NCBI RefSeq assembly: GCF_000024365.1
Contig: NC_013235.1
Span: 2,046,001-2,110,000 of the forward strand
From: Nakamurella multipartita DSM 44233
GTDB taxonomy: Bacteria > Actinomycetota > Actinomycetes > Mycobacteriales > Nakamurellaceae
Length of the DNA stretch: 64,000 nt
Direction: 5' to 3'
Shown here: positions 1-64,000 of the stretch, one piece after another
Position numbering within the stretch: the stretch's first letter is position 1
Layout of the letters: the number at the start of each line of letters is the position of its first letter
Program-made: the position numbers and the translations under genes
The notes under the pieces: generated by a model
What the model saw: only the letters and a program-made list of their open reading frames with translations
What the model was told of the DNA's origin: nothing
Databases searched by the model: none

Positions 1-241
1 CCACTGTGGCCAGCCATGCCGTTCTCTTGTTGCCGTCGACGAACGGATGGTTGGCTGTCAACGAGTGCAGGAGCGCTGCCGCCTTGAGCGTGAGCGTGGG
101 GTAAGCATCCTCGCCGAAGACGGTGCTTGACGGTCGATGGCAGGCGGAATCGAGCAGACCCAGATCGCGAACAGCCGGATCGCCGCCGATGGCGACTCGT
201 GCGATCGCGAGAACATCTTCGGCGGACAGAAAACGAGTCAC
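1..241 (-). CDS. Doc/Fic-family toxin, partial (C-terminus beyond left edge)
   Basis: This is the N-terminal part of a Doc-type (death on curing) toxin of the Fic fold. Known members transfer phosphate or AMP to targets; Doc phosphorylates EF-Tu. The reading frame contains the core motif HPFVDGNKRTA near residue 65-75, with the catalytic His, the phosphate-binding loop and the Arg all present. The upstream region (LSAEDVLAIA, then LLDSA) also matches Doc proteins, which carry their active motif about halfway through a protein of about 125 residues. The GTG start overlaps the antitoxin stop (GTGA), so the two genes are translationally coupled. The rest of the toxin lies outside the window, so intactness cannot be judged. 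Confidence 0.88.
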   Translation of the reverse strand, partial: MTRFLSAEDVLAIARVAIGGDPAVRDLGLLDSACHRPSSTVFGEDAYPTLTLKAAALLHSLTANHPFVDGNKRTAWLATV

Positions 242-441
242 TCGCCGAGACGCCGGAGAACCTCGGGATAGTCCGCCGCGGCCTGTTCGGCCAACACGGC
301 GATGCGTTGGCTGCGGCGGTGCCGCGCGAGATACTCATCGATGGCCACGAGCACGGTCTGGTGGACCGACCGTCCGTCCGCCTGTGCTTGCTCGCGCAGG
401 GCTTCACTGGTCGACTCGTCGAGTCGGAGAGTCATGGCCAT
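238..441 (-). CDS. Antitoxin of the Doc pair, ribbon-helix-helix/Phd-like
   Basis: A 67-residue protein immediately upstream of the Doc toxin and overlapping it by four bases. The N-terminus MTLRLDESTSEALREQAQ resembles a ribbon-helix-helix DNA-binding arm, and the C-terminal helix (VLAEQAAADYPEVLRRLGE) is the kind that occupies a Fic active-site groove. As in other toxin-antitoxin operons it should neutralise the toxin and repress its own promoter. A second in-frame Met two codons downstream (start at 435) is an alternative start. Assignment rests on position and general fold. Confidence 0.8.
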   Translation of the reverse strand: MAMTLRLDESTSEALREQAQADGRSVHQTVLVAIDEYLARHRRSQRIAVLAEQAAADYPEVLRRLGE

Positions 442-482
442 TCGCCAATGATACCAATGTGATACCACACGTGGCGAGCGGT

Positions 483-1364
483 TCACCGCAGTTCGGCGGC
501 CAGCGCCTCGGGCAGGGTGCGGTGGGCGAACTGGAAACCGGCGTCGTGCAGGGCGGCCGGGACCGCCCGCCGGCCGTCGACGAGCTCGTCGGCGAACTCG
601 CCGACCAGGGCGCGGATGGCGAATTCCGGCACGACCCACGGGGTGGGCCGGTGCAGCGCCCGCCCGAGCTCCTTGGTGAACTCCGCATTGGTCACCGGGT
701 AGGGCGCGGTCAGGTTGGCCGGCCCGTGCACGGGGTGGGTGAGCAGGAACAGCATGGCGGCCAAGTGATCGGTCGCCGAGATCCACGGGTAGTACTGCTC
801 GCCCGATCCCAGCCGGGCGCCGGCCCACAGGCGGGTCAGCAGCGACATGATCTTGAGCAGGTCGCCGTCCATGCCCAGCACCAGCCCGGTGCGCAGGTGC
901 ACCACCCGCACGTCGGCCGCCTCCGCCGCGGCGGTGGCCGCCTCCCACTGCACGCACAGGTCGGCCAGGAAGGAATCGCCTGGGCCGGTGTGCTCGGTGA
1001 CGATCTCGGTACCTCGGGCGCCGTAGTAGCCCACCGCGGACGCGTTGAGCAGGACCGGGACGCCCAGCCGCGCGCACTCGGCGGCCAGCACGCGGGTCGG
1101 GTTGACCCGGGAGGTCAGCAGCAGGTGCTTGTAGTCCTGGGTCCAGCGATGGAAGGCGGTCGGAGCTCCACAGAGGTTGACCACCGCGTCGGCTCCGTCG
1201 AACACGGAGCTGTCCAGATCACCCGAGTGCGGGTTCCACAGACTCTCGTGCGGACCGGTGGGCTCGGAGCGCACCAGACGGACCACGGTGTGGCCGGCCT
1301 CGGTCAACGCGTTGGTCAGCCGGGTCCCCAGGAACCCACTCACCCCGGCGGCGACAACCTTCAC
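483..1364 (-). CDS. TIGR01777-family NAD-dependent epimerase/dehydratase
   Basis: A 293-residue extended short-chain dehydrogenase of the YfcH/TIGR01777 family. It opens with the Rossmann motif VAAGVSGFLGTRL (GxxGFLG) at residues 4-16, followed by the NLCGAP segment, and has the Tyr region SAVGYYG. The C-terminal half matches the DUF1731 tail (VPEFAIRALVGEFADELVDGRRAVP). The start chosen is the GTG giving VKVVAAGVSGF; longer frames add unrelated residues. The gene follows sucB in the same direction, as the homologous gene (Rv2216) follows dlaT in mycobacteria. Its substrate is unknown in this family. Confidence 0.88.
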   Translation of the reverse strand: MKVVAAGVSGFLGTRLTNALTEAGHTVVRLVRSEPTGPHESLWNPHSGDLDSSVFDGADAVVNLCGAPTAFHRWTQDYKHLLLTSRVNPTRVLAAECARLGVPVLLNASAVGYYGARGTEIVTEHTGPGDSFLADLCVQWEAATAAAEAADVRVVHLRTGLVLGMDGDLLKIMSLLTRLWAGARLGSGEQYYPWISATDHLAAMLFLLTHPVHGPANLTAPYPVTNAEFTKELGRALHRPTPWVVPEFAIRALVGEFADELVDGRRAVPAALHDAGFQFAHRTLPEALAAELR

Positions 1365-1466
1365 TGTGGCCCCTCCATGCGAACCTCCTGGTTGGGCGTG
1401 ACCTGCGGGGCCCACCCTCTGTACGGCCGCGGGCGGCCCGCTGGATGCAGGCCGCCCGCGCGCACG

Positions 1467-3209
1467 TTACAGGCCCAGGTCGCCCTCGAACTCGCCGGCC
1501 TCGATCCGCTTCTTGACCGCGGACAGGAACCGGGAGGCGTCGGCCCCGTCGATGTTGCGGTGGTCGTAGGACAGCGCCAGGTAGCACATCGAGCGAATGG
1601 CGATGACCTCGTTGCCGTCGGCGTCCTTTGCCACCACCGGGCGCTTGACGATCGCCCCGGTGCCCAGGATCGCCGACTGCGGCGGCACGAAGATCGGCGT
1701 GTCGAACAGCGCGCCCACCGACCCGGTGTTGGTGATGGTGAAGGTGCCGCCGGACAGCTCGTCCGGACCGACCTTGTTGTCCCGGGTCTTGGCGGCCAGC
1801 TCGCCGATCTTGCGGGCCAGCCCGGCGATGTTCAGATCGTCCGCGCCCTTGATCACCGGCACGATCAGGCCCCGCGGAGTGTCCACCGCGATGCCCAGGT
1901 TGACCGAGCCGTGGTAGGTGATCTCCTTCAGATCGTCCGCCAGCGTCGAGTTGATCACCGGGTAGGCCTTGAGGGCCTCCAGCGCCGCCTTGACGAAGAA
2001 CGGCAGGAAGGACAGGTTGACGCCCTCGCGGGCGGCGAACGAGTTCTTCGCCTTGGCCCGCAGCGCGGCGATCCGGGTGCAGTCCACCTCGAACACCGTG
2101 GTCAGCTGGGCCGCGGTGTCCAGGCCGTGCTTCATGTTCTTGGCGATCGACTGCCGGATCCGGGGCAGCTTGACCGTCGTGCCGATCAGCGCGCTGGCCT
2201 TCTCGTCCGGCTTGGGCACGCTGGACCCGGCCGCCGGGGCGGCGGCCGGCGCGGCGGCGGCGGGAGCCGCGGCCGGAGCCGGGGCGGCGGCCTGAGCCTT
2301 GGCCGCCTCGGCCGCGGCCACGACGTCCTCGCGACGGATGCGACCGCCCACGCCGGTGCCCTTGACCGAGGCCAGGTCGACGCCGGCGTCCGCGGCGAGC
2401 TTGCGGATCACCGGGGTGACGTAGGTGCCCTCGGGCACCCGCTCCGGCGGCAGCGCCGAGACGGGCTTGGCCGGAGCGGCCGGGGCGGCGGGCGCGGCGG
2501 GTGCAGCAGCGGCGGCCGGCTTCGGGGCCTCGGGCTTGGCTTCGGCCTTCGGGGCCGGTTCGGGCTCGGGCGCCGCCGCGGGAGCGGCGGCGGCGTCACC
2601 GATGACGCCCAGTTGGCCGCCGACCTCGATCGTCTCGTCCTCGCCGACGCTGATCTCCAGCAGGGTGCCGGCCACGGGGGACGGGACCTCGGTGTCGACC
2701 TTGTCGGTGGAGACCTCGACCAGCGGCTCGTCGACCGCGACCTCGTCACCGACCGCCTTGAGCCAGCGGGTGACGGTGCCCTCGGTGACCGACTCGCCCA
2801 TCTCGGGCAGCTTGACCGACGTGCCGCCGGCGGCGCTGCCGGTGGCCGCCTTCGGCTTCTCGGCGGGGGCCTCGGCCTCGGTGGAGGGCGCCTCGGCGGG
2901 CGCGGCCTGGGCGGCCGGGGCCGCCTCCGGCTCCGCGGCCGGGGCGCTGGCGGGCTCGGCCGACGCGCCGGAGCCGTCGCCGATGATCGCCAGATCGGCG
3001 CCCACATCAGCGGTTTCGTCCTCGGCGACGAGGATCTTCTCCAGCACGCCGCTGTACGGGGCGGGAATTTCGGTGTCGACCTTGTCGGTCGAGACCTCCA
3101 GCAGGGGCTCGTCGACCTCGACCTGGTCGCCCACGTTCTTGAGCCATCGGGTGACGGTGCCCTCGGTGACGCTCTCCCCGAGCGCGGGCATCTGAACGGA
3201 GTGGGACAT
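1467..3209 (-). CDS. sucB: Dihydrolipoamide acyltransferase (E2), two lipoyl domains
   Basis: The E2 core of a 2-oxoacid dehydrogenase complex, transferring succinyl or acetyl groups from lipoyl-lysine to CoA. The 580-residue protein has two lipoyl domains (about 1-76, modified Lys43 in STDKVDTE; about 130-205, same motif), joined by Ala/Pro-rich linkers. A peripheral subunit-binding domain follows (about 262-300, [15 protein letters not shown]), then the catalytic domain with the HRNIDG active-site motif near the C-terminus. The start has a GAGGAG ribosome site. It lies directly downstream of lpdA. In mycobacteria the gene in this context (dlaT) serves pyruvate dehydrogenase, so succinyl versus acetyl specificity is not settled. 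Confidence 0.95.
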
Positions 3210-3337
3210 GGGTGTTGCTCTCCTCGCTGGAAACCGGTCTGGAATCCGGGCTGAAAACCGGGGTGGGCGGGTTCTGTCGGCTGGTGGACGCCGTCCCGGG
3301 GTCGCGCGGTCAACCCGCGCGACCCCCGGGCAGCGGC

Positions 3338-4714
3338 TCAGTCGTGGACGTGCAGCGGCTTGCCGGCCATGGCGAGCATCGCCTCGCCGAAGGCCTCGTA
3401 CTGCGACGGGTGGCCGTGCACCATCGGGGCGACGTCCTCGGGGTGGGCCTCCCAGCCGACGACCAGCTGGGCCTCACCGATCAGCTCGCCGATGCGGGCC
3501 CCGACCATGTGCACGCCGACCACGGGGCCGTCCTTGACCCGCACGACCTTGATGCCGCCGGCGGTCTTGAGGATCTGCGACTTGCCGTTGCCGCCCAGGT
3601 CGTAGACGTAGGACTCGACGTTGTCCTTGCCGTACCGCTCCTGCGCGACCGCCTCGGTGGCGCCCACCGAGGCGACGTTGGGGTCGCAGTAGGTGATCTT
3701 CGGGATCTTCTCGTCGGGGATGACCACCGGGTTCAGGCCGGCGATCTCCTCGGCCACGAAGATGCCCTGCTGGAACCCGCGGTGGGCCAGCTGCAGGCCG
3801 GGGACGATGTCGCCGACGGCGTAGACGTGCGGCAGGTTGGTGTGCAGGCGCTCGTCGGTGATGACGAACCCGCGGTCCATGGTGATGCCGGCTTCCTCAT
3901 ACCCGCACCCGGCGGTGTACGGGCCGCGGCCGACCGCGACCAGCAGCAGGTCGGCCTTGAGCTCGGTGCCGTCCTCGAGCAGGACGGTGACGCCGGAGTC
4001 GTCCTGGGTCACGCTCTTGAACCGGACGCCCGTCTTGAAGTTGATCTTGCGCTTGCGGAACGCGCGCTCGACCAGCTTGGCCGCCCACGGGTCCTCCAGC
4101 GGGACCAGGGTGGGCAGGGCCTCGACGATGGTGACGTTGGTGCCGAAGGAGGCCCAGGTGGAGGCGAACTCGACGCCGATGACGCCGCCGCCCAGCACGA
4201 TCGCGGTCTCGGGGACCCACTCCAGGCTCAGCGCCTGGGTCGAGGTGATGACCCGGCCCTCGATGGTCAGGCCCGGCAGGGTGCGGGAGAAGGAACCGGT
4301 GGCCAGGATGACGTCCTTGCCGATGTACCGGTCGCCGCCGACGACGACGGTGTTCGGGCCGACGAACTTGCCCTCACCCTCGACCAGCTGGATCTTGCGG
4401 GACTTGACCAGTCCCTGCAGGCCCTTGTAGAGCCGGTTGATGATCCCGTCCTTGTACTTGAGCAGCGCCGGGACGTCGATGCCGTCGAAGGTGGACTTCA
4501 CCCCGATGGACGCACCCTCACGGGCCTCGTCGGCCACCTCGGCGGCGTGCAGCAGGGTCTTGGCCGGGACACAGCCCCAGTGCAGACAGGTCCCGCCGAG
4601 CTTTTCCTTCTCGATCAGTGCCACCGACATACCCAGTTCGGCGGCCCGCAGGGCGGCGGCATAGCCGCCCGACCCTCCGCCCAGGACGACCAGATCGACA
4701 TTGGTGTCGGTCAT
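3338..4714 (-). CDS. lpdA: Dihydrolipoyl dehydrogenase (E3)
   Basis: The flavoprotein that reoxidises dihydrolipoamide using NAD+, serving the 2-oxoacid dehydrogenase and glycine cleavage complexes. At 458 residues it is full length. The FAD-binding [15 protein letters not shown] sits at residues 12-26, the redox disulfide [13 protein letters not shown] uses Cys43 and Cys48, the NAD-binding [13 protein letters not shown] lies mid-protein, and the C-terminal His-Glu pair is in [13 protein letters not shown]. The start is supported by AAGAGGAG upstream. It is first in a minus-strand operon with sucB and the epimerase. The same enzyme could supply the glycine cleavage system represented nearby by gcvT. 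Confidence 0.96.
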
Positions 4715-4992
4715 CGCTACGCGCTCCTCTTCCCAGCTCAGACGGTCTATCCGACTCGCTGAATATGAAATTCATTACCAATGAACGCAACGCCTGCACG
4801 CCCAGGGGGATTCCTGGTCGTGACCCGAGGACCGGCTCATGATCAGCTCCCCAGTCGGGTGCGCTGTCCATCTTGGCATCCCCGTAGATTCGGCGCCCTG
4901 TCAACCGATTGCCGGTGATCGGGAACACTGGTAGGGCAGCGCAGGCCGGGCCAGGGGGCTCCGCCGAGGTCAGGACGGAGATCGTTGCGGCG
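4715..4992. promoter_or_regulatory. Divergent intergenic region, probable promoters of lpdA operon and small protein
   Basis: A 278-base gap between divergent genes, locally AT-richer than its surroundings next to lpdA. It contains the perfect palindrome ATGAAATTCAT at 4765-4775, which could be an operator. No -35/-10 pair is clear enough to name, and no RNA gene is visible. Confidence 0.4.
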
Positions 4993-5376
4993 ATGGGTGT
5001 GTTTTCGTGGTGGCGGCGATCCGGCTCCTCCGACTCGGATGCGGGGGACGGGCCGGCGGGAGACGGCAAGGGCCGGCGCGCTCGCACCAAGGTGGCCGAC
5101 GACCTGGCCGAATGGGCCGGCCGCCGGCGCGGGGTGGAGGTCTACGTCGAACCCAAGACCGCGGTGACCGAGACCAGCGTGGTGCTGGTCGCGCACGACG
5201 GGGAGTTCACCCGTCGGCGGATCTCCTCGCCCAAGGCGGCCCAGAAGTTCGCCCACGCGCACCAGCTGCCGATCTACGACGCGATGATCGTCGGCTACCC
5301 GCAACGGATGCGTGACTACTCCCGCCGGCAGACCATCCTGCGCGAACGCGAGCAGCGCAAGGCGCTGGGCGACTGA
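4993..5376 (+). CDS. Conserved actinobacterial hypothetical protein (127 aa)
   Basis: A 127-residue basic protein starting MGVFSWWRRSG, with a short Ser/Gly/Asp-rich segment and then a conserved globular part (about 35-110). It has no membrane segment and no catalytic motif I recognise. Small proteins of this kind sit beside leucyl aminopeptidase and dlaT in other actinomycetes. The ATG at 4993 is chosen because the upstream in-frame extension is low-complexity. Its stop codon lies inside the left arm of a terminator hairpin shared with the convergent aminopeptidase gene. Function unknown. Confidence 0.75.
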   Translation: MGVFSWWRRSGSSDSDAGDGPAGDGKGRRARTKVADDLAEWAGRRRGVEVYVEPKTAVTETSVVLVAHDGEFTRRRISSPKAAQKFAHAHQLPIYDAMIVGYPQRMRDYSRRQTILREREQRKALGD

Positions 5377-5438
5377 CTGCGGGCCGGATGCGCCGCCCGA
5401 TCGGACTCGACCGGCCGGCGCATCCGGCCCGCAGTCAG
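5373..5438. terminator. Bidirectional terminator hairpin between convergent genes
   Basis: Two perfectly complementary 22-base arms (5373-5394 and 5417-5438) flank a 22-base loop. The stop codon of the left gene (5374-5376) and that of the aminopeptidase gene (5435-5437) each fall inside an arm, so one hairpin serves both. There is no T tract, as is common in actinobacteria. Confidence 0.85.
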
Positions 5439-6952
5439 CGCGCGCCCAGGTCGGCCAGCAGGGCCAGCAACGTGCGCACCGGCACTCCGGTGCCGCCGGT
5501 GGTGGTGTAGCCGTAGGCCTTGCTGTCGTTGAAGGACGGCCCGGCGATGTCCAGGTGGGCCCAGGGGAGGCCGTCGGCGACGAACTGGGCCAGATAGTGC
5601 CCGGCCACCAGCATCCCGCCGGACGGTTCGCCGGAGATGTTCTGCAGATCGGCCAGCGGCGAGTCCAGGCCCTCGCGCAGGTGCTCGGACAGCGGCATCG
5701 CCCAGCCCCCCTCGCCGACCTCGCGGGCGGTGGCGGCGATCCGGTCCCGCAGCTCGGGGGTGCCCATCACGCCCATCGTCCGCTTGCCCAGGGCGACCAC
5801 CTGCGCCCCGGTCAGGGTCGAGGTCTCCACCAAGTAGTCGGGGTTGTCCTCGCAGGCCCGCACGATCGCGTCGGCCAGCACTAGACGTCCCTCGGCGTCG
5901 GTGTTGAGCACGTGCACGGTCTTGCCGGCCGGGGCCGGCTTGCCCCGGCTGGCGGCGCCACCGTAGTGCCGCAGCACGTCGCCGGGCCGGTAGGCGGTGC
6001 CCGATGGCATGTTCTCGGCCAGCGCCGCGTAGGCGATGACGGTGACCGGCAGGGCCAGCCGGGCCGCGCCCAGTACGGTGGCCACGACCGCGGCGGCGCC
6101 GGCCATATCGCTGGTCATCTGGTCCATCTTGGGACCGGGCTTGATGGAGATGCCGCCGGTGTCGAAGGTGATGCCCTTGCCGACCAGGGCCACGGTCGCC
6201 GCCGACTTGGCCGGGGTGTAGCTGACCCGGACCAGGCGCGGCGGGCGGCTCGAGCCGGCTCCGACCCCCAGGATGCCGCCGTAACCGCCCTTGGCCAGCG
6301 CCTTCTCGTCCAAGACCTCGACGGCCAGGCCGGCCGACTTGGCCGCGGCCGAGGCCCGGTTGGCGAACTCGGCCGGGAACAGGTCGTTGGGCGCGGAGTT
6401 GACCAGGCTGCGGGCGAAGGCCACCGATTCGGCCACGATCGTGGCCCGCTCGAGTGTCTGCTTGGCCTGCTTGTTGGCCGACGGCACGGTCAGCACGATC
6501 GCCTGCACCGGCTCCGAGCCGGGCTTTTTGTAAGTGTCGAAGACATAGGCGCCCAACAGGTGCCCCTCGGCCGCGGCACTCGGGTCGATCAGCGAGAGGG
6601 TGGAGACGGCCTTGCTGTGGCCGGCCAGGGCCCGCGAGGCCGCGCCGGCCGCCCGCCGGACCCGGTCGGCCAGCGCACCCGGCTCGGCCTGATCGTCCGT
6701 CGCCGGAGCGGCGCCGATCCCCACGACCACCACCCGATCGGCGGCGACCACGCCGCCACCCGCGCTGCCCCCGGGGATCGTCGTCACCGAGCCGGGTTTG
6801 CCGGTGCCGCCGGCCAGCGTGGCCGCCGCGACCAGCGCGGCGAATCGATCGTCGGCGGCGACCGGGTCGTCGGCGCCCTGGTAGGCGGCCACCACCAGGG
6901 CGTCGGCCTTGACCGTCAACGGGTCGGCGGTGGTCAGGGTCAGTCGAGTCAT
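5435..6952 (-). CDS. pepA: Leucyl aminopeptidase (M17 family)
   Basis: A cytosolic zinc/manganese aminopeptidase that removes N-terminal residues from peptides. The protein is 505 residues, the usual length. The signature [12 protein letters not shown] is present, together with the metal-binding [13 protein letters not shown] segment. The start [11 protein letters not shown] is preferred over a 47-residue upstream extension that is Arg/Pro-rich. It converges on the small conserved gene and diverges from gcvT. The mycobacterial equivalent in this context is annotated pepB (Rv2213). Confidence 0.94.
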
Positions 6953-7091
6953 CGGGGCGGGCTCCTCGGCGGGGGTGCGGGTCGGTCGTCCGGCAGGGGT
7001 GACGGCCCGGGTACGGACCGCCCCCGACCGTAGTCGGGCCGTTCTGCACCACGGGTGCGGGTGCGTCCGGCCGCACGCTACGGTCGGCGCC

Positions 7092-8252
7092 ATGGCCGAT
7101 CACGACTTGCCCGGTGCTGATCAGGACGTCGATCAGGAAGCCGACATGCCCGGACCGCTGCGTCACTCGCCCCTCGATGCCCGGCACCGAGCCCTCGGGG
7201 CCACCATGGGCGAGTTCGGCGGGTGGGACATGCCCATCTCCTACGCCGGCGCCGGAGTGGTCGCCGAGCACACCGCCGTGCGCACCGCGGCCGGTGTCTT
7301 CGACGTCTCCCACCTGGGCAAGGCCACGGTCACCGGACCCGGCGCGGCCGCGTTCGTCAACGACTGCCTGTCCAACGACCTGAACCGGATCGGCCCGGGA
7401 CAGGCCCAGTACACGCTGTGCTGCACCGGCGACGGTGGCGTGCTCGACGACCTGATCGCCTACCTGGTCTCGCCCGACGAGGTGTTCCTGATCCCGAACG
7501 CGGCCAACACTGCCGCGGTGGTCGCCGCGCTGGCCGCGGCCGCGCCGCCGCAGGTGCAGATCGTCGACCGGCACACCGATTTCGCGGTGCTGGCGGTGCA
7601 GGGACCGGCCTCGGCCGAGGTGCTGGCGGCGGTCGGGCTGCCCACCGAGCTGGACTACATGTCCTGGCGGGACGGCGTCCTGGACGGCGCGCCGGTCCGC
7701 GTGTGCCGCACCGGCTACACCGGCGAACACGGCTACGAACTCGTCCCCGCCTGGGCCGACGCCGAGAAGGTCTGGGACGCGATCGTGCACGAGGCCGGAC
7801 GCCGCGGCGGCCGACCGGCCGGCCTGGGCGCGCGGGACACCCTGCGCACCGAGATGGGCTACGCCCTGCACGGGCAGGACCTGGGCCCGCAGATCACCCC
7901 GGTGCAGGCCCGGGTGGGGTGGGCGGTGGGCTGGCGCAAGCCGAGCTTCTTCGGGCGGGACGCGCTGCTCACCGAACGGGAGAACGGGCCGCACCGCGTG
8001 GCGTGGGGCCTGCTGGCTCTGGACCGCGGCGTACTGCGCGGCCACCTGTCGGTCGTGGACGCGGCCGGCACCACCATCGGCGAGACGACCTCGGGCACCT
8101 TCTCACCGACCCTCGGGGTGGGGATCGCGCTGGCCCTGATCGACACCGTGGCCGGCGTCGTGGAGGGCGACGAGATCGCCGTCGACGTGCGCGGCCGGCG
8201 GATGCGGGTCCGGGTGGTCAAGCCCCCGTTCGTGCCCTCCCACGTGCGCTGA
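7092..8252 (+). CDS. gcvT: Glycine cleavage system T protein (aminomethyltransferase)
   Basis: The T protein releases ammonia from the aminomethyl-lipoyl H protein and transfers the one-carbon unit to tetrahydrofolate. The 386-residue protein shows the N-terminal signature [12 protein letters not shown], the folate-binding region DVSHLGK, and the C-terminal barrel with [12 protein letters not shown] and [15 protein letters not shown]. The ATG at 7092 gives an acidic 18-residue leader; Met at 7146 is a plausible alternative. gcvH and gcvP are not in the window, so this is a stand-alone gcvT next to ilvE, as in mycobacteria. Confidence 0.94.
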
Positions 8253-8341
8253 GGTGTCCAATCGGGTAGAACTGGCCTGAATCGCGCGGGCCGGGCCGGA
8301 AGATACTCGGACGTCCTACTAACTGCGATATTCTGGCCGGT

Positions 8342-9463
8342 ATGACGACCTCCACCGCCGGAGCGACCCCAGTGCCGCAGTTCCGGCGCGAACAGCACCC
8401 CTCGCCGGTGAGCGTGAGCCGCCGGGACGAAATTCACGCCGCTCCCGGCTTCGGCCGCTACTTCACCGATCACATGGTGCTGATCGACTACGACCAGGGG
8501 CAGGGCTGGCACGACCCGCGCGTCGTGCCTTACGGGCCGTTCAGCCTGGATCCGGCGACCATGGTGCTGCACTACGGCCAGGAGATCTTCGAGGGGCTCA
8601 AGGTCTTCGCGCAGGCCGACGGCACCCTCGCGGCGTTCCGGCCGGAGGCGAACGCGGCCCGGTTCAACCGCTCGGCCGTGCGCCTGGCCGTCCCCGAACT
8701 GCCCGAAGAACTGTTCCTGGCCAGCATCCGCGAGCTGCTCGCCGTCGACGGGGCGTGGGTGCCCTCGGGCGGCGAGTCGTCGCTGTACCTGCGGCCGTTC
8801 ATCATCGCCACCGAGGTCGGCCTGGGGGTGCGGCCCTCGGCCAGCTACCTGTTCTGCCTGATCGCCTCGCCGGTGGGGGGCTATTTCGCCCGCGGCGTGC
8901 AGCCGGTCAGCGTCTGGTGGTCGACCGAGTACGTCCGCGCGGTGCCCGGCGGCACCGGGGCGGCCAAGTTCGGCGGGAACTACGCCGCCTCCCTGGCCGC
9001 GCAGGCGCAAGCCGCGGAGAAGGGCTGCGACCAGGTCGTCTGGCTGGACGCCGTCGAGCGGCGCTGGGTCGAGGAGATGGGCGGGATGAACCTGTTCTTC
9101 GTGATGGGCTCGGGGCCCACCGCGGAGCTGGTGACCCCTGAGCTGTCCGGCTCGCTGCTGCCCGGCATCACCCGCGATTCACTGCTGACCATGGCTCGCG
9201 AGCTGGGCTACGGCGCGGTCGAGCGGCGGATCTCCACCGACGAGTGGGCCAAGAAGGTCGAGAGCGGCGAGCTGACCGAGGTCTTCGCCTGCGGCACGGC
9301 GGCCGTGATCACCCCGGTCGGCTCGGTGCTGCACGCCGAGGGCGGCTTCGAGATCAACGGCGGGCAGCCGGGGCCGATCACCATGCAGCTGCGGGAGAAG
9401 CTCACCGACATCCAGTACGGCCGGGCCGCCGACACCCACCGGTGGATCACCAAGCTGGGCTGA
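8342..9463 (+). CDS. ilvE: Branched-chain amino acid aminotransferase
   Basis: A PLP-dependent fold-IV aminotransferase catalysing the last step of leucine, isoleucine and valine synthesis. The length (373 residues) is typical of the actinobacterial form. The PLP lysine lies in [15 protein letters not shown] (about residues 207-221). Other family blocks are [34 protein letters not shown] and [13 protein letters not shown]. Two hairpins follow the stop codon. It shares direction with gcvT but is separated by about 90 bases, so it may have its own promoter. Confidence 0.95.
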
Positions 9464-9479
9464 GCGGATTCTAAGCAGA

Positions 9480-9541
9480 GTCTGCGGCCCCTGGCCGCAG
9501 ACGCAACAAACGGCGCCGATCGGAATCGATCGGCGCCGTTT
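9480..9541. terminator. Double hairpin terminator after ilvE
   Basis: Two consecutive perfect hairpins follow ilvE. The first has 10-base arms (9480-9489/9493-9502) with a 3-base loop. The second has 15-base arms (9508-9522/9527-9541) with a GAAT loop and ends in TTT. The second can also terminate rpmB transcripts arriving from the other side. Confidence 0.85.
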
Positions 9542-9587
9542 GCCGGTGCGCTGAGGTCGGCGGCCCCGCAGGGCGCGCCGACCGGGC

Positions 9588-9779
9588 TCAGCCGCGAACG
9601 ACCTTGCCGGCCTTCAGGCACGAAGTGCACACATTGAGCTTGCGGACCGTGCCCGGGGCGACCTGCGCCCGGACCGGCTGAATGTTGGGATTCCACCGAC
9701 GGTTGGTTCGCCGATGGGAGTGGGAGACGCTCATGCCGAATCCCGGGCCCTTGCCACACACGTCACACACGGCAGCCAC
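9588..9779 (-). CDS. rpmB: 50S ribosomal protein L28
   Basis: A structural protein of the large ribosomal subunit, 63 residues. The sequence [14 protein letters not shown] at the N-terminus and [13 protein letters not shown] at the C-terminus give two CxxC pairs, the zinc-binding C+ form, with the conserved [14 protein letters not shown] segment between. The GTG at 9779 is chosen because it gives the standard N-terminus and has AGGGG upstream; another GTG six codons earlier is less likely. Confidence 0.96.
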
Positions 9780-9933
9780 GCCGAACACCCCTGTCACAAT
9801 CCAAGCGAGCGGCCATACCGGTGTCGCAGCGGCCGATCAGAGCAGTCAGAATCCACCCGGCGAGGGCCGGGCAACCACCCCAGGGTACTCATCCTGAGCG
9901 TCACGTCCAAACCGCCCGACCCGAGCGGGCACC

Positions 9934-10532
9934 ATGGACCCCATGACCGCCCTGGATGTCGCCCTCGTCGACCGCTGGTTCGACCGGCTGCGCAGCGTCG
10001 ATCCGTCGGCGATAGGCGCCTGGGGGGTGCGACCGACGTCCCAGGAACTTGCGGCGCTGGAGGAGGGCCGGATCGGCCTCGGTCTGGCCGTGCGCGACCT
10101 GCCCGCACCGGCCGCGGTGGTCGAGCTGACCGAGGTGCCGGCGCTGATGCTGCGCGACTACCTGGCCGGCTTCGCGGCCGGGGTCTCCGAGGCCCGCCGG
10201 TTGCTGGCCGTCGAGCCGTCGGTCGATCTGTTCGGTGGTCTGGATCCGGGGGCCGACGCGGGCGGCGCGCTGGCGCTGGCCGCCGGCCTGAATGCGGCGG
10301 CCGCTGCCCTGACCGACCCGGACCGGGACCCCCGCCGGTCCGGATTCACCGCGGACGGCCCGACGGCGGCCGAGTCGGCCCGCTCGGCCGGCGTCAGTGC
10401 CGCCGAGTTGGTGGTCGATGGCGCCGATCTGCACCGGATCGCCGCGGTGGCCGCCGGGGCGGCCGGCAACGGGTGGCGGGTGGGCCTGCCGCCCGAGAAC
10501 CGCGACGGCGAGCGGGCCGACTACCGGGATGC
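9934..10532 (+). pseudogene. Hypothetical gene, 5' part, interrupted by IS110-family element
   Basis: The first 200 or so codons of an alanine/leucine-rich protein that I do not recognise (MTALDVALVDRWFDRLRS near the start; Met at 9943 is an alternative). The coding frame runs into the insertion sequence at about 10532. The 3' part resumes after the element in the same frame. Joining the two parts at a shared GC dinucleotide gives YRDA-IHPYILTVRALVG and an uninterrupted 316-codon gene. As it stands the frame continues about 20 codons into the element and stops at 10587. It lies between rpmB and recG; no DAK2 signature is visible. Confidence 0.75.
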
Positions 10533-10543
10533 TCCTATGGTTG

Positions 10544-11638
10544 TCAAGCTGCTTTGGCGGGTCGTTTTTCTGCGGACGCGGACGTAAGCGCGAGGAAGAC
10601 TTCTCGGGCGACATATCGCTTGAGGCAGCGGATGATCTCGGGCTTGGTCAGCCCCTGGGCGGTGCGTCGGGCGATGTAGTTCTTGGTTCGATCATCGGTG
10701 CCCATGCGGGTGATGACGATGCGCCAGAGTGCGCTATTGGCGGCTCGGTCTCCGCCGCGGTTGAGCCGGTGCCGGGTCGTCCTGCCCGACGAAGCAGGCA
10801 AGGGCGCCACGCCGCACAGCATCGCGAAGGCGGCCTCGTTGGTGAGGCGGTCGGCATTCTCGCCGGCCGTGACGAGCATCTGCCCGGCCACGTCGGGACC
10901 GATGCCTTTGAGTGCGAGCAGCCCGGGGTTGATCTGGGCCACGAGCGGACCGAGCAGCTCGTCGAGATCGGCGATCTCGACGCTGAGCGCCCGGTGGCGC
11001 CGAGCAAGAGAGCGCAGCGCGATCTTGGTGGCCGTGCCCGGATCGCCGGCACCGGCACGGTCCGGCCGCTGGTCGGCGCAGACCTTGATCAGTTCTCGGT
11101 CGGGCAACGCCCGCAGCTGGGCGCGCAGCGATTCCGGTGCGGTGACGATCAGCGCCTTGATCTGTCGCTGCACGTCAGCGCGTTGCCCGACGGCCGAACG
11201 GCGCGCCACCCGCAATGCCCGCAGCGCCTCGACACGACCGTCTCGATGCTTGGGCAGCCCGGTGCGCACCCGGGCCAACGCGGCCCGGGCCGCAGCCTCG
11301 GCATCGACGGGATCGGATTTGCCCTGCCACCGGCGGGCCTTGCGGTCGGGCCGGTCGACCTCGACCATGGCCACGCCCTGGGCGGCCAGCAATCGGGCCA
11401 GGCCGGCCCCGTAGACACCGGTGCCCTCGACACCGACCAGCAGCAGCGTCCCGAACCCGCGCAGCCACCGTAGCAACGCCCGGTAGCCGGCGGCGTCGGT
11501 GGGGAACTGGGCCGACCCCAACACCCGCCCCGCGGTGTCCACCGCTGCCGCGGTGTGGGTGTCCTTATGGGTGTCCACACCGCCGACCACCTCGACCGCC
11601 GATGAGTCTGCTTGTCGCTCCGCTTGTACTGCTGTCAT
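10544..11638 (-). CDS. IS110-family transposase
   Basis: A serine/DEDD recombinase that moves IS110 elements. It shows the RuvC-like N-terminal motif GGVDTHKDTHTAAAVD, the second acidic motif VGVEGTGVYG, and KSDPVDAEAAARAAL. The C-terminal transposase_20 domain has LKGIGPDVAGQML (helix-hairpin-helix-like) and the serine region PASSGRTTRHRLNRGG. With the start at MTAVQAERQ it is 364 residues, normal for the group. An upstream in-frame start at 11680 adds 14 residues. No frameshift is visible, so it may be active. Confidence 0.93.
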   Translation of the reverse strand: MTAVQAERQADSSAVEVVGGVDTHKDTHTAAAVDTAGRVLGSAQFPTDAAGYRALLRWLRGFGTLLLVGVEGTGVYGAGLARLLAAQGVAMVEVDRPDRKARRWQGKSDPVDAEAAARAALARVRTGLPKHRDGRVEALRALRVARRSAVGQRADVQRQIKALIVTAPESLRAQLRALPDRELIKVCADQRPDRAGAGDPGTATKIALRSLARRHRALSVEIADLDELLGPLVAQINPGLLALKGIGPDVAGQMLVTAGENADRLTNEAAFAMLCGVAPLPASSGRTTRHRLNRGGDRAANSALWRIVITRMGTDDRTKNYIARRTAQGLTKPEIIRCLKRYVAREVFLALTSASAEKRPAKAA

Positions 11639-11849
11639 CGTTGACCTGCCGTCCTGTCGCTGAACCGGGAAGGGCGGCACGCGCCGGTCGGGCGGGCGGA
11701 CAAGACAGTGACGGGGCCTCTGGCCAGGCTCCTATAAGGTCACGACGCCCGTCCGGCAGGTGCCGAGATCGCCGCCGAACCCCGGCCGACACATCCCGTT
11801 CAGGACACCACGGTCAGTCAGGGCACGAGTCAAGCCGAAGCTCGACGGC
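11639..11849 (-). ncRNA. Candidate bridge RNA region of the IS110 element
   Basis: The non-coding stretch upstream of the transposase, where characterised IS110 elements encode a bridge RNA that pairs with donor and target DNA. A stem (11708-11712 with 11739-11743) closes a loop holding GCTCCTAT at 11728-11735, an exact copy of the opposite element end (10531-10538), as expected of a donor-guide segment. A second stem (11759-11764 with 11804-11809) closes a loop containing ATCCCG (11793-11798), complementary to the target flank CGGGAT at 10525-10530. The second match is short and may be chance. Confidence 0.5.
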
Positions 11850-12201
11850 GATCCACCCCTACATCCTCACTGTCAGGGCACTGGTCGGCATGCTGCTGGT
11901 CGCGCTGGAGCGGGAATGCCGCGATCCGCTGCCGCCGGCCCAGCCGGCCGCCTGCGGGGCGTTGCCCGGCGAGAACACCGGGACCGCGTTCCTGGCCGAG
12001 ATCACCTGCACCCTGCACGTCGACGGCGAGACGATGGCCACCCTGATCGGCGAGCTGAACCGGCTGTGCCGGGAGGTCGCCATCTGGCCGACCGACGGCT
12101 CCCCGGCGTTCCATCTGCACACCGACCGGCCCGGTGAGGTGATCGAGGAGCTCTACGCCAGCGGGATGCCCTTCGATCTGCAGATCACCCGGCTGGACTG
12201 A
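11848..12201 (+). pseudogene. Hypothetical gene, 3' part, separated by the IS110-family element
   Basis: The last 118 or so codons of the gene whose 5' part ends at 10532. The product segment runs from AIHPYILTVRALVGMLL to the C-terminus DLQITRLD and includes CTLHVDGETMATLIGEL. It is in the same frame as the 5' part. Without the element it would be the C-terminal third of a protein of about 316 residues. Internal ATG/GTG codons could in principle give a fragment, but nothing suggests independent function. Confidence 0.7.
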
Positions 12202-12268
12202 CGCGCCCGCGTCCGGGGCGACCGGGCCGCCACGCGGCCCGCCCGGAGGGTCGTCGAGGGCATTGTCG

Positions 12269-14614
12269 GTGCCGGCAGCCAAGATGGACGCTGCAGGCAC
12301 GGCACGACGAGTCAGGCAGGAACGACGGACGTTGGAACAGATCGGGCTGGACACGCCGCTCAAGGAGCTGATCGGTGCCCGGACCGCGGGCCGGCTGGCC
12401 GACAAGCTCGAGCTGGCCACGGTCGGCGACCTGCTGCGCTACTACCCGCGCAAGTACGACCAGCGAGGCCGGCTGACCGACTTGGGCAAGCTGGTGGTGG
12501 GGGAGCGGGCCACCGTGTGGGCCCGGGTGGTCAAGGTGGTGGAGAAGGAGTTGGGCCATCGGGGGCCCGGCCGCGGCGCCCGCGGTCGCGGCGGCGGGGT
12601 CAAGCACATCACCAAGGTGGTGATCGGCGACGACCACCGCCAGCTGACCTGCACCTTCTTCAACCAGTACCACTGGACAAAGACGCTGCCCCCGGGCACC
12701 GACGCGATGTTCTCCGGCAAGATCACCAAGTTCCAGACCGAGCTGCAGATGAGCTCGCCGTCGGTGGCCATCCTGTCCGACGGGCGCGGGTCGGACGGAT
12801 CCACCGAGAACAATCCGATCGAGATCATCGAGTCGTTCCCGGGTGGGGTGATCCCGGTCTACCCCTTGGTCGAGGGCGTCACCCAGGCCGTTCTGCAGCG
12901 CAGCGTGCGGCTGCTGCTGGACCTGGGGCCTCGGATCGAGGACCCGGTGCCCGAGGTGCTGCTGGCCCAACGGGGCCTGGTCGACCTGGCCACCGCCCTG
13001 CACGACATCCACCGGCCGCGGACCCAGGAGCATCTGGATCGGGCCAAGGCGCGACTGCGCTACGACGAGGCGCTCTCGGTCCAGCTGGTGCTGGCCCGGC
13101 GCAAGGCGCTGGCCCGGGAGTTCCCGGCCGAACCGTGCCCGCGGGTGCCGGGCGGGCTGTTGGACGCCTTCGACGCCAACCTGCCGTTCGAGCTGACCGC
13201 CGGCCAGCGGGCCGTCGGGGAGGCGATCGGCACCGATCTGGCGACCATCCATCCGATGAACCGGTTGCTGCAGGGTGAGGTCGGTTCCGGCAAGACGGTG
13301 GTGGCCCTGCGGGCGATGCTGCAGGTCATCGACTCCGGCCGGCAGGCCGTCATGCTGGCGCCAACCGAGGTGCTGGCCGCCCAGCACGCCCGATCCCTGC
13401 GGCAGGTGCTCGGGCCGTTGGGTCGCGGCGGGGAGCTCGGCGCGCCGGCCGAATCCACCGCGATCACCCTGCTCACCGGCTCGCTGCCGGCCAAGGCCCG
13501 CAAGCTGGCCCTGCTCACCATCGCCTCCGGGCAGGCCGGGATCGTGGTCGGCACCCACGCGTTGCTCTCCGAGGGGGTGTTCTTCGCCAACCTCGGGCTG
13601 ATCGTGGTCGACGAGCAGCACCGGTTCGGCGTCGAACAGCGACATGCCCTGCGCACCAAGCATCCTGACGGTAGCCCGCCGCACGTGCTGGTGATGACGG
13701 CCACCCCGATCCCGCGCACGGTGGCGATGACGGTGTTCGGCGACCTGGACACCTCCACCCTGGACGAGTTGCCCCGCGGCCGGTCGCCGATCGGCACCAC
13801 CGTGGTGCCGGCCGCGGAGAAACCGGCCTGGGTGGAACGGGCCTGGCAGCGGATCCGCGAGGAGGTCGGCAAGGGGCATCAGGCGTACGTGGTCTGCCCG
13901 AAGATCGGCGACGGGTCTGGTGAGGATGCCGCCGGAGAACTGTTCGAGGACGGCTCGGTGGCCGAGACGGACAGCGACGCCGAGGGCGAATCGACCCGGC
14001 GGGCGCCGCTGGCGGTGACCCAGGTGGCGGCCATGCTGCGGGACGGTCCGCTGGCCGACCTGCGGGTCGGCGTCCTGCACGGCCGGCTGGTGCCGGCCGA
14101 GAAGGACGCGGTGATGACCGCTTTCGCCGCCGGCGAGCTGGACGTGCTGGTCGCCACCACCGTCATCGAGGTCGGCGTCGACGTGCCCAACGCCACCATG
14201 ATGGTGATCATGGACGCCGAACGGTTCGGCATGTCCCAGCTGCACCAGCTGCGCGGCCGGGTCGGCCGGGGCAGCGCCCCGGGCATCTGCCTGCTGGTCA
14301 CCGAATCGCCCGAGGGCACCCCCGGCCGGTTCCGGCTGGCCGCCGTCGCCGCCACCACCGACGGCTTCGAGCTCGCCGAGGCCGACCTCGAACTGCGCCG
14401 CGAGGGCAACGTGCTCGGCACCGAGCAGGCCGGCAAATCCACTGCGCTGCGCCAACTGTCGTTGCTGCGGGATCGGGACGTCATCGAGGACGCGCGGACC
14501 GACGCGGCCGGGCTGGTCGGCGACGACCCGGCCATGGCCCGCTGGCCCGGGCTGGCCGACATGGTCTCCGCCGTCATCGCCGAGCAGGATCAGGACTACC
14601 TGGACAAGGGCTGA
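12269..14614 (+). CDS. recG: ATP-dependent DNA helicase RecG
   Basis: A branch-migration helicase that regresses stalled replication forks. The protein is about 780 residues with an N-terminal wedge/OB region (LRYYPRKYDQRG), Walker A in LLQGEVGSGKTVVALRAML, the DEQH box VVDEQHRFGVEQR, motif III MTATPIPRT and the C-terminal helicase motif LRGRVGRGS. The start is uncertain: GTG at 12269 has GAGGG eight bases upstream, while TTG at 12263 and a later ATG are alternatives. An insert at the wedge (residues about 95-110, Gly/Arg-rich) is common in actinobacterial RecG. Confidence 0.95.
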   Translation: MPAAKMDAAGTARRVRQERRTLEQIGLDTPLKELIGARTAGRLADKLELATVGDLLRYYPRKYDQRGRLTDLGKLVVGERATVWARVVKVVEKELGHRGPGRGARGRGGGVKHITKVVIGDDHRQLTCTFFNQYHWTKTLPPGTDAMFSGKITKFQTELQMSSPSVAILSDGRGSDGSTENNPIEIIESFPGGVIPVYPLVEGVTQAVLQRSVRLLLDLGPRIEDPVPEVLLAQRGLVDLATALHDIHRPRTQEHLDRAKARLRYDEALSVQLVLARRKALAREFPAEPCPRVPGGLLDAFDANLPFELTAGQRAVGEAIGTDLATIHPMNRLLQGEVGSGKTVVALRAMLQVIDSGRQAVMLAPTEVLAAQHARSLRQVLGPLGRGGELGAPAESTAITLLTGSLPAKARKLALLTIASGQAGIVVGTHALLSEGVFFANLGLIVVDEQHRFGVEQRHALRTKHPDGSPPHVLVMTATPIPRTVAMTVFGDLDTSTLDELPRGRSPIGTTVVPAAEKPAWVERAWQRIREEVGKGHQAYVVCPKIGDGSGEDAAGELFEDGSVAETDSDAEGESTRRAPLAVTQVAAMLRDGPLADLRVGVLHGRLVPAEKDAVMTAFAAGELDVLVATTVIEVGVDVPNATMMVIMDAERFGMSQLHQLRGRVGRGSAPGICLLVTESPEGTPGRFRLAAVAATTDGFELAEADLELRREGNVLGTEQAGKSTALRQLSLLRDRDVIEDARTDAAGLVGDDPAMARWPGLADMVSAVIAEQDQDYLDKG

Positions 14615-14632
14615 GGGGGCGGCGCCCCGGCC

Positions 14633-15415
14633 TCACACGTGGGTGTGGGCCTGCCAGTGCGCCTGCAGCTCGGCCGGGCCGGTCGTTCTCACCTGTCCGC
14701 CCCGACCCCACAACGACAGGTAGAGGTCGGCGGCCGAGCCGCGCAGGCGCAGGTCGACGGGGTCGTCGTCCGGCGCGTGCCGGAGCGCCTCGGGCGGTTC
14801 GGCGGACACGCGGACCGTCCACCGGCTCGGGGCGTCGGTGGCCTCGACGGTCACCCGGTACGGACGATCGGAGTGCAGCGTCGACTCGGGTCGGGGCAGG
14901 AAGCTGCCGAGGAACTCGTCGATGCCGTCCACCGCCAGGTCGCGCTCGACGGCCGCCTCGGCGGTGGTAGGGAAGCGGCCGAGCCGGGCGGCGAGCATGT
15001 CGACGCCATGGACGGTGGCCTCGTGGGCTTGGCGGCGGGCCCAGTAATGCCGAGCCGGGCCGGGGTCGGCCAGGAAGACGATCGTCTGCAGGTCGGCGGG
15101 CGCGCCGCGCAAGGCCGCGGTCACACCGGCCGTGCCGGTGTCGAACCACTCGATCAGCGCGGCGCCGTCGGCCCGATCGGGCGTGGCGAACATGGCCTGC
15201 AGGTCGTGGTCGTCGGGCATGGTGCGCCGTTGCCGGGTCACCACGTCGGTGACGAACCGCTGCACCCCGCCGAGGTGCCCGATCAGATCGGCGGCGGTCC
15301 AGTCCGGGCACGTGGGCACGACGCGGTCCGCCGCGGTTCGGGCGAAGTCGGCGGCCAGCCGGGCCGACCGGTCGGCCACCACCTGGATCAGTCGGGCGGT
15401 GTCGTCAGTGCTCAT
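14633..15415 (-). CDS. Maleylpyruvate isomerase-family (mycothiol-dependent fold) protein
   Basis: A 260-residue protein of the MDMPI_N/DinB-like superfamily (TIGR03083), typical of actinobacteria. The N-terminal four-helix domain has VPTCPDWTAADLIGHLGG with the metal-ligand His, and ARRQAHEATVHGVDML with further ligand residues. The C-terminal domain (LRLRGSAADLYLSLWGR) matches the MDMPI_C sterol-carrier-like fold. The metal residues suggest thiol-dependent chemistry, but no substrate can be given. Its start overlaps the stop of the amidohydrolase gene by 11 bases, so the two form an operon. Confidence 0.87.
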   Translation of the reverse strand: MSTDDTARLIQVVADRSARLAADFARTAADRVVPTCPDWTAADLIGHLGGVQRFVTDVVTRQRRTMPDDHDLQAMFATPDRADGAALIEWFDTGTAGVTAALRGAPADLQTIVFLADPGPARHYWARRQAHEATVHGVDMLAARLGRFPTTAEAAVERDLAVDGIDEFLGSFLPRPESTLHSDRPYRVTVEATDAPSRWTVRVSAEPPEALRHAPDDDPVDLRLRGSAADLYLSLWGRGGQVRTTGPAELQAHWQAHTHV

Positions 15416-16172
15416 GCGTCTGGTCCATTCGGTAGAAGTCGACGGCGTTGTCGTGCAGGACGGCCGGCAGCGCCGCCGCGCCGAGCGCGTCGCCGATCAG
15501 GGTCAGGTCGGACGGTTCGAACGGCCGGCGGGCTCGGGTGCCGGGCAGGTCGGTGCCGACCATCAGGCTGTGCGGGTTGGCGGCGTGGATCTGCCGCAGC
15601 GTGCCGGGCACGTCCAGCTCGACCCGGCCGAAGCCGGTGGCCTTGATCCGCACCCCGGCCTCGGCCAGCGCCAGCAGCGTCGGGCGGTGGGCCGCGGTCA
15701 GCCCGAGGTGGTCGATGCTGACTCGCGGCAGCCGGCCGATCGGATCGGCCAGCTGGTCGAGATCGGCCGCGTCCAGGTAGAGCTCGATGTGCAGCCGGGC
15801 CACCGCCCAGGCCCGCTGGCCGAACGTGGTCAGCGCGGCCACCGATTCGCTGCCCCCGCGGAACAGGTTGAAGCGCACTCCCCGGACACCGCTGTGCGCG
15901 AGGTCGATCAGGTCGGCGTCGGTGGCCTGGGCCGGGACGTTGGCCACGCCGACGAAGCCCGGACCGAGCGCCGTCAGCGCCGCCCGCAGGTAACCGACGT
16001 CGAAGGCCTGGAACGAGCCGGAGACGACGCTGCCGCCGACGATCGGCAGCGCGGCGACCGCCGCCCGGTACTCGGCCGCGGTGAACGGCGGCGGCCGGTA
16101 GCCATGGTTGGCGACCAGCGGGAACGCCGGATCGATGATGTGCAGATGGCTGTCGAAGATCGGCTGGGCCAC
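15405..16172 (-). CDS. Amidohydrolase-family (amidohydrolase 2) protein
   Basis: A TIM-barrel metal-dependent hydrolase of 255 residues. It begins with the metal-binding IFDSHLHIIDP (HxH) and has the barrel segments GVRGVRFNLFRGG, VSIDHLGLT (His) and LMVGTDLPGTR (Asp), then HDNAVDFYRM at the end. These are the hallmarks of the 2-pyrone-4,6-dicarboxylate lactonase-like group. The GTG start is the last good one before the HxH motif; no strong ribosome site is visible. It precedes the mycothiol-fold gene in an overlapping pair. The substrate is unknown. Confidence 0.85.
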   Translation of the reverse strand: MAQPIFDSHLHIIDPAFPLVANHGYRPPPFTAAEYRAAVAALPIVGGSVVSGSFQAFDVGYLRAALTALGPGFVGVANVPAQATDADLIDLAHSGVRGVRFNLFRGGSESVAALTTFGQRAWAVARLHIELYLDAADLDQLADPIGRLPRVSIDHLGLTAAHRPTLLALAEAGVRIKATGFGRVELDVPGTLRQIHAANPHSLMVGTDLPGTRARRPFEPSDLTLIGDALGAAALPAVLHDNAVDFYRMDQTHEH

Positions 16173-16323
16173 GGCGACGACGATAGGCCGCCGGCCGGGC
16201 GAAGGTGAGGCGACCCTATCGGCCCGGCGGGAGTGTCGGGGGCGTCTTGTAAGTTGCCTGCGACGGCCCGACCGCGAGCGGATCGCGTCGGCCGGGTCAA
16301 CGACAACAGAAGAGGACGGTGGC

Positions 16324-19300
16324 ATGTTCGCCAAGATCCTGGTGGCCAACCGAGGTGAGATCGCGGTTCGTGCGTTCCGCGCCGCCTGGGAGCTGGGCAT
16401 CGACTCGGTCGCGGTGTTCCCCTGGGAGGACCGCAACTCGGTGCACCGGCAGAAGGCCACCGAGGCCTACCAGATCGGCGAACGTGGCCACCCCGTCCGG
16501 GCGTACCTGGATGTCGATTCCATCGTGCGGACCGCCGTCGCGGCCGGGGCCGACGCGGTCTATCCGGGCTACGGCTTCCTGTCCGAGAACCCCGACCTGG
16601 CCCAGGCCTGCGCGGATGCCGGCATCACCTTCATCGGGCCGTCCGCCGCGGTGCTGGAGATGGCCGGCAACAAGGCCACCGCGGTGGCCGCGGCCACCGC
16701 CGCCGGGGTGCCGGTGCTGCCCTCCAGCGCACCCTCGTCCGACGTGCCCACGCTGATCGCGGCGGCCGAGGAGATCGGGTTCCCGGTGTTCGTCAAGGCG
16801 GTCGCCGGCGGCGGCGGCCGGGGCATGCGCCGGGTCAACACCCCGGCGGAGCTGCCCGAAGCCCTAGCCACCGCGATGCGGGAGGCCGACTCCGCGTTCG
16901 GCGATCCGACCGTGTTCCTGGAGCGGGCGGTGATCGAACCCCGCCACATCGAGGTGCAGATCCTGGCCGACCACCGCGGCCCGCAGGGCGACCCGGCCGG
17001 CACCATCCACCTGTTCGAGCGCGACTGCTCGGTGCAGCGCCGGCACCAGAAGGTGATCGAGGTGGCCCCCGCGGTCGGCCTCGATCCGGGCCTGCGGGAC
17101 CGGATCTGCGCCGATGCCGTGGCCTTCGCCCGGCACATCGGGTACGTCAACGCCGGCACCGTCGAGTTCCTGGTCGAGGGGAGCGGGCCGGACGCCCGGT
17201 ACCACTTCATCGAGATGAACCCGCGCATCCAGGTCGAGCACACGGTGACCGAAGAGGTCACCGACGTCGACCTGGTCGGTGCCCAGATCCGCATCGCGGC
17301 CGGCGAGACCCTGGCCGACCTGGGTCTGGCCCAGGAGAGCATCCGGGTCAACGGAGCCGCCCTGCAGTGCCGGATCACCACCGAGGATCCGGCCAACGGG
17401 TTCCGCCCGGACACCGGCAAGATCAACACCTACCGCTCGCCGGGCGGCGGGGGCGTGCGCGTCGACGGTGGCACCGTGCATTCCGGCGCCGACGTCTCGG
17501 CCCACTTCGACTCGCTGCTGGTCAAGCTGACCTGCCGCGGCCGGGACTGGAAGCAGGCCGTCGCCCGGGCCCGTCGGGCCCTGGCCGAGTTCCGCATCCG
17601 TGGCGTGGCCACCAACATCCCGTTCCTGATGGCCGTGCTGGAGGATCCCGACTTCGCCGCCGGCGGGGTCACCACCAGCTTCATCGAGACCCACCCCGAG
17701 CTGCTGTCCGCCCGGCACTCCGCCGACCGCGGCACCCGGCTGCTCTCGTACCTGGCCGACATCACCATCAACAAGCCCTACGGTCCGCGTCCGGCCGGGC
17801 TGCTCGAGCCGCACCTGAAGTTGCCGGCGGTCGACCTCAAGCACCCCGCCCCGCCCGGCACCCGGCAGGCCCTGGTCGACCTGGGTCCGGAGGGCTTCGC
17901 CCGCCGGCTGCGGGAGGCGCCCGACCTCCTGGTCACCGACACCACGTTCCGGGACGCGCACCAGAGCCTGCTGGCCACCCGGGTCCGCACCCGCGACCTG
18001 GCCATGATCGGGCCCGCGGTCGCCCGGCTCACCCCGCAGCTGCTGTCCATCGAGGCCTGGGGCGGCGCCACCTACGACGTGGCCCTGCGGTTCCTGTCCG
18101 AGGACCCGTGGGAGCGGCTGGCCACCCTGCGTGAGGCGATCCCCACCATCGCCCTGCAGATGCTGCTGCGCGGCCGCAACACCGTCGGCTACACGCCGTA
18201 CCCGCAGGCCGTCACCGACGCCTTCGTGCACGAGGCGGCCGCGACCGGCATCGACATCTTCCGCATCTTCGACGCCCTCAACGACGTCAGCCAGATGCGC
18301 CCGGCGATCGACGCGGTGCGGGCCACCGGAACCGCGGTCGCCGAGGTCGCCCTGTGTTACACCGGCAACCTGTCCAACCCGGCCGAGAAGCTCTACACGC
18401 TGGACTACTACCTGCGGCTGGCCGAGCAGATCGTCAACGCCGGCGCGCACGTGCTGGCGATCAAGGACATGGCCGGGCTGCTGCGGGCCCCGGCCGCGCA
18501 CACCCTGGTCACCGCGCTGCGCGAGCGGTTCGACCTGCCGCTGCACCTGCACACCCACGACACCGCCGGCGGCCAGCTGGCCACCCTGCTGGCCGCGTCG
18601 GCGGCCGGGGTGGATGCGGTGGACGCGGCCAGTGCCTCGATGGCCGGCACCACGTCCCAGCCGCCGATGTCGGCCCTGGTCGCGGCGACCGACTTCACCG
18701 GCCGGCCGACCGGCCTGGACCTGCATGCCGTGCAGGAGCTGGAGCCGTACTGGGAGGCCGTGCGGGCGCTGTACGCGCCGTTCGAGTCGGGCCTGCGGGC
18801 GCCGACCGGCCGGGTCTACCAGCACGAGATCCCCGGCGGGCAGCTGTCCAACCTGCGCCAGCAGGCGATCGCGCTGGGCCTGGGACACCGGTTCGAGGAG
18901 GTCGAGGCCACCTACACGGCGGCGAACGCGATGCTCGGCAACCTGGTCAAGGTCACCCCGTCGTCCAAGGTGGTCGGCGACCTGGCCCTGCACCTGGTCG
19001 GGGCGCGGGTCGACCCGGCCGAGTTCGAGGCCGATCCGGGCCGCTTTGACATCCCGGACTCGGTGATCGGGTTCCTGTCCGGCGACCTGGGCGACCCGCC
19101 CGGGGGTTGGCCGGAGCCGTTCCGGACCAAGGCCCTGGCCGGCCGCCGGTACACCCCGCCGGAGGCGACGCTGAGCGACCAGGACGCGCAGGATCTGGCC
19201 GCCAACCCCCGGCCGACGCTGAACCGGCTGCTGTTCCCGGGGCCGGAGCGCGAGTTCCGCCAGTCCCGGCAGCAGTTCGGCGATCTGTCGGTGCTGCCCA

Positions 19301-19740
19301 CCGTCGACTACCTCTACGGGTTGCAGCCCGGCGCCGAGCACGTGGTCGACCTGCAGTCCGGGGTCCAGCTCTACCTGGGGCTGGAGGCGACCGGTGCCCC
19401 CGACGAGCGCGGCCTGTGCACGGTGGTCACCACCCTCAACGGCCAGCTGCGCCCGCTGCAGATCCGCGACCGCAGCGTCGACGTGGACGTGCCGGTGGCC
19501 GAGCGCGCCGACCCGGGCAATCCGTTCCACGTCGCCTCGCCGTTCGCGGGCGTGGTCACCCTGGCGGTCAGCGAGGGTGACGAGGTGGAGGCCGGGGCGA
19601 CCGTGGCCACCATCGAGGCGATGAAGATGGAGGCCTCGATCACCAGTGCCCGGGCCGGTCGGGTGCAGCGCACCGCGATCAACCCGGTGCAGCAGGTGGA
19701 GGGCGGCGACCTGCTGCTCGTGCTGACCGACGGCGCCTGA
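16324..19740 (+). CDS. pyc: Pyruvate carboxylase
   Basis: A biotin enzyme that carboxylates pyruvate to oxaloacetate, replenishing the TCA cycle. The protein is 1138 residues and single-chain. The biotin carboxylase/ATP-grasp domain covers about 1-450 (FAKILVANRGEIAVRA, KAVAGGGGRGMR, EMNPRIQVEHTVTE). The carboxyltransferase domain starts about 535 (DTTFRDAHQSLLATR, HTHDTAGG). The C-terminal biotinyl domain has the modified Lys in IEAMKMEASI. The ATG at 16324 gives the usual N-terminus. It is followed closely by rsmD. Confidence 0.97.
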   Translation: MFAKILVANRGEIAVRAFRAAWELGIDSVAVFPWEDRNSVHRQKATEAYQIGERGHPVRAYLDVDSIVRTAVAAGADAVYPGYGFLSENPDLAQACADAGITFIGPSAAVLEMAGNKATAVAAATAAGVPVLPSSAPSSDVPTLIAAAEEIGFPVFVKAVAGGGGRGMRRVNTPAELPEALATAMREADSAFGDPTVFLERAVIEPRHIEVQILADHRGPQGDPAGTIHLFERDCSVQRRHQKVIEVAPAVGLDPGLRDRICADAVAFARHIGYVNAGTVEFLVEGSGPDARYHFIEMNPRIQVEHTVTEEVTDVDLVGAQIRIAAGETLADLGLAQESIRVNGAALQCRITTEDPANGFRPDTGKINTYRSPGGGGVRVDGGTVHSGADVSAHFDSLLVKLTCRGRDWKQAVARARRALAEFRIRGVATNIPFLMAVLEDPDFAAGGVTTSFIETHPELLSARHSADRGTRLLSYLADITINKPYGPRPAGLLEPHLKLPAVDLKHPAPPGTRQALVDLGPEGFARRLREAPDLLVTDTTFRDAHQSLLATRVRTRDLAMIGPAVARLTPQLLSIEAWGGATYDVALRFLSEDPWERLATLREAIPTIALQMLLRGRNTVGYTPYPQAVTDAFVHEAAATGIDIFRIFDALNDVSQMRPAIDAVRATGTAVAEVALCYTGNLSNPAEKLYTLDYYLRLAEQIVNAGAHVLAIKDMAGLLRAPAAHTLVTALRERFDLPLHLHTHDTAGGQLATLLAASAAGVDAVDAASASMAGTTSQPPMSALVAATDFTGRPTGLDLHAVQELEPYWEAVRALYAPFESGLRAPTGRVYQHEIPGGQLSNLRQQAIALGLGHRFEEVEATYTAANAMLGNLVKVTPSSKVVGDLALHLVGARVDPAEFEADPGRFDIPDSVIGFLSGDLGDPPGGWPEPFRTKALAGRRYTPPEATLSDQDAQDLAANPRPTLNRLLFPGPEREFRQSRQQFGDLSVLPTVDYLYGLQPGAEHVVDLQSGVQLYLGLEATGAPDERGLCTVVTTLNGQLRPLQIRDRSVDVDVPVAERADPGNPFHVASPFAGVVTLAVSEGDEVEAGATVATIEAMKMEASITSARAGRVQRTAINPVQQVEGGDLLLVLTDGA

Positions 19741-19752
19741 GCGGGCCGGCCG

Positions 19753-20322
19753 ATGACCAGGATCGTCGCCGGCCGCTGGCGCGGCCGGCGGCTCGTGGTG
19801 CCCAAGGGAGTGGGCACCCGGCCGTCGGCCGAACGCGTCCGCGAGGCGCTGGCCGGCTCACTGCAGGCCACCGGCGGGCTGGTCGGGGCCCGGGTGCTGG
19901 ACCTGTGGGCCGGCACCGGTGCCCTCGGGCTGGAACTGGCCTCCCGGGGCGCGTCGTCGGCGGTGTTCGTGGAGAAGGACCGGTCCGCGCTGGCCACCCT
20001 GCGGACCAACGTGGACACCCTGCACGAGGACGGCGGGCCGACGCTGACCGTGCTGGCCGCGGACGTCACCGCCCCGGCGCTGACCGCGCGGCTGGGCGGA
20101 CCGTTCGACATCGTGCTGGCCGACCCGCCCTACGACCTGGACGGCGCCAGCGTGCGGGGGGTGCTGGCCGCTCTGGTGGCGGGCGGCGTGCTGGCCGACC
20201 ACGCCGACCTGATCGTCGAACGCAGCGCCCGCTCCGGTGAGGTGTCCTGGCCCGAGCCGTTGACCGCCGTCCGGGTGCGCAAGTACGGCGACACGCTGCT
20301 CTGCTACGGTCGCGCCCCATGA
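19753..20322 (+). CDS. rsmD: 16S rRNA (guanine966-N2)-methyltransferase
   Basis: A SAM-dependent methyltransferase acting on G966 of 16S rRNA. The 189-residue protein starts TRIVAGRWRGRRLVVP, has the SAM site VLDLWAGTGALGLEL (motif I) and the catalytic DPPY in VLADPPYDLDG. Its stop overlaps the coaD start (ATGA), a common pairing in bacteria. Confidence 0.95.
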   Translation: MTRIVAGRWRGRRLVVPKGVGTRPSAERVREALAGSLQATGGLVGARVLDLWAGTGALGLELASRGASSAVFVEKDRSALATLRTNVDTLHEDGGPTLTVLAADVTAPALTARLGGPFDIVLADPPYDLDGASVRGVLAALVAGGVLADHADLIVERSARSGEVSWPEPLTAVRVRKYGDTLLCYGRAP

Positions 20323-20816
20323 GCCAGGCCCGCCGACCGACCCACGCGGTGTGTCCGGGGTCGTTCGACCCGCCCACCCTGGGCCACCTGGACGTGATCG
20401 GCCGGGCGTCCGGCCTGTTCGACCGGGTCACCGTCGCGGTCCTGGTCAATCCGGACAAGCGCGGCATGTTTTCTCTGGACGAGCGGCTGGACCTGCTGCG
20501 CGCCACCGCCGGCGAGCTGCCCAACGTGGACGTCGACACGTTCCAAGGCCTGCTGGTCGACTACTGCCGCGAGCACGGTATCGCCGCCATCGTCAAGGGT
20601 CTGCGCGCGGTCTCCGATTTCGACTACGAGTTGCAGATGGCGCAGATGAACCACGGCCTGACCGGGGTGGACACCCTGTTCATGCCGACCAGCCCGGCCT
20701 ACTCGTTCGTCTCGTCGTCGCTGGTCAAACAGGTCGCCACGTACGGCGGCGACGTGCGGCACCTGCTGCCGGGCGTGGTCGCCGACGCTCTCGCGGCCCG
20801 GCTCGCGCAGCGCTGA
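20319..20816 (+). CDS. coaD: Phosphopantetheine adenylyltransferase
   Basis: Catalyses the penultimate step of coenzyme A synthesis, joining AMP to 4'-phosphopantetheine. The 165-residue length is usual. The nucleotidyltransferase TxGH motif is in SFDPPTLGHLDVI, and the second signature is FVSSSLVKQVATYGGDV. Translationally coupled to rsmD by a four-base overlap. Confidence 0.96.
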   Translation: MSQARRPTHAVCPGSFDPPTLGHLDVIGRASGLFDRVTVAVLVNPDKRGMFSLDERLDLLRATAGELPNVDVDTFQGLLVDYCREHGIAAIVKGLRAVSDFDYELQMAQMNHGLTGVDTLFMPTSPAYSFVSSSLVKQVATYGGDVRHLLPGVVADALAARLAQR

Positions 20817-20960
20817 CCCCGATCGGGCGGTGACCTGCCGCACCATTGCGCTCGGGCGTGTTTGCGCGGATGCGGGTGCCGCCCTTGTCAGACTGGACGA
20901 GCGTGGCCCGGCGATCGGCCGGGTTCCGCGAGCCTGCCAGTCGACCCGTAGGAGGTTTGC

Positions 20961-21713
20961 ATGTACCGGGTTTTCGAGGCACTCGACGAACTGGTCACCA
21001 TCGTCGAGGAGGCCCGCGGTCTGCCGATGACGGCATCCTGCGTGGTGCCACGTGGGGATGTCCTGGAACTGCTCGACGACGTTCGTGACGCCCTGCCGGG
21101 GGAGGTCGACGACGCCCAGGACGTGCTCGATCACCGCGATCAGATGCTGGCCGAGGCGTCCGACAAGGCCACCACCATGGTCTCCGACGCGCAGAACGAG
21201 GCCGAGCGGACCGTGACCGGCGCCCGGAACGAGGCCGAGGCCACCGTGTCCGGCGCCCGCGCCGAGGCCGACCGGCTGGTCCACGAGGCGTCCGCGCACG
21301 CCGAGTCGCTGGTCGCCCGGGCCCGGGACGAGGCCGCCCGCATCGTCGCGTCGGCCCAGGAACAGCACGACTCGATCATGGCCCGGGCGCACGCCGACGC
21401 CGAGCGGTCGGTCGCCGCGGGCCGGGCCAGCTACGAGGCCTCGGTCGCCGACGGCAAGGCCGAGCAGGCCCGCCTGGTCTCCCAGACCGAGGTGGTGCAG
21501 GCCGCGTACGCCGAGTCCGCCCGCATCCTGGACGGCGCCCACGCCGACGCCGACCGGATGCGCAACGAGTGCGACACCTACGTGGACTCCACGTTGGGCA
21601 ACCTCGAGGAGACGCTCACCTCGACCCTGCGCACCGTGGGCCGGGGCCGCAGCGCGCTGCGCACCGGCGGGGTGGCCGATCTGCGCGACGAACGGATCTT
21701 TGCCCGGAGCTGA
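20961..21713 (+). CDS. sepIVA: SepIVA-like DivIVA-family septum protein
   Basis: A 250-residue coiled-coil protein. The N-terminal segment MYRVFEALDELVTIVEEARGLPM contains the conserved GLPMTASCVVPR region, followed by a long Ala/Glu/Asp coiled coil with repeated NEAERTVTGAR-type units (about 60-215). Its position before DUF177, rpmF and rnc matches the mycobacterial SepIVA gene (Rv2927c), a protein needed for septation and polar growth. AGGAGG lies seven bases before the ATG, a strong ribosome site. The assignment rests on context and architecture. Confidence 0.82.
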   Translation: MYRVFEALDELVTIVEEARGLPMTASCVVPRGDVLELLDDVRDALPGEVDDAQDVLDHRDQMLAEASDKATTMVSDAQNEAERTVTGARNEAEATVSGARAEADRLVHEASAHAESLVARARDEAARIVASAQEQHDSIMARAHADAERSVAAGRASYEASVADGKAEQARLVSQTEVVQAAYAESARILDGAHADADRMRNECDTYVDSTLGNLEETLTSTLRTVGRGRSALRTGGVADLRDERIFARS

Positions 21714-21836
21714 CCCGGCGCGGCGTTCACCCGTGCGGGGGAGCGCGAAGCCGCGGAATTGGATCCGGTGATCGTTTCGACTACTCTGGAACGGTTGCCT
21801 GTTTCTCGAACCACCAGAGAGTTGCTGAAACCCGTC

Positions 21837-22433
21837 ATGTCCGCCGTACCTGCTCCGCGCCACGACTCGCTTTGGGTGGTGGACACCCGGGCATTGGGCC
21901 ACCGGCCCGGATCGATGCGCACGTTGCGGATCGCCGTGCCCCTGGACGCCCCGATGGGGCTGGAGGTGCTGGCCGTCCCCCCAGGTGACGAGGTCGATCT
22001 GGACCTGCGCCTGGAGGCGGTCGCCGAGGGCGTGCTGGTGTCCGGCACCGCCGCGGCGACGGCGGTCGGGCAGTGTGCACGCTGCCTGATCGAGACCACG
22101 GAGCCGGTCGTCGCCGGCATCCGCGAACTGTTCGCCTATCCCGAGTCGGCCACCGCGGCGACGACGGAGGAGGACGAGATCTACCGGGTCGTCGACGAAC
22201 GAATCGACCTGGAGCAGCTGGTCCGCGACGAGGTCGTCACCGCGTTGCCGATGGCCCCGCTGTGCCGGCCGGACTGCCGCGGATTGTGCGTGGAGTGCGG
22301 CGGCCGGCTCGATGACCTCGAGCCCGGTCATTCGCATGCGATACTGGATCCTCGCTGGGCCGCATTGCGGGACCGGTTCGGAACCGGTTCACCCGAAAGC
22401 ACGGACCGGCCGCCGGCCGGGCCTGGCGAGTGA
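21837..22433 (+). CDS. YceD/DUF177-family protein
   Basis: A 198-residue protein with the DUF177 pattern: CARC followed by [14 protein letters not shown], four or more Cys likely to bind zinc, before a C-terminal [12 protein letters not shown]177 proteins are encoded next to rpmF almost universally and in plants are needed for 23S rRNA accumulation. The ATG at 21837 gives [20 protein letters not shown]; a longer frame starts at 21759. It ends 46 bases before rpmF. Confidence 0.9.
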
Positions 22434-22479
22434 AGAACGTCATCATCGCCAACTGATTCACCAACAGAGGAGATTGATC

Positions 22480-22659
22480 GTGGCTGTCCCGAAGCGGAAG
22501 ATGTCGCGCAGCAACACCCGCTCGCGTCGTTCGCAGTGGAAGACCACCGTGCCGACGCTGGTGGCTTGCAACAACCGCGCCTGCGGTGCGCTCAAGCCGC
22601 CGCATCAGGCGTGCCCCACCTGCGGGCAGTACAAGGGCCGCCAGGTCGTCGGGGTCTGA
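22480..22659 (+). CDS. rpmF: 50S ribosomal protein L32
   Basis: A 59-residue ribosomal protein starting at GTG ([19 protein letters not shown]), with two zinc-binding Cys pairs (CNNRAC and CPTC). AGAGGAG lies nine bases upstream. It sits between DUF177 and rnc. Confidence 0.97.
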
Positions 22660-22663
22660 CCCC

Positions 22664-23428
22664 TTGGCCGCCGCGACAGTGCCGTCGGCGAACAACACCC
22701 CGGACCCGCTGGCCATCAGCGCGGCCCTGGGTGTTGAGCTCAGTCCTGAGCTCGTCGTCCTCGCGTTGACCCACCGGTCTTTCGCGTACGAGCACGGCGG
22801 CCTGCCCACCAACGAGCGGCTGGAGTTCCTGGGCGACTCGGTGCTCGGCGTCGTCGTCACCGAGACGCTGTACCGCACCCATCCGGAACTGCAGGAGGGG
22901 CGGCTGGCCAAGCTGCGCGCCTCCGTGGTGAACATGCACGCGTTGGCCGGCGTCGGCCGCACCATCGGGCTGGGTGACCAGCTCCGGCTGGGCAAGGGTG
23001 AGGAACTCACCGGCGGGCGGGACAAGTCCTCGATCGTGGCCGACGCGGTCGAGGCCGTCATCGGTGCCGTGTACCTGCAGCATGGGCTGGAGGTGGCGCG
23101 GGCCGTCGTGCTGCGCCTGTTCGCCGACCTGCTGGCCACCGCGCCGCAGCTGGGTGCCGGCCTGGACTGGAAGACCTCGCTGCAGGAACTGGCCGCCGAA
23201 CGTGGCCTGGGCGTCCCCGAATACCGGGTGTCCGAGGAGGGGCCGGACCACGCCAAGGTCTTCGCCGCGCGGGTGCTGCTGTCCGGGTCGGCCCGGGGCA
23301 CCGGAACCGGCCGGACCAAGAAGGAAGCCGAGCAGAACGCGGCCGCGGCCGCCTACACCGGCCTGCAGGATGGGGCGGCGGGTCGGTCCCGCCCGGACAC
23401 GCCGGACGCCTCGCGCAGCAGTGCCTGA
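22664..23428 (+). CDS. rnc: Ribonuclease III
   Basis: Cleaves double-stranded RNA in rRNA maturation and mRNA processing. The catalytic domain has [13 protein letters not shown] with the metal-binding Glu and Asp, and [18 protein letters not shown] with the second acidic cluster. The C-terminal double-stranded RNA-binding domain ends in [16 protein letters not shown]. The start is uncertain: TTG at 22664 follows rpmF by four bases, and GTG at 22679 is an alternative. Confidence 0.95.
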
Positions 23429-23436
23429 TCCCTGCC

Positions 23437-24294
23437 GTGCCTGAACTTCCCGAAGTCGAAACCGTCCGTCGCGGCCTGCTGACCCATCTCGCGGGCCGGC
23501 GCATCCGGACGGTTCGCGTGCACCACGACCGCGCCGTCCGCCGGCATCCCGGCGGACCCGACGACTTCCAGGCCGTGCTGGCCGGCCGCCTGGTCCGCGA
23601 CGTGCGCCGGCGGGGCAAGTACCTGTGGTGGGCGCTGGACGACGGCGACGCCGTGCTCGCCCACCTGGGCATGAGCGGCCAGTTCCGCGTCGCCGGCCCG
23701 GCCGGACCCATTCCCGAGCCGCTGCACCCGCATCTGCGGATCCGCTTCGACTTCGACGACGCCGGCCCCAGCCTGGACTTCTTGGACCAGCGGACCTTCG
23801 GCGGCATGACCTATGCACCCGGCGGGGCCGAGCTGCCGGCGGCGATCGCCCACATCGCCCGCGACCCGTTGGACCCGGAGTTCAGCGCCGCCGGCGCAGT
23901 GGCGGCCCTCCGGCACAAGCGAACCGGGATCAAGCGGGCCCTGCTGGACCAGACGGTGGTCTCCGGGGTCGGCAACATCTACGCCGACGAGGCTCTGTGG
24001 CGGGCCCGGATGCACTTCGACCGGCCCACCGAGCGGCTCACCCGGCCGCAGGCGGCGACGGTGCTGGCCGCCGCGACCGAGGTGATGACTGATGCGCTGG
24101 CCGTCGGCGGCACCTCCTTCGACGCGCTGTACGTCAACGTCAATGGCGAGTCCGGCTACTTCGACCGGTCGCTCAACGTGTACGGGCGGGCCGACCGGCC
24201 CTGCCCGCGGTGCGGGACGCCGATCCGCCGGTCGGCGTTCATGAATCGCTCGTCGTACTGGTGCCCGCGCTGCCAACGGCCACCCCGCCCGTAG
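23437..24294 (+). CDS. mutM: Formamidopyrimidine-DNA glycosylase
   Basis: A bifunctional DNA glycosylase/lyase removing oxidised purines such as 8-oxoguanine. The GTG-initiated N-terminus [13 protein letters not shown] provides catalytic Pro2 and Glu3. The helix-two-turn-helix segment includes [15 protein letters not shown], and the zinc finger has CPRCGTP and CPRC at the C-terminus. The length, 285 residues, is normal. It follows rnc by eight bases. Confidence 0.96.
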
Positions 24295-24324
24295 CCCCGG
24301 CCGCTTCCGCCTACTGTGAGGCCG

Positions 24325-25740
24325 ATGCGCGTCACCGACCAGCCTCCCAATCCGCTCATCGTCCCCGCCCCGATGCCGATCGCCCGGCCGTTGGACCATG
24401 CCCTGCGCATCCTGACCAAAACCGCCGACCACGGCCGGTTGTGGATGGGCGTGGCCGCCGTCGGCGCGTTGGCCAGCCGGCGGACCCGACGCGGGGCCTT
24501 CCGCGGCCTGGCCAGCCTGAGCGCGGCCAGCCTGGTCTCCAATGCGCTGCTCAAGCCGGTGTTCGGCCGACGCCGGCCCGACCCGGAGCGGACGGTGATC
24601 GCGCGCCGGATCGGCGAGCTGCCCTGGACCTCCTCGTTCCCCAGCGGTCACGCCGCCTCGGCCGCCGCCTTCGCCACCGGGGCCACTCTGGAGGTGCCGT
24701 GGGCCGGGCCGCTGCTGGTGCCGTTGGCCGCCGCGGTCGCCTACTCCCGGGTGCACGTCGGGGTGCACTACCGCTCCGATGTGTGGGCCGGGGCCGCCGT
24801 CGGGATCACCGTGGCCCTGATCGGCCGGGCGATGTGGCCGGTCAAGCCGTGGGGTCCGGCCCTGATGGCCGCCGGCAACGCGCCCGCCCTGCCCCAGGGC
24901 GAGGGTCTGACAGTCATCCTCAACGGCGCGTCCGGCAGCTCGGACGGGGCCGCCGACTCCATCTCCCGGGCGCTGCCCAAGGCGAGGATCCTGGAGTGGG
25001 ACCCCAGCACCGACATCGACGACCTGGTCGACGAGCTGCCCAAGGCGTTCGGGGTGGCCGGCGGCGACGGCACGGTCGCCTCGGTCGCGCAGTTGGCCCA
25101 CGACCACGGGCTGCCGCTGGCCGTGTTCCCGGCCGGCACGTTCAACCACTTCGCCAAGGCGCTCGGCCTGGACACCGACGCCGAGACCGTGGCCGCGGTG
25201 GAGACCGGGACCTCCGGCATGGTCGATCTGGCCACCATCGACGGCGTCCCGTTCCTGAACACCGCCAGCATCGGGCAGTACCCGGAGATGGTGCGGCGCC
25301 GGGACAAGTACTCGGACCGGATGGGCAAGTGGCCGGCCACCGCCTACGCGATCCTGCGGACCCTGCGCCACGAGAAACCGATCGATCTGGTCATCAACGG
25401 CGAGAAGCACCCGATCTGGATCGTGTTCATCGGCAACGGCCGGTACTCACCCCGCGGGCTCGCGCCGGCGTGGCGCGACCAGCTGGCCGGGGGCGTGCTC
25501 GACGTGCAGTACCTGCGGGCCGACCGCCGATTCTCCCGCACCCGGGCCATCCTGTACTCGATCATCGGCGTGGCCCGGCTGAGCAAGGTCTACGGCGAGC
25601 TGGAGGCCGGCCACGTGCGTATCGAGTCGCTGTCCGGAGCCAAGCCGGTGGCCCACGACGGCGAGATCACCGATCCGAAAGACGTGGTGGAACTGTCCAT
25701 CTCGGATCGGCGGCTGATCGTGTACCGGGCCACCAGCTGA
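24325..25740 (+). CDS. PAP2 phosphatase-diacylglycerol kinase fusion
   Basis: One chain of about 471 residues joining two lipid enzymes. The N-terminal PAP2 domain has the three phosphatase motifs KPVFGRRRP, SFPSGHAAS and SRVHVGVHYRSD (residues about 75-155) with hydrophobic helices around them. The C-terminal half (about 195-470) is a diacylglycerol/sphingosine kinase-like domain with GVAGGDGTVASVA and FPAGTFNHFAKAL. Such fusions are known in actinobacteria; kinase and phosphatase activities would be opposed if both used the same lipid. The ATG at 24325 is preferred over GTG at 24316. An insertion sequence begins 18 bases after the stop. Confidence 0.88.
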   Translation: MRVTDQPPNPLIVPAPMPIARPLDHALRILTKTADHGRLWMGVAAVGALASRRTRRGAFRGLASLSAASLVSNALLKPVFGRRRPDPERTVIARRIGELPWTSSFPSGHAASAAAFATGATLEVPWAGPLLVPLAAAVAYSRVHVGVHYRSDVWAGAAVGITVALIGRAMWPVKPWGPALMAAGNAPALPQGEGLTVILNGASGSSDGAADSISRALPKARILEWDPSTDIDDLVDELPKAFGVAGGDGTVASVAQLAHDHGLPLAVFPAGTFNHFAKALGLDTDAETVAAVETGTSGMVDLATIDGVPFLNTASIGQYPEMVRRRDKYSDRMGKWPATAYAILRTLRHEKPIDLVINGEKHPIWIVFIGNGRYSPRGLAPAWRDQLAGGVLDVQYLRADRRFSRTRAILYSIIGVARLSKVYGELEAGHVRIESLSGAKPVAHDGEITDPKDVVELSISDRRLIVYRATS

Positions 25741-25758
25741 TTGTCCGGGGGGCCGCAA

Positions 25759-25819
25759 TGCCTCACGTCAAGATGCCCGCGTAGGACGATCCATGCCTCA
25801 TCTAGGAATGCCCGCGAAG
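25759..25819. repeat. Duplicated terminal repeat at the IS end
   Basis: Two copies of a 26-base sequence (25759-25784 and 25794-25819), each running from TGCCTCA to ATGCCCGCG and spaced 35 bases start to start. The inner copy is closer to the right-hand terminal repeat in its central TAGGA than the outer copy. They are probably paired transposase-binding sites. Confidence 0.8.
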
Positions 25820-25826
25820 CGGGGCG

Positions 25827-27101
25827 TCAGCCGGCCCGGATCCGGACGCCTTTGCGCACGTCGGGCAGTGCCTTGGGGACGGTCGCGAGGTAGAGCTGCT
25901 CGGTCTTGTTCTTGGCCAGGCCCAGCAGCACGGCTTGAATGTCGGCGATCTCACGGGCGAGCGCGGCTGGGTTGAGCCCGTCCCGGTAGGCGGTCAGCTC
26001 GTGGGCTTGCGCCGGCGACAGCGTGCCGGCGGCCAGCAGCCGACTCAACGGGGTTTGCGGCTTGTCGTACAGGCGTTTGCGGCGACCGGCCTTGTTCTCA
26101 CCCCAGCCGACCGGCTTGATCGTCGGGGTGAGGTAGTTGAGCCGGTCGTTGACCAGCTTCCAGAGCCGGTTCAACGCGTGCCGCTCCTCGTCGGTGTCGT
26201 ACCGGTAGTAGAACGCGTACCGGCGGACCAGGTGGTTGTTCTTCGACTCGATCGTGGCCTGGTCGTTCTTCTTGTACGGCCGGGACCGGGTGAAGTAGAT
26301 GTCTCGCTCGGCGGCCCATTTGATGACGGCCCGGTTCAGGAACTCACCTCCGTTGTCGAAGTCCAGACCGGTGACCGCGAAAGGGATCTCCTGCACCCCG
26401 GCCTGCAGCGCGGCCAGGATGTTGGCGTGCGCGTTGTTGCGCGTCGAGCGGGTGAAGACCCACCCGGTATGCACACAGGTCAGGTTCACCGAGCGAGCGA
26501 ACTCGCCCCGCAGGGTCGGGCCGCAATGTGCAACCGTGTCGCCCTCGAAGAAGCCGGGCTCGGCCTCGACCTCGTCGCCCGCCTTACGGATCTTGATCGA
26601 GGACCGCAGCAACGGTGACGGTTTCGTGGTCGAGACACCGCGGACCTGGTCGGTGGCCTTCGCGGTCCGCAGGTAGCGGTCGATCGTCGCCGGCGACATC
26701 GCGAGCAGCTCGGCCCGCACCGAAGCGCTGTACCGGCACTCGCCGTCGACCAGCTCCCCGTGCCGTTCCAGCCCGTCCAGTTGCGTGTCCATCGATGCGG
26801 CCAGGTACTTGCCGCACTGCCCACCGGAAGCCGCCCAGACCCGCTGGAGGACCTTTACGGCCTCGTAGGAGAACTTGTTCGCCCGCTGCTTCCTGGGCCG
26901 CTGGGCGACCTGTCGGCCGCCGCCCGGCGGGCACTGCGCGGCGCTGGTCAAGCGTCGCCGGGCGTTGTCCCGCGACCAGCCCGTCACGGACACCACCTCG
27001 TCCAGGATCCGGCCCTTCGTCCGCCTGTCCGCAGCCTTGAACGCCTTGGCGTACCTGGTGGTGATCTCGGCCCGAGACGCCATCGACAACCCACTCTCCA
27101 T
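25827..27101 (-). CDS. DDE integrase-core transposase
   Basis: A transposase of 424 residues. The N-terminal part is a helix-turn-helix region (TTRYAKAFKAADRRTKGRILDE is its basic stretch; TGWSRDNARRRL). The rve catalytic core has the acidic triad in PGFFEGDTVAHCG, VTGLDFDNGGEFLN and KKNDQATIESKNN. This arrangement resembles the ISNCY/IS1202-type integrase-like transposases; the family name is my best guess. ATG at 27083 (MASRAEI) is an alternative start. No stop or frameshift interrupts it. Confidence 0.88.
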   Translation of the reverse strand: MESGLSMASRAEITTRYAKAFKAADRRTKGRILDEVVSVTGWSRDNARRRLTSAAQCPPGGGRQVAQRPRKQRANKFSYEAVKVLQRVWAASGGQCGKYLAASMDTQLDGLERHGELVDGECRYSASVRAELLAMSPATIDRYLRTAKATDQVRGVSTTKPSPLLRSSIKIRKAGDEVEAEPGFFEGDTVAHCGPTLRGEFARSVNLTCVHTGWVFTRSTRNNAHANILAALQAGVQEIPFAVTGLDFDNGGEFLNRAVIKWAAERDIYFTRSRPYKKNDQATIESKNNHLVRRYAFYYRYDTDEERHALNRLWKLVNDRLNYLTPTIKPVGWGENKAGRRKRLYDKPQTPLSRLLAAGTLSPAQAHELTAYRDGLNPAALAREIADIQAVLLGLAKNKTEQLYLATVPKALPDVRKGVRIRAG

Positions 27102-27224
27102 GCTCCAGCACGGTCACCGCTACGCGGGCATTCCTACGTGAGGCACGGAGAGCGTTTCGCGGGCAGTTCTGGTGAGTCTTGTCGGGGGCTGTCGCGCGGG
27201 CGCCGAAGCGAGGATGATGGGCCG

Positions 27225-27779
27225 ATGGCGAGCATCGCGCGACACCGGCCGGAACCGCAGGGTGCCGCGCGGCAGCGCCCGGACCCGGCCGAGCCGCCGA
27301 GCGCGACGCGGCCGGAACCGGCCGGGGCCCGGTTCGCGCCGGTCGCGGTGCCCGGGCTGACCGTCGGCTCGGCCCACGACCCGGCCGAGGCGGAGGCGGA
27401 CCGGGTCAGCCAGGAGGTGCTGCAACGACTCGGGGCCGCGCCGGCGACGGCCGCGGCTCCGGTCCGGCGACGGGTCGAACCCGAGGTCGGGATCGAGGGT
27501 GGGTCCCTGTCGCCGGGCACCCGGTCCTCGATCGAGCAGTTGCGCGGCGGGGGCAGCCCGCTGCCCGAGCCGATGCGCACCCGCATGGAGGGCGCGTTCG
27601 GCGCCGACTTCTCCGACGTGCGGGTGCACACCGGGGACCGGGCGGCCCGGACCAACCAGGCCCTCGGTGCGCTGGCCTTCACCACCGGCAACGACATCGT
27701 CCTGGGCGAGGGCTCGTCGATCGGTGATCAGCGGCTGCTGGCCCACGAGCTGACCCACGTCGTGCAGAACCGCGGCTGA
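27225..27779 (+). CDS. DUF4157 (eCIS core domain) protein, orphan copy
   Basis: A 184-residue protein whose C-terminal half is a DUF4157 domain, the putative metallopeptidase-like domain characteristic of extracellular contractile injection system loci. It shows GSPLPEPMRTRMEGAFGADF, SDVRVHTGDRAAR, FTTGNDIVLGEG and LLAHELTHVVQNRG, with the HExxH zinc motif. The N-terminal half is Pro/Arg-rich with AHDPAEAEADRVSQEVLQRL. It lies directly after an insertion sequence and 6 kb before the main cluster. The ATG has GAGG upstream. Its role is uncertain; it may be cargo or a cargo-processing factor. Confidence 0.85.
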   Translation: MASIARHRPEPQGAARQRPDPAEPPSATRPEPAGARFAPVAVPGLTVGSAHDPAEAEADRVSQEVLQRLGAAPATAAAPVRRRVEPEVGIEGGSLSPGTRSSIEQLRGGGSPLPEPMRTRMEGAFGADFSDVRVHTGDRAARTNQALGALAFTTGNDIVLGEGSSIGDQRLLAHELTHVVQNRG

Positions 27780-27813
27780 CGACCGGCCGGAGCGCGCCGG
27801 GCAGGATGAAGTC

Positions 27814-28161
27814 ATGAACTGGTTCGGACGTTCCCACGACGACCCCGCGGCAGCTCCGTCCGCACCGTCCGAGGCGGCCGCGCAGCCGGACGCGGTGCGG
27901 ATGACCGCCTTTGTGCACGGCCACGTGCAGGGGGTGGGTTTTCGCTGGTTCACCCGCACCAAGGCGATGGAGTTCGGCCTGGTCGGCAGCGCGACCAACC
28001 TGGTCGACGGCCGGGTGGAGGTGGTCGTGGAGGGTCCCCGGCCGGCCTGTGCGGACCTGTTGGCCTGGCTGCGGGGCGGGCAGACCCCGGGCCGGGTCGA
28101 GCAGGTGGTGGAGCAGTTCGCGCCGGCCCGCGGCACCTTCCGCCGCTTCGACGTCGGCTGA
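27814..28161 (+). CDS. acyP: Acylphosphatase
   Basis: Hydrolyses acyl phosphates. The catalytic region reads VHGHVQGVGFRWFTRTKAMEF with the phosphate-binding Arg, and the catalytic Asn lies in GSATNLVDGRVEVVVEG. The protein is 115 residues, about 25 longer than usual because of an Ala/Pro-rich N-terminus (PAAAPSAPSEAAAQ). GTG at 27895 could give the conventional length. It precedes smc, as in mycobacteria. Confidence 0.92.
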   Translation: MNWFGRSHDDPAAAPSAPSEAAAQPDAVRMTAFVHGHVQGVGFRWFTRTKAMEFGLVGSATNLVDGRVEVVVEGPRPACADLLAWLRGGQTPGRVEQVVEQFAPARGTFRRFDVG

Positions 28162-28302
28162 CCGACCCCCCGCGCGCCGGTGTGGGCGATCCCTCGCGAC
28201 TCAGCCGGCAGCCTGCTCGGCTTGACCGGACGGGGCCGGTAGCGTCTTCAGACGGCGTACCCGCACCGGAGCACGCCATCGACGAGCAGGAGGGGCCGGC
28301 CC

Positions 28303-31300
28303 GTGCACCTGAAGTCCCTCACGATGAAGGGTTTCAAGTCCTTCGCCTCGTCCACCACGTTGCGCCTGGAACCGGGCATCACGGCGGTCGTCGGGCCGAA
28401 CGGGTCGGGCAAGTCCAACGTGGTCGACGCGATCGCCTGGGTGCTCGGTGAGCAGGGCGCCAAGGCGCTACGCGGCGGCAAGATGGAGGACGTCATCTTC
28501 GCCGGCACGGCCGACCGGCCGCCGCTGGGCCGGGCCGAGGTCACGCTGACCATCGACAACTCCGACGGCGCGCTGCCGATCGACTACGCCGAGGTCTCCA
28601 TCACCCGCCGGATGTTCCGGGACGGGGTCGGCGAGTACGAGATCAACGGCTCCTCGTGTCGCCTGCTGGACATCCAGGAGCTGCTCTCGGACTCCGGCAT
28701 CGGCCGCGAGATGCACGTGATCGTCGGGCAGGGCCAGCTCGACGCCGTGCTGCAGGCCCGCCCGGAGGACCGGCGCGCGTTCGTCGAGGAGGCGGCCGGG
28801 GTCCTCAAGCACCGCAAGCGCCGCGAGAAGACCATCCGCAAGCTCGACGCGATGCAGGCCAACCTCAACCGGCTCACCGACCTGACCGCCGAGATCCGCC
28901 GCCAGCTGGGACCGCTGGGCCGCCAGGCCGCGGTCGCCCGGCGCGCCGCCGGGGTGCAGGCCGACCTGCGGGACGCCCGGATGCGGTTGCTGGCCGACGA
29001 ACTCACCCAGATCCTGACCAAGATCGAGCAGGACGCCGTCGACGAGCAGACCGCCGTCGAGCACCGCAACCGGGTGCAGCGCGACCTGGCCGAGGCCACC
29101 GAGCGGCTCAGTACCGCCGAGGCCGAGCTGCGCGAGCTGAGCCCGGCGGTCGCCCGCGCCCAGGAGACCTGGTTCGCCCTGTCCGCACTGGCCGAGCGGG
29201 TTCGCGGCACCGTGGCCCTGGCCGCCGAGCGGGCCCGCAACCTGTCCGCGCCGGTGCGCGACGCCGCCGAATCCCGCCGCGATCCGGACGAGCTCGAGGC
29301 CCGGGCCGAACGGGCCGAGGCCGAGCACGAGGCCCTGGTCGAGGCGGTCGAGGCCGCCGCCGAGCGGCTCGCCGCGGCCAGCGACGAGCGTCAGGAACGC
29401 GAGCACGCCCTGCGCGCCGCCGAGCACGAGCTGTCCGCCGCCAGCCGGCTGATCGCCGATCGGCGGGAGGGGTTGGCCAAGCTGGCCGGCCAGGTGCAGG
29501 CCGCGCGGTCCCGGCTCTCCGCCGGCAGCGACGAGGTGCAGCGGCTGTCCGCGGCGGTGACCGAGGCCCGCGACCGGGCCGCCCAGGCCCAGGTCGAGTT
29601 CACCCGCGCGCAGGACACCGTCGGCGACCTGGATTCCTCCGAGGTCGGCCTGGACGAGGCGCACGAGATGGCGACGGCGGAGCTGGAGGTCGCCCGCACC
29701 GCGGCCGCCGAACTGACCGATCACCTGCGGCATGCGCAGAGCACCGCCTCCTCGCTGCAGGCCCGGGTGGACGCGCTCGCCCTCGGATTGGACCGTCGCG
29801 ACGGCACCGCCGACCTGCTGGCCGCCGGCGCGGACGCGCCGGGTCTGCTCGGTGGGGTGGCCGACGCGATCGGCGTCACCCCCGGGCACGAGACGGCCAT
29901 CGCCGCCGCTCTCGGTGCGGTCGCCGACGCCGTCGCCGTGCGGTCGGTCAGCGACGCTGCGGCGGCCCTGGACCTATTGCGCAGCAACGACAGTGGCCGA
30001 GCCGGGATCCTCATCCAGGGCGCTCGCAGCCAGCCCGACCGCCGGTCCTGGCCGGAGCTGCCGGCCGGCGCGCATTGGGCGGTCGACCTGATCCGGGCCC
30101 CGGACATGCTGCTGCCGGCATTGACCCGCACCCTGGAACTGGTCGCCGTCGTGCCCGACGCGGCCGCCGCGATCGCGCTGATCGGCGCCGTGCCGGATGT
30201 GCGCTGCGTGACCGCCGACGGCGACGTCATCGGCCCCGACTGGGCCAGCGGGGGCAGCGCGGGCGGGCAGACCCTGCTGGAGATCCAGGCCACCCGCGAC
30301 CAGGCCGCCGACGAGTTGACCGCCGCGCAGGCCCGGATCGAGGAGCTGACCGCCGCGCTGGCGCAGGCCAAGGCCCGGGTGAGCGCGGCCGAGGCCGCGG
30401 CGGCGGCGACCCTGTCGGCGCTGAACGAATCGGACGCGCACATCTCCGCGGTCGCCGAGGAGCTGGCCCGCTACGGCTCGGCCGCGCGGGCGGCGGCCGC
30501 CGAGGCCAACCGGCTCGAGGAACGCCGCCAGGCCGCCGAGACGGCCCGCGAGCAGCACCGCCGGGCCGTCGACGACCTGGAGGCCCGGCTCGCCGCGGTC
30601 GAATCCGAGCAAGCCCCGGTCGAGGTCGACACCTCGCTGCGGGACGAACTGGCCGACTCCGCCGCGCAGGCGCGGCAGCGTGAGGTCGAGGCCCGGCTGG
30701 TGCACCGCTCGGCGGAGGAACGGGCCAATGCGGCGGCCGGCGCCGGCGATTCGCTGCGCCGGGCCGCGGCCGCCGAACGCGACCAGCGGCGCCGGATCGC
30801 CGCGGCCAACCAGCGGCGGGTGCTGCAGGCCGCGGTGGCCACCCGGGTCGCCGAACTGGGGGAGCGGGTGGCCCAGCGGCTGTCCGTCTCGCTGGCCGAG
30901 GCCGCGGCCGAGAAGGACACCTGCGCCCAGCGGCGGGCCGAGGTTGACGCCGTGCTGCACGAGGCCCGCGCCCGGGCTGCCGAGCTCCAGTCCCAGTGGG
31001 ACAAGCTGACCGACGCGGTGCATTCCGGCGAGGTGCTGCGGGCCCAGCAGACGATGCTGGCCCAGCAGCTGGCCGACCGCTCGGTCGACGAGTTCGCCAT
31101 CCCGGCCGACGAGCTGATCGCCGCCTACGGCCCGTCCAACCCGGTCCCGCCGAACCCGCAGGAGATGGCCGAGTACGAGGCGGCCAAGGAACGCGGCGAG
31201 GACGTGGCCGCCCCGCCGTCGATGCCCTATGACCGGCCCACCCAGGAACGGCGGCTGCGCCGGGCCGAACGGGACCTGACGGCGCTGGGCAAGGTGAACC

Positions 31301-31947
31301 CGCTGGCCCTGGAGGAGTACGCCGGGCTGGAGGAGCGGCACAAGTTCCTGGCCACCCAGCTGGAGGATCTCAAGTCCACCCGCAAGGACCTGCTGCAGGT
31401 GATCAAGGACGTCGACGAGAAGATCCTGGAGCTGTTCGCCGCCGCCTACTGGGACGTCGAACGCGAGTTCAAGATCGTCTTCTCGACGCTGTTCCCGGGC
31501 GGTGAGGGCGAGCTGGTGCTCACCGACCCGTCGAACATGCTGACCACCGGCATAGAGGTCAACGCCCGGCCGCCGGGCAAGAAGGTCAAACGGCTGAGCC
31601 TGCTCTCCGGTGGCGAGCGCTCGCTGACCGCGGTCGCACTGCTGGTCGCCATCTTCCGCGCCCGGCCCAGCCCCTTCTACGTCATGGACGAGGTGGAGGC
31701 GGCGCTGGACGAGGTAAACCTGACCCGGCTGGTGTCGTTGATGGCCGAGCTGCGCGAGTCCTCGCAGCTGATCGTCATCACCCACCAGAAATTCACCATG
31801 GAGTCCGCCGACGCCCTGTACGGGGTGTCCATGCGCGGCGACGGCATCTCGCAGGTGATCAGCCAGCGGATCCGTGAGCGGCCCGCTGCCGAACCGACCA
31901 GCCCGCCGGTGGGCGGCCCGGCCGAGGAGCTGGCCACCGCGCCCTGA
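28303..31947 (+). CDS. smc: Chromosome segregation protein SMC
   Basis: The condensin ATPase that organises chromosomes. The 1214-residue protein has an N-terminal head with Walker A in VVGPNGSGKSNVVDAIAWVL (about 28-47), two long Ala/Glu/Arg coiled coils, a central hinge (about 505-640, GLLGGVADAIGVTPGHE), and a C-terminal head with LSLLSGGERSLTA and Walker B YVMDEVEAALDE. The GTG start has AGGAGGGG upstream. The coiled coil is unusually Ala-rich, as expected at this GC content. Confidence 0.97.
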   Translation: MHLKSLTMKGFKSFASSTTLRLEPGITAVVGPNGSGKSNVVDAIAWVLGEQGAKALRGGKMEDVIFAGTADRPPLGRAEVTLTIDNSDGALPIDYAEVSITRRMFRDGVGEYEINGSSCRLLDIQELLSDSGIGREMHVIVGQGQLDAVLQARPEDRRAFVEEAAGVLKHRKRREKTIRKLDAMQANLNRLTDLTAEIRRQLGPLGRQAAVARRAAGVQADLRDARMRLLADELTQILTKIEQDAVDEQTAVEHRNRVQRDLAEATERLSTAEAELRELSPAVARAQETWFALSALAERVRGTVALAAERARNLSAPVRDAAESRRDPDELEARAERAEAEHEALVEAVEAAAERLAAASDERQEREHALRAAEHELSAASRLIADRREGLAKLAGQVQAARSRLSAGSDEVQRLSAAVTEARDRAAQAQVEFTRAQDTVGDLDSSEVGLDEAHEMATAELEVARTAAAELTDHLRHAQSTASSLQARVDALALGLDRRDGTADLLAAGADAPGLLGGVADAIGVTPGHETAIAAALGAVADAVAVRSVSDAAAALDLLRSNDSGRAGILIQGARSQPDRRSWPELPAGAHWAVDLIRAPDMLLPALTRTLELVAVVPDAAAAIALIGAVPDVRCVTADGDVIGPDWASGGSAGGQTLLEIQATRDQAADELTAAQARIEELTAALAQAKARVSAAEAAAAATLSALNESDAHISAVAEELARYGSAARAAAAEANRLEERRQAAETAREQHRRAVDDLEARLAAVESEQAPVEVDTSLRDELADSAAQARQREVEARLVHRSAEERANAAAGAGDSLRRAAAAERDQRRRIAAANQRRVLQAAVATRVAELGERVAQRLSVSLAEAAAEKDTCAQRRAEVDAVLHEARARAAELQSQWDKLTDAVHSGEVLRAQQTMLAQQLADRSVDEFAIPADELIAAYGPSNPVPPNPQEMAEYEAAKERGEDVAAPPSMPYDRPTQERRLRRAERDLTALGKVNPLALEEYAGLEERHKFLATQLEDLKSTRKDLLQVIKDVDEKILELFAAAYWDVEREFKIVFSTLFPGGEGELVLTDPSNMLTTGIEVNARPPGKKVKRLSLLSGGERSLTAVALLVAIFRARPSPFYVMDEVEAALDEVNLTRLVSLMAELRESSQLIVITHQKFTMESADALYGVSMRGDGISQVISQRIRERPAAEPTSPPVGGPAEELATAP

Positions 31948-31994
31948 CGCGGTCGCACCACCACAGCGGCTTGAGGTGTGATCCAGGTCTCATC

Positions 31995-32023
31995 CCGTCA
32001 CGGGACGTCTCGTCCCGTGACGG
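31995..32023. terminator. Hairpin after smc
   Basis: Complementary 11-base arms (31995-32005 and 32013-32023) around a 7-base loop, about 50 bases past the smc stop and 108 bases before the lipoprotein start. There is no T tract. It could equally be an operator for the lipoprotein gene. Confidence 0.5.
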
Positions 32024-32130
32024 TGATGCTCCTGGTTCCCGTTCGGCCGGGAAGTCCTGCGGGGCTGACCCCGGTCGGCCGGAAAAACTCACATCCCCGC
32101 CCGGCGGGCTTTCCTTTGAGGTGTCCAACC

Positions 32131-32841
32131 ATGACCATGCGCGTCCTCGTCAAGCAGAGCCTGGCGGCCGCCGCCCTGCTGTCCACCGCCCTGTTCACCG
32201 TCGCCTGCTCGTCCGCGACGGCCGGCACGGCCGCCGCCGGCGCCACGGTGTCCAGCACCAGCTCGGCCCCGTCCAGCTCGGCCTCGTCCAGTTCGACTCA
32301 GTCCAGCTCGCATTCGTCGAGCCCGACGACCAGCGCCTCGACCCAGTCCGACGACGCCACGGTGACCGTGGTCGTCGACCCGGCCGAGCTGGATGCCACC
32401 ACCGCGATCTGGTTGCAGACCAGCTGCACCGACATCGGAACGCTGGTCGGTTCGCTGTTCGCCGTGCCCTCGGTGGACGGGACCGCGACCGACGAGCAGT
32501 ACCGCGACGCCTACGTCACCTACTACTCCGACCTGACCGACACCCTGCTGGCCATGACCGACCGGCTCAACGCGCTGGACGCGCCCACCTTCGCCGGCGG
32601 TCAGGACCTGCACGACGGTTACCTGGCCTACCTCGACGACCTGTCCTCGATCACCCTCGGCGCGGCTGTGATCATCCAGTCGGCGCCCGATCGGGCATCC
32701 ATCGACGCCGCGATCGATCAGATCAACACCGAGATCGAGCAGCTCGGGCAGAGCGACTACGGGCTCAGCGACTTCCAGAGCGAGGATCTGCAGGCACTGA
32801 TGGCCCAGGTGCCGGCCTGCCAGGGGCTGCTGACCACCTGA
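32131..32841 (+). CDS. Predicted Ser-rich lipoprotein
   Basis: A 236-residue exported protein. The N-terminal signal (RVLVKQSLAAAALLSTALF) ends in a lipobox TVAC at about residues 25-28, so it should be lipid-anchored outside the membrane. A long Ser/Thr linker follows (about 45-80), then an acidic helical domain (DATTAIWLQTSC to PACQGLLTT) with two Cys that could form a disulfide. The ATG at 32131 is chosen because it directly precedes the signal peptide. I recognise no family. It may or may not belong with the downstream eCIS genes. Confidence 0.85.
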   Translation: MTMRVLVKQSLAAAALLSTALFTVACSSATAGTAAAGATVSSTSSAPSSSASSSSTQSSSHSSSPTTSASTQSDDATVTVVVDPAELDATTAIWLQTSCTDIGTLVGSLFAVPSVDGTATDEQYRDAYVTYYSDLTDTLLAMTDRLNALDAPTFAGGQDLHDGYLAYLDDLSSITLGAAVIIQSAPDRASIDAAIDQINTEIEQLGQSDYGLSDFQSEDLQALMAQVPACQGLLTT

Positions 32842-32848
32842 CCGTCCC

Positions 32849-32987
32849 GTTGAGCCGGGCGTTCGCACCCTTGGGCGGCCCGTTGAGCGGTCTGTTGAGC
32901 GGTCCGTTGAGCCGCCCGTTGAGCGGCGGTCGTGCGGTGTTGAGCGAAACGGATAAACGGTACAGACGGCGTTGAGTGGACGTTGAG
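32849..32987. repeat. GTTGAG repeat cluster
   Basis: Eight copies of GTTGAG in 139 bases (starting 32849, 32882, 32894, 32906, 32918, 32939, 32971 and 32982). Four in the middle form a perfect 12-base register (32876-32923, consensus CGGYCCGTTGAG). The array lies between the lipoprotein stop and the LuxR-type regulator, upstream of the eCIS genes. Regular 12-base spacing suggests a repeated protein-binding site or simple tandem expansion. Confidence 0.75.
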
Positions 32988-33057
32988 GACCAACCGGCAG
33001 CATTCCCGATCAGGCAGGTGGGGATGCACCACCGCGCGGTGATGGGGAGGAACTTCG

Positions 33058-33750
33058 ATGCAGACCGGTTCATCTTTCGGGCAGCCGGCGGGCCAGCGCT
33101 CCGGATCCACCGGCCGGGCCACCGGCCCGGATCCGGTGGCGACCTACGTGTACGCCGGAGACCCGATCTCGCAGGCCGGCGTGATCAGCCAGCTGCGGCA
33201 ACGGGCCGAGATCCGGGTGGTCGACGCCGAGCACCTGGGTGAGGCCGTGGTGGCGGTGGTGGTCGCGGACGGCCTCACCGACGAGGTGCTGCGGGTGCTG
33301 CGGGCGCTGCAACGCGGGTCGATCCCGCGCACCGTGCTGGTCGCCCGGGTGATCGACGACTCGACCCTGGTGGCGGCGGCCGAGGCCGGGGTCGGCGGCC
33401 TGCTGCGTCGCGGCGACGCGACGCCCGATTCACTGGCCCGAGCCATCCTGCGGGTCGCCGCCGGCGAGGGAGAGGTGCCGCCGGATCTGCTGGGCCGGTT
33501 GCTCGGCCAGGTCGGGCGCCTGCAGCGTCAGGTGCTCGCGCCGCGCGGGCTGGCGTTCTCCGGGTTGTCCGACCGGGAGGCCGAGGTGCTCAAGCTGGTG
33601 GCCAACGGTCACGACACCGCGGAGATCGCCGGCCGGCTGTCCTACAGCCAACGCACCGTCAAGAACATCCTGCACGACGTGACCACCCGGTTGCAGCTGC
33701 GCAACCGGTCGCACGCCGTCGCGTACGCGGTCCGGGAAGGACTGATCTGA
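33058..33750 (+). CDS. LuxR-family regulator at head of eCIS locus
   Basis: A 230-residue transcription factor. The C-terminal LuxR/FixJ helix-turn-helix spans about 168-228 (LSDREAEVLKLVANGHDTAEIAGRLSYSQRTVKNILHDV). The N-terminal half resembles a response-regulator receiver (ATYVYAGDPISQAGVI...), but the acidic pocket is reduced to a single Asp and the usual KP is replaced by LLRRGDATP, so control by phosphorylation is doubtful. No kinase gene is adjacent. GGGGAGG lies upstream of the ATG. Its place at the start of the co-directional eCIS block suggests it controls the block. Confidence 0.88.
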   Translation: MQTGSSFGQPAGQRSGSTGRATGPDPVATYVYAGDPISQAGVISQLRQRAEIRVVDAEHLGEAVVAVVVADGLTDEVLRVLRALQRGSIPRTVLVARVIDDSTLVAAAEAGVGGLLRRGDATPDSLARAILRVAAGEGEVPPDLLGRLLGQVGRLQRQVLAPRGLAFSGLSDREAEVLKLVANGHDTAEIAGRLSYSQRTVKNILHDVTTRLQLRNRSHAVAYAVREGLI

Positions 33751-33868
33751 ACCGGTTCGCACCGGCTCCGGGGCGCCGGGGCCGGTGCCCCTTCGGGCAG
33801 CCGGGCCTGCCCGGCCGGCTGTCCGCGGTTGCGTTTACTGCACCGACGGCAGGCGGGACAGTGGTCAG

Positions 33869-34756
33869 GTGATCCACGAGGTCGATGTTGCGCTGCGCTC
33901 ACTCATCGAGCGCGAGGCGACCGCGGGCACCGAGGTCGAGGTGGTGTTCGATGCCCCGACCAAGGACTGGGCCGGCCGGCGCAACGTGCCCACCATCGAC
34001 GTCTACCTCTACGACATCCGGGAGGATCTGCGTCGGCGCGAACGTGGGCTGATCAACGAGTACGACGACCGGGACCGGGTGCGGACCCGGCACCTGCCGC
34101 CGCGGCATTTCAAGCTCTCCTACCTGGTGACGGCCTGGACGCAGCGCCCCGAGGACGAGCACCGCCTGCTCTCGGCCCTGCTGTCCTGCTTCCTGCGGCA
34201 CGACGCCATCCCGGGCGAGTTCCTCACCGGGCCGCTGGCCGAGGTCGGGCTGCCGGTGCCGGTGACCGTGGCCCTGCCGCCCCCGGAGGACCGATCGTTC
34301 GCCGATGTCTGGTCGGCGCTGGGTGGCGAGCTCAAGCCGTCGCTGGACATCGTGGTCAGCGCCCCCACCGAGACCGGGCAGCAGTACCACGCCGGCCCCC
34401 CGGTGGTGCAGCCGCCGACGATCTCGTTGGGCGGCACCGAATCTCGCGGCGACGGCGCCCTGTGGCCGCCGCGCGAGGACCGCCAGCACCTGGCCGGTCC
34501 TGGCTCGGACGCCTCAGACGACTCGGGCGGCCCGGACGGCTCGGACGGCTCGGGCGGCTCGGGCAGGTCGACTGGGTCGGGCCGCCGGACCGGATCGGAC
34601 GCGGCGGGCGCCGGTCGAGCCTCGACGTCGGGCCTGTCCTGGCAGGAACTGGCCGGCTCGGGTCGCCGCAGCGCGGAGTCCGGCCCCGCACCGGCCGGCA
34701 CCGAGACCAAGGCCAAGCCCCGCCGTCGCCGCGCCGGTGGGATCGACCAGAAGTGA
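33869..34756 (+). CDS. DUF4255 (Pvc16/Afp16-like) tail-terminator protein
   Basis: A 295-residue protein whose first 190 residues match DUF4255 (Pvc16 N-terminal domain): VIHEVDVALRSLIERE, TIDVYLYDIREDLRRRE, FKLSYLVTAWTQRPEDEHRLLS. Homologues cap the end of the contractile tail and fix tube/sheath length. The last 100 residues are a Gly/Ser/Asp-rich then basic tail (SDGSGGSGRSTG, KPRRRRAGGIDQK), an unusual extension likely to be disordered. The GTG at 33869 is chosen because upstream codons are Arg/Pro-rich and unconserved. The next gene starts 19 bases downstream. Confidence 0.88.
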   Translation: MIHEVDVALRSLIEREATAGTEVEVVFDAPTKDWAGRRNVPTIDVYLYDIREDLRRRERGLINEYDDRDRVRTRHLPPRHFKLSYLVTAWTQRPEDEHRLLSALLSCFLRHDAIPGEFLTGPLAEVGLPVPVTVALPPPEDRSFADVWSALGGELKPSLDIVVSAPTETGQQYHAGPPVVQPPTISLGGTESRGDGALWPPREDRQHLAGPGSDASDDSGGPDGSDGSGGSGRSTGSGRRTGSDAAGAGRASTSGLSWQELAGSGRRSAESGPAPAGTETKAKPRRRRAGGIDQK

Positions 34757-34774
34757 GCCGGCGGTGAGGATCGG

Positions 34775-36871
34775 GTGAGCGCGGCGGGCAATCAGGACCG
34801 GGCCGGACTGGCTTACCTGCTGGGTCGGGTCGGCCTGGTGGAGGACCGGATCAGGGTGCTGGTGCAGAATCGCCGGGCCGACGACCCGGCCCCGGACGAC
34901 CCGTTCCGCGGGCTGTACGTCACCGACGAGGTGGTCGAGAAGTTGCTGGCCCCGGCGGCCGCCCCGCCGCGGGCGGACGGCGCCGCGCGGGAGCAGATCG
35001 AGACGCAGGCCGACGCGGCCGAGGCCGATGGGGCGCGGATCCGGCTGCGCCGGCTGGCCGCCGAGGCCGGGCTCACCGCCCTGGACACCGAGATCCTGGT
35101 CATCGCCCTGGTGCCCGATCTGGACAGCCGGTTCGAGAGGCTCTACGGCTACCTCAACGACGACGTGACCCGGCGGCGAGCCACCATCGGTCTGGCGTTG
35201 GTGCTGGCCGACGCGGCCCCGGCGTCGTCGGCGGCCCGGTCCCGGCTGCTGCCCGGGGGGCCGTTGGTCGACCGATCGCTGGTCGTGCTCGACGACGCCG
35301 ACCGGCCGTTCCTGACCCGGGCCATCCGGGTGCCCGACCGGGTCGCCGCCCACCTGCTCGGCGACGACGCGGTGGACCCGACCCTGCTCGGCATCGTCAC
35401 CGATCCGGTGCCCTTCCCGGGCGAGCGATCCGGCCAGTTGGCCCGGGCTTTGCAGGTCGGGCAGTCGCTGGTCTACGTGCGCGAGTCCGGCGCCGGAATC
35501 GGACCGTCGGTGGCCGCCGCCGCGCTGCAGGCGGCCGGCCGCCCGGTGCTGGGTGTCGAACTGTCCCGGCTCGCGCTCGGCCGGGACCCGCGGGAGACGG
35601 TGACCGTGCTCGGTCGGGAGGCGTTGCTGCGCGGGGCCGGGGTCGTCGCCGGGCCCGTCGAGGCGCTCACCGACCACCCGGAGGCGCTGCGGATGCTGGC
35701 CGAACTGCCGGTGCCGGTGGCTTTGGTCGGCCGGGTCAACTGGGATCCCAGCTGGACCGAGAAGGTGCCGTTGCTGCTGGACGCGGGCACGCTGACCCCG
35801 ACCGACCGGATCGAGTTGTGGTCCACCCAGCTGGCCGGCCGGTCCGGGGCGGGAGCCGACCCGGTGTCGCTCGACCCGGCCTCGATCCCGGCCCATTTCG
35901 TTCTCGGCCCGAACCAGGTGGCCCGCGCGGTCGCCGCGGCCGCGGCCTCGGCCGCGTTGGACGGGGGTGTGCTGACCGCCGATGACCTGCGGCGGGGCGC
36001 CCGGGCGCAGAACGCGGCCGGCCTGGAACGGCTGGCCCGACGGACCGAACCGGCGGTCGGCTGGGACGACATCGTGCTGCCGGACGCGGCCCGGGGGCAG
36101 CTCCGCGACCTGGCCGCCCGGGCCCGCAACCGCGACCGGGTGCTGGTCGAGTGGCGGATGCGGCTCGGCGGTGGCCGCGGGCGTGGGGTGACCGCCCTGT
36201 TCGCCGGGGACTCGGGCACCGGCAAGACGATGTCGGCCGAGGTCATCGCCGGGGAACTCGGTCTGGACCTGTATACGGTCAACCTGGCCACCGTCGTCGA
36301 CAAGTACGTGGGGGAGACCGAGAAGAACCTGGAACGGATCTTCTCCGAGGCCGGCGGGGTCAACGCGGTCCTGCTGTTCGACGAGGCCGACGCGATCTTC
36401 GGCAAGCGCAGCGAGGTTCGCGACGCGCACGACCGGTACGCCAACATCGAGAGCGCCTACCTGCTGCAGCGGATGGAAACCTTCGACGGGCTGGCCATTC
36501 TGGCCACCAACCTGCGCTCCAACATCGACGACGCGTTCACCCGCCGGCTCGACATGATCATCGACTTCCCGGCCCCCGACGAGCGGTCCCGGCTGTCCAT
36601 CTGGCAGCACTGCCTGCGCCCGCCGGTGCCCGTCGAGGACGGCCTGGACCTGGAGTTCTGCGCCCGCTCCTTCACCATGTCCGGTGGCAACATCCGGTCG
36701 GCGGCCACCACCGCTGGCTACCTGGCCGCGGGGGCGGACAAGTCGATCGGCATGGCGGAGCTGATCGCCGCGATCGCCGCCGAGTACCGCAAGATGGGCC
36801 GGCTGGTCCTGGAACGGGAGTTCGGGCCCTACCTGACCAAGCTGCCCGCGCCCGGGGTGCCGGCTCGATGA
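34775..36871 (+). CDS. AAA+ ATPase (Afp15/Pvc15-like)
   Basis: A 698-residue ATPase. The C-terminal AAA+ module (about 440-690) has Walker A in FAGDSGTGKTMSAEVIA, Walker B VLLFDEADAIFGKRS, sensor 1 ILATNLRSNIDDAF and the arginine-finger region FTRRLDMIIDFP. The N-terminal 430 residues form an inactive-looking first domain (LTALDTEILVIALVPDLDSRFERL). Homologues in Afp/PVC loci are needed for assembly or for loading of cargo. The GTG start follows GGTGAGGA. Confidence 0.93.
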   Translation: MSAAGNQDRAGLAYLLGRVGLVEDRIRVLVQNRRADDPAPDDPFRGLYVTDEVVEKLLAPAAAPPRADGAAREQIETQADAAEADGARIRLRRLAAEAGLTALDTEILVIALVPDLDSRFERLYGYLNDDVTRRRATIGLALVLADAAPASSAARSRLLPGGPLVDRSLVVLDDADRPFLTRAIRVPDRVAAHLLGDDAVDPTLLGIVTDPVPFPGERSGQLARALQVGQSLVYVRESGAGIGPSVAAAALQAAGRPVLGVELSRLALGRDPRETVTVLGREALLRGAGVVAGPVEALTDHPEALRMLAELPVPVALVGRVNWDPSWTEKVPLLLDAGTLTPTDRIELWSTQLAGRSGAGADPVSLDPASIPAHFVLGPNQVARAVAAAAASAALDGGVLTADDLRRGARAQNAAGLERLARRTEPAVGWDDIVLPDAARGQLRDLAARARNRDRVLVEWRMRLGGGRGRGVTALFAGDSGTGKTMSAEVIAGELGLDLYTVNLATVVDKYVGETEKNLERIFSEAGGVNAVLLFDEADAIFGKRSEVRDAHDRYANIESAYLLQRMETFDGLAILATNLRSNIDDAFTRRLDMIIDFPAPDERSRLSIWQHCLRPPVPVEDGLDLEFCARSFTMSGGNIRSAATTAGYLAAGADKSIGMAELIAAIAAEYRKMGRLVLEREFGPYLTKLPAPGVPAR

Positions 36872-36950
36872 CGACCACTGTCGAGCGATTCCTGACCCAC
36901 GGTGTCGGGCCGGATACCCGACGTGATCGTCGCGGCCTTATCGTGGTGGT

Positions 36951-37319
36951 ATGTCGGACTCACCGGTGGGCCCTTATCAGGAGCTCGGACGGCACCCCGG
37001 CATCCGTCGGGCCGTGCAGGAATTCTACGAACGGATCGCCGCCGACCCGTCGCTGGTCGAATACTTCGCCGACGCCGATATGGACCGCCTGCGTCGCCAC
37101 GTGGTGGAACTGCTGGCCGCCGCGGTCGGCGGCCCCGGCCAGTACACCGGCCGCACGATGGCCAAGGCCCATCAAGGCCTGCACATCACCGACGAGGCCT
37201 TCGACCGGGTGCTCGGACACCTCAACGCGGCCCTGGTCGACGTCGGCGCGGACGACCGGACCATCCGCGAGGTGCTGCGCGCCCTGTCCGGCATGCGGAT
37301 GGACATCGTGCAGGAGTGA
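36951..37319 (+). CDS. Truncated haemoglobin
   Basis: A 122-residue globin of the 2-on-2 fold, related to group I/GlbN. It shows YQELGRHPGIRRAVQEFYERIAADPSLVEYF with the conserved helix A-B region, DMDRLRRHVVELLAAAVGGPGQYTGR with the Gly-Gly hinge, and AKAHQGLHIT with the proximal His candidate. Such proteins bind O2 and NO and often detoxify NO. It sits between the AAA+ ATPase and the membrane protein of the eCIS locus with about 80 bases on the upstream side, and ends at its own terminator, so it may be a separate unit. Confidence 0.9.
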   Translation: MSDSPVGPYQELGRHPGIRRAVQEFYERIAADPSLVEYFADADMDRLRRHVVELLAAAVGGPGQYTGRTMAKAHQGLHITDEAFDRVLGHLNAALVDVGADDRTIREVLRALSGMRMDIVQE

Positions 37320-37352
37320 GAAAGCGGCGGGGCCGTCGCCACCGGCGGTCCG

Positions 37353-37369
37353 GCAGCCGACTCGGCTGC
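37353..37369 (+). terminator. Terminator after truncated haemoglobin
   Basis: An inverted repeat with 8-base arms (GCAGCCGA/TCGGCTGC) centred on one base, followed by GGCTTTCGTCATTTT. It lies 34 bases after the haemoglobin stop. The T-rich tail supports intrinsic termination. Confidence 0.7.
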
Positions 37370-37478
37370 GGCTTTCGTCATTTTCCCCGTCCGGATGTCC
37401 GGGTCTGCGTCATGATCTCTCCTGAGCGATGTGCGCCCGGTTCGGGACGCGGCGAACGGGCACCGGCGTGGAGGGGCG

Positions 37479-40265
37479 ATGGACGAGGTCATCTGTCAGC
37501 AGTGCGGAACCCGGAACGAGCCGGGCACCGAGTTCTGTGTCGAGTGCCAGTCCTACCTGTCCTGGACCGAGACCCGGGAGACCAGCCTGGCCCAGCTGCA
37601 GGCCGATGCGGCGACCGGCACCGACCCCGCGCCGGCGACCGATCCGGCCACCGTCGCCGCCACTGACCCGACCCCGACCCCGACCCCGACGGCGACCCCG
37701 ACGCCGACGCCGGATCCCGTTCCGGTCGTCCGCGCCGACCCGCCGGCCGGCGCGCAGCCGGCCACCCGCCCGCAGCCGGCCACCCGCCCGCAGCCGTCCA
37801 CCCGGCCGCAGCCGGCGGTCGAACCGGTGCGCGCGGTCATCGACCCGGCCGCCGCCGAGGTCGTGCCGGGTGGCGACGTGGAAACCCTCGAGGTCCAGGT
37901 CTACAACCTCTCGCCGATCGTCGACGCCTACCGGATCTGGGCCCCGGACGCGCCGGACTGGCTGACCGTCTCCGAACAGGAGGTCCGGCTGCTGCCGGGC
38001 ACCAATGATCGGACCGCGGTCACCCTGCGCATCGCCGGCGGCCGATTGGTGCCCGCCGGGGTCAGCACCCTGGTCATCCGGGTGCAGTCCGTCGCCCATC
38101 CCGAGATCACCGTCGACCACGAGATCGCGCTCACCGTCCCGGGCATCGAGGTGCCCTTGATGCTGCGGCTCGAGCCGAGCATCGTGCGGGCGCGGGACGA
38201 CCAGCCCGGCCAACTGCAGGCCGTCGTCGACAACTCCACCGGCAACCAGGCCCGGCAGGTGACGCTGACCGGGCGTGACCCGGAGGGGCTGGTCCGGTTC
38301 TTCTTCTCACCGGCGGTCCTGGACGTCCCGGCCGGCGCGACCGCGGCCGCCGGCGTCCGGGTCGAGGCGCCCACGCCCGACCCCGGGCAGACCGCGACCA
38401 GACAGCTGACCATCGCCGCCACCGACGGCGACGAGCAGGTGACCGCGACCGCGACGTTCATGCAGACGGCCACGCAGGAAGCCCCGCTGGCCCTGCGGAT
38501 CGAACCCACCCTGGTGCGGGTCCGGGACACCGACACCGGTCAGCTCGAGGTGGTCATCGACAACCGAGGTGGCCTGCGCACCCGACGGGTGTTCCTGGGC
38601 GGCCGGGACCCGGAACGGATCGTGCACTTCGCCTTCGCGCCACCGTCGCTGGACGTGCTCGCCGGCGAGACCGGGACCGCCCGGTTGCGGATCGAGGCGC
38701 CGCCGCCGGCCGCCGGCCAGGAGGTCTCCCGCTCGTTCACCGTGCTGGCCACCTCACCCGGCGTCCCCGACCTGGAGGCCCCGGCAACCTTCGTGCAGGC
38801 GACATCCGCGGCGCCGACGGATGTTCCGTTGACCCTGCGGCTGGATCCGACCATCGTGCGAGTCCGGGACAGCACCAGCGGGGCCCTGGAACTGCTTATC
38901 GATAACCGCGCGGGACACCGCTCCCGGCGCGTGTTCCTGTCCGGTCGGGACCCGGAACGGCTGGTCCGCTTCACCTTCACGCCGCCGTCGCTGGACGTGC
39001 TGGCCGGTGAGATCGGCCAGGCCCGGGTCCGGGTCGAGGCGCCGCTGCCGGACTTCGGGCAGGAGGCCACCCGGCAGATCACCGTGGTCGCCTCGGAGGG
39101 CGTGGGTCGCAACGGTCCCCGGGAGATCGAGGTCGCCGGCTCGTTCGTGCAGACCCGGGCGCCCAAGCCGGTGGAGGTGCCGGTCGCCGTCAAACTCGAA
39201 CCGAGTCTGGTGCGGGTGCGGGACACCCCGAACGCCCAGTTCCAGGTCATCGTGGACAACCGTCGGGGCACCCGGCCCAAGCGGATCACCCTGGCCGGGA
39301 CCGATCCCGAACGGGCGATCGGCTTCTCGTTCTGGCCGCCGGTGGTCGACGTCGCCCCCGGCCAGATCGCGCGGGCCCAGGTCCGCATGGAGGCCTACCC
39401 GCCGGAGCCGGGCCGCGACAGCACCCGGCCGTTCACCGTGACCGCCGCGGACGGCACCACCGAGCAGGAGGTGGAGGGCTCCTTCGTCCAGGTCACCTCG
39501 CCGCCGCCACCCGATGAGCCGATGACCATCCGGCTGGAGCCCAGCGTCCTGCGAACCCGTAACCGGCGCAGCGCGTCGGCGACCGTCATCGCCGACAACC
39601 GCGGCGGGTCACGGCCGCGCCGGGTCCAGTTCCGCGGGCACGATCCGGAACGGGCCGTGCGCTTCGCCTTCGACCCGCCGGTCATCGACCTAGCCCCGGG
39701 GCAGAGCGGGGCCGCGCGGGTGCAGATCTCCGCGCCGCGCCCGGACGGTGGCGAGGAGGTGACCCGCCCCTTCACCGTCGCCGCGACCGACGGGGCGAAG
39801 GAGACCGAGGCCACCGGCAGCTTCATCCAGGAGTCCAGCGACTGGCGGCCGGTCTGGCGGGCGATCCTGACCCTGCTCGGCGGCGCCCTGATGATCGCCG
39901 GCGTGTTCATCCCGTGGAGCGCCGGCCCGGCGCTGCGCGGGATCGACTTCACCGCCACCGAGGTCGACGACCTGTCCGAGCAGTTCCAGCTGATCGAGCT
40001 GCCCGACGTGGTCCGCCAACCGTTCGCCTCGGCCGGGGCGGTGATCGTCGTGCTGGCGATCATCGCCATGATCGGCCTGTTCGGGCCCAAGGGCCGGCTC
40101 AGCCGGTGGGCGGCCGCGATCGGGGCAGTGATCGCCGCCGGCTTCCTGGTCTCCGCGGCCGTCGGCGTGGTCGCGGTCGCCCGGGTGGACGTGGGGTCGT
40201 TCGTGGTGCTGCTGGGGTGCGCGTGCGCGTTCATCGGCGGCTACCTGGCCCCGAAACGGGGGTGA
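37479..40265 (+). CDS. Zinc-ribbon/Ig-like repeat membrane protein in eCIS locus
   Basis: A 928-residue protein with clear modular structure. Residues 6-23 form a zinc ribbon (CQQC and CVEC). A Thr/Pro repeat linker follows (about 60-115), then a beta-rich domain and five repeats of about 113 residues starting near 228, 338, 452, 570 and 683. Each opens with LRLEPTIVRVRD-like sequence and contains RRVFLSGRDPERLVRF and PPSLDVLAGE. The C-terminal 140 residues hold about four hydrophobic segments (LLGGALMIAGVFIP; VIVVLAIIAMIGLF; AAGFLVSAAVGVVAVA; VVLLGCACAFIGGYLA). It could tether the particle to the cell membrane, like the Streptomyces CIS membrane protein CisA, but this is inference. Confidence 0.82.
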   Translation: MDEVICQQCGTRNEPGTEFCVECQSYLSWTETRETSLAQLQADAATGTDPAPATDPATVAATDPTPTPTPTATPTPTPDPVPVVRADPPAGAQPATRPQPATRPQPSTRPQPAVEPVRAVIDPAAAEVVPGGDVETLEVQVYNLSPIVDAYRIWAPDAPDWLTVSEQEVRLLPGTNDRTAVTLRIAGGRLVPAGVSTLVIRVQSVAHPEITVDHEIALTVPGIEVPLMLRLEPSIVRARDDQPGQLQAVVDNSTGNQARQVTLTGRDPEGLVRFFFSPAVLDVPAGATAAAGVRVEAPTPDPGQTATRQLTIAATDGDEQVTATATFMQTATQEAPLALRIEPTLVRVRDTDTGQLEVVIDNRGGLRTRRVFLGGRDPERIVHFAFAPPSLDVLAGETGTARLRIEAPPPAAGQEVSRSFTVLATSPGVPDLEAPATFVQATSAAPTDVPLTLRLDPTIVRVRDSTSGALELLIDNRAGHRSRRVFLSGRDPERLVRFTFTPPSLDVLAGEIGQARVRVEAPLPDFGQEATRQITVVASEGVGRNGPREIEVAGSFVQTRAPKPVEVPVAVKLEPSLVRVRDTPNAQFQVIVDNRRGTRPKRITLAGTDPERAIGFSFWPPVVDVAPGQIARAQVRMEAYPPEPGRDSTRPFTVTAADGTTEQEVEGSFVQVTSPPPPDEPMTIRLEPSVLRTRNRRSASATVIADNRGGSRPRRVQFRGHDPERAVRFAFDPPVIDLAPGQSGAARVQISAPRPDGGEEVTRPFTVAATDGAKETEATGSFIQESSDWRPVWRAILTLLGGALMIAGVFIPWSAGPALRGIDFTATEVDDLSEQFQLIELPDVVRQPFASAGAVIVVLAIIAMIGLFGPKGRLSRWAAAIGAVIAAGFLVSAAVGVVAVARVDVGSFVVLLGCACAFIGGYLAPKRG

Positions 40266-40270
40266 GCGCG

Positions 40271-40302
40271 CGGCCGGCCTGCCCGATCGGGCAGGCCGGC
40301 CG
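40271..40302. terminator. 32-base perfect palindrome, probable terminator
   Basis: A perfectly self-complementary sequence centred on CGATCG, starting 6 bases after the stop of the membrane-protein gene. The folded hairpin would have about 14 GC-rich pairs. There is no T tract. It separates the membrane protein from the DUF4157 gene about 110 bases downstream. Confidence 0.75.
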
Positions 40303-40412
40303 GCCCCTCTGGTCGTCCGGTTGACCCCTGTCCTCGCCCGGTGCGCGGTGGGACGATCGAGGAGTCGACGGCGCCTGCACCGGATCAGTTGCGCCACGGG
40401 AGGGACGAGCCA

Positions 40413-41189
40413 ATGCGAACCCACGACCATGACACCGAGGACGCCACCCTGCGGCCCAAGTCGTCCCGGGTCGACGCCGCCCCGCCGGCCCACCTGCTGC
40501 AGGCCGCGGCCGCCGGCCGTAGCGACATTCTCGACGGCGCCGGTGTTCTCGGGTTGCAACGAGCGATCGGCAACGCCGGTGTCGGGGCCCTGCTGGAGTC
40601 CGAGCCGCCGCAGGAGACCCGCTCGCCGGTGCACGACGTCGTCAACTCCGGCGGCGGCAGCCCGCTCGCGCCCGACCTGCGTGAGGAGATGCAGGGGCGC
40701 CTGGGTCACGATTTCTCCGATGTGCGGGTGCACACCGACTCGGCCGCCCACGATTCGGCCAAGGCGGTCAACGCCCACGCCTACACCGTCGGCTCGAACG
40801 TCGTGTTCCAGCGGGACAAGTATGATCCGTCCTCCGTCGAGGGCAAGACGATGCTCGCGCACGAGCTGACCCACGTCGTCCAGCAGCGCAGCGGGCCGGT
40901 CGACGGCACCGACAGCGGCGGCGGCATCAAGGTCAGCGACCCGTCCGACCGGTTCGAGCGGGAGGCGTCCGCGAACGCCGACCGGGTGATGTCCGACCCG
41001 GCCCCGGCTCAGTCCACGGGCCAGTCCGCCGGTCCGGCCACCGCGACCGCGCAGCGGCACGAGGAGGACGAGACCGTTCAGGGTGCGTTCGTCCAGCGCG
41101 AGGAAGCCCCCGAGGAGGAGGAGCAGACCGCCCAGGGCTCGTTCGTCCAGCGCGAGGCCGAGGAGGAAGAGGCGGCCGAGGAAGCCTGA
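40413..41189 (+). CDS. DUF4157 (eCIS core domain) protein
   Basis: A 258-residue protein. The N-terminus carries the motif VLGLQRAIGNAGVGALL (about residues 46-62), seen in eCIS-linked proteins. The DUF4157 domain (about 80-170) has GSPLAPDLREEMQGRLGHDFSDVRVHTDS and MLAHELTHVVQQRSG with HExxH. The C-terminus is very acidic with two copies of a QGAFVQRE/QGSFVQRE motif. DUF4157 proteins are the marker of this eCIS group and are thought to act in cargo loading or release. GGGAGGGA lies upstream of the ATG. It is followed after 11 bases by the candidate cargo gene. Confidence 0.9.
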   Translation: MRTHDHDTEDATLRPKSSRVDAAPPAHLLQAAAAGRSDILDGAGVLGLQRAIGNAGVGALLESEPPQETRSPVHDVVNSGGGSPLAPDLREEMQGRLGHDFSDVRVHTDSAAHDSAKAVNAHAYTVGSNVVFQRDKYDPSSVEGKTMLAHELTHVVQQRSGPVDGTDSGGGIKVSDPSDRFEREASANADRVMSDPAPAQSTGQSAGPATATAQRHEEDETVQGAFVQREEAPEEEEQTAQGSFVQREAEEEEAAEEA

Positions 41190-41200
41190 TCCTCGGGCCG

Positions 41201-44200
41201 GTGGCGGCGATGACGTCGGCGGAGCGTGCCGGTCCCGAAGCACAGGCAGGACCCCGGCGGGCCCCGGACCCGCAGACCGCACCGAACCGGGTCGGCTCCC
41301 GGCCGGCCCCCGTGCGGCGCTCGTCCACCCTGATGAACCCGCGGTCCATGGCCCTGCTGCAGCGCAGCGCCGGCAATGCCGCTGTCGCCGGACTGGTCCG
41401 TGGCCGGTCCGCGGCCCCGACCGAGTCCTCGAGCGAGGCGACCGCGGTGGCGCCGGAATCCGCACCCGCACCCGTGCAGCGGCTGGTGCCGGGGTCGGCG
41501 GTCGGGTCCGCGACCGGATCGACCGCCCCACCCGTGCCGCCCGCGGCTCCCGACCCGTCCGCCGACCCTCGGTTCACGGCGGTGACCGGCCAGGTCAAGG
41601 CGGCCGGGTCGCAGCTCAAGAAGCACCCGCCGCCGGTCGCGGAGGTCGGCAAGGCGCAGGCCGCGGCCAAGGCGCCGCCCGACGACAAGGCCGGCCAGGC
41701 CAAGGCCGCGCGGGCCGATGCGATCGCGGCGGCCAAGCCGGGCGGATTCGACAAGGCGGCGTTCATCGCCGCGGTCCGCAAGGCGATCGCCGACGCGGCC
41801 CCGAAGAATCTGGACGAGGCCGACAAGTTCGCCACCTCGGGCAAGGCCGACGGGGTCAAGAACCAGGTGATGTCGCAGGTCACGGCGGGTAGGGACACCT
41901 CGACCAGCAACGTCAAGGACGAGACCGGCAAGACCCCGGACGCCTCGGCGGCCCGGGACAAGCCGGTGACCCCCTTGGCGGCGGAGCCCGCCCCGGCTGT
42001 GCCGCCGGTGAACGGCGCCGCCGCGATGCCGGGTCCGGCGCCGGCCGAGCAGGTCACCTTCACCGGTGGACCGGCGCAGGTCGATCAGCAGCTGGCCGAC
42101 GCCCAGGTCACCGAGAAGCACCTGACCGCCTCGAACGAACCACAACTGCAGGCTGCGGCGGCCGCCAAGAAGGACGCCGAGGTGCACGCCGTGAGCGCGC
42201 CGGCCGCCATCCGGGCGGACGAGTCGGCCGCGTTGGGCGCGGCCAAGGCCGATGCCGGGGCCGGCGCCGCCGCGGCCATGGCCGGGATGGGCCGGGACAA
42301 GGCCGGCGCCCTGGCCCGGGTGGCCGGGGCCAAGACCGACACCAAGACCAAGGACGAGGTCGAACGGGCCCGGATCTCCGGGGAGATCAACAAGATCTTC
42401 GACCAGACCAAGGCCGAGGTCGAGGTCATCCTGAACGGCATCGACGGCAAGGTGACCGCCGAGTTCGACAAGGGCGAGGGTGCCGCCCGCAGCGCGTTCA
42501 CGGCCAAGCACAGGGCCGACATGGAGAAGTACAAGGACGAGCGCTACTCGGGGGTGACCGGCGCGGCGCGGTGGACCGCGGACCTGTTCACCGGCCTGCC
42601 GGCCGAGGCCAACCGGATCTACGACGCGGCCAAGGCCCTGTACGAAACGCAGATGACGGCGGTCATCTCGACCGTGGCCGACCTGATCGGCCGTGAGCTG
42701 GACGCGGCCAAGGCCCGGGTGGAGAAGGGCCGGGTCCAGATCCGCTCGTTCATCGCGTCGCAGCCGGCGGCGCTGCAGAAGCTGGCCGGGGAGGCGGCCA
42801 AGGACGTGGCCGGCAAGTTCGACCAGCTTGACGCCGACGTCGACGCCAAGCAGCAGTCGCTGGTCGACGACCTGGCCAGCAAGTACACCGAGGCCCGCGG
42901 CCGGGTCGACGAGGAGATCAAGGCCGAGCAGGAGAAGAACAAGGGCCTGGTCGACATGGCCAAGGAGGCGGTCGGCGGGGCGATCGACACCATCCTCAAG
43001 CTCAAGGCGCTGTTCAGTGGTCTGCTGGCCAAGGCCGCGTCCGCGTTCAGCAAGATCCTTGAGGACCCGGTCGCGTTCATCACCAACTTCATGTCCGCGG
43101 TCAAGCAGGGCTTCCTGTCGTTCGCGGCCAATATCCTCACCCACCTGAAGAAGGGATTGCTCGGCTGGCTGTTCGGGGCGCTGGCCTCGGCCGGGATCGA
43201 GCTGCCCGACTCCTTCGACCTCAAGGGCATCCTCAAGCTCGTCGGGTCGATCCTCGGGTTGACCTGGACGAACATCAAGGGCCGCATCGCCAAGCTCGCG
43301 CCGTGGGCGGCCAAGGCGATCGACGTGATCGAGAGCAAGATCGAGATCTTCACGATCCTGGCGACGCAGGGCATCGGCGGGCTGTGGACCTGGATCAAGG
43401 ACAAGCTCGGCGATCTGAAGTCGATGATCCTCACGCCGATCATGGACTTCGTCAAGGAGAAGATCATCACCGCCGGGATCTCCTGGGTCATCGGCATGCT
43501 CAACCCGGCCGGGGCGCTGGTCAAGATCGTCCAGGCGTTGATCGGCGTCGTGCAATGGATCATGGAACGCGGCGCCGCCCTGATGGACTTCGTCGGCACC
43601 GTCATCGACTCCATCTCCGACATCGCCCACGGCGGGGTCGGGGGAGTGCCGGCCAAGATCGAGGCCGCGCTGGGCAAGGCGGTGCCGCTGGTGATCGCCT
43701 TCCTGGCCAACCTGCTTGGCCTGGGCGGGATCTCGGACAAGATCAAGTCGATCCTGAAGGCCGTGCAGGCGCCCATCAACAAGGCGCTGGATGCGGTGAT
43801 CAAGGGTGCGCTCAAGCTGGCCGCTCCGTTGCTCAAGGGCATCAAGGGAATCGGGGCGAAGGTCAAGGCCAAGGTGCTGGGTGGCGACGACTCACCGGAG
43901 GGGAAGCAGAAGCGGCTGGACAAGGGGATGGCCGCAGGAGTCGGTGCGGTCAACCGGTTCGCGGGCAAGAAGGTCGGCGAGCGCATCCTGAAGCCGGTCC
44001 TGGGCGCACTTCGAGTCAGGTTCGGTCTGGCCGTCCTGCAGCCAGAACGTCAGGGCCGCATGTGGGCCGTGCACGGTGAGGTCCAACGGGTGGTGGTGCC
44101 GACCTCCGCGGGCGTGGGCGACTCCGCCGACATCGACTGGTCCGCCTCGCCCGCGACCGACCTGGCCGCGCTCGGGCTCGACCGTGCGGCGATCGGCCGC

Positions 44201-44995
44201 ATCTTCGCCAAGAAGGTCCTGGTTCAGGCGCAGGGACAGATCCTCGAGGAGGTCGCCGCCGCCCGGCACGGCAAAGCGGCCCCCAAGCCCGAGACTCCCA
44301 CCACCGCCGGCGATTCCGATCAACCACAGTTCGTCGGGCCGCACGAAGTCAGCGCCGGCGGTGCCTCACTGGGCGACGGGATGACCGTGATCCTGGGAAC
44401 CGATGCGGCCGGCCCCTTCGTGCACATCCTCAAGATCCTCGAGTCCAAGGCCGGGGGCGATGCCAAGCGAGATCTCGCACGGGTCCGTGAACCCTGGGAC
44501 AAGGCCAGCGAAGCCGACAAGGCCGAGGCGCGGGCGGCGGCGATCGCCAAGCTGGTCAGGACCGATCATCCCGAGGTCGACGAGGACGACCTGGACCCGG
44601 TGAAGGCTCGCGCCTACCGGGCGGCGGTCGCTGCTGTTCGAGCGAAGCATGCGGGTGAGATCGAGTACCTGGCCAAGCGGAACTTCGAGCGAGCCGAGTT
44701 CCTCGGCCAACCCGCTCAGGATCTGGAGCGGTTGAGCCCCAACGTCGATGAGTCCGGTGGCGAATTGCCGACGACCATTCGGATCCGCGGCGTCGAGCGT
44801 CGGGTACAAGGATTCTCGCGGCGAGGAATCCAGGTCGTGGGGGTGATCCCGGCCGGGGTGAGTCCAGGACGAACGGAGGCCGCCGTCCGTGGGCAAGGCG
44901 TGAACTTCAACCTGGAGCAGGAGACCGGAATCAAGCTGTCCACCATCCGCGCGCTCGCGGCGCAGGTCGTCGCGGCGGCCAAGGTGGAATCGTGA
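41201..44995 (+). CDS. Large candidate eCIS cargo protein (1264 aa)
   Basis: A 1264-residue protein directly after the DUF4157 gene. Residues about 42-66 hold the LLQRSAGNAAVAGLVRG motif shared with DUF4157 proteins. A Pro/Ala-rich linker with APVQRLVPG follows, then a long helical region (about 125-620) rich in Ala/Lys/Asp. Residues about 590-900 contain repeated amphipathic/hydrophobic stretches (ISWVIGMLNPAGALVKIVQALIGVVQWIM), of the sort in pore-forming or tape-measure proteins. The last 320 residues form a distinct soluble domain (MWAVHGEVQRVVVP..., VGPHEVSAGGASLGDG) that I do not recognise. Start GTG 41201 or ATG 41210. Toxin cargo is the favoured role; tape measure is the alternative. 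Confidence 0.75.
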   Translation: MAAMTSAERAGPEAQAGPRRAPDPQTAPNRVGSRPAPVRRSSTLMNPRSMALLQRSAGNAAVAGLVRGRSAAPTESSSEATAVAPESAPAPVQRLVPGSAVGSATGSTAPPVPPAAPDPSADPRFTAVTGQVKAAGSQLKKHPPPVAEVGKAQAAAKAPPDDKAGQAKAARADAIAAAKPGGFDKAAFIAAVRKAIADAAPKNLDEADKFATSGKADGVKNQVMSQVTAGRDTSTSNVKDETGKTPDASAARDKPVTPLAAEPAPAVPPVNGAAAMPGPAPAEQVTFTGGPAQVDQQLADAQVTEKHLTASNEPQLQAAAAAKKDAEVHAVSAPAAIRADESAALGAAKADAGAGAAAAMAGMGRDKAGALARVAGAKTDTKTKDEVERARISGEINKIFDQTKAEVEVILNGIDGKVTAEFDKGEGAARSAFTAKHRADMEKYKDERYSGVTGAARWTADLFTGLPAEANRIYDAAKALYETQMTAVISTVADLIGRELDAAKARVEKGRVQIRSFIASQPAALQKLAGEAAKDVAGKFDQLDADVDAKQQSLVDDLASKYTEARGRVDEEIKAEQEKNKGLVDMAKEAVGGAIDTILKLKALFSGLLAKAASAFSKILEDPVAFITNFMSAVKQGFLSFAANILTHLKKGLLGWLFGALASAGIELPDSFDLKGILKLVGSILGLTWTNIKGRIAKLAPWAAKAIDVIESKIEIFTILATQGIGGLWTWIKDKLGDLKSMILTPIMDFVKEKIITAGISWVIGMLNPAGALVKIVQALIGVVQWIMERGAALMDFVGTVIDSISDIAHGGVGGVPAKIEAALGKAVPLVIAFLANLLGLGGISDKIKSILKAVQAPINKALDAVIKGALKLAAPLLKGIKGIGAKVKAKVLGGDDSPEGKQKRLDKGMAAGVGAVNRFAGKKVGERILKPVLGALRVRFGLAVLQPERQGRMWAVHGEVQRVVVPTSAGVGDSADIDWSASPATDLAALGLDRAAIGRIFAKKVLVQAQGQILEEVAAARHGKAAPKPETPTTAGDSDQPQFVGPHEVSAGGASLGDGMTVILGTDAAGPFVHILKILESKAGGDAKRDLARVREPWDKASEADKAEARAAAIAKLVRTDHPEVDEDDLDPVKARAYRAAVAAVRAKHAGEIEYLAKRNFERAEFLGQPAQDLERLSPNVDESGGELPTTIRIRGVERRVQGFSRRGIQVVGVIPAGVSPGRTEAAVRGQGVNFNLEQETGIKLSTIRALAAQVVAAAKVES

Positions 44996-45048
44996 TCATC
45001 TGCTGACTTCGGTAGTGGTCCTGTTCAGAGGGAGAGTGTCGGGCCCTT

Positions 45049-45296
45049 GTGGGCGTTGACCTGGACCACATCACGCCCTTCCCGAACGGCCCGACCACCG
45101 CGCCAAGACCTATGCCGGGTTTGGCACCACCATGGACGGGCAACGAGCGGTGTGGAGCACCCCGACGGGTCATCGTGACACCGGTACCACCGGGCAGCTG
45201 CCCGTCGAGGATAGGCCGGCCGAAACGGGGTGGCGCGTCAGCCGATCGGGGGCGGGGATCACACGGACGGGAAGCACTGACACCCCCGGCGGGTGA
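45049..45296 (+). pseudogene. HNH endonuclease remnant (13E12/REP-like), frameshifted
   Basis: The stretch 44996-45371 has no intact gene but contains this fragment. Frame 1 from 45049 reads VDLDHITPFPNGPTTA, the HNH core of 13E12-type endonucleases. At about 45102 the match shifts frame and continues AKTYAGFGTTMDGQRAVWST to a stop at 45294-45296, skipping the expected NLxPLCRRHHR segment. So a deletion of about 30 bases removed the second half of the HNH motif. No N-terminal domain remains. It is dead, and probably a relic of a mobile or cargo gene. Confidence 0.75.
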
Positions 45297-45371
45297 GACG
45301 ATCAGGATGCGCATCGGTGCGGGGGCTCGGCGGCGCGTTTCGCTGTTCACTCATCGCATCCGGGGGGCCGC

Positions 45372-46016
45372 ATGTCGAAAACCGTCACTGCCGCAACAAC
45401 TCTGCTCGCCGCACTGGTGATTCTGGCGACGGCCGGCTGCGGCAGCAGCGCGCCGCCCGGGGCCGCCGATGCGGGCATCGCATCAACGACCTCCAGCCCA
45501 GTGAGCAGCACGACCGCAAGCACCGCGCCCAGCAGCAGCAGCGCGGCCGCCGCGGCCTCCGCCGCCGCGCAGGCTTCGCTCTCGGCCGCCGCCGCCAGCT
45601 CCGCCGCCGCGCAGGCCGCGGCCCAGGAGGCCGCCCGCGTGGCCGCCGAGCAGTCGGCCGCCGAGCAGTCGGCCGCGGCGCAGGCAGCGGCTCAGGCCGA
45701 GGCGGACCGGGTGGCCGCGGAACAGGCGGCCGCCCAGCAGGCGGCGGACGAGGCGGCGGCCCAGCAGGCCGCGCAACAGGCCGCCGCGCAGGCGGCGGCG
45801 GACCAGGCCGCCGCGCAGCAGGCGGCGGCCGCGAGCTCGGGCAGCTGCGACATCAAGGGCAACATCAACGACAAGGGCGAGCGGATCTACCACGTCAAGG
45901 GCAAGAGCCCGAGCTACGACGCCACCAAGATCGACGAGTCCAAGGGCGAGCGCTGGTTCTGCAGCGAGGCCGAGGCGCAGGCCGCCGGCTGGCGGGCCCC
46001 GAAGAACTCCAACTGA
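45372..46016 (+). CDS. Lipoprotein with C-terminal sunset domain
   Basis: A 214-residue exported lipoprotein. The signal peptide (TVTAATTLLAALVILATAG) ends in a lipobox with Cys23 (TAGC). A 120-residue Ala/Gln/Ser-rich linker, probably helical, leads to a C-terminal domain with CDIKGNINDKGERIYHVKG and KGERWFCSEAEAQAAGWR. This is the sunset domain, with two Cys likely disulfide-linked, found on many secreted bacterial proteins and nucleases. Here no catalytic domain is attached. It lies between the candidate cargo and sheath genes in the eCIS locus and could mark the cell-surface end of a docking complex (inference). Confidence 0.85.
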   Translation: MSKTVTAATTLLAALVILATAGCGSSAPPGAADAGIASTTSSPVSSTTASTAPSSSSAAAAASAAAQASLSAAAASSAAAQAAAQEAARVAAEQSAAEQSAAAQAAAQAEADRVAAEQAAAQQAADEAAAQQAAQQAAAQAAADQAAAQQAAAASSGSCDIKGNINDKGERIYHVKGKSPSYDATKIDESKGERWFCSEAEAQAAGWRAPKNSN

Positions 46017-46136
46017 CCCGACGTTGCCCGAAGGGGCACCGAAAGCTGCCCTCGCCCGCGTCCCTCCGCCCATCCCGCCGGCCTCCGAAAAGGCGCACGA
46101 TCAGCACAATCTCGTGTGTCCTACCAAGGAGGCAGC

Positions 46137-47693
46137 ATGCCGACCTACCTCTCACCGGGCGTGTACGTCGAAGAGGTCGATTCCGGGTCGCGTCCGATCG
46201 AAGGGGTGGGCACCGCCGTCGCCGCCTTCGTCGGCCTGGCCGAGGAAGGCCCGTTCAACACGCCGACGCTGGTCCCGAACTGGACCGAGTACGTCCGCAA
46301 CTTCGGCGGATTCGTCGAAGGCTCGTACCTGGCCCAGTCGGTCTACGCCTACTTCCAGAACGGCGGCGGCAACTGCTACGTCGTCCGCATCGGCCAGGAC
46401 GGCAACGGCAACGGGGCCAGTGGGGGCGGCGGCCGCCGCGCCATCGCCGCCGGCCCGCAGGCGATGCTCGGCACCTACAAGATCGTCGCCCTGGACGCCG
46501 GCACCACCGAGGGCGCGATCAGCGTCGACATCCACGCCGCCGAGGGTGAGGGCGCCGAGGGACTGTTCAAGCTCGTGGTCCGTCAAGGTGACCAGGTGCT
46601 GGAGGAGTACGACCGGCTCAACACCGGCCGCGGCAAGGCGAACGTGGCCACCGCGGTCAACGCCGCGTCCAAGGTCATCCGCATCGAGGAGACGGCCACC
46701 GGGCAGTCGATCGAGGCGCCGGCCCCGGGCAACACCGTCAGCCTGTACTCACCGCCGCCGCCGGCCGCCGTGCCCAGCCCGCGGCTGAACACCGACGACT
46801 ACGTCGGTGACGTCGCCGAGCGCACCGGCTTCTCCGGTCTGGAGGCCGTCGACGAGGTCACCATGGTCTGCGTCCCCGACCTGATGAGCGCCTACCAGCA
46901 AGGGGCGATCGACGCCGAGACGGTCAAGGCCGTGCAGCTGGCGATGATCGCGCACTGCGAGCTGATGGGGAACCGGATCGCCATCCTGGACCCGCCGCCC
47001 GGTCTGAACGCCCAGCAGATCAAGGAATGGCGGATGGACAAAGCCGGCTACGACTCCAAGTACGCCGCCCTGTACTGGCCGTGGGTCAAGGCCGCCGATC
47101 CCTCGACCGGCAAGAACATTCACATGCCGCCGTCGGGATTCATGGCCGGCATCTGGGGTCGCAACGACGACACCCGTGGTGTGCACAAGGCGCCCGCCAA
47201 CGAGGTGGTCCGCGGCGCGATCGCGCTCGAGGTGCAGATCACCAAGAACGAGCATGACCTGCTCAACCCGGTGGGCATCAACTGCCTGCGCAGCTTCCCG
47301 GGCCGCGGTATCCGCGTCTGGGGCGCCCGCACCCTGTCCTCCGACCCGGCCTGGCGGTACCTGAACGTGCGCCGGCTGTTCAACTACCTGGAGGAGTCGA
47401 TCCTCAACGGCACCAACTGGGTGGTGTTCGAACCCAACGACGACGCGCTGTGGGCGAAGATCCGGCGCACCATCGCCGCGTTCCTGGTCAACGAATGGCG
47501 CAAGGGTGCCCTGTTCGGTCTGACCCCGGACGAGGCGTTCTTCGTCAAGTGCGACCGGGAGACCAACCCCGCCGAGGGTATCGACGCCGGCCAGGTGGTC
47601 TGTCAGATCGGCGTCGCCCCGGTCAAGCCGGCCGAGTTCGTGATCTTCCAGCTCTCGCAGTTCTCGGGCGGCACCAGCCTGGTCGCCGAGTAA
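46137..47693 (+). CDS. Contractile sheath protein
   Basis: A 518-residue phage tail sheath protein. The N-terminus PTYLSPGVYVEEVDSGSRPI and the segments AAFVGLAEEGPFNTP, QNGGGNCYVVRI, LNPVGINCLRSFPGRGIRVWGARTL and NGTNWVVFEPNDDALWAKIRRTI are typical. Contraction of this outer tube drives the inner tube into the target. Only one sheath gene is present, unlike the three of Afp/PVC. AAGGAGG lies five bases before the ATG. The tube gene follows by 37 bases. Confidence 0.96.
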   Translation: MPTYLSPGVYVEEVDSGSRPIEGVGTAVAAFVGLAEEGPFNTPTLVPNWTEYVRNFGGFVEGSYLAQSVYAYFQNGGGNCYVVRIGQDGNGNGASGGGGRRAIAAGPQAMLGTYKIVALDAGTTEGAISVDIHAAEGEGAEGLFKLVVRQGDQVLEEYDRLNTGRGKANVATAVNAASKVIRIEETATGQSIEAPAPGNTVSLYSPPPPAAVPSPRLNTDDYVGDVAERTGFSGLEAVDEVTMVCVPDLMSAYQQGAIDAETVKAVQLAMIAHCELMGNRIAILDPPPGLNAQQIKEWRMDKAGYDSKYAALYWPWVKAADPSTGKNIHMPPSGFMAGIWGRNDDTRGVHKAPANEVVRGAIALEVQITKNEHDLLNPVGINCLRSFPGRGIRVWGARTLSSDPAWRYLNVRRLFNYLEESILNGTNWVVFEPNDDALWAKIRRTIAAFLVNEWRKGALFGLTPDEAFFVKCDRETNPAEGIDAGQVVCQIGVAPVKPAEFVIFQLSQFSGGTSLVAE

Positions 47694-47730
47694 TCAACCC
47701 TGACCCAGACGGAACAGAAAGGGAGCTGAC

Positions 47731-48174
47731 ATGGCTCTGCCAGATCTCGACAGCTCGGTCGGCCATTCCTTCGGCCTCGAGGTCGACGGCATCACCATCA
47801 AGTCCATCACCGAGGTGTCTGGGCTGAAGATGGAGCAGGACGTCATCGAGCTCAAGCAGAACGGGCCCGACGGCAAGTACATGATCAAGAAGCTGCCCGG
47901 CCGGTGGAAGTCGGGCGAGGTCACCCTGACCCGCCCGCTCACCTCCGATCAGAGCTTCGAGAAGTGGGTCAAGGACTCGCAGTTCGGCAAGATGAGCGAC
48001 GTCCGCAAGGGTGGCGCGGTGATCGTCTACGACTACGAGGGCAACGCGGTCAAGCGGTACAAGTTGACCGCGGCCTGGCCCAAGAGCCTGGAGATCGGTT
48101 CGCTCAAGGCCGGTGACACCAGCGTGCTCACCGAGAAGCTGGTCGTCACCTACGAGCGGCTCGAGGTCGAGTAA
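47731..48174 (+). CDS. Inner tube protein 1 (T4 gp19-like)
   Basis: A 147-residue tail tube protein of the Hcp/gp19 fold, which stacks as hexameric rings inside the sheath. The pattern GHSFGLEVDGITIKSITEVSGLKME, LPGRWKSGEVTLTRPL and EKLVVTYERLEVE is characteristic. It follows the sheath gene, and its stop overlaps the start of the next gene (TAATG). Confidence 0.94.
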   Translation: MALPDLDSSVGHSFGLEVDGITIKSITEVSGLKMEQDVIELKQNGPDGKYMIKKLPGRWKSGEVTLTRPLTSDQSFEKWVKDSQFGKMSDVRKGGAVIVYDYEGNAVKRYKLTAAWPKSLEIGSLKAGDTSVLTEKLVVTYERLEVE

Positions 48175-48650
48175 TGCGCCGCGGTTTCTCGGGGTCGTCC
48201 GCCGCAACCTTGGATCCCGTCCAGGGTTCGGCGAGTCCCGATCCGGCCGGCTCGCCCCCGCCCGCCCGGCCCCCGGAGCAGGGGCTGCGTACCGAGTTCA
48301 GCTTCATCCTGCCCCGCGGGTACAAGGACGGCTCGGGCACCGTGCACCGCGACGGGGTGATGCGGCTGGCCACCGCCCGCGACGAGCTGGTGCCGTTGCG
48401 GGACGACCGGGTCCGGGAGAACCCGGCCTACCTCACGGTCGTGCTGCTGGGCCGGGTAGTCACCCGGATCGGCACCATCGACGACGTGCACGCCGGCATC
48501 ATCGAGAACCTGTTCGCCTCGGATCTGGCTTTCCTGCAGGACCTGTACCGGCGGATCAACCAGGAAGGCCATACCCGGGCCGCGGTGAGTTGCCCGGCCT
48601 GCGAGCACCAGTTCGCCGTCGACGTCGCGGGTGGGCGCCTGGGGGAATAG
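48174..48650 (+). CDS. Small eCIS protein with CxxC motif
   Basis: A 158-residue protein. After a Pro/Ser-rich leader (about 1-40) comes a globular domain starting RTEFSFILPRGYKDGSGTVHRDGVMRLATARDE and a CPACEHQF zinc-type pair near the C-terminus. Its position after the tube gene matches the tail-assembly chaperone or baseplate-linked genes of other eCIS and phage loci. It is coupled to the tube gene by a one-base overlap and to the next small gene by a shared G. The exact function is unknown. Confidence 0.75.
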   Translation: MRRGFSGSSAATLDPVQGSASPDPAGSPPPARPPEQGLRTEFSFILPRGYKDGSGTVHRDGVMRLATARDELVPLRDDRVRENPAYLTVVLLGRVVTRIGTIDDVHAGIIENLFASDLAFLQDLYRRINQEGHTRAAVSCPACEHQFAVDVAGGRLGE

Positions 48651-48808
48651 TGACGTACGCGCCCGACCGTCTCTACGAGGAGGTCGCGTACATCGCCTAC
48701 CACTTTCACTGGCCGCTCGACGATCTGCTCGACCTGGAGCATCGCGAGCGGCAACGCTTTGCGCATGAGATCGGGATGATCAACAAACGGATCGATCGAG
48801 GGAGGTGA
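48650..48808 (+). CDS. DUF6760-like small protein
   Basis: A 52-residue protein: TYAPDRLYEEVAYIAYHF, then HWPLDDLLDLEHRERQRF. It starts at a GTG overlapping the stop of the preceding gene by one base. Small proteins of this pattern are conserved beside the tube genes of actinobacterial eCIS and may be the second product of a tail chaperone pair. The large disordered-protein gene begins three bases after its stop. Confidence 0.8.
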   Translation: MTYAPDRLYEEVAYIAYHFHWPLDDLLDLEHRERQRFAHEIGMINKRIDRGR

Positions 48809-48811
48809 CCG

Positions 48812-51805
48812 GTGGCGCTCTGGTGGCGACGGGATCACACCCCGTCCGGGACGGAATCCGCTCCGCCGCCGGCGATGTCACCGGCCCCCGCGGCTGTGCA
48901 GCGGGCGGCCTGGCAGGATCTGCCGCCGCTGCGGCCGACCCTCACCCCGACCGCGCCGATCGCCCCGCTGGACCGCTTCACCTCGTCGTTGGCCACGGCG
49001 CACGACCCCAGCTTCCTGGCCCCGCTCGGACACGTCGTCGATCCCGACGGGCCGAGCGGGCACGTCGACGGGTTGGCCAGTCCGGCCGCGCCGCACACCG
49101 TCTCGGACGGCCCGGACCTGACCGTGGCGCCGCGCAAGAAGGCCTCGGTCGCCGCCATGGTGCAACGGATCATCGAACCGCGGATGCGATTCGGCGACGC
49201 CGCGCCGGGAGGCAGATCAGCACCCGGACGGCCGGCCACGACGGGAATCCGGCCGGAGCCGGCCACCCCGACGGTGGCGCGGAGCCTGGCCGACCCGGCC
49301 GCGGACCCGGCGCCCGCGGCCGGTCCGCCAGCGGTCGAGGTGGCCGACTCGATCAGTTCGGCCGGCTCAGGCAGCTCGGCCGGCCCGGCCCTGACCTGGT
49401 CCCTGCCGGTGGTCTCGCCGTCGGCACCGGCGGTGCGGTCCGAGCCGCTGCTGTCGGCTCCGCCGCTGGAGCCGGTCAACCGGCTACCGGTGGTGTCCAT
49501 GCCACCGGCGAATGACCGCCCGGTGCTCCCGCCATCGACCGGACACCCGGCGCCGGCGGTGCAGCGCAGCGAGACCACGGGTGCGCCGACCCTGCCGGTT
49601 CCCGGTCGGGCCACGGACGTCGCCACGGCGGCGCTGACCGGCGACTCACCGCTGACCGTCCGCGAGCCCCCCTCATCGACCGCGCCCAGTGCACCGTCGA
49701 CGCGGCCGCCGGACGTCACGGCTGCGCTCGACGCCCCGTTCGACGCCTCTTTCGACACCCCGCTCGACGCCCCGATCGATTCTGCTTCGGAGCCGGTGTC
49801 GCCGATTCCGGGTGCGCCGGTCTCGCCGGCCGCCCGGGCCGACGATCGGGTCGACTCCCGAGTCGTTTCACGAGTCGACTCCCGAGTCGACTCCGTGGCC
49901 CCCGGCAGCTCGTCGGGGCAGACCACTGTCCCGACGCTGGGATCCACGGCGGCATCGCCGGCCGCGGGTTCGGCGACGCCGCTGCAGCGGCAGGTCGACA
50001 GCGCGGCCCCGCCGCGGGCGACCGGGCTCGGCACGCCGCTGACCTCGGTGCCGGTGCGGCCGCAGGAGACCGTCGTACGGGAGCCGCAACCCACCGACTT
50101 CGCCACGATCATGCGGATGATCGACTCGGCCGCAGCCGCCGGGTCGACCGAGATCAGCCTGCCGGCTCCCACGCCGACCGCGGCGGAACGTCCGGTGATG
50201 ACCCCGACCGCCGGTCGACCGCTCAGCACGCCCCGGCGGACGGGACTGGGGGCGCCGCTGAACTCATCGGTGCCGCCCACGGTGGCCCGTTCGATCGCCG
50301 ACACCCCGTCGGCGCCGCTGCCGCTGTCCGGCGCTGGGCCGGCAGCCCAGAGTCGGCCCGAGGCGAGCCCGCTAGCACCGGCCTCGGCGCCGGACGCCGT
50401 CGCCTCCGACGCGGGGAACGCGATCGAGTCCGTACCGACACCGACACCGACACAGACACCGACACCGACGCCGATGCCTGGGCCGGAGTCCGTCGCCGGC
50501 CCGATGGTCGAGCGCAGCGAGCACGAGATCGCCCCGACGCTGGGCGCCGATTCGCTGGACGTGGACGGATCGGGCGGCGGCGGACCGGAGCCGGCCGCTC
50601 ACCATCATGGCGATTCCGATCGGGATGCCGGCGGGCCGGTCGCCCCGCATCCGGCCAGCGGCCCGGCCCCGAGTGCCGCGCCGGGCGGGCCGTCGGTGCA
50701 GCGACTGGCCGACGACGGGTCGGCCCCGGCCGGGCTGGCCGGTCTGCCGCTGCTGGCCGCACCGCGGTCGGCGCCGGCCGCCCCGAGGACGGTGCCGACC
50801 ATGATGGCCCCGTTGCTCGGCGACACCTCCCCGTACCGGCCGAGCCCGGTCCAGCCGGTTCCGGCCGGGGCGGGTGCCACGGTCCAGCGGTTCGGGCTGC
50901 CCGGGGCGTCCTCGCTGCTGGACAGCGCGACGAAGAGCGTCGGCGGACTGTCCGACGCGGCTCGCGGTGCGGCCGGAGGTGCGCTGGGCAGCGTCCGCGG
51001 GCTGGCCGGGAACGCCGCGGACACGGCGCGGGGGTACGCCGGCAACGCGGTGAGCGGCGCGCAGCAGGCGGCCGGGGGGTACCTGGACGCCGCGCGGGGC
51101 TATGCCGGCAACGCCGTGGACACCGCCCGGGGCTACGCCGGGGAGGCGGTCGGCGGCGCGCAGCAGGCGGCCGGGGGGTACCTGGACGCCGCGCGGGGCT
51201 ACGCCGGCACTGCCATGGACACCGCCCGGGGCTCCGCCACAGACGCGGCCGGCGGCGCGATGGACACGGCCCACGGCTACGCCGACGCGGCCCAGCAGGC
51301 GGCCGGCGGGTACTTGAGCTCGGCCCAGCACAGCGCGGCCGGCTACCTGAGCTCCGCCCAGGGCGCGGCCCGCGGTTTGGCCGACCAGGCCGCGGGGGCC
51401 GCCGGGTCGGCCAGCAGCGCGGCCGGCCAAGCGCTCGACAGTGCCGTGGGTGGGGCCGCCGGTGGGGCCGGTGCGGTGGCGTCCGGAGTGTCCGAGGCGG
51501 CGAACCAGCTCGCCGGCGGCGTCGCGGGGGCGGCCGACTCCGCGACCGGGGCCCTGGGTCACGCCGCGTCCGGCGCCACTGATGCTGTCAGCGGGGCCGC
51601 CGGTCAGGCGAGGAGCGCCGTGTCCGGGGCGGCCGGCGCCGCGGCCGGTGCCGCGGGGGCCGCCGCCGGCGCGGCCGCCGACGCCCTGCCGACCAACCTG
51701 GACGAGCTGGCCCGCCGGCTGTTCGACCCGCTGTCCGCCCGGCTCAAGTCCGAACTGTGGATGGACCGGGAACGGGCCGGCATGGTCACCGACCTGCGCC
51801 GCTGA
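48812..51805 (+). CDS. Large low-complexity eCIS protein (997 aa)
   Basis: A 997-residue protein unlike its neighbours. Residues about 1-700 are Pro/Ala/Thr/Ser-rich and probably disordered, punctuated by short motifs such as AAVQRAAWQ, AVQRSETTG, PLQRQVDSA, SVQRLADDG and TVQRFGLPG. Residues about 710-960 are an Ala/Gly helical region with repeats of AAGGYLDAARGYAGNAVDTA type, like LEA proteins. The C-terminus (LDELARRLFDPLSARLKSELWMDRERAGMVTDLRR) is a compact helical unit. Its place between the tubes suggests a structural or tape-measure-like role, but no family is certain. Low complexity makes homology calls unreliable. Confidence 0.75.
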   Translation: MALWWRRDHTPSGTESAPPPAMSPAPAAVQRAAWQDLPPLRPTLTPTAPIAPLDRFTSSLATAHDPSFLAPLGHVVDPDGPSGHVDGLASPAAPHTVSDGPDLTVAPRKKASVAAMVQRIIEPRMRFGDAAPGGRSAPGRPATTGIRPEPATPTVARSLADPAADPAPAAGPPAVEVADSISSAGSGSSAGPALTWSLPVVSPSAPAVRSEPLLSAPPLEPVNRLPVVSMPPANDRPVLPPSTGHPAPAVQRSETTGAPTLPVPGRATDVATAALTGDSPLTVREPPSSTAPSAPSTRPPDVTAALDAPFDASFDTPLDAPIDSASEPVSPIPGAPVSPAARADDRVDSRVVSRVDSRVDSVAPGSSSGQTTVPTLGSTAASPAAGSATPLQRQVDSAAPPRATGLGTPLTSVPVRPQETVVREPQPTDFATIMRMIDSAAAAGSTEISLPAPTPTAAERPVMTPTAGRPLSTPRRTGLGAPLNSSVPPTVARSIADTPSAPLPLSGAGPAAQSRPEASPLAPASAPDAVASDAGNAIESVPTPTPTQTPTPTPMPGPESVAGPMVERSEHEIAPTLGADSLDVDGSGGGGPEPAAHHHGDSDRDAGGPVAPHPASGPAPSAAPGGPSVQRLADDGSAPAGLAGLPLLAAPRSAPAAPRTVPTMMAPLLGDTSPYRPSPVQPVPAGAGATVQRFGLPGASSLLDSATKSVGGLSDAARGAAGGALGSVRGLAGNAADTARGYAGNAVSGAQQAAGGYLDAARGYAGNAVDTARGYAGEAVGGAQQAAGGYLDAARGYAGTAMDTARGSATDAAGGAMDTAHGYADAAQQAAGGYLSSAQHSAAGYLSSAQGAARGLADQAAGAAGSASSAAGQALDSAVGGAAGGAGAVASGVSEAANQLAGGVAGAADSATGALGHAASGATDAVSGAAGQARSAVSGAAGAAAGAAGAAAGAAADALPTNLDELARRLFDPLSARLKSELWMDRERAGMVTDLRR
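51055..51209 (+). repeat. 99-base tandem repeat within the low-complexity gene
   Basis: A 56-base block at 51055-51110 recurs at 51154-51209 with one mismatch (T/C at the Tyr codon). The 99-base period encodes a 33-residue unit ending AARGYAG. The near-identity implies recent duplication and a potential for length change. Confidence 0.85.
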
Positions 51806-51858
51806 CCCAGAACCCGACACCACCGACCCCCACCAGCGAGAACCAGGAGGCGATCCGC

Positions 51859-52293
51859 ATGGCCGAGATGAAGGATCCCGCCGTCAGCGTGTGTTTCAAG
51901 GTCAAGATCGACGAGTTCCCGCTGGGCATGTTCAACAGCTGCGAGGGACTGGGTTGCGAGATCGTCCTGGAACAGCGGGAGGAGGGCGGCAACAACGCGA
52001 TGATCTGGCAGCTGCCCACCCGGATGAAGTTCACCAACGTCAAGCTGTCCCGGCCGATCGGCGAGGACAGCAAGCACCTGACGAGCTGGTTCGCCAGCAT
52101 GATGAGCGGGGTCAAGCCGACCACCATGGTGATCTCGGCGATGACCGCCGACGAGACCGTGGTGGCCGAATGGTCCTTGCACGGCGTCATTCCCGTCCGT
52201 TGGACCGGCCCGAGCCTGAACCTGGACACGGCCAAGGTGGCCACCGAGACGCTCGAGGTCGCTCACCACGGCATCCTGCCGGGCGGTGCCTGA
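51859..52293 (+). CDS. Inner tube protein 2 (Afp5-like)
   Basis: A 144-residue tail tube-type protein. The core KVKIDEFPLGMFNSCEGLGCEIVLEQREEGGNN and the C-terminal WTGPSLNLDTAKVATETLEVAHHG match the Afp5/Pvc5 tube initiator, which links the tube to the baseplate. AGGAGG lies upstream of the ATG. The stop overlaps the start of the LysM gene (TGATG). Confidence 0.92.
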   Translation: MAEMKDPAVSVCFKVKIDEFPLGMFNSCEGLGCEIVLEQREEGGNNAMIWQLPTRMKFTNVKLSRPIGEDSKHLTSWFASMMSGVKPTTMVISAMTADETVVAEWSLHGVIPVRWTGPSLNLDTAKVATETLEVAHHGILPGGA

Positions 52294-53063
52294 TGACCGG
52301 GTCCTCGCTCAGCGGCGCCGGCGGCAAGCCGACCGCGCCCTCGCCGACCGGCGACTCCGCGCCGCAGAAGGTGGAGAAGGCCAAGCTGACGATGTACGAG
52401 TCGTCGCCGGCCACCGGCGGGCGCAAACTCGACGCCGAGATCGGCACCATCGAGTTCCAGTTCAACCCCAAGGAACTGACCATCGCCAAGAAGGCGAAGT
52501 GGGAGAGCAAGTCCACCAACGGGGCCAAGGCGGCGCCGCCGCCCGAGTTCAAGGGCCCCGAACCCGGCCAGTTGAGCCTGGAGATGTTCTTCGACGCCAC
52601 CGCCAAGCACGACGGATCGGTGGTCGAGGCGGTGGACAAGCTGTTCTCCTGCTGCACCCCGACCGACAAGACGCACGCCAACAACAAGCCGATGCCGCCG
52701 CTGGTCGTCTTCCAGTGGGGGGCGATCAAGAGCTTCCCGGCCTACGTGACCCAGGTCAGCGCCAAGTACACGCTGTTCACACCGGAGGGCACCCCGATCC
52801 GGGCGCTGTGCACGGTGACGCTGCAGGAGATGCCCCAGCAGAAGGGCAAGCAGAACCCGACGTCGGGATCCATTGCCGCCCGGAGCATCCACCGCGTCGT
52901 CACCGGCGACACGCTGGCCTCCATCGCCTACCGCGAGTACGGCGATCCCACCCTGTGGCGGCCGCTGGCCCACTTCAACCGGGTCGACGACCCGGCCCGG
53001 CTGCCGCTGGGCAGTGTGCTGATGCTGCCCAGTGCCTCGGAACTGCTGGACCCGGTGACCTGA
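52293..53063 (+). CDS. LysM-domain baseplate hub protein (Afp7-like)
   Basis: A 256-residue protein. The main domain has AEIGTIEFQFNPKELTIAKKA and FFDATAKHDGSVVEAVDKL, as in tail connector proteins. The C-terminal LysM-like module is HRVVTGDTLASIAYREYGDPTLWRPLA. In Afp/PVC the equivalent bridges tube and spike. It overlaps both neighbours by one base. Confidence 0.92.
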   Translation: MTGSSLSGAGGKPTAPSPTGDSAPQKVEKAKLTMYESSPATGGRKLDAEIGTIEFQFNPKELTIAKKAKWESKSTNGAKAAPPPEFKGPEPGQLSLEMFFDATAKHDGSVVEAVDKLFSCCTPTDKTHANNKPMPPLVVFQWGAIKSFPAYVTQVSAKYTLFTPEGTPIRALCTVTLQEMPQQKGKQNPTSGSIAARSIHRVVTGDTLASIAYREYGDPTLWRPLAHFNRVDDPARLPLGSVLMLPSASELLDPVT

Positions 53064-54883
53064 TGGCGCCCACCTCGTCCAGCTTCCTGGTCGACATCGA
53101 CGGCTCGCCGCTGGCCGCCGACGCCAAGGCACTGCTGGTCTCGGCGATCGTCGACGACAGCCTGCGGCTGCCCGACTTCTTCCTGCTCCGCTTCCGTGAT
53201 CCGGACCGGTTGGTGATCACCAAGTCCGGCGCCAAGATCGGGTCCAAGGTCAAGGTCAGCGTGGCCACCGACGCCGCGCCCAGCCCGTTGCCGCTGATCG
53301 AGGGGGAGATCACCGCGCTGGAGGCCGAGTACGACGCCACCGGCACCTACACCGTCATCCGCGGCTACGACCAGGCCAACCGGCTCTTCCGGGGCCGGCG
53401 CACCGAGTCCTACACCCAGAGCACCGCCTCGGACGTGGCCACCAAGGTGGCCCAGCGGGCGGGGCTGTCCATCGGCGAGGTCGAGTCGACCAGCACCGTC
53501 TACGAGCACCTGTCCCAGGGCGGGGTCACCGACTGGGAGTTCCTGGACGGCCTGGCCCGCGAGATCGGCTACGAGATCGCCGTCAAGGACGGCAAGTTCG
53601 ACTTCCGCAAGCCGAAGAAGGCCGACACCGCCCCGGCCGGCGGCGGGGGACCGGAGCAGCAGAACCCGTTGGTGCTGCGGCTGGGTACCGACCTGCTGCG
53701 GTTCCGGTCACTGATCACCGCGGCCGAGCAGGTCAAGGAGGTGCAGGCCCGCGGCTGGGACCTGGCCCAGAAGAAGGCGTTCGTGGCCACCGCGCCGGCC
53801 GCGACCACCTCGGCCGTGCTGCCCGCCTACAACCCGGTCGACATCGCCAAGAAGTTCGGCGATCCGGTCTACGTGGCCACCGATGTCGCCTACCGCAGCC
53901 AGGCCGAGGTGGACAGCGCGGCCGCGGCCATCGCCGAGCAGATCGCCGGTGCCTTCGCCGAGTTCGAGGGTGTCGCCCGGGGCAATCCGAAACTGCACGC
54001 CGGGGCGGCGATCTCGGTGGACAACGTGGGGGCCCCGTTCGACGGGAAGTACACCATCACCTCCTCCCATCATCGCTACGACCCGAACACCGGCTACACC
54101 ACGATGTTCTCGGTCACCGGCCGCTCGGAACGCAGCCTCTACGGGCTGGCCAACGGCGGTGGTGGCGGCAAGCTCGGGCAGGGGCCGGTCGTCGCGCAGG
54201 TCAGCGACGCCAAGGACCCGCTGGAACAGGGCCGGGTCAAGCTGACCTTCCCCTGGTTGTCGGACACCTATGTCAGCGACTGGGCCCGCACCGTGCAGCC
54301 GGGGGCCGGCAAGGACCGGGGGGCGCTGGTGCTGCCCGAGGTCGGCGACGAGGTGCTGGTGCTCTTCGAGCAGGGCGACATCCGCCGGCCCTACGTGCTC
54401 GGTGGCCTGTTCAACGGAGTGGACACCGCACCCAAGGGCAAACCCGACCTGATCGACGGCAGCTCCGGAGCGATCAACCGGCGCTCGTTCGTCTCCCGCC
54501 GCGGTCACCGCATCGACCTGATCGACGAGGACGGCCGGACCGAGGGCATCACGCTGTCCACCACCGGCGACAAGCTGCAGCTCAAGCTGGACTCGGTCGA
54601 GACCAAGATCACCGTGCACAGCGACGGCAAGATCCTGATCGAGGGCAAGGGCGGCGTGCTGATCGACTCGGCCAGCAGCAAGCTCGAACTCAAGGGCGGC
54701 GAGGTCTCGATCACCTCCACCAGCGGGGTCAAGATCGACGGCGGCAGCGGTGGGGTGGACGTGCAGACCAACGGCCAACTCTCGCTCAAGGGCAGCACCG
54801 CCAAGCTGGAGGGTCAGGCCAGCGCCGAGGTCAAGGCCAGCGGCGTGCTGACCGTCCAGGGTTCCCTGGTCAAGATCAACTGA
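53063..54883 (+). CDS. VgrG-like spike protein (Afp8-like)
   Basis: A 606-residue hub/spike. The N-terminal gp27-like part covers about 1-360 (FFLLRFRDPDRLVI, DWEFLDGLAREIGYEI). The gp5-like OB domain has GRVKLTFPWLSDTYVSDWARTVQPGAG and GDEVLVLFEQGDIRRPYVLGGLFNG. The C-terminal beta-helix has short repeats such as KLELKGGEVSITSTSGVKIDGG. It trimerises under the PAAR tip. A 15-base tandem duplication lies at its stop codon. Confidence 0.95.
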   Translation: MAPTSSSFLVDIDGSPLAADAKALLVSAIVDDSLRLPDFFLLRFRDPDRLVITKSGAKIGSKVKVSVATDAAPSPLPLIEGEITALEAEYDATGTYTVIRGYDQANRLFRGRRTESYTQSTASDVATKVAQRAGLSIGEVESTSTVYEHLSQGGVTDWEFLDGLAREIGYEIAVKDGKFDFRKPKKADTAPAGGGGPEQQNPLVLRLGTDLLRFRSLITAAEQVKEVQARGWDLAQKKAFVATAPAATTSAVLPAYNPVDIAKKFGDPVYVATDVAYRSQAEVDSAAAAIAEQIAGAFAEFEGVARGNPKLHAGAAISVDNVGAPFDGKYTITSSHHRYDPNTGYTTMFSVTGRSERSLYGLANGGGGGKLGQGPVVAQVSDAKDPLEQGRVKLTFPWLSDTYVSDWARTVQPGAGKDRGALVLPEVGDEVLVLFEQGDIRRPYVLGGLFNGVDTAPKGKPDLIDGSSGAINRRSFVSRRGHRIDLIDEDGRTEGITLSTTGDKLQLKLDSVETKITVHSDGKILIEGKGGVLIDSASSKLELKGGEVSITSTSGVKIDGGSGGVDVQTNGQLSLKGSTAKLEGQASAEVKASGVLTVQGSLVKIN

Positions 54884-54898
54884 GTCAAGATCAACTGA
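54869..54898 (+). repeat. 15-base tandem duplication at spike stop codon
   Basis: GTCAAGATCAACTGA occurs twice in tandem (54869-54883 and 54884-54898). The first copy contains the spike stop codon, so the second is an untranslated duplicate just before the PAAR gene. Confidence 0.9.
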
Positions 54899-54904
54899 TG
54901 GGAC

Positions 54905-55195
54905 GTGACGCAGATGCCACCAGCTGCCAGGGTCGGTGACCCGACCGGGCACCCCGGCGTCATCGGGCCGCCCGGGGTGCCGACGGTGCTGATCGCCGGC
55001 ATGCCCGCGGCCACCGTGGGCACCCCGCACATCTGCTCGTTCCCGCCGCCGGCGGTGCACCCGCCGACCGCCATCGTGCCGCCGGGCTGCCCGACGGTCC
55101 TGATCGGCGGGCTGCCCGCGGCCCGGATGGGCGACCTGTCCGCCTGCGGGGCACCGATCGTCGTCGGCGCCCCGACCGTCCTGATCGGAGGATGA
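54905..55195 (+). CDS. PAAR-domain spike tip protein
   Basis: A 96-residue PAAR protein that caps the spike. It has repeated VxVGxP/VLIGG turns (AARVGDPTGHPGV, VLIAGMPAATVGTPHIC, VLIGGLPAARMGDLSACG) and His/Cys residues for the single metal at the tip. The GTG at 54905 and ATG at 54914 are both possible starts. It follows the spike gene by 21 bases. Confidence 0.93.
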   Translation: MTQMPPAARVGDPTGHPGVIGPPGVPTVLIAGMPAATVGTPHICSFPPPAVHPPTAIVPPGCPTVLIGGLPAARMGDLSACGAPIVVGAPTVLIGG

Positions 55196-55198
55196 GCA

Positions 55199-55696
55199 GT
55201 GGGCATCGATTCCCGAGTTGACTTCGTGGGCGCCGGCTGGGCGTTCCCGCTGACCACCGACGCCACCGGCGGGGTCGCCCTGGTCGTCCGCGAGCAGGAG
55301 ATCGAGGAGGCCATCCGGCTGATCCTGGCGACCGCGCCGGGGGAGCGGCCGATGCGTCCCGAGTTCGGCTGCCGGGTGCACGACCACTTGTTCGCCCCGA
55401 TCAACGCCTCCACCGCCGGGGCCATCGCCTCCGACGTGCGCTACGCGCTGGAGATGTGGGAGCCGCGGATCACCGTGCACGACGTGCTGATCAGCTTCGA
55501 CCAGGCCGACCTGGGCACGCTGTACATCGACATCCACTACTCGATCCGCGGCATCAACGATCCGCGGAACCTGGTCTTCCCGTTCTACGTGATCCCGGAC
55601 GAGCCCGACTCGGCGGCGGTCACGGGTCCGTCGTTCGCCCCGGCCTCCCTGCCGGCCATTCCCGCGGCCCTGGCGGCCGCCGAGCGGAGGGCCTGA
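55199..55696 (+). CDS. Baseplate wedge protein, gp25-like (Afp9-like)
   Basis: A 165-residue GPW/gp25-family protein with lysozyme-like fold that joins the sheath base to the baseplate. It shows EIEEAIRLILATAPGERPMRPEFGCRVHDHLFAP and RDVRYALEMWEPR-like sequence (SDVRYALEMWEPRI). The GTG start is three bases after the PAAR stop. Confidence 0.94.
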   Translation: MGIDSRVDFVGAGWAFPLTTDATGGVALVVREQEIEEAIRLILATAPGERPMRPEFGCRVHDHLFAPINASTAGAIASDVRYALEMWEPRITVHDVLISFDQADLGTLYIDIHYSIRGINDPRNLVFPFYVIPDEPDSAAVTGPSFAPASLPAIPAALAAAERRA

Positions 55697-55699
55697 ACC

Positions 55700-57643
55700 A
55701 TGGTGCTGCCCGCGCCCAACCTGGACGACCGGCACTTCCAGGACCTCGTAGACGACGCCAAACGCCTGGTCCAGCAACGGTGCCCGGAATGGACCGACCA
55801 CAACGTCTCCGATCCCGGGGTCACCCTGATCGAGGCGTTCGCGCAGATGGTCGACCAGTTGATCTACCGGCTCAACCGGGTGCCCGACCGCCACTACATC
55901 AAATTCCTGGAGCTGATCGGCGTCGAGTTGCGGCCGCCGGCCGCGGCCCGGGGCAAGGTCACCTTCTGGCTGTCCGCGCCGCAGCCGCAGACCGTCGTCG
56001 TGCGGCGGGAGACCGAGGTGGCCACCCCCCGCACCGATGTCGCCGACCCCGTCGTCTTCTCCACGATCAAGGACCTGGACATCGTGCCCTGCTCGTTCGA
56101 GCGGGCCGGGGCGATGGCGGCCGGCGGGGAGGCGGTCGATCACAGTGTGGCCCTGCGTTCGGGCGGCGAGTTCGAGTGCTTCCAGAGCTCGCCGCAACCC
56201 GGCGACTGCCTGCTGATCGGCCTGTCCAATGCGGTGCCGTCCTGCGCGATCGTGCTCCGGATGGACTGCCGGGTCCGCGGTGTCGGCGTCCGGCCGGACT
56301 GGCCGCCGCTGATCTGGGAGGCCTGGACCGGCTCGGGCTGGGCGCCGTGCGACGTCGACCGGGACGACACCGGCGGCATGAACAAGGCCGGCGACGTCGT
56401 GCTGCACGTCCCCGAGACCCACGAGACCTCCATCCTGGCCCGCAACCGGGCCGGCTGGATTCGCTGCCGGCTGCTGGAACCCGAGGAAGGTCAGCCGACC
56501 TACACCGCGTCCCCGCGGATCCTGTCGGTGTCCGCGTTCACCATCGGCGGGACCGCCCGGATGGTGCACGCGCAGGTCGTGCGCAACGAGGACCTGGGCG
56601 TGTCCGACGGCACCCCGGGGCAGCGGTTCGCCCTGCAGCGGCGCCCGGTGGTGCCCTGGGAGGAGCCGGGGGTGCTGCAGGTCATCGACGACGACGGCGT
56701 CGCCGAATGGGCGCCGGCCGAGCACTTCGCCGAGGCCGACCCGGACGAGAAGTGCTTCCACATCGACGCGTTCGCCGGCGAGGTGCAGTTCGGGCCGGCG
56801 GTCCGGCAGGGTGACGGCACGCTGCGCCAGTACGGTGCGGTGCCGCCCAAGGGGGCGCACCTGCGGTTGTCGGTCTACCGCACCGGTGGCGGGGTGCGCG
56901 GCAACATCGCCACCGGCCAGGTGCGGGTGCTCAAGACCAGCGTGCCCTACGTCGCCCGGGTGGAGAACCGGACGCCGGCCGTCGGCGGCGCCCGGGCCGA
57001 GGACATCGAGGACGCCAAGCTCCGGGGGCCGCTGGTGCTGCGTTCCCGGGGGCGAGCGGTCACCGCCGAGGACTACGTCGAGCTGACCAAGCAGGTCGCG
57101 CCGGAGATCGCCCGGGTGCACTGCCTGGGCGTGGACGGCGGCGGCGTCCGGGTGCTCGTGGTCCCGTTCGTGGCCACCGACGAGGTCGGCCGGATCCGCC
57201 GCGACGACCTGGCCCCGCTGCCCGAATCGCTGTCCCGGATCGCCGGGTACCTGGACGAGCGCCGGCTGGTCGGCACCCGGCTGGTCATCGAGCCGCCGGA
57301 GTACCAGGGGGTCACCGCGGTGATCAGCGTGCGGGCCCGCGCCCGGTACCGGCCCGAGGAGGTCCGCAAGGAGGTGCTCACCGCGATCTACCGGCTGTTC
57401 GACCCGCTGCACGGCGGTCCGGAAGGCACCGGCTGGCCGCTCGGCCGGGCCGTCCAGGCGCACGAGGTGAACGCGACCCTGGCCCGCATCCCCGGGGTGG
57501 ACATGGCCGAGGAGGTCAACGTCCAGCTCTTCCCGGCCGACGCCGCGACCGGCCGGCGCGGGTCGTCGGCGCAGCGGATCCCGTTGGCGCCCACCGCCTT
57601 GGTGTTCTCCTACGAGCATCAGGTCCGGGTCCGGGGCACCTGA
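55700..57643 (+). CDS. Baseplate J-like protein (Afp11-like)
   Basis: A 647-residue baseplate assembly protein. The N-terminal CPEWTDHNVSDPGVTLIEAF is the conserved gp6/J signature, and the C-terminal half contains SRGRAVTAEDYVELTKQVAPEIARVHCLG. It forms the wedge that triggers contraction. It overlaps tail protein I by one base (TGATG). Confidence 0.94.
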   Translation: MVLPAPNLDDRHFQDLVDDAKRLVQQRCPEWTDHNVSDPGVTLIEAFAQMVDQLIYRLNRVPDRHYIKFLELIGVELRPPAAARGKVTFWLSAPQPQTVVVRRETEVATPRTDVADPVVFSTIKDLDIVPCSFERAGAMAAGGEAVDHSVALRSGGEFECFQSSPQPGDCLLIGLSNAVPSCAIVLRMDCRVRGVGVRPDWPPLIWEAWTGSGWAPCDVDRDDTGGMNKAGDVVLHVPETHETSILARNRAGWIRCRLLEPEEGQPTYTASPRILSVSAFTIGGTARMVHAQVVRNEDLGVSDGTPGQRFALQRRPVVPWEEPGVLQVIDDDGVAEWAPAEHFAEADPDEKCFHIDAFAGEVQFGPAVRQGDGTLRQYGAVPPKGAHLRLSVYRTGGGVRGNIATGQVRVLKTSVPYVARVENRTPAVGGARAEDIEDAKLRGPLVLRSRGRAVTAEDYVELTKQVAPEIARVHCLGVDGGGVRVLVVPFVATDEVGRIRRDDLAPLPESLSRIAGYLDERRLVGTRLVIEPPEYQGVTAVISVRARARYRPEEVRKEVLTAIYRLFDPLHGGPEGTGWPLGRAVQAHEVNATLARIPGVDMAEEVNVQLFPADAATGRRGSSAQRIPLAPTALVFSYEHQVRVRGT

Positions 57644-58182
57644 TGACCCGAGGATTGGTGCCCGGGCTGGCCAGCCCGTACCCGATCGGCGCGACGCTGC
57701 CGGCGGTGTTCCTGGGCGACTCGTTCACCCAGCGCTGGTGCGCGGCGCTGGACGAGGTGCTCGCGCCGATCATCACCACCCTGGACTCACTGCCCGCCTA
57801 CCTCGACCCGGCCACCGCGCCCGAGGACATGCTGCCGTGGCTGGCCGGGTGGATGGGCATCGCCCTGGACGGGCACCAGAGCGCCGAACGGCAACGGGAA
57901 CTGGTCCAGATCGGGGTCGAGCTGCTGCAGTGGCGGGGCACCGCCCGGGGGATCCGGGCCGCCGTCCGTGCCCTGTTTGACCTGGACCCGGAGCTGATCG
58001 AGTCGGGCGGCACGGGTCAGTCCACCGAACCCGGCAGCGCGCTACCCGGCACCGATCAGCCGGAGTTGATGGTCCGGCTGCGGGTGCCGAACCCCGAGGA
58101 ATTCGACGTGCGCCGGCTGGACGCGCTGGTGGACATGGCCAAGCCGGCGCACATCCCGCACCGGGTCGAGATCACGGGGTGA
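57643..58182 (+). CDS. Phage tail protein I-like (Afp12-like)
   Basis: A 179-residue protein of the P2 gpI/tail protein I group. The segments FTQRWCAALDEVLAPIITTLDSLPAYLDP, MLPWLAGWMGIALD and ELLQWRGTARGIRAAV are typical. It is the last structural gene of the eCIS locus and its stop is only 20 bases from the stop of the convergent SARP-type regulator. Confidence 0.92.
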   Translation: MTRGLVPGLASPYPIGATLPAVFLGDSFTQRWCAALDEVLAPIITTLDSLPAYLDPATAPEDMLPWLAGWMGIALDGHQSAERQRELVQIGVELLQWRGTARGIRAAVRALFDLDPELIESGGTGQSTEPGSALPGTDQPELMVRLRVPNPEEFDVRRLDALVDMAKPAHIPHRVEITG

Positions 58183-58201
58183 GCGAGTCGCCGGCCGACC
58201 C

Positions 58202-61198
58202 TCAGGGCCGCACGGAATCCAGCTCCAGTTCGGCCTGGGCGGCGGCGTGCTCGCGCCGGGTGCGGGCGGCGGCGCTGTCGTCGCCGGCGTCGCGGTGCAG
58301 GTCGGCCAGCAGCTCCCAGGCCAGGTCCTGATAGCGGTCGAGTTGCACGGACTGCCGGGCGGCGGCCACCGCCTGCCGCAGCTGCCCCAGCGTCCGGTAG
58401 TCCTGGGCCAGGGTGCCGGCCGTGGTCGCGGCCAGCAGCCGGAGCCGGTCGCGTTCGCCGACCACGTGCTCGGCCGGACCGTCCTCGGGCAGCAGGTCGC
58501 CCCGGTACCAGGACAGGGCCGAGCCGCGCAGCGCCGCGGCGGCGGTGACATCACCACGGGCGGCGGCGGTCTCGGCGTCCCGCACGCCCCGCTCGAAGGC
58601 GTCCGTGTCCACGACCGACCCCGGGGGCAGGGCCAGCCGGTAGGCGTCACCGTGGCGCAGCACCACCTCGCCGCCGGGCAGGCCACGCTGTTCCAGCAGC
58701 TGTCGCACGCTGGACACGGCCACCTGCAACCGCCGGGTGCCGACGGTCAGATCCGTGCCCGGCCACAGCGCGTCGACCAGATGCTCGCGGTGGACGTCCC
58801 GGTTCGGCGTCATCGCCAGCAGCCGCAGCAGCGCGCGGGCCCGCGGCCGAAGCGGAGCCAGATCGACGCTCTGACCGTCGATGTCGACGCTGAACCCGCC
58901 CAGGCAGCGGATCGTGACGGTCCGGCTCGCGGCGAGCGGCGCCGGCTGGTCCGCGGGAATGGAGGAGGTCGCGGCGGCCGGCTCACCCACGGGCGGGGTG
59001 GGCGCGGCCGGCCCGGTGAACAGGGCGATCATCCGGTCCAGTTCGCTGCCGGTCGCTTCCGGCGCGGTGCCGACCGGCGCCCCGGCCATCGCCGCGGCGA
59101 TCTGGGCCAGGGCCTGGGCCCCGGTGACCTGCGCGGCGCGCGCCTCGGTGGCCACCCGGCCGGCCAACTCGGCCGCGCCCGGGCGGCGCCGGCCGGCCAG
59201 GGCGCAGGCCTGCAACGCCTGCGCCCACAGGGCCGGGACCGGGGCATCCAGCCGGCGGAAGCGCGCGGCCGCGTCGGCAAATCCATGCGCCTCGGCCACT
59301 GGGTCGGCCAGCAGGCCGGTGACGGCGGCGGCCAAGGTCAGCAGGGCGGCGCCCCAGGCGTCGCCGGCCTCGTCACACTCGTCGATCTGATCGACGCAGG
59401 CGGCCAGCCGCCACGCGGCCGGGTCGGTGGCCGCCAGCACGCACTCGCCGAGCCCGCGGGCGAGCCGGGCGATCCACGGCAACCCGGCCACCTCGGCGTC
59501 GAGCGCGATCTGGCCCAACCGGCTCGCCGGATCCCCGGGGCGGTCGCGGATCAGGTCGATGACGGCAATGGTCAGGTCGGCCAGCAACCGGTGGGTCGAC
59601 TCGGCCGCCCGGTCGGCCACGACGGCGTCCAGCGTGCGGCGGGCGTCGCGGAAGTCGCCGGCCAGCAGGCTGATGATGCCGCGGGCCAGTTCGTGCGGCG
59701 CCGGGGTCGATCCGGTCAGCGCCGGGGCAGCGACCCGGGCCGGGCCCAGCCGCCGGGTGGCCAGGCGGATCGGGATGGACCAGTGCCGGGCCGACCCGCG
59801 CCCGTCCACGGCCCAGCTCATGCCGGTGGTGTCGGTCGAGGCCCACATGGCCGCGACCGATCGTTCCCGCTGGCAGTCGTCGCGGAAATCCGGTTCGTCG
59901 AGCAGGCTCTCGGCCCGGCGGAAACGGTCGACCGCGGCGGTCAGGGCGCCCTCGCGGACCCGGCGGCGGGCCTGGGCCAGGGACAACCACGGATCGTGCT
60001 CGACCACCGCCGGCGGCAGCAGCAGGTCGGTGCCGGCGGCCCCGGCATCCGGGCCGGTGCCGCGGGTCTGCAACAGCCGGCCGACCGCACCCCAGTCCTC
60101 GGCCCGCGCGTAGGCCCGCACCGCCGCCCGCTGGTCGCCGACCGACTCCAACAACGCGGCGCTGCGCGAGTACCACTCGCGCGCGCCGGCCGCCCCGTAC
60201 TCCTGGACCAGGGCCCACTCCAGATGCGTGCGCAGCACCTCGTGGTACCGGAAGGTGTGGCCGTCGTCGTCGGAGGAGGTGAACAGTTGCCGGTGTTCCA
60301 GCTCGTCCAGGATGGTGGAACTGCCGGTCACCCCGAGCAGCGCGTCGCACAGCGGTCCGGTCAGCGTGCCCAACGTGCACGTGCGCAGCAGGAAGTGCCG
60401 CCGTTCCTCGGGCAGCTCGGCCAACACGTTGCGGGCCAGGTACGAGCGCACCAGCTTGGACCGGCCACCCAGGTCGTCGACGGCCCGCCCGCGGTCGACC
60501 GCGCTGCGTCCGGAGGTGGCCAGGTGGAACAGTTGCAGGCCGGCCGCCCAGCCGCCGGTGCGCCGGGTCAGCGCGGCCGCCGACTCCGGCGAGAGCGGTT
60601 CCCGAAACACCGACAGGAACAGCTCCTCGACCTCCCAGGAGCGGAAACGCAAGTCGTCGCTGGTGATCTCGCGTAACTGGCCGGACACCCGCAGCCGCGG
60701 GATGTTCAGTTCCGGGGGCCGGCGGCAACCGACCAGCACCCGCAGGTGCGGCGGCCGCAGCTGCACGAACTGGTCCAGGGCCCGTTCGGCGACCGAGCCG
60801 GCGATCTCATGGACGTCGTCGAACACCACCAGGGTGGGCGCGGTCGGCGACCGATCGAGCAACTCGAGCATGTCGGTCACCGACGACTCGTCGGCGGCGG
60901 TGTCCAGGTGCAGCGCCCGAGCCAGGTGGGCCACGAAGGCCGACTCGGTGGCGTCGTCGGCGGTCACCCGGTACCAGCCAACCGCACTGCCCGCGCTCTC
61001 GGCGGCCGCGGCCACCCGGGCCAACAGGGTTGTCTTGCCCGATCCGGGCGGCGCCACCACCAGGTCCAACCGGCTGGTCGAGGGCGCGAGCAACTGCTCC
61101 TCGAGCCGGCGCCGGGCCAACCCCACCGGTTCGGGGCGGCGCAGCTTCTCGGTCAGCACCACGGGTCTGGTCACGCCACCACCTGGGTCAGGGCGCAT
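58202..61198 (-). CDS. MalT-like ATPase regulator with C-terminal SARP/BTAD domain
   Basis: A 998-residue transcription factor. The N-terminus is a STAND-type ATPase with Walker A VVAPPGSGKTTLLA (about 45-60) and Walker B LVVFDDVHE. The middle is helical TPR-like. The C-terminal 250 residues have an OmpR-like winged helix (RTVTIRCLGGFSVDIDG, REHLVDALWPGTD) followed by a bacterial transcriptional activation domain (TDAFERGVRDAETAA, WELLADLHRDAGD). Such regulators sense signals and activate clusters. It converges on the eCIS locus, so a link is plausible. Start ATG at 61198 lacks a good ribosome site; GTG at 61174 is an alternative. Confidence 0.88.
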   Translation of the reverse strand: MRPDPGGGVTRPVVLTEKLRRPEPVGLARRRLEEQLLAPSTSRLDLVVAPPGSGKTTLLARVAAAAESAGSAVGWYRVTADDATESAFVAHLARALHLDTAADESSVTDMLELLDRSPTAPTLVVFDDVHEIAGSVAERALDQFVQLRPPHLRVLVGCRRPPELNIPRLRVSGQLREITSDDLRFRSWEVEELFLSVFREPLSPESAAALTRRTGGWAAGLQLFHLATSGRSAVDRGRAVDDLGGRSKLVRSYLARNVLAELPEERRHFLLRTCTLGTLTGPLCDALLGVTGSSTILDELEHRQLFTSSDDDGHTFRYHEVLRTHLEWALVQEYGAAGAREWYSRSAALLESVGDQRAAVRAYARAEDWGAVGRLLQTRGTGPDAGAAGTDLLLPPAVVEHDPWLSLAQARRRVREGALTAAVDRFRRAESLLDEPDFRDDCQRERSVAAMWASTDTTGMSWAVDGRGSARHWSIPIRLATRRLGPARVAAPALTGSTPAPHELARGIISLLAGDFRDARRTLDAVVADRAAESTHRLLADLTIAVIDLIRDRPGDPASRLGQIALDAEVAGLPWIARLARGLGECVLAATDPAAWRLAACVDQIDECDEAGDAWGAALLTLAAAVTGLLADPVAEAHGFADAAARFRRLDAPVPALWAQALQACALAGRRRPGAAELAGRVATEARAAQVTGAQALAQIAAAMAGAPVGTAPEATGSELDRMIALFTGPAAPTPPVGEPAAATSSIPADQPAPLAASRTVTIRCLGGFSVDIDGQSVDLAPLRPRARALLRLLAMTPNRDVHREHLVDALWPGTDLTVGTRRLQVAVSSVRQLLEQRGLPGGEVVLRHGDAYRLALPPGSVVDTDAFERGVRDAETAAARGDVTAAAALRGSALSWYRGDLLPEDGPAEHVVGERDRLRLLAATTAGTLAQDYRTLGQLRQAVAAARQSVQLDRYQDLAWELLADLHRDAGDDSAAARTRREHAAAQAELELDSVRP

Positions 61199-61259
61199 GG
61201 AACGTCTCTTGCACACCGAAGAGCCCGGGACGAACCCTGAGATACACCGAGAGCTGAAG

Positions 61260-61544
61260 TTACTCCGTCCAGGGGCCCATCGCGAGACCCCATTGCCGGA
61301 TTTCACAGCCGGTGACGAGGCCGTGGTGACGGAACGGATCCGTTTCCAGCAGGCTCGCCACCGCTTCGGCCGAGTCGGCCCGGAAGACCAGCAACGCGCC
61401 GGCCGGCCCCTGCGGGTAGGCCCCGGCCGCCAGGACCACGCCCTGGTCGAACAGCTCGCGCAGGAAGGCGCGGTGGGCGGGCCGGTGCGCGGTCACCTCG
61501 TCCGGGCGGTCGGCGTAGCTGTAGTGCACGGCGAAGACGGGCAT
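61260..61544 (-). CDS. YCII-domain protein
   Basis: A 94-residue protein of the YciI-like fold: FAVHYSYADRPDEV, then HRAFLRELFDQGVVLAAGAY with the conserved His and Asp. AGGGG lies upstream of the ATG. Functions in this family are mostly unknown; some act in dehalogenation or muconolactone-like chemistry. It follows the glycerol-1-phosphate dehydrogenase gene by 40 bases. Confidence 0.88.
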   Translation of the reverse strand: MPVFAVHYSYADRPDEVTAHRPAHRAFLRELFDQGVVLAAGAYPQGPAGALLVFRADSAEAVASLLETDPFRHHGLVTGCEIRQWGLAMGPWTE

Positions 61545-61584
61545 GCGGTCCCCTCGGTCGACAGGCTGGGCCCGGGCGAAATGC

Positions 61585-62634
61585 TCAGGCCAGCAGATCC
61601 TGCCAGAGCGGGTCCGCGGCGATATGGGCCTGCAGCCGCTCGACCGCGCCCGGCTCGGACAGCACCGTGTGGTAGCCGGGTTTGACCGCCGGGGCGGCGG
61701 CGATGGCGGCCAGGAAGGTGGCCCGGTCCAGCGGATCGGCCCGGATGGCACTGAGGAAGGTGGTCTGCTCCAGCACGCGCAGCACGGTGTCGCGCTGCGG
61801 GTTGTCCTGCAGCCAGGTGGTGGCGATCGTGGCCACCCCAACCTGCTCGCCGTGCATCCGCGGCCGGGCGGCCAGCCGGTCGTAGGCGTGCGAGATCAGG
61901 TGCTCGCTGCCCGAGGCGGGCCGGGACGAGCCGGCGACCTCCATCGACACCCCGCTCATCACCAGCGCCCCGCAGACCAGCTGCAGGAACCCCAGGTCCT
62001 CGATCGACTTGTCCGGGTGGTTGACCAGGTTCTCCACGCTCTGCAGCGCGATCATCGCGGAGAAGTCGTTGATGGCCTCGCCGGTCGCGTGGTACGAGAG
62101 CTTCCAGTCGGCGATGGCGCTGTACTTGGAGATCAGGTCGCCGATGCCGGACAGGGTGAACCGGGGCGGGCAGGCGGCGATCACCGTCGTGTCGATGACG
62201 ACGCCGAACGGGATGGCCGCCTTGGCGCTGATCCGTTGCCCTTCCACCCGCAGGCTGGCGCCGGGGGAGGCGAACCCGTCATTGGAGATGGCGGTGGGCA
62301 CCGCGACCACCGGGAGCTGGTTGAGGAAGCCGATGTACTTGCCCGCATCGACCGCGACGCCGCCGCCGACGGCCACCACGGCCTGGGTACCGCGGGGCAG
62401 GTGGAACGCCACCCCCATGATGTCGGTGACGTCGTTGCTGTGCACGACCTCCTGCCGGACCACGGTGATCTCGGAGGAATCCCGGGAGATGCGGATGCTG
62501 CGGCCGACCAGCTCCTCGATGCCCTCGCCGTAGCACAGCGCGATGCGGTCGAAGCCGTGCTTGCGCAGGTACTTGCCCAGCTTGAACAGGGTGTCGGGTT
62601 TGATCCGCAGCAGCGAAGGGATCCGGATGTCCAT
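61585..62634 (-). CDS. sn-glycerol-1-phosphate dehydrogenase (AraM/EgsA-like)
   Basis: A 349-residue NAD(P)-dependent Fe-ADH-like enzyme that reduces dihydroxyacetone phosphate to sn-glycerol-1-phosphate, the enantiomer used in archaeal lipids. Motifs are AVVAVGGGVAVDAGKY (cofactor), PTAISNDGFASPGAS, and metal ligands in SGSEHLISHA and RMHGEQVGVA. It starts three bases after the HAD phosphatase gene. In Bacillus subtilis the homologous araM is likewise next to a HAD-IIA gene (araL). Confidence 0.92.
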   Translation of the reverse strand: MDIRIPSLLRIKPDTLFKLGKYLRKHGFDRIALCYGEGIEELVGRSIRISRDSSEITVVRQEVVHSNDVTDIMGVAFHLPRGTQAVVAVGGGVAVDAGKYIGFLNQLPVVAVPTAISNDGFASPGASLRVEGQRISAKAAIPFGVVIDTTVIAACPPRFTLSGIGDLISKYSAIADWKLSYHATGEAINDFSAMIALQSVENLVNHPDKSIEDLGFLQLVCGALVMSGVSMEVAGSSRPASGSEHLISHAYDRLAARPRMHGEQVGVATIATTWLQDNPQRDTVLRVLEQTTFLSAIRADPLDRATFLAAIAAAPAVKPGYHTVLSEPGAVERLQAHIAADPLWQDLLA

Positions 62635-62637
62635 GTT

Positions 62638-63423
62638 TCAGCCCGCCGCCAGCTCGTCCGGATCGATGTCGGCGACGCTGTCGTAGACGAAGCTGGGCCG
62701 GTAGGGGAACCGGTTCACCGTCTGCGCGTCGGACACCCCGGACAGCACCAGGCAGGTGCGCATGCCGGCCTCCAGGCCGCCGACCACGTCGGTGTCCATC
62801 CGGTCGCCGATCATCACGCAGTCCCGGGCCGGCACGCCGAGCATCTCCTGGGCGTAGATCATCATCAGCGAGTTCGGCTTGCCCACCACGTATGGCTTCA
62901 TCCCGGTGGCCGCCTCGATCGAGGCCAGCAGCACCCCGGCGGCCGGCTCGGTGCCGCCCTCCACCGGATCGACCAGATCCGGGTTGGTGCCGATGAACCG
63001 GGCCCCCTTGTCGATGAGCGCGGACGCCTTGCGCAGCTGGGGGAACGCGAACCCGGAGGTCTTGCCGACCACGACGTAATCGGGATTGCTGTCGGTGATC
63101 GAGTAGCCCACCTTGTACAGCTCGGCCGACAGCGCGCCGCCGCCGATGACGTAGGCGGTGCCGCGGGGTCGCTGCGAATGCAGGAACTTCGCGGTGGCCA
63201 TCGCCGAGGTGATGAAGTTCTGCTCGGTCAGGCCCTGAAAGCCCAGCCCGGCGAGCTTGCGGACCAGATCCAGCGGGGTCTGCTCGGAGTTGTTGGTCAG
63301 GAACACGAAGCCAACGCCGCGCTCCCGCAGCCGGTCGATGAACGCCTGGGCGCCGGGCACGGCCTGCTTGCCTCGGTAGATCACCCCGTCCATGTCGGAG
63401 ATGACCCCGAGCTGGCGTGTCAC
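62638..63423 (-). CDS. HAD-IIA family phosphatase (NagD/AraL-like)
   Basis: A 261-residue haloacid dehalogenase-type phosphatase with a C2 cap. Motif I is VISDMDGVIYRG with both Asp, motif II is VFLTNNSEQTP, and motif IV is MIGDRMDTDVVGG. These enzymes act on small phosphorylated metabolites, often sugar or glycerol phosphates. The GTG start is the only good one. With the downstream dehydrogenase it forms a two-gene operon, so the phosphatase may dephosphorylate glycerol-1-phosphate or remove a related by-product. Confidence 0.9.
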   Translation of the reverse strand: MTRQLGVISDMDGVIYRGKQAVPGAQAFIDRLRERGVGFVFLTNNSEQTPLDLVRKLAGLGFQGLTEQNFITSAMATAKFLHSQRPRGTAYVIGGGALSAELYKVGYSITDSNPDYVVVGKTSGFAFPQLRKASALIDKGARFIGTNPDLVDPVEGGTEPAAGVLLASIEAATGMKPYVVGKPNSLMMIYAQEMLGVPARDCVMIGDRMDTDVVGGLEAGMRTCLVLSGVSDAQTVNRFPYRPSFVYDSVADIDPDELAAG

Positions 63424-63537
63424 TGATCCTCCCGGATGCCGTCGCGTCTGAATCGTTCCCGAGGCTATCGGGTCGACGCCGTCCGGGCGCGGGGCGAAAG
63501 TCCCAAGCTGCCCCAGGCAACCCCGAGAAAGCCCGAA

Positions 63538-63565
63538 CGCCCCCGACCCGGGCGGGTCGAGGGCG
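63538..63565. terminator. Terminator after glnA
   Basis: Arms at 63538-63549 and 63554-63565 pair with one mismatch around a 4-base loop, about 30 bases past the glnA stop and about 115 bases before the phosphatase gene on the same strand. Confidence 0.65.
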
Positions 63566-63595
63566 TCCTGGGCAACCGTCAGGTCGCGGGGGAAC

Positions 63596-64000
63596 TCAGA
63601 TGTCGAAGTACATGTCGAACTCGTAGGGGTGCGGGCGCAGCCGGATCGCGTCGATCTCCTCGCGCTTGAGGCTGATCCACATCTCGATCAGGTCCTCGGT
63701 GAAGACGCCACCCTCGAGCAGGTAGCCGTGGTCCTGCTCCAGCCGGTCGATGACGGCCGGCAGGGACGCGGGCACCTGCGGGATGTTGGCGGCCTCGTCC
63801 GGCGGCAGCTCGTAGAGGTCCTTGTCGACCGGGGCCGGCGGCTCGATCTTGTTCTTGATGCCGTCCAGGCCGGCCATCATCATCGCGGCGAACGCCAGGT
63901 ACGGGTTCGACGACGGGTCGGGGCAGCGGAACTCGATGCGCTTGGCCTTGGCGTTGGTGCCGGTCAGCGGGATACGGATGCACGCGGAGCGGTTGCGGGC
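63596..64000 (-). CDS. glnA: Type I glutamine synthetase, 3' part (cut by right edge)
   Basis: The last 134 codons of glutamine synthetase, which assimilates ammonia. The frame is open to the window edge, with [13 protein letters not shown] (substrate Arg), [19 protein letters not shown], and the adenylylation-loop tyrosine in [11 protein letters not shown]. It ends [11 protein letters not shown], as in GlnA1 of actinobacteria. The Tyr indicates GlnE-type control. Confidence 0.95.

Follow-up and report, generated by a model that had tools for sequence, protein, structure and literature searches.

Here we describe a contractile injection system (CIS) gene cluster in Nakamurella multipartita DSM 44233 that is, judged from its genes alone, real, complete and a member of class IId, the S. 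coelicolor (CISSc/SLP) kind. What is new is that the cluster appears to keep a phage-type length module, made up of a tail assembly chaperone, a DUF6760 reading frame and a gene in the slot of the tape measure. We regard the explanation taken as a whole, namely a class IId CIS with a phage-type length module, a candidate ruler or scaffold and incidental globin and sunset insertions, as probable. The slot gene bears on the question of how cytoplasmic CIS without a tape-measure gene come to be uniform in length, and since a gene lies in the right slot and is accompanied by a likely frameshift signal, that question is directly testable in Streptomyces.

The window analysed is a stretch of 64,000 nucleotides, and the cluster occupies positions 33058-58182 of it, entirely on the plus strand. 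A profile search of the window genes recovered the sheath, two tubes, hub, spike, gp25, J, Tail_P2_I, Pvc16 and AAA ATPase, with the core genes in the order given by the original prediction and with Pfam matches for sheath, tube and baseplate. For the four proteins compared in this way (sheath, baseplate J, Pvc16 and Tail_P2_I), the best solved-structure matches are chains of the S. coelicolor CIS, at E values of 4.5e-225 to 5.8e-43. Sheath identity amounts to 63-75% in 80 listed relatives, all of them from other genera, which places the cluster far beyond chance. The 80 named CIS loci that were searched are in many cases partial, the ATPase being seen in 65 of them. Several of the gene starts listed below are our choice within longer open frames; the ORFs listed at 51441-53063 and at 52286-54883 run into each other, the LysM (52290-53063) and VgrG (53063-54883) genes being taken as parts of them. 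Three genes, encoding the chaperone, DUF6760 and the 997-aa low-complexity protein, had been left unnamed in the original prediction for the region.

33058..33750, plus: LuxR-type (GerE) regulator (Pfam GerE E 4.7e-13; matches in same-genus clusters 87% (G004) and 72% (G010) identical)
33785..34756, plus: Pvc16-type cap protein (Pfam Pvc16_N E 5.6e-46; best solved match 9gts E 1.1e-62)
34775..36871, plus: Pvc15-type AAA ATPase with winged-helix domain (Pfam WHD, AAA)
36951..37319, plus: group 1 truncated haemoglobin, HbN-like, probable local insertion (Pfam Bac_globin E 3.6e-22; best solved match HbN E 8.2e-24)
about 37476..40265, plus: zinc-ribbon/Ig-like/TM membrane protein (Pfam FixG_C above cut-off; zinc-ribbon families below theirs)
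40341..41189, plus: DUF4157 (eCIS_core) protein, Sle2-like (Pfam eCIS_core E 2.6e-32; [VIL]QR motifs outside the domain)
41201..44995, plus: Sle1-like cargo, 1264 aa, with orphan C-terminal domain (trunk matches in CIS relatives)
45049..45420, plus: supposed HNH remnant, unconfirmed (Pfam: no match at E 5)
45372..46016, plus: Ala-rich lipoprotein with C-terminal sunset domain, probable local insertion (NCBIfam sunset E 8.8e-11)
46137..47693, plus: sheath (Pfam; best solved match 8bky, S. coelicolor, E 8e-211)
47731..48174, plus: inner tube (Pfam gp19 E 1.3e-29)
48174..48650, plus: tail assembly chaperone, 0 frame (phrog_508 tail assembly chaperone E 4.4e-5)
48641..48647, plus: putative -1 frameshift heptamer GGGGGAA (same place in 75 of 82 loci)
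48650..48808, plus: DUF6760 ORF, P2 gpE-like, putative -1 frame extension of the chaperone (Pfam DUF6760 E 8.4e-14; P2_GpE E 0.004, below cut-off)
48652..48694, plus: possible stimulatory hairpin, 48652-48661 with 48685-48694 (pairing and covariation; RNAalifold contrary)
48812..51805, plus: low-complexity VQR-motif protein, 997 aa, in the tape-measure slot (position, motif counts, C-terminal motif)
51859..52293, plus: second tube protein, tube initiator (Pfam gp19 E 8.4e-27)
52290..53063, plus: CIS_tube/LysM hub protein, Cis7 type (Pfam CIS_tube E 3.1e-32)
53063..54883, plus: VgrG spike (Pfam Phage_base_V E 1.7e-26)
54905..55195, plus: PAAR tip (Pfam PAAR E 9.5e-20)
55199..55696, plus: gp25 baseplate wedge (Pfam GPW_gp25 E 1e-25)
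55700..57643, plus: baseplate J, Cis11 (best solved match 9gtp E 4.5e-225)
57643..58182, plus: Tail_P2_I wedge, Cis12 (Pfam E 9.1e-14; best solved match 9gtp E 5.8e-43)

Of the 83 loci that yielded a usable pair among 86 sequences, 82 have the DUF6760 frame overlapping the chaperone frame in the -1 register, L078 being the exception. Within those 82 loci the heptamer GGGGGAA stands at the junction in 75, and other sequences take its place in seven. The same heptamer has been reported for actinophage chaperone frameshifts; according to the PRFect paper, every one of the roughly one thousand fivetwo cases in the actinophage data has GGGGGAA as its motif, and corynephage phi16 is reported to have a predicted -1 site with GGGGGAA. 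The heptamer is read as GGG GAA in 75/75 loci, as compared with 264 of 833 glycines encoded by GGG and 80 of 659 glutamates encoded by GAA elsewhere in the same genes. As a control, the ends of ORFs were compared: the heptamer is present in 41 of the 49 that belong to chaperones and in 1 of the 1126 that belong to other genes. Of the 44 stop-start overlaps that involve the chaperone, 43 have a G-run. It is missing from four CIS outside the clade, these being the second CIS of the same genome and three plasmid CIS of other phyla. Downstream, the candidate hairpin has 88.9% of cells paired in an alignment of 64 distinct sequences of the 75, with covariation of 0.082 against 0.043 in shuffles and a mean folding z of -2.05 in the 40 loci folded of 75, while RNAalifold returned no consensus hairpin or pairs at the junction.

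Overlapping -1 ORFs between the tube gene and the tape-measure slot are also the arrangement of the phage chaperone frameshifts (lambda G/GT, P2 E/E' and the actinophages, the last sharing the heptamer as well), with the difference that the putative shift described here lies in a bacterial CIS. Phage chaperones sit between the major tail protein and the tape measure. Homology to them is weak, as the E values of the chaperone and of DUF6760 listed above indicate, and a tblastn search with the chaperone found no match in 50,697 phage records. Apart from the position of the chaperone, the gene order of P2 is used here as general background. On the conservation of register and heptamer we consider -1 frameshifting at the chaperone/DUF6760 junction highly probable: ribosomes nearing the end of the chaperone would move back by one nucleotide on GGGGGAA, giving a longer chaperone-DUF6760 fusion, and both forms of the chaperone would coat the product of the slot gene, as in phages. 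Among the matches listed from open-licence full text, no description of such a frameshift was found for CIS, the terms being met only in reference titles.

Immediately downstream of the chaperone pair, the tape-measure slot holds a long open frame in 61/61 loci examined, these being the loci of the 80 with both flanking genes on the plus strand (19 were left out), in each of which the longest stop-to-stop frame was taken; the frames range from 407 to 1330 aa. The slot protein of the window is disordered-looking and of low complexity, and slot proteins are rich in VQR, which was observed 374 times against 10.5 expected in 62 slot proteins and is present in 57 of the 62, tandem repeats inflating the count in some loci. 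A C-terminal motif occurs in 65 of 70 slot proteins, including 22 that served as profile seeds, and 43 of 48 non-seeds match it. The DUF4157 partner proteins have the VQR motif as well. It is also in excess elsewhere, about four-fold in J, the ATPase and LuxR and about two-fold in whole cargo proteins.

A DUF4157 domain is present in cis in 5 of 67 slot proteins outside Deinococcus, and [VIL]QR motifs were compared between slot proteins with and without it. The difference has P 2.6e-5 for 8 against 62 proteins, the eight including three hand-picked Deinococcus proteins of which two follow the second tube; it has P 5.7e-4 without Deinococcus (5 against 62) and P 0.0017 when the near twin L050 is also removed, all of these P values ignoring kinship. 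Two or fewer [VIL]QR motifs were counted in 5 of the 62 slot proteins without DUF4157, that of Streptomyces cadmiisoli having none. The slot gene is also present in three Streptomyces-family plasmid clusters, with 7, 20 and 0 [VIL]QR motifs.

Published accounts describe the Streptomyces class IId clusters as being without a tape-measure gene, and the S. coelicolor paper reports particles of uniform length with that gene missing. Among S. coelicolor, Roseiflexus, Calidithermus and Deinococcus, particle lengths have been published for some. That the slot protein is the missing ruler or a lumen scaffold seems to us to fall just short of an even chance; the VQR-motif protein would then act in that capacity inside the tube. 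We further suggest, with some reserve, that the VQR motif, which the slot protein has in common with the DUF4157 adaptor, may serve for docking. Equally tentative is the combined proposal that class IId systems have a disordered ruler with repeated VQR docking motifs under the control of the chaperone frameshift, that the motif on the DUF4157 adaptor and the cargo N-terminus couples loading with the ruler, a single peptide code thereby organising the lumen, and that the motif is lost where DUF4157 has become fused into the slot protein. If true, the VQR motif would offer a simple handle on cargo recognition across a large class. No description of it for CIS was found among the matches listed from open-licence full text.

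Both parts of this module admit another reading. DUF6760 might be translated by stop-start coupling, with GGGGGAA serving as a ribosome binding site and no frameshift taking place, and this would fit the G-run just upstream of the DUF6760 start and the GTG or ATG that lies between three codons before and two after the first DUF6760 residue in 72/82 loci. However, the other 10 of the 82 have no ATG, GTG or TTG at that place, two of them lacking even CTG, and in 7 of the 10 none occurs anywhere between 12 codons upstream and 20 codons downstream; the second codon is GAA in all 75 loci with the heptamer although GAG should, by our reasoning, pair equally well with the ribosome; and among 368 overlapping junctions of other genes just 13 have a G-run. 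Codon use, missing starts and overlap controls thus disfavour the heptamer as a ribosome binding site, and we judge coupling improbable by comparison with frameshifting. The slot protein, for its part, might be a carrier of cargo or effector (Tme-like) rather than a ruler, with length being set otherwise, a reading to which we give appreciable weight short of thinking it probable. The slot proteins with DUF4157 in cis are in its favour, as is S. davawensis Tme, a tape-measure-related DUF4157 effector that is reported to sit just upstream of baseplate genes. A lumen-filling ruler fits awkwardly with the S. coelicolor Sco4256-4258 triple mutant, whose tubes are reported to be mostly empty in particles that are otherwise normal. 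Against the carrier reading, the slot protein of the window has no Pfam family above cut-off, no tape-measure family and no match in NCBIfam or PHROG, and the slot frame is found at every locus examined as opposed to the cargo trunk, which is matched in 21 of 80.

The 9-kb block between the ATPase and sheath genes, originally predicted to be unusual, proved mostly to be known kit as far as DUF4157, the cargo and the membrane protein are concerned, while three items do look local, none of them with a match in the 80 named CIS loci or in the two same-genus clusters: the globin, the sunset lipoprotein and the stretch taken for an HNH remnant. The haemoglobin call was borne out by its Pfam match; the HNH call was not, for it goes back to a short string that resembled HNH to the eye, Pfam giving no match even at E 5, and the DNA occurs at a single place in its own genome. 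The globin has no match in the 80 named CIS loci, many of them partial, nor in the same-genus clusters of G004 and G010, and its closest relatives, in three same-genus genomes, adjoin a gene that reads by eye as a flavohaemoglobin; as a conserved CIS part it is rejected for the loci searched. The sunset lipoprotein likewise has no match in those 80 partly incomplete loci, and its domain is present in the same-genus genome G007, which has no match to the CIS cap gene; on these two grounds the lipoprotein is no evidence of docking, and a role as immunity protein or anchor finds no support. Globin and lipoprotein are most likely later insertions with no CIS role. We take flavohaemoglobin, kinase and deaminase as presumptive readings made by eye, and presume a gene order in which ftsY follows smc.

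That the cluster is a new CIS variant defined by its accessory block is unlikely. In favour of this view, searches of CIS loci and genomes gave no match to globin, sunset lipoprotein or cargo C-terminus; against it stand the recurrence of DUF4157, cargo trunk and membrane protein in relatives and the flavohaemoglobin-like neighbours of the closest globins. A prophage remnant, for which the phage origin of tail genes might speak, can be set aside almost entirely: no capsid or terminase families, which the original prediction had named as the sign of a prophage, occur among the window genes scanned, and the best phage sheath match among those listed is 26% identical.

The DUF4157 gene adjoins the large cargo gene upstream of the sheath, as in the published Sle1/Sle2 arrangement of SLP, in which DUF4157 and a large coiled-coil cargo precede the sheath. 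The two pairs are alike in adjacency, in a conserved trunk and in a variable C-terminus; they differ in that the C-terminus of the window cargo has no convincing match and that an immunity gene was not found. The cargo trunk (about aa 107-899) is also matched in G004, and the orphan C-terminal domain (about aa 970-1261, to 44995 from 44072) was unmatched in 396 other genomes of the order, the best few candidates per genome being scored. One weak match in 395 other genomes of the phylum, searched in the same way, runs antisense to an ORF that reads by eye as a two-component kinase and was discarded as chance. The cargo is, on its trunk, of the Sle1 type with a swapped C-terminus.

The membrane protein combines an N-terminal zinc ribbon, tandem Ig-like repeats and hydrophobic C-terminal segments (aa 796-814, 850-868 and 875-902 by hydropathy), and has near full-length relatives in 4 of 80 other CIS loci (L032, L058, L075 and L077) and partial ones in more. 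Over 27 aa its zinc ribbon resembles that of a protein found where CisA would lie (E 0.005), and its Ig part resembles Streptomyces genes annotated 'hydrolase' (E 3e-7) and 'hydrolytic protein' (E 3e-4). Its nearest known counterparts are presumably CisA and the Sco4256-family membrane proteins; by contrast with these, the window unites tandem Ig repeats and more than one hydrophobic segment in a single protein, in which no CisA C-terminal domain was seen.

A cytoplasmic or membrane-docked particle, as originally predicted, is the best inference, because all four parts compared best match the cytoplasmic S. coelicolor particle. By analogy with published relatives, particles would assemble free in the cytoplasm, the DUF4157 adaptor would load the cargo into them, the zinc-ribbon/Ig/TM protein would dock them at the cell's own membrane and firing would come under stress. 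As to the claim that a recognisable tail fibre is lacking, no conventional fibre family was matched among the window genes scanned with Pfam, NCBIfam and PHROG, profiles that a novel fibre type could escape, and the S. coelicolor particle papers describe no tail fibre. From CISSc and SLP, known here by their descriptions, the cluster differs in its globin and sunset insertions, in its slot gene and in the lack of a plus-strand gene where CisA would follow the last of the baseplate genes. It also carries a PAAR gene; such a gene is reportedly lacking in SLP and in S. coelicolor and present in S. venezuelae.

The window covers positions 2,046,001-2,110,000 of the single 6.06 Mb contig of the N. 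multipartita DSM 44233 genome. The contractile injection system (CIS) that the original prediction placed here proved to be a single plus-strand cluster with cap, sheath, tube, hub, spike and baseplate genes, and its distinction from a prophage was upheld, with no capsid or terminase family found among the scanned window genes. The features that frame the argument are:

28303-31947, smc, left boundary of the CIS cluster
48812-51805, plus strand, slot protein gene, third of the length module, in the tape-measure slot
58202-61306, minus strand, AAA/BTAD regulator of 1034 aa, adjoining the cluster as its right boundary

The top-ranked phage sheath among the matches listed is 26% identical. Four proteins were compared with solved structures, and each found its best match in a chain of the S. 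coelicolor particle: the sheath (E 8e-211), baseplate J (E 4.5e-225), Tail_P2_I (E 5.8e-43) and Pvc16 (E 1.1e-62). The entries 8BKY, 8BL4, 9GTP and 9GTS all belong to this particle. In a scan that represented each species by a single genome, 221 relatives were confirmed, the best 80 of which are labelled as 76 actinobacterial, 3 Chloroflexi and 1 Acidobacteriota. Because the S. coelicolor particle is the best match and the sheaths of these 80 are 63-75% identical, the cluster is, judged by sequence, a class IId CIS, a further member of an already known kind; by analogy its particles would most plausibly lie free in the cytoplasm and fire at the cell's own membrane. The gene usually next after smc is ftsY. 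None was seen in 28303-33058, where smc is followed by one small Ser-rich lipoprotein-like ORF and then the CIS, and in the absence of this usual neighbour the cluster looks inserted. Nearby, on the minus strand, an ORF (25827-27101) shows a weak integrase core match that stays under the Pfam cut-off, and a plasmid-borne CIS of S. clavuligerus has BTAD regulators both inside the cluster and alongside it.

Between the tube and the second tube lie three genes that we term the length module, a feature that we did not find described for this CIS class in open-licence full text. The first matches the tail assembly chaperone phrog_508 (E 4.4e-5), the second is DUF6760, which weakly resembles P2 gpE, and the third encodes the slot protein. 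In phages, according to passages of PMC3091744, such chaperones are encoded after the major tail protein and before the tape measure, and frameshifting yields two forms of them. DUF6760 stands in the -1 register relative to the chaperone in 82 of 83 usable pairs (86 sequences given), and in 75 of these 82 loci the last codons of the chaperone contain GGGGGAA (48641..48647 in the window), invariably read GGG GAA (75/75); elsewhere in the same genes GGG accounts for 264/833 glycine codons and GAA for 80/659 glutamate codons. In 10 of the 82, DUF6760 has no ATG, GTG or TTG at its start (eight have CTG, two none). Within the ORF set the heptamer ends 41/49 chaperone genes versus 1/1126 other ORFs, and a G-run lies before 43/44 chaperone stop-start overlaps versus 13/368 others. 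A putative hairpin 3′ of the heptamer has a mean z of -2.05 (40 of the 75 loci), with 88.9% of cells paired and a covariation of 0.082 versus 0.043 in shuffles, which kin sequences may exceed even when unstructured; RNAalifold predicted zero pairs for this stretch. The heptamer is absent from the CIS outside the clade, namely the second CIS of the same genome, two from Deinococcus and one from Haloferax. Taken together, -1 frameshifting at the chaperone/DUF6760 junction is very probable.

A long open frame fills at least ~70% of the slot in all 61 named loci with both neighbour genes on the plus strand, encoding 407-1330 aa (median 860). The slot proteins abound in Pro, Ala, Ser, Thr and Gly, a disorder-like composition. 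Their N-terminal start is partially conserved in near relatives, and most of them share a C-terminal motif (E <0.01 in 65/70, or 43/48 excluding the 22 profile-building proteins). For the window's slot protein, no match to a known tape-measure family was obtained in Pfam, NCBIfam or PHROG.

Passages of PMC12237407 and PMC10066040 state that S. coelicolor and S. venezuelae lack a typical tape-measure gene and that the S. coelicolor particles analysed were of one length throughout; the portion of PMC10286715 consulted reports the gene absent from the S. lividans SLP as well. Three Streptomyces-family plasmid clusters do carry a slot gene, with 7, 20 and 0 [VIL]QR motifs. For the ruler said to be missing, the slot protein is the natural candidate: it may act like a tape measure although it falls outside the known families; we put a ruler or scaffold role at slightly under an even chance. 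Counting against a ruler is the Sco4256-4258 mutant, whose particles, according to passages of PMC10066040, are normal except for a mostly empty lumen. Alternatively, the slot protein would be a carrier of cargo resembling Tme, as treated in part of PMC11126660, and not a ruler.

In the slot proteins VQR occurs 374 times versus 10.5 expected, in 57/62 proteins; no other tripeptide with at least 40 occurrences is more enriched, tandem repeats contributing in some loci. [VIL]QR is enriched ~28-fold in slot proteins, 20-fold in DUF4157 proteins, about four-fold in J, ATPase and LuxR, two-fold in whole cargo proteins, and not at all in sheath, tube 1 or chaperone. Where the DUF4157 domain is clear (43 proteins), it never contains a motif; one or more motifs precede it in 42 proteins and follow it in 42. 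In 22 cargo proteins, 24/30 motifs fall within the first 250 residues, and 13 carry the pattern LQRxxGNxxV. Slot proteins with a fused DUF4157 have 0-2 motifs (n=5; n=8 with three hand-picked Deinococcus), against a median of 9 in those without (n=62). A docking site is a tentative reading of VQR, and a rather doubtful one. Across 1175 ORFs, LQRxxGNxxV was found in 23 DUF4157, 12 cargo and 5 other ORFs (L036:8172-9215, L037:1-567, L086:850-3237, L088:2651-5929 and L100:2662-6108); these five unclassified ORFs are possibly further cargo genes. In D. grandis, tube and DUF4157 domains occur in one ORF (L145:17675-21454) together with a Pro-rich stretch.

The same cluster occurs in two same-genus genomes, G004 and G010 (sheath identity 84% and 82%), both with the membrane protein and DUF4157. 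The large candidate cargo (41201..44995) is well founded, but its arrangement with DUF4157 is already known, being the Sle1/Sle2 layout of S. lividans, which part of PMC13277306 describes with a reconfigurable C-terminus. Its trunk (aa 116-899) is shared with G004 at 47%, with a different C-terminus there, and is matched in 21/80 named loci; in G010, DUF4157 is immediately upstream of the sheath and no cargo match lies within the 40-kb stretch. The last 291 residues have no match in 396 other genomes of the order, and a match in one place among 395 other genomes of the phylum looks like chance. By eye, the G004 cargo (L015:12927-16868) has instead a deaminase-like C-terminal pattern (HAE and PCPSC).

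The globin, HNH-like stretch and sunset lipoprotein found no match in the G004 and G010 clusters or in the 80 named loci, many of them incomplete. The globin belongs to the group 1 truncated haemoglobins, with HbN as its best match among solved structures, and is closest within the genus to genes in G006, G008 and two places in G015, beside which lies what we take to be a flavohaemoglobin gene; relatives of the latter in the window genome are located away from the CIS globin, which looks like a relocated gene. That the globin senses nitric oxide or oxygen before firing is conceivable but finds no support.

The membrane protein (37476..40265) combines a zinc ribbon at its N-terminus with tandem Ig-like repeats (by strict pattern four in the window, two in G004 and three in G010; one more each by eye) and C-terminal hydrophobic segments, a layout related to that of Sco4256-type proteins in passages of PMC10020575 and PMC10066040. 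Near full-length relatives occur in 4/80 loci (L032, L058, L075 and L077) and partial ones in more. The Ig part matches Streptomyces-family CIS neighbours called hydrolase (E 3e-7) and hydrolytic protein (E 3e-4), and the zinc ribbon is weakly similar (E 0.005) to that of a protein encoded in the CisA position; the membrane protein may take the place of CisA, serving as a membrane adaptor whose N-terminus faces the cytoplasm. The divergent second CIS of the same genome (G000:C1 ~1,116,000-1,172,000, L020-L023; sheath 46% and ATPase 40% identical to those of the window) includes two very large ORFs (1522 and 2332 aa), of which the shorter matches this Ig protein.
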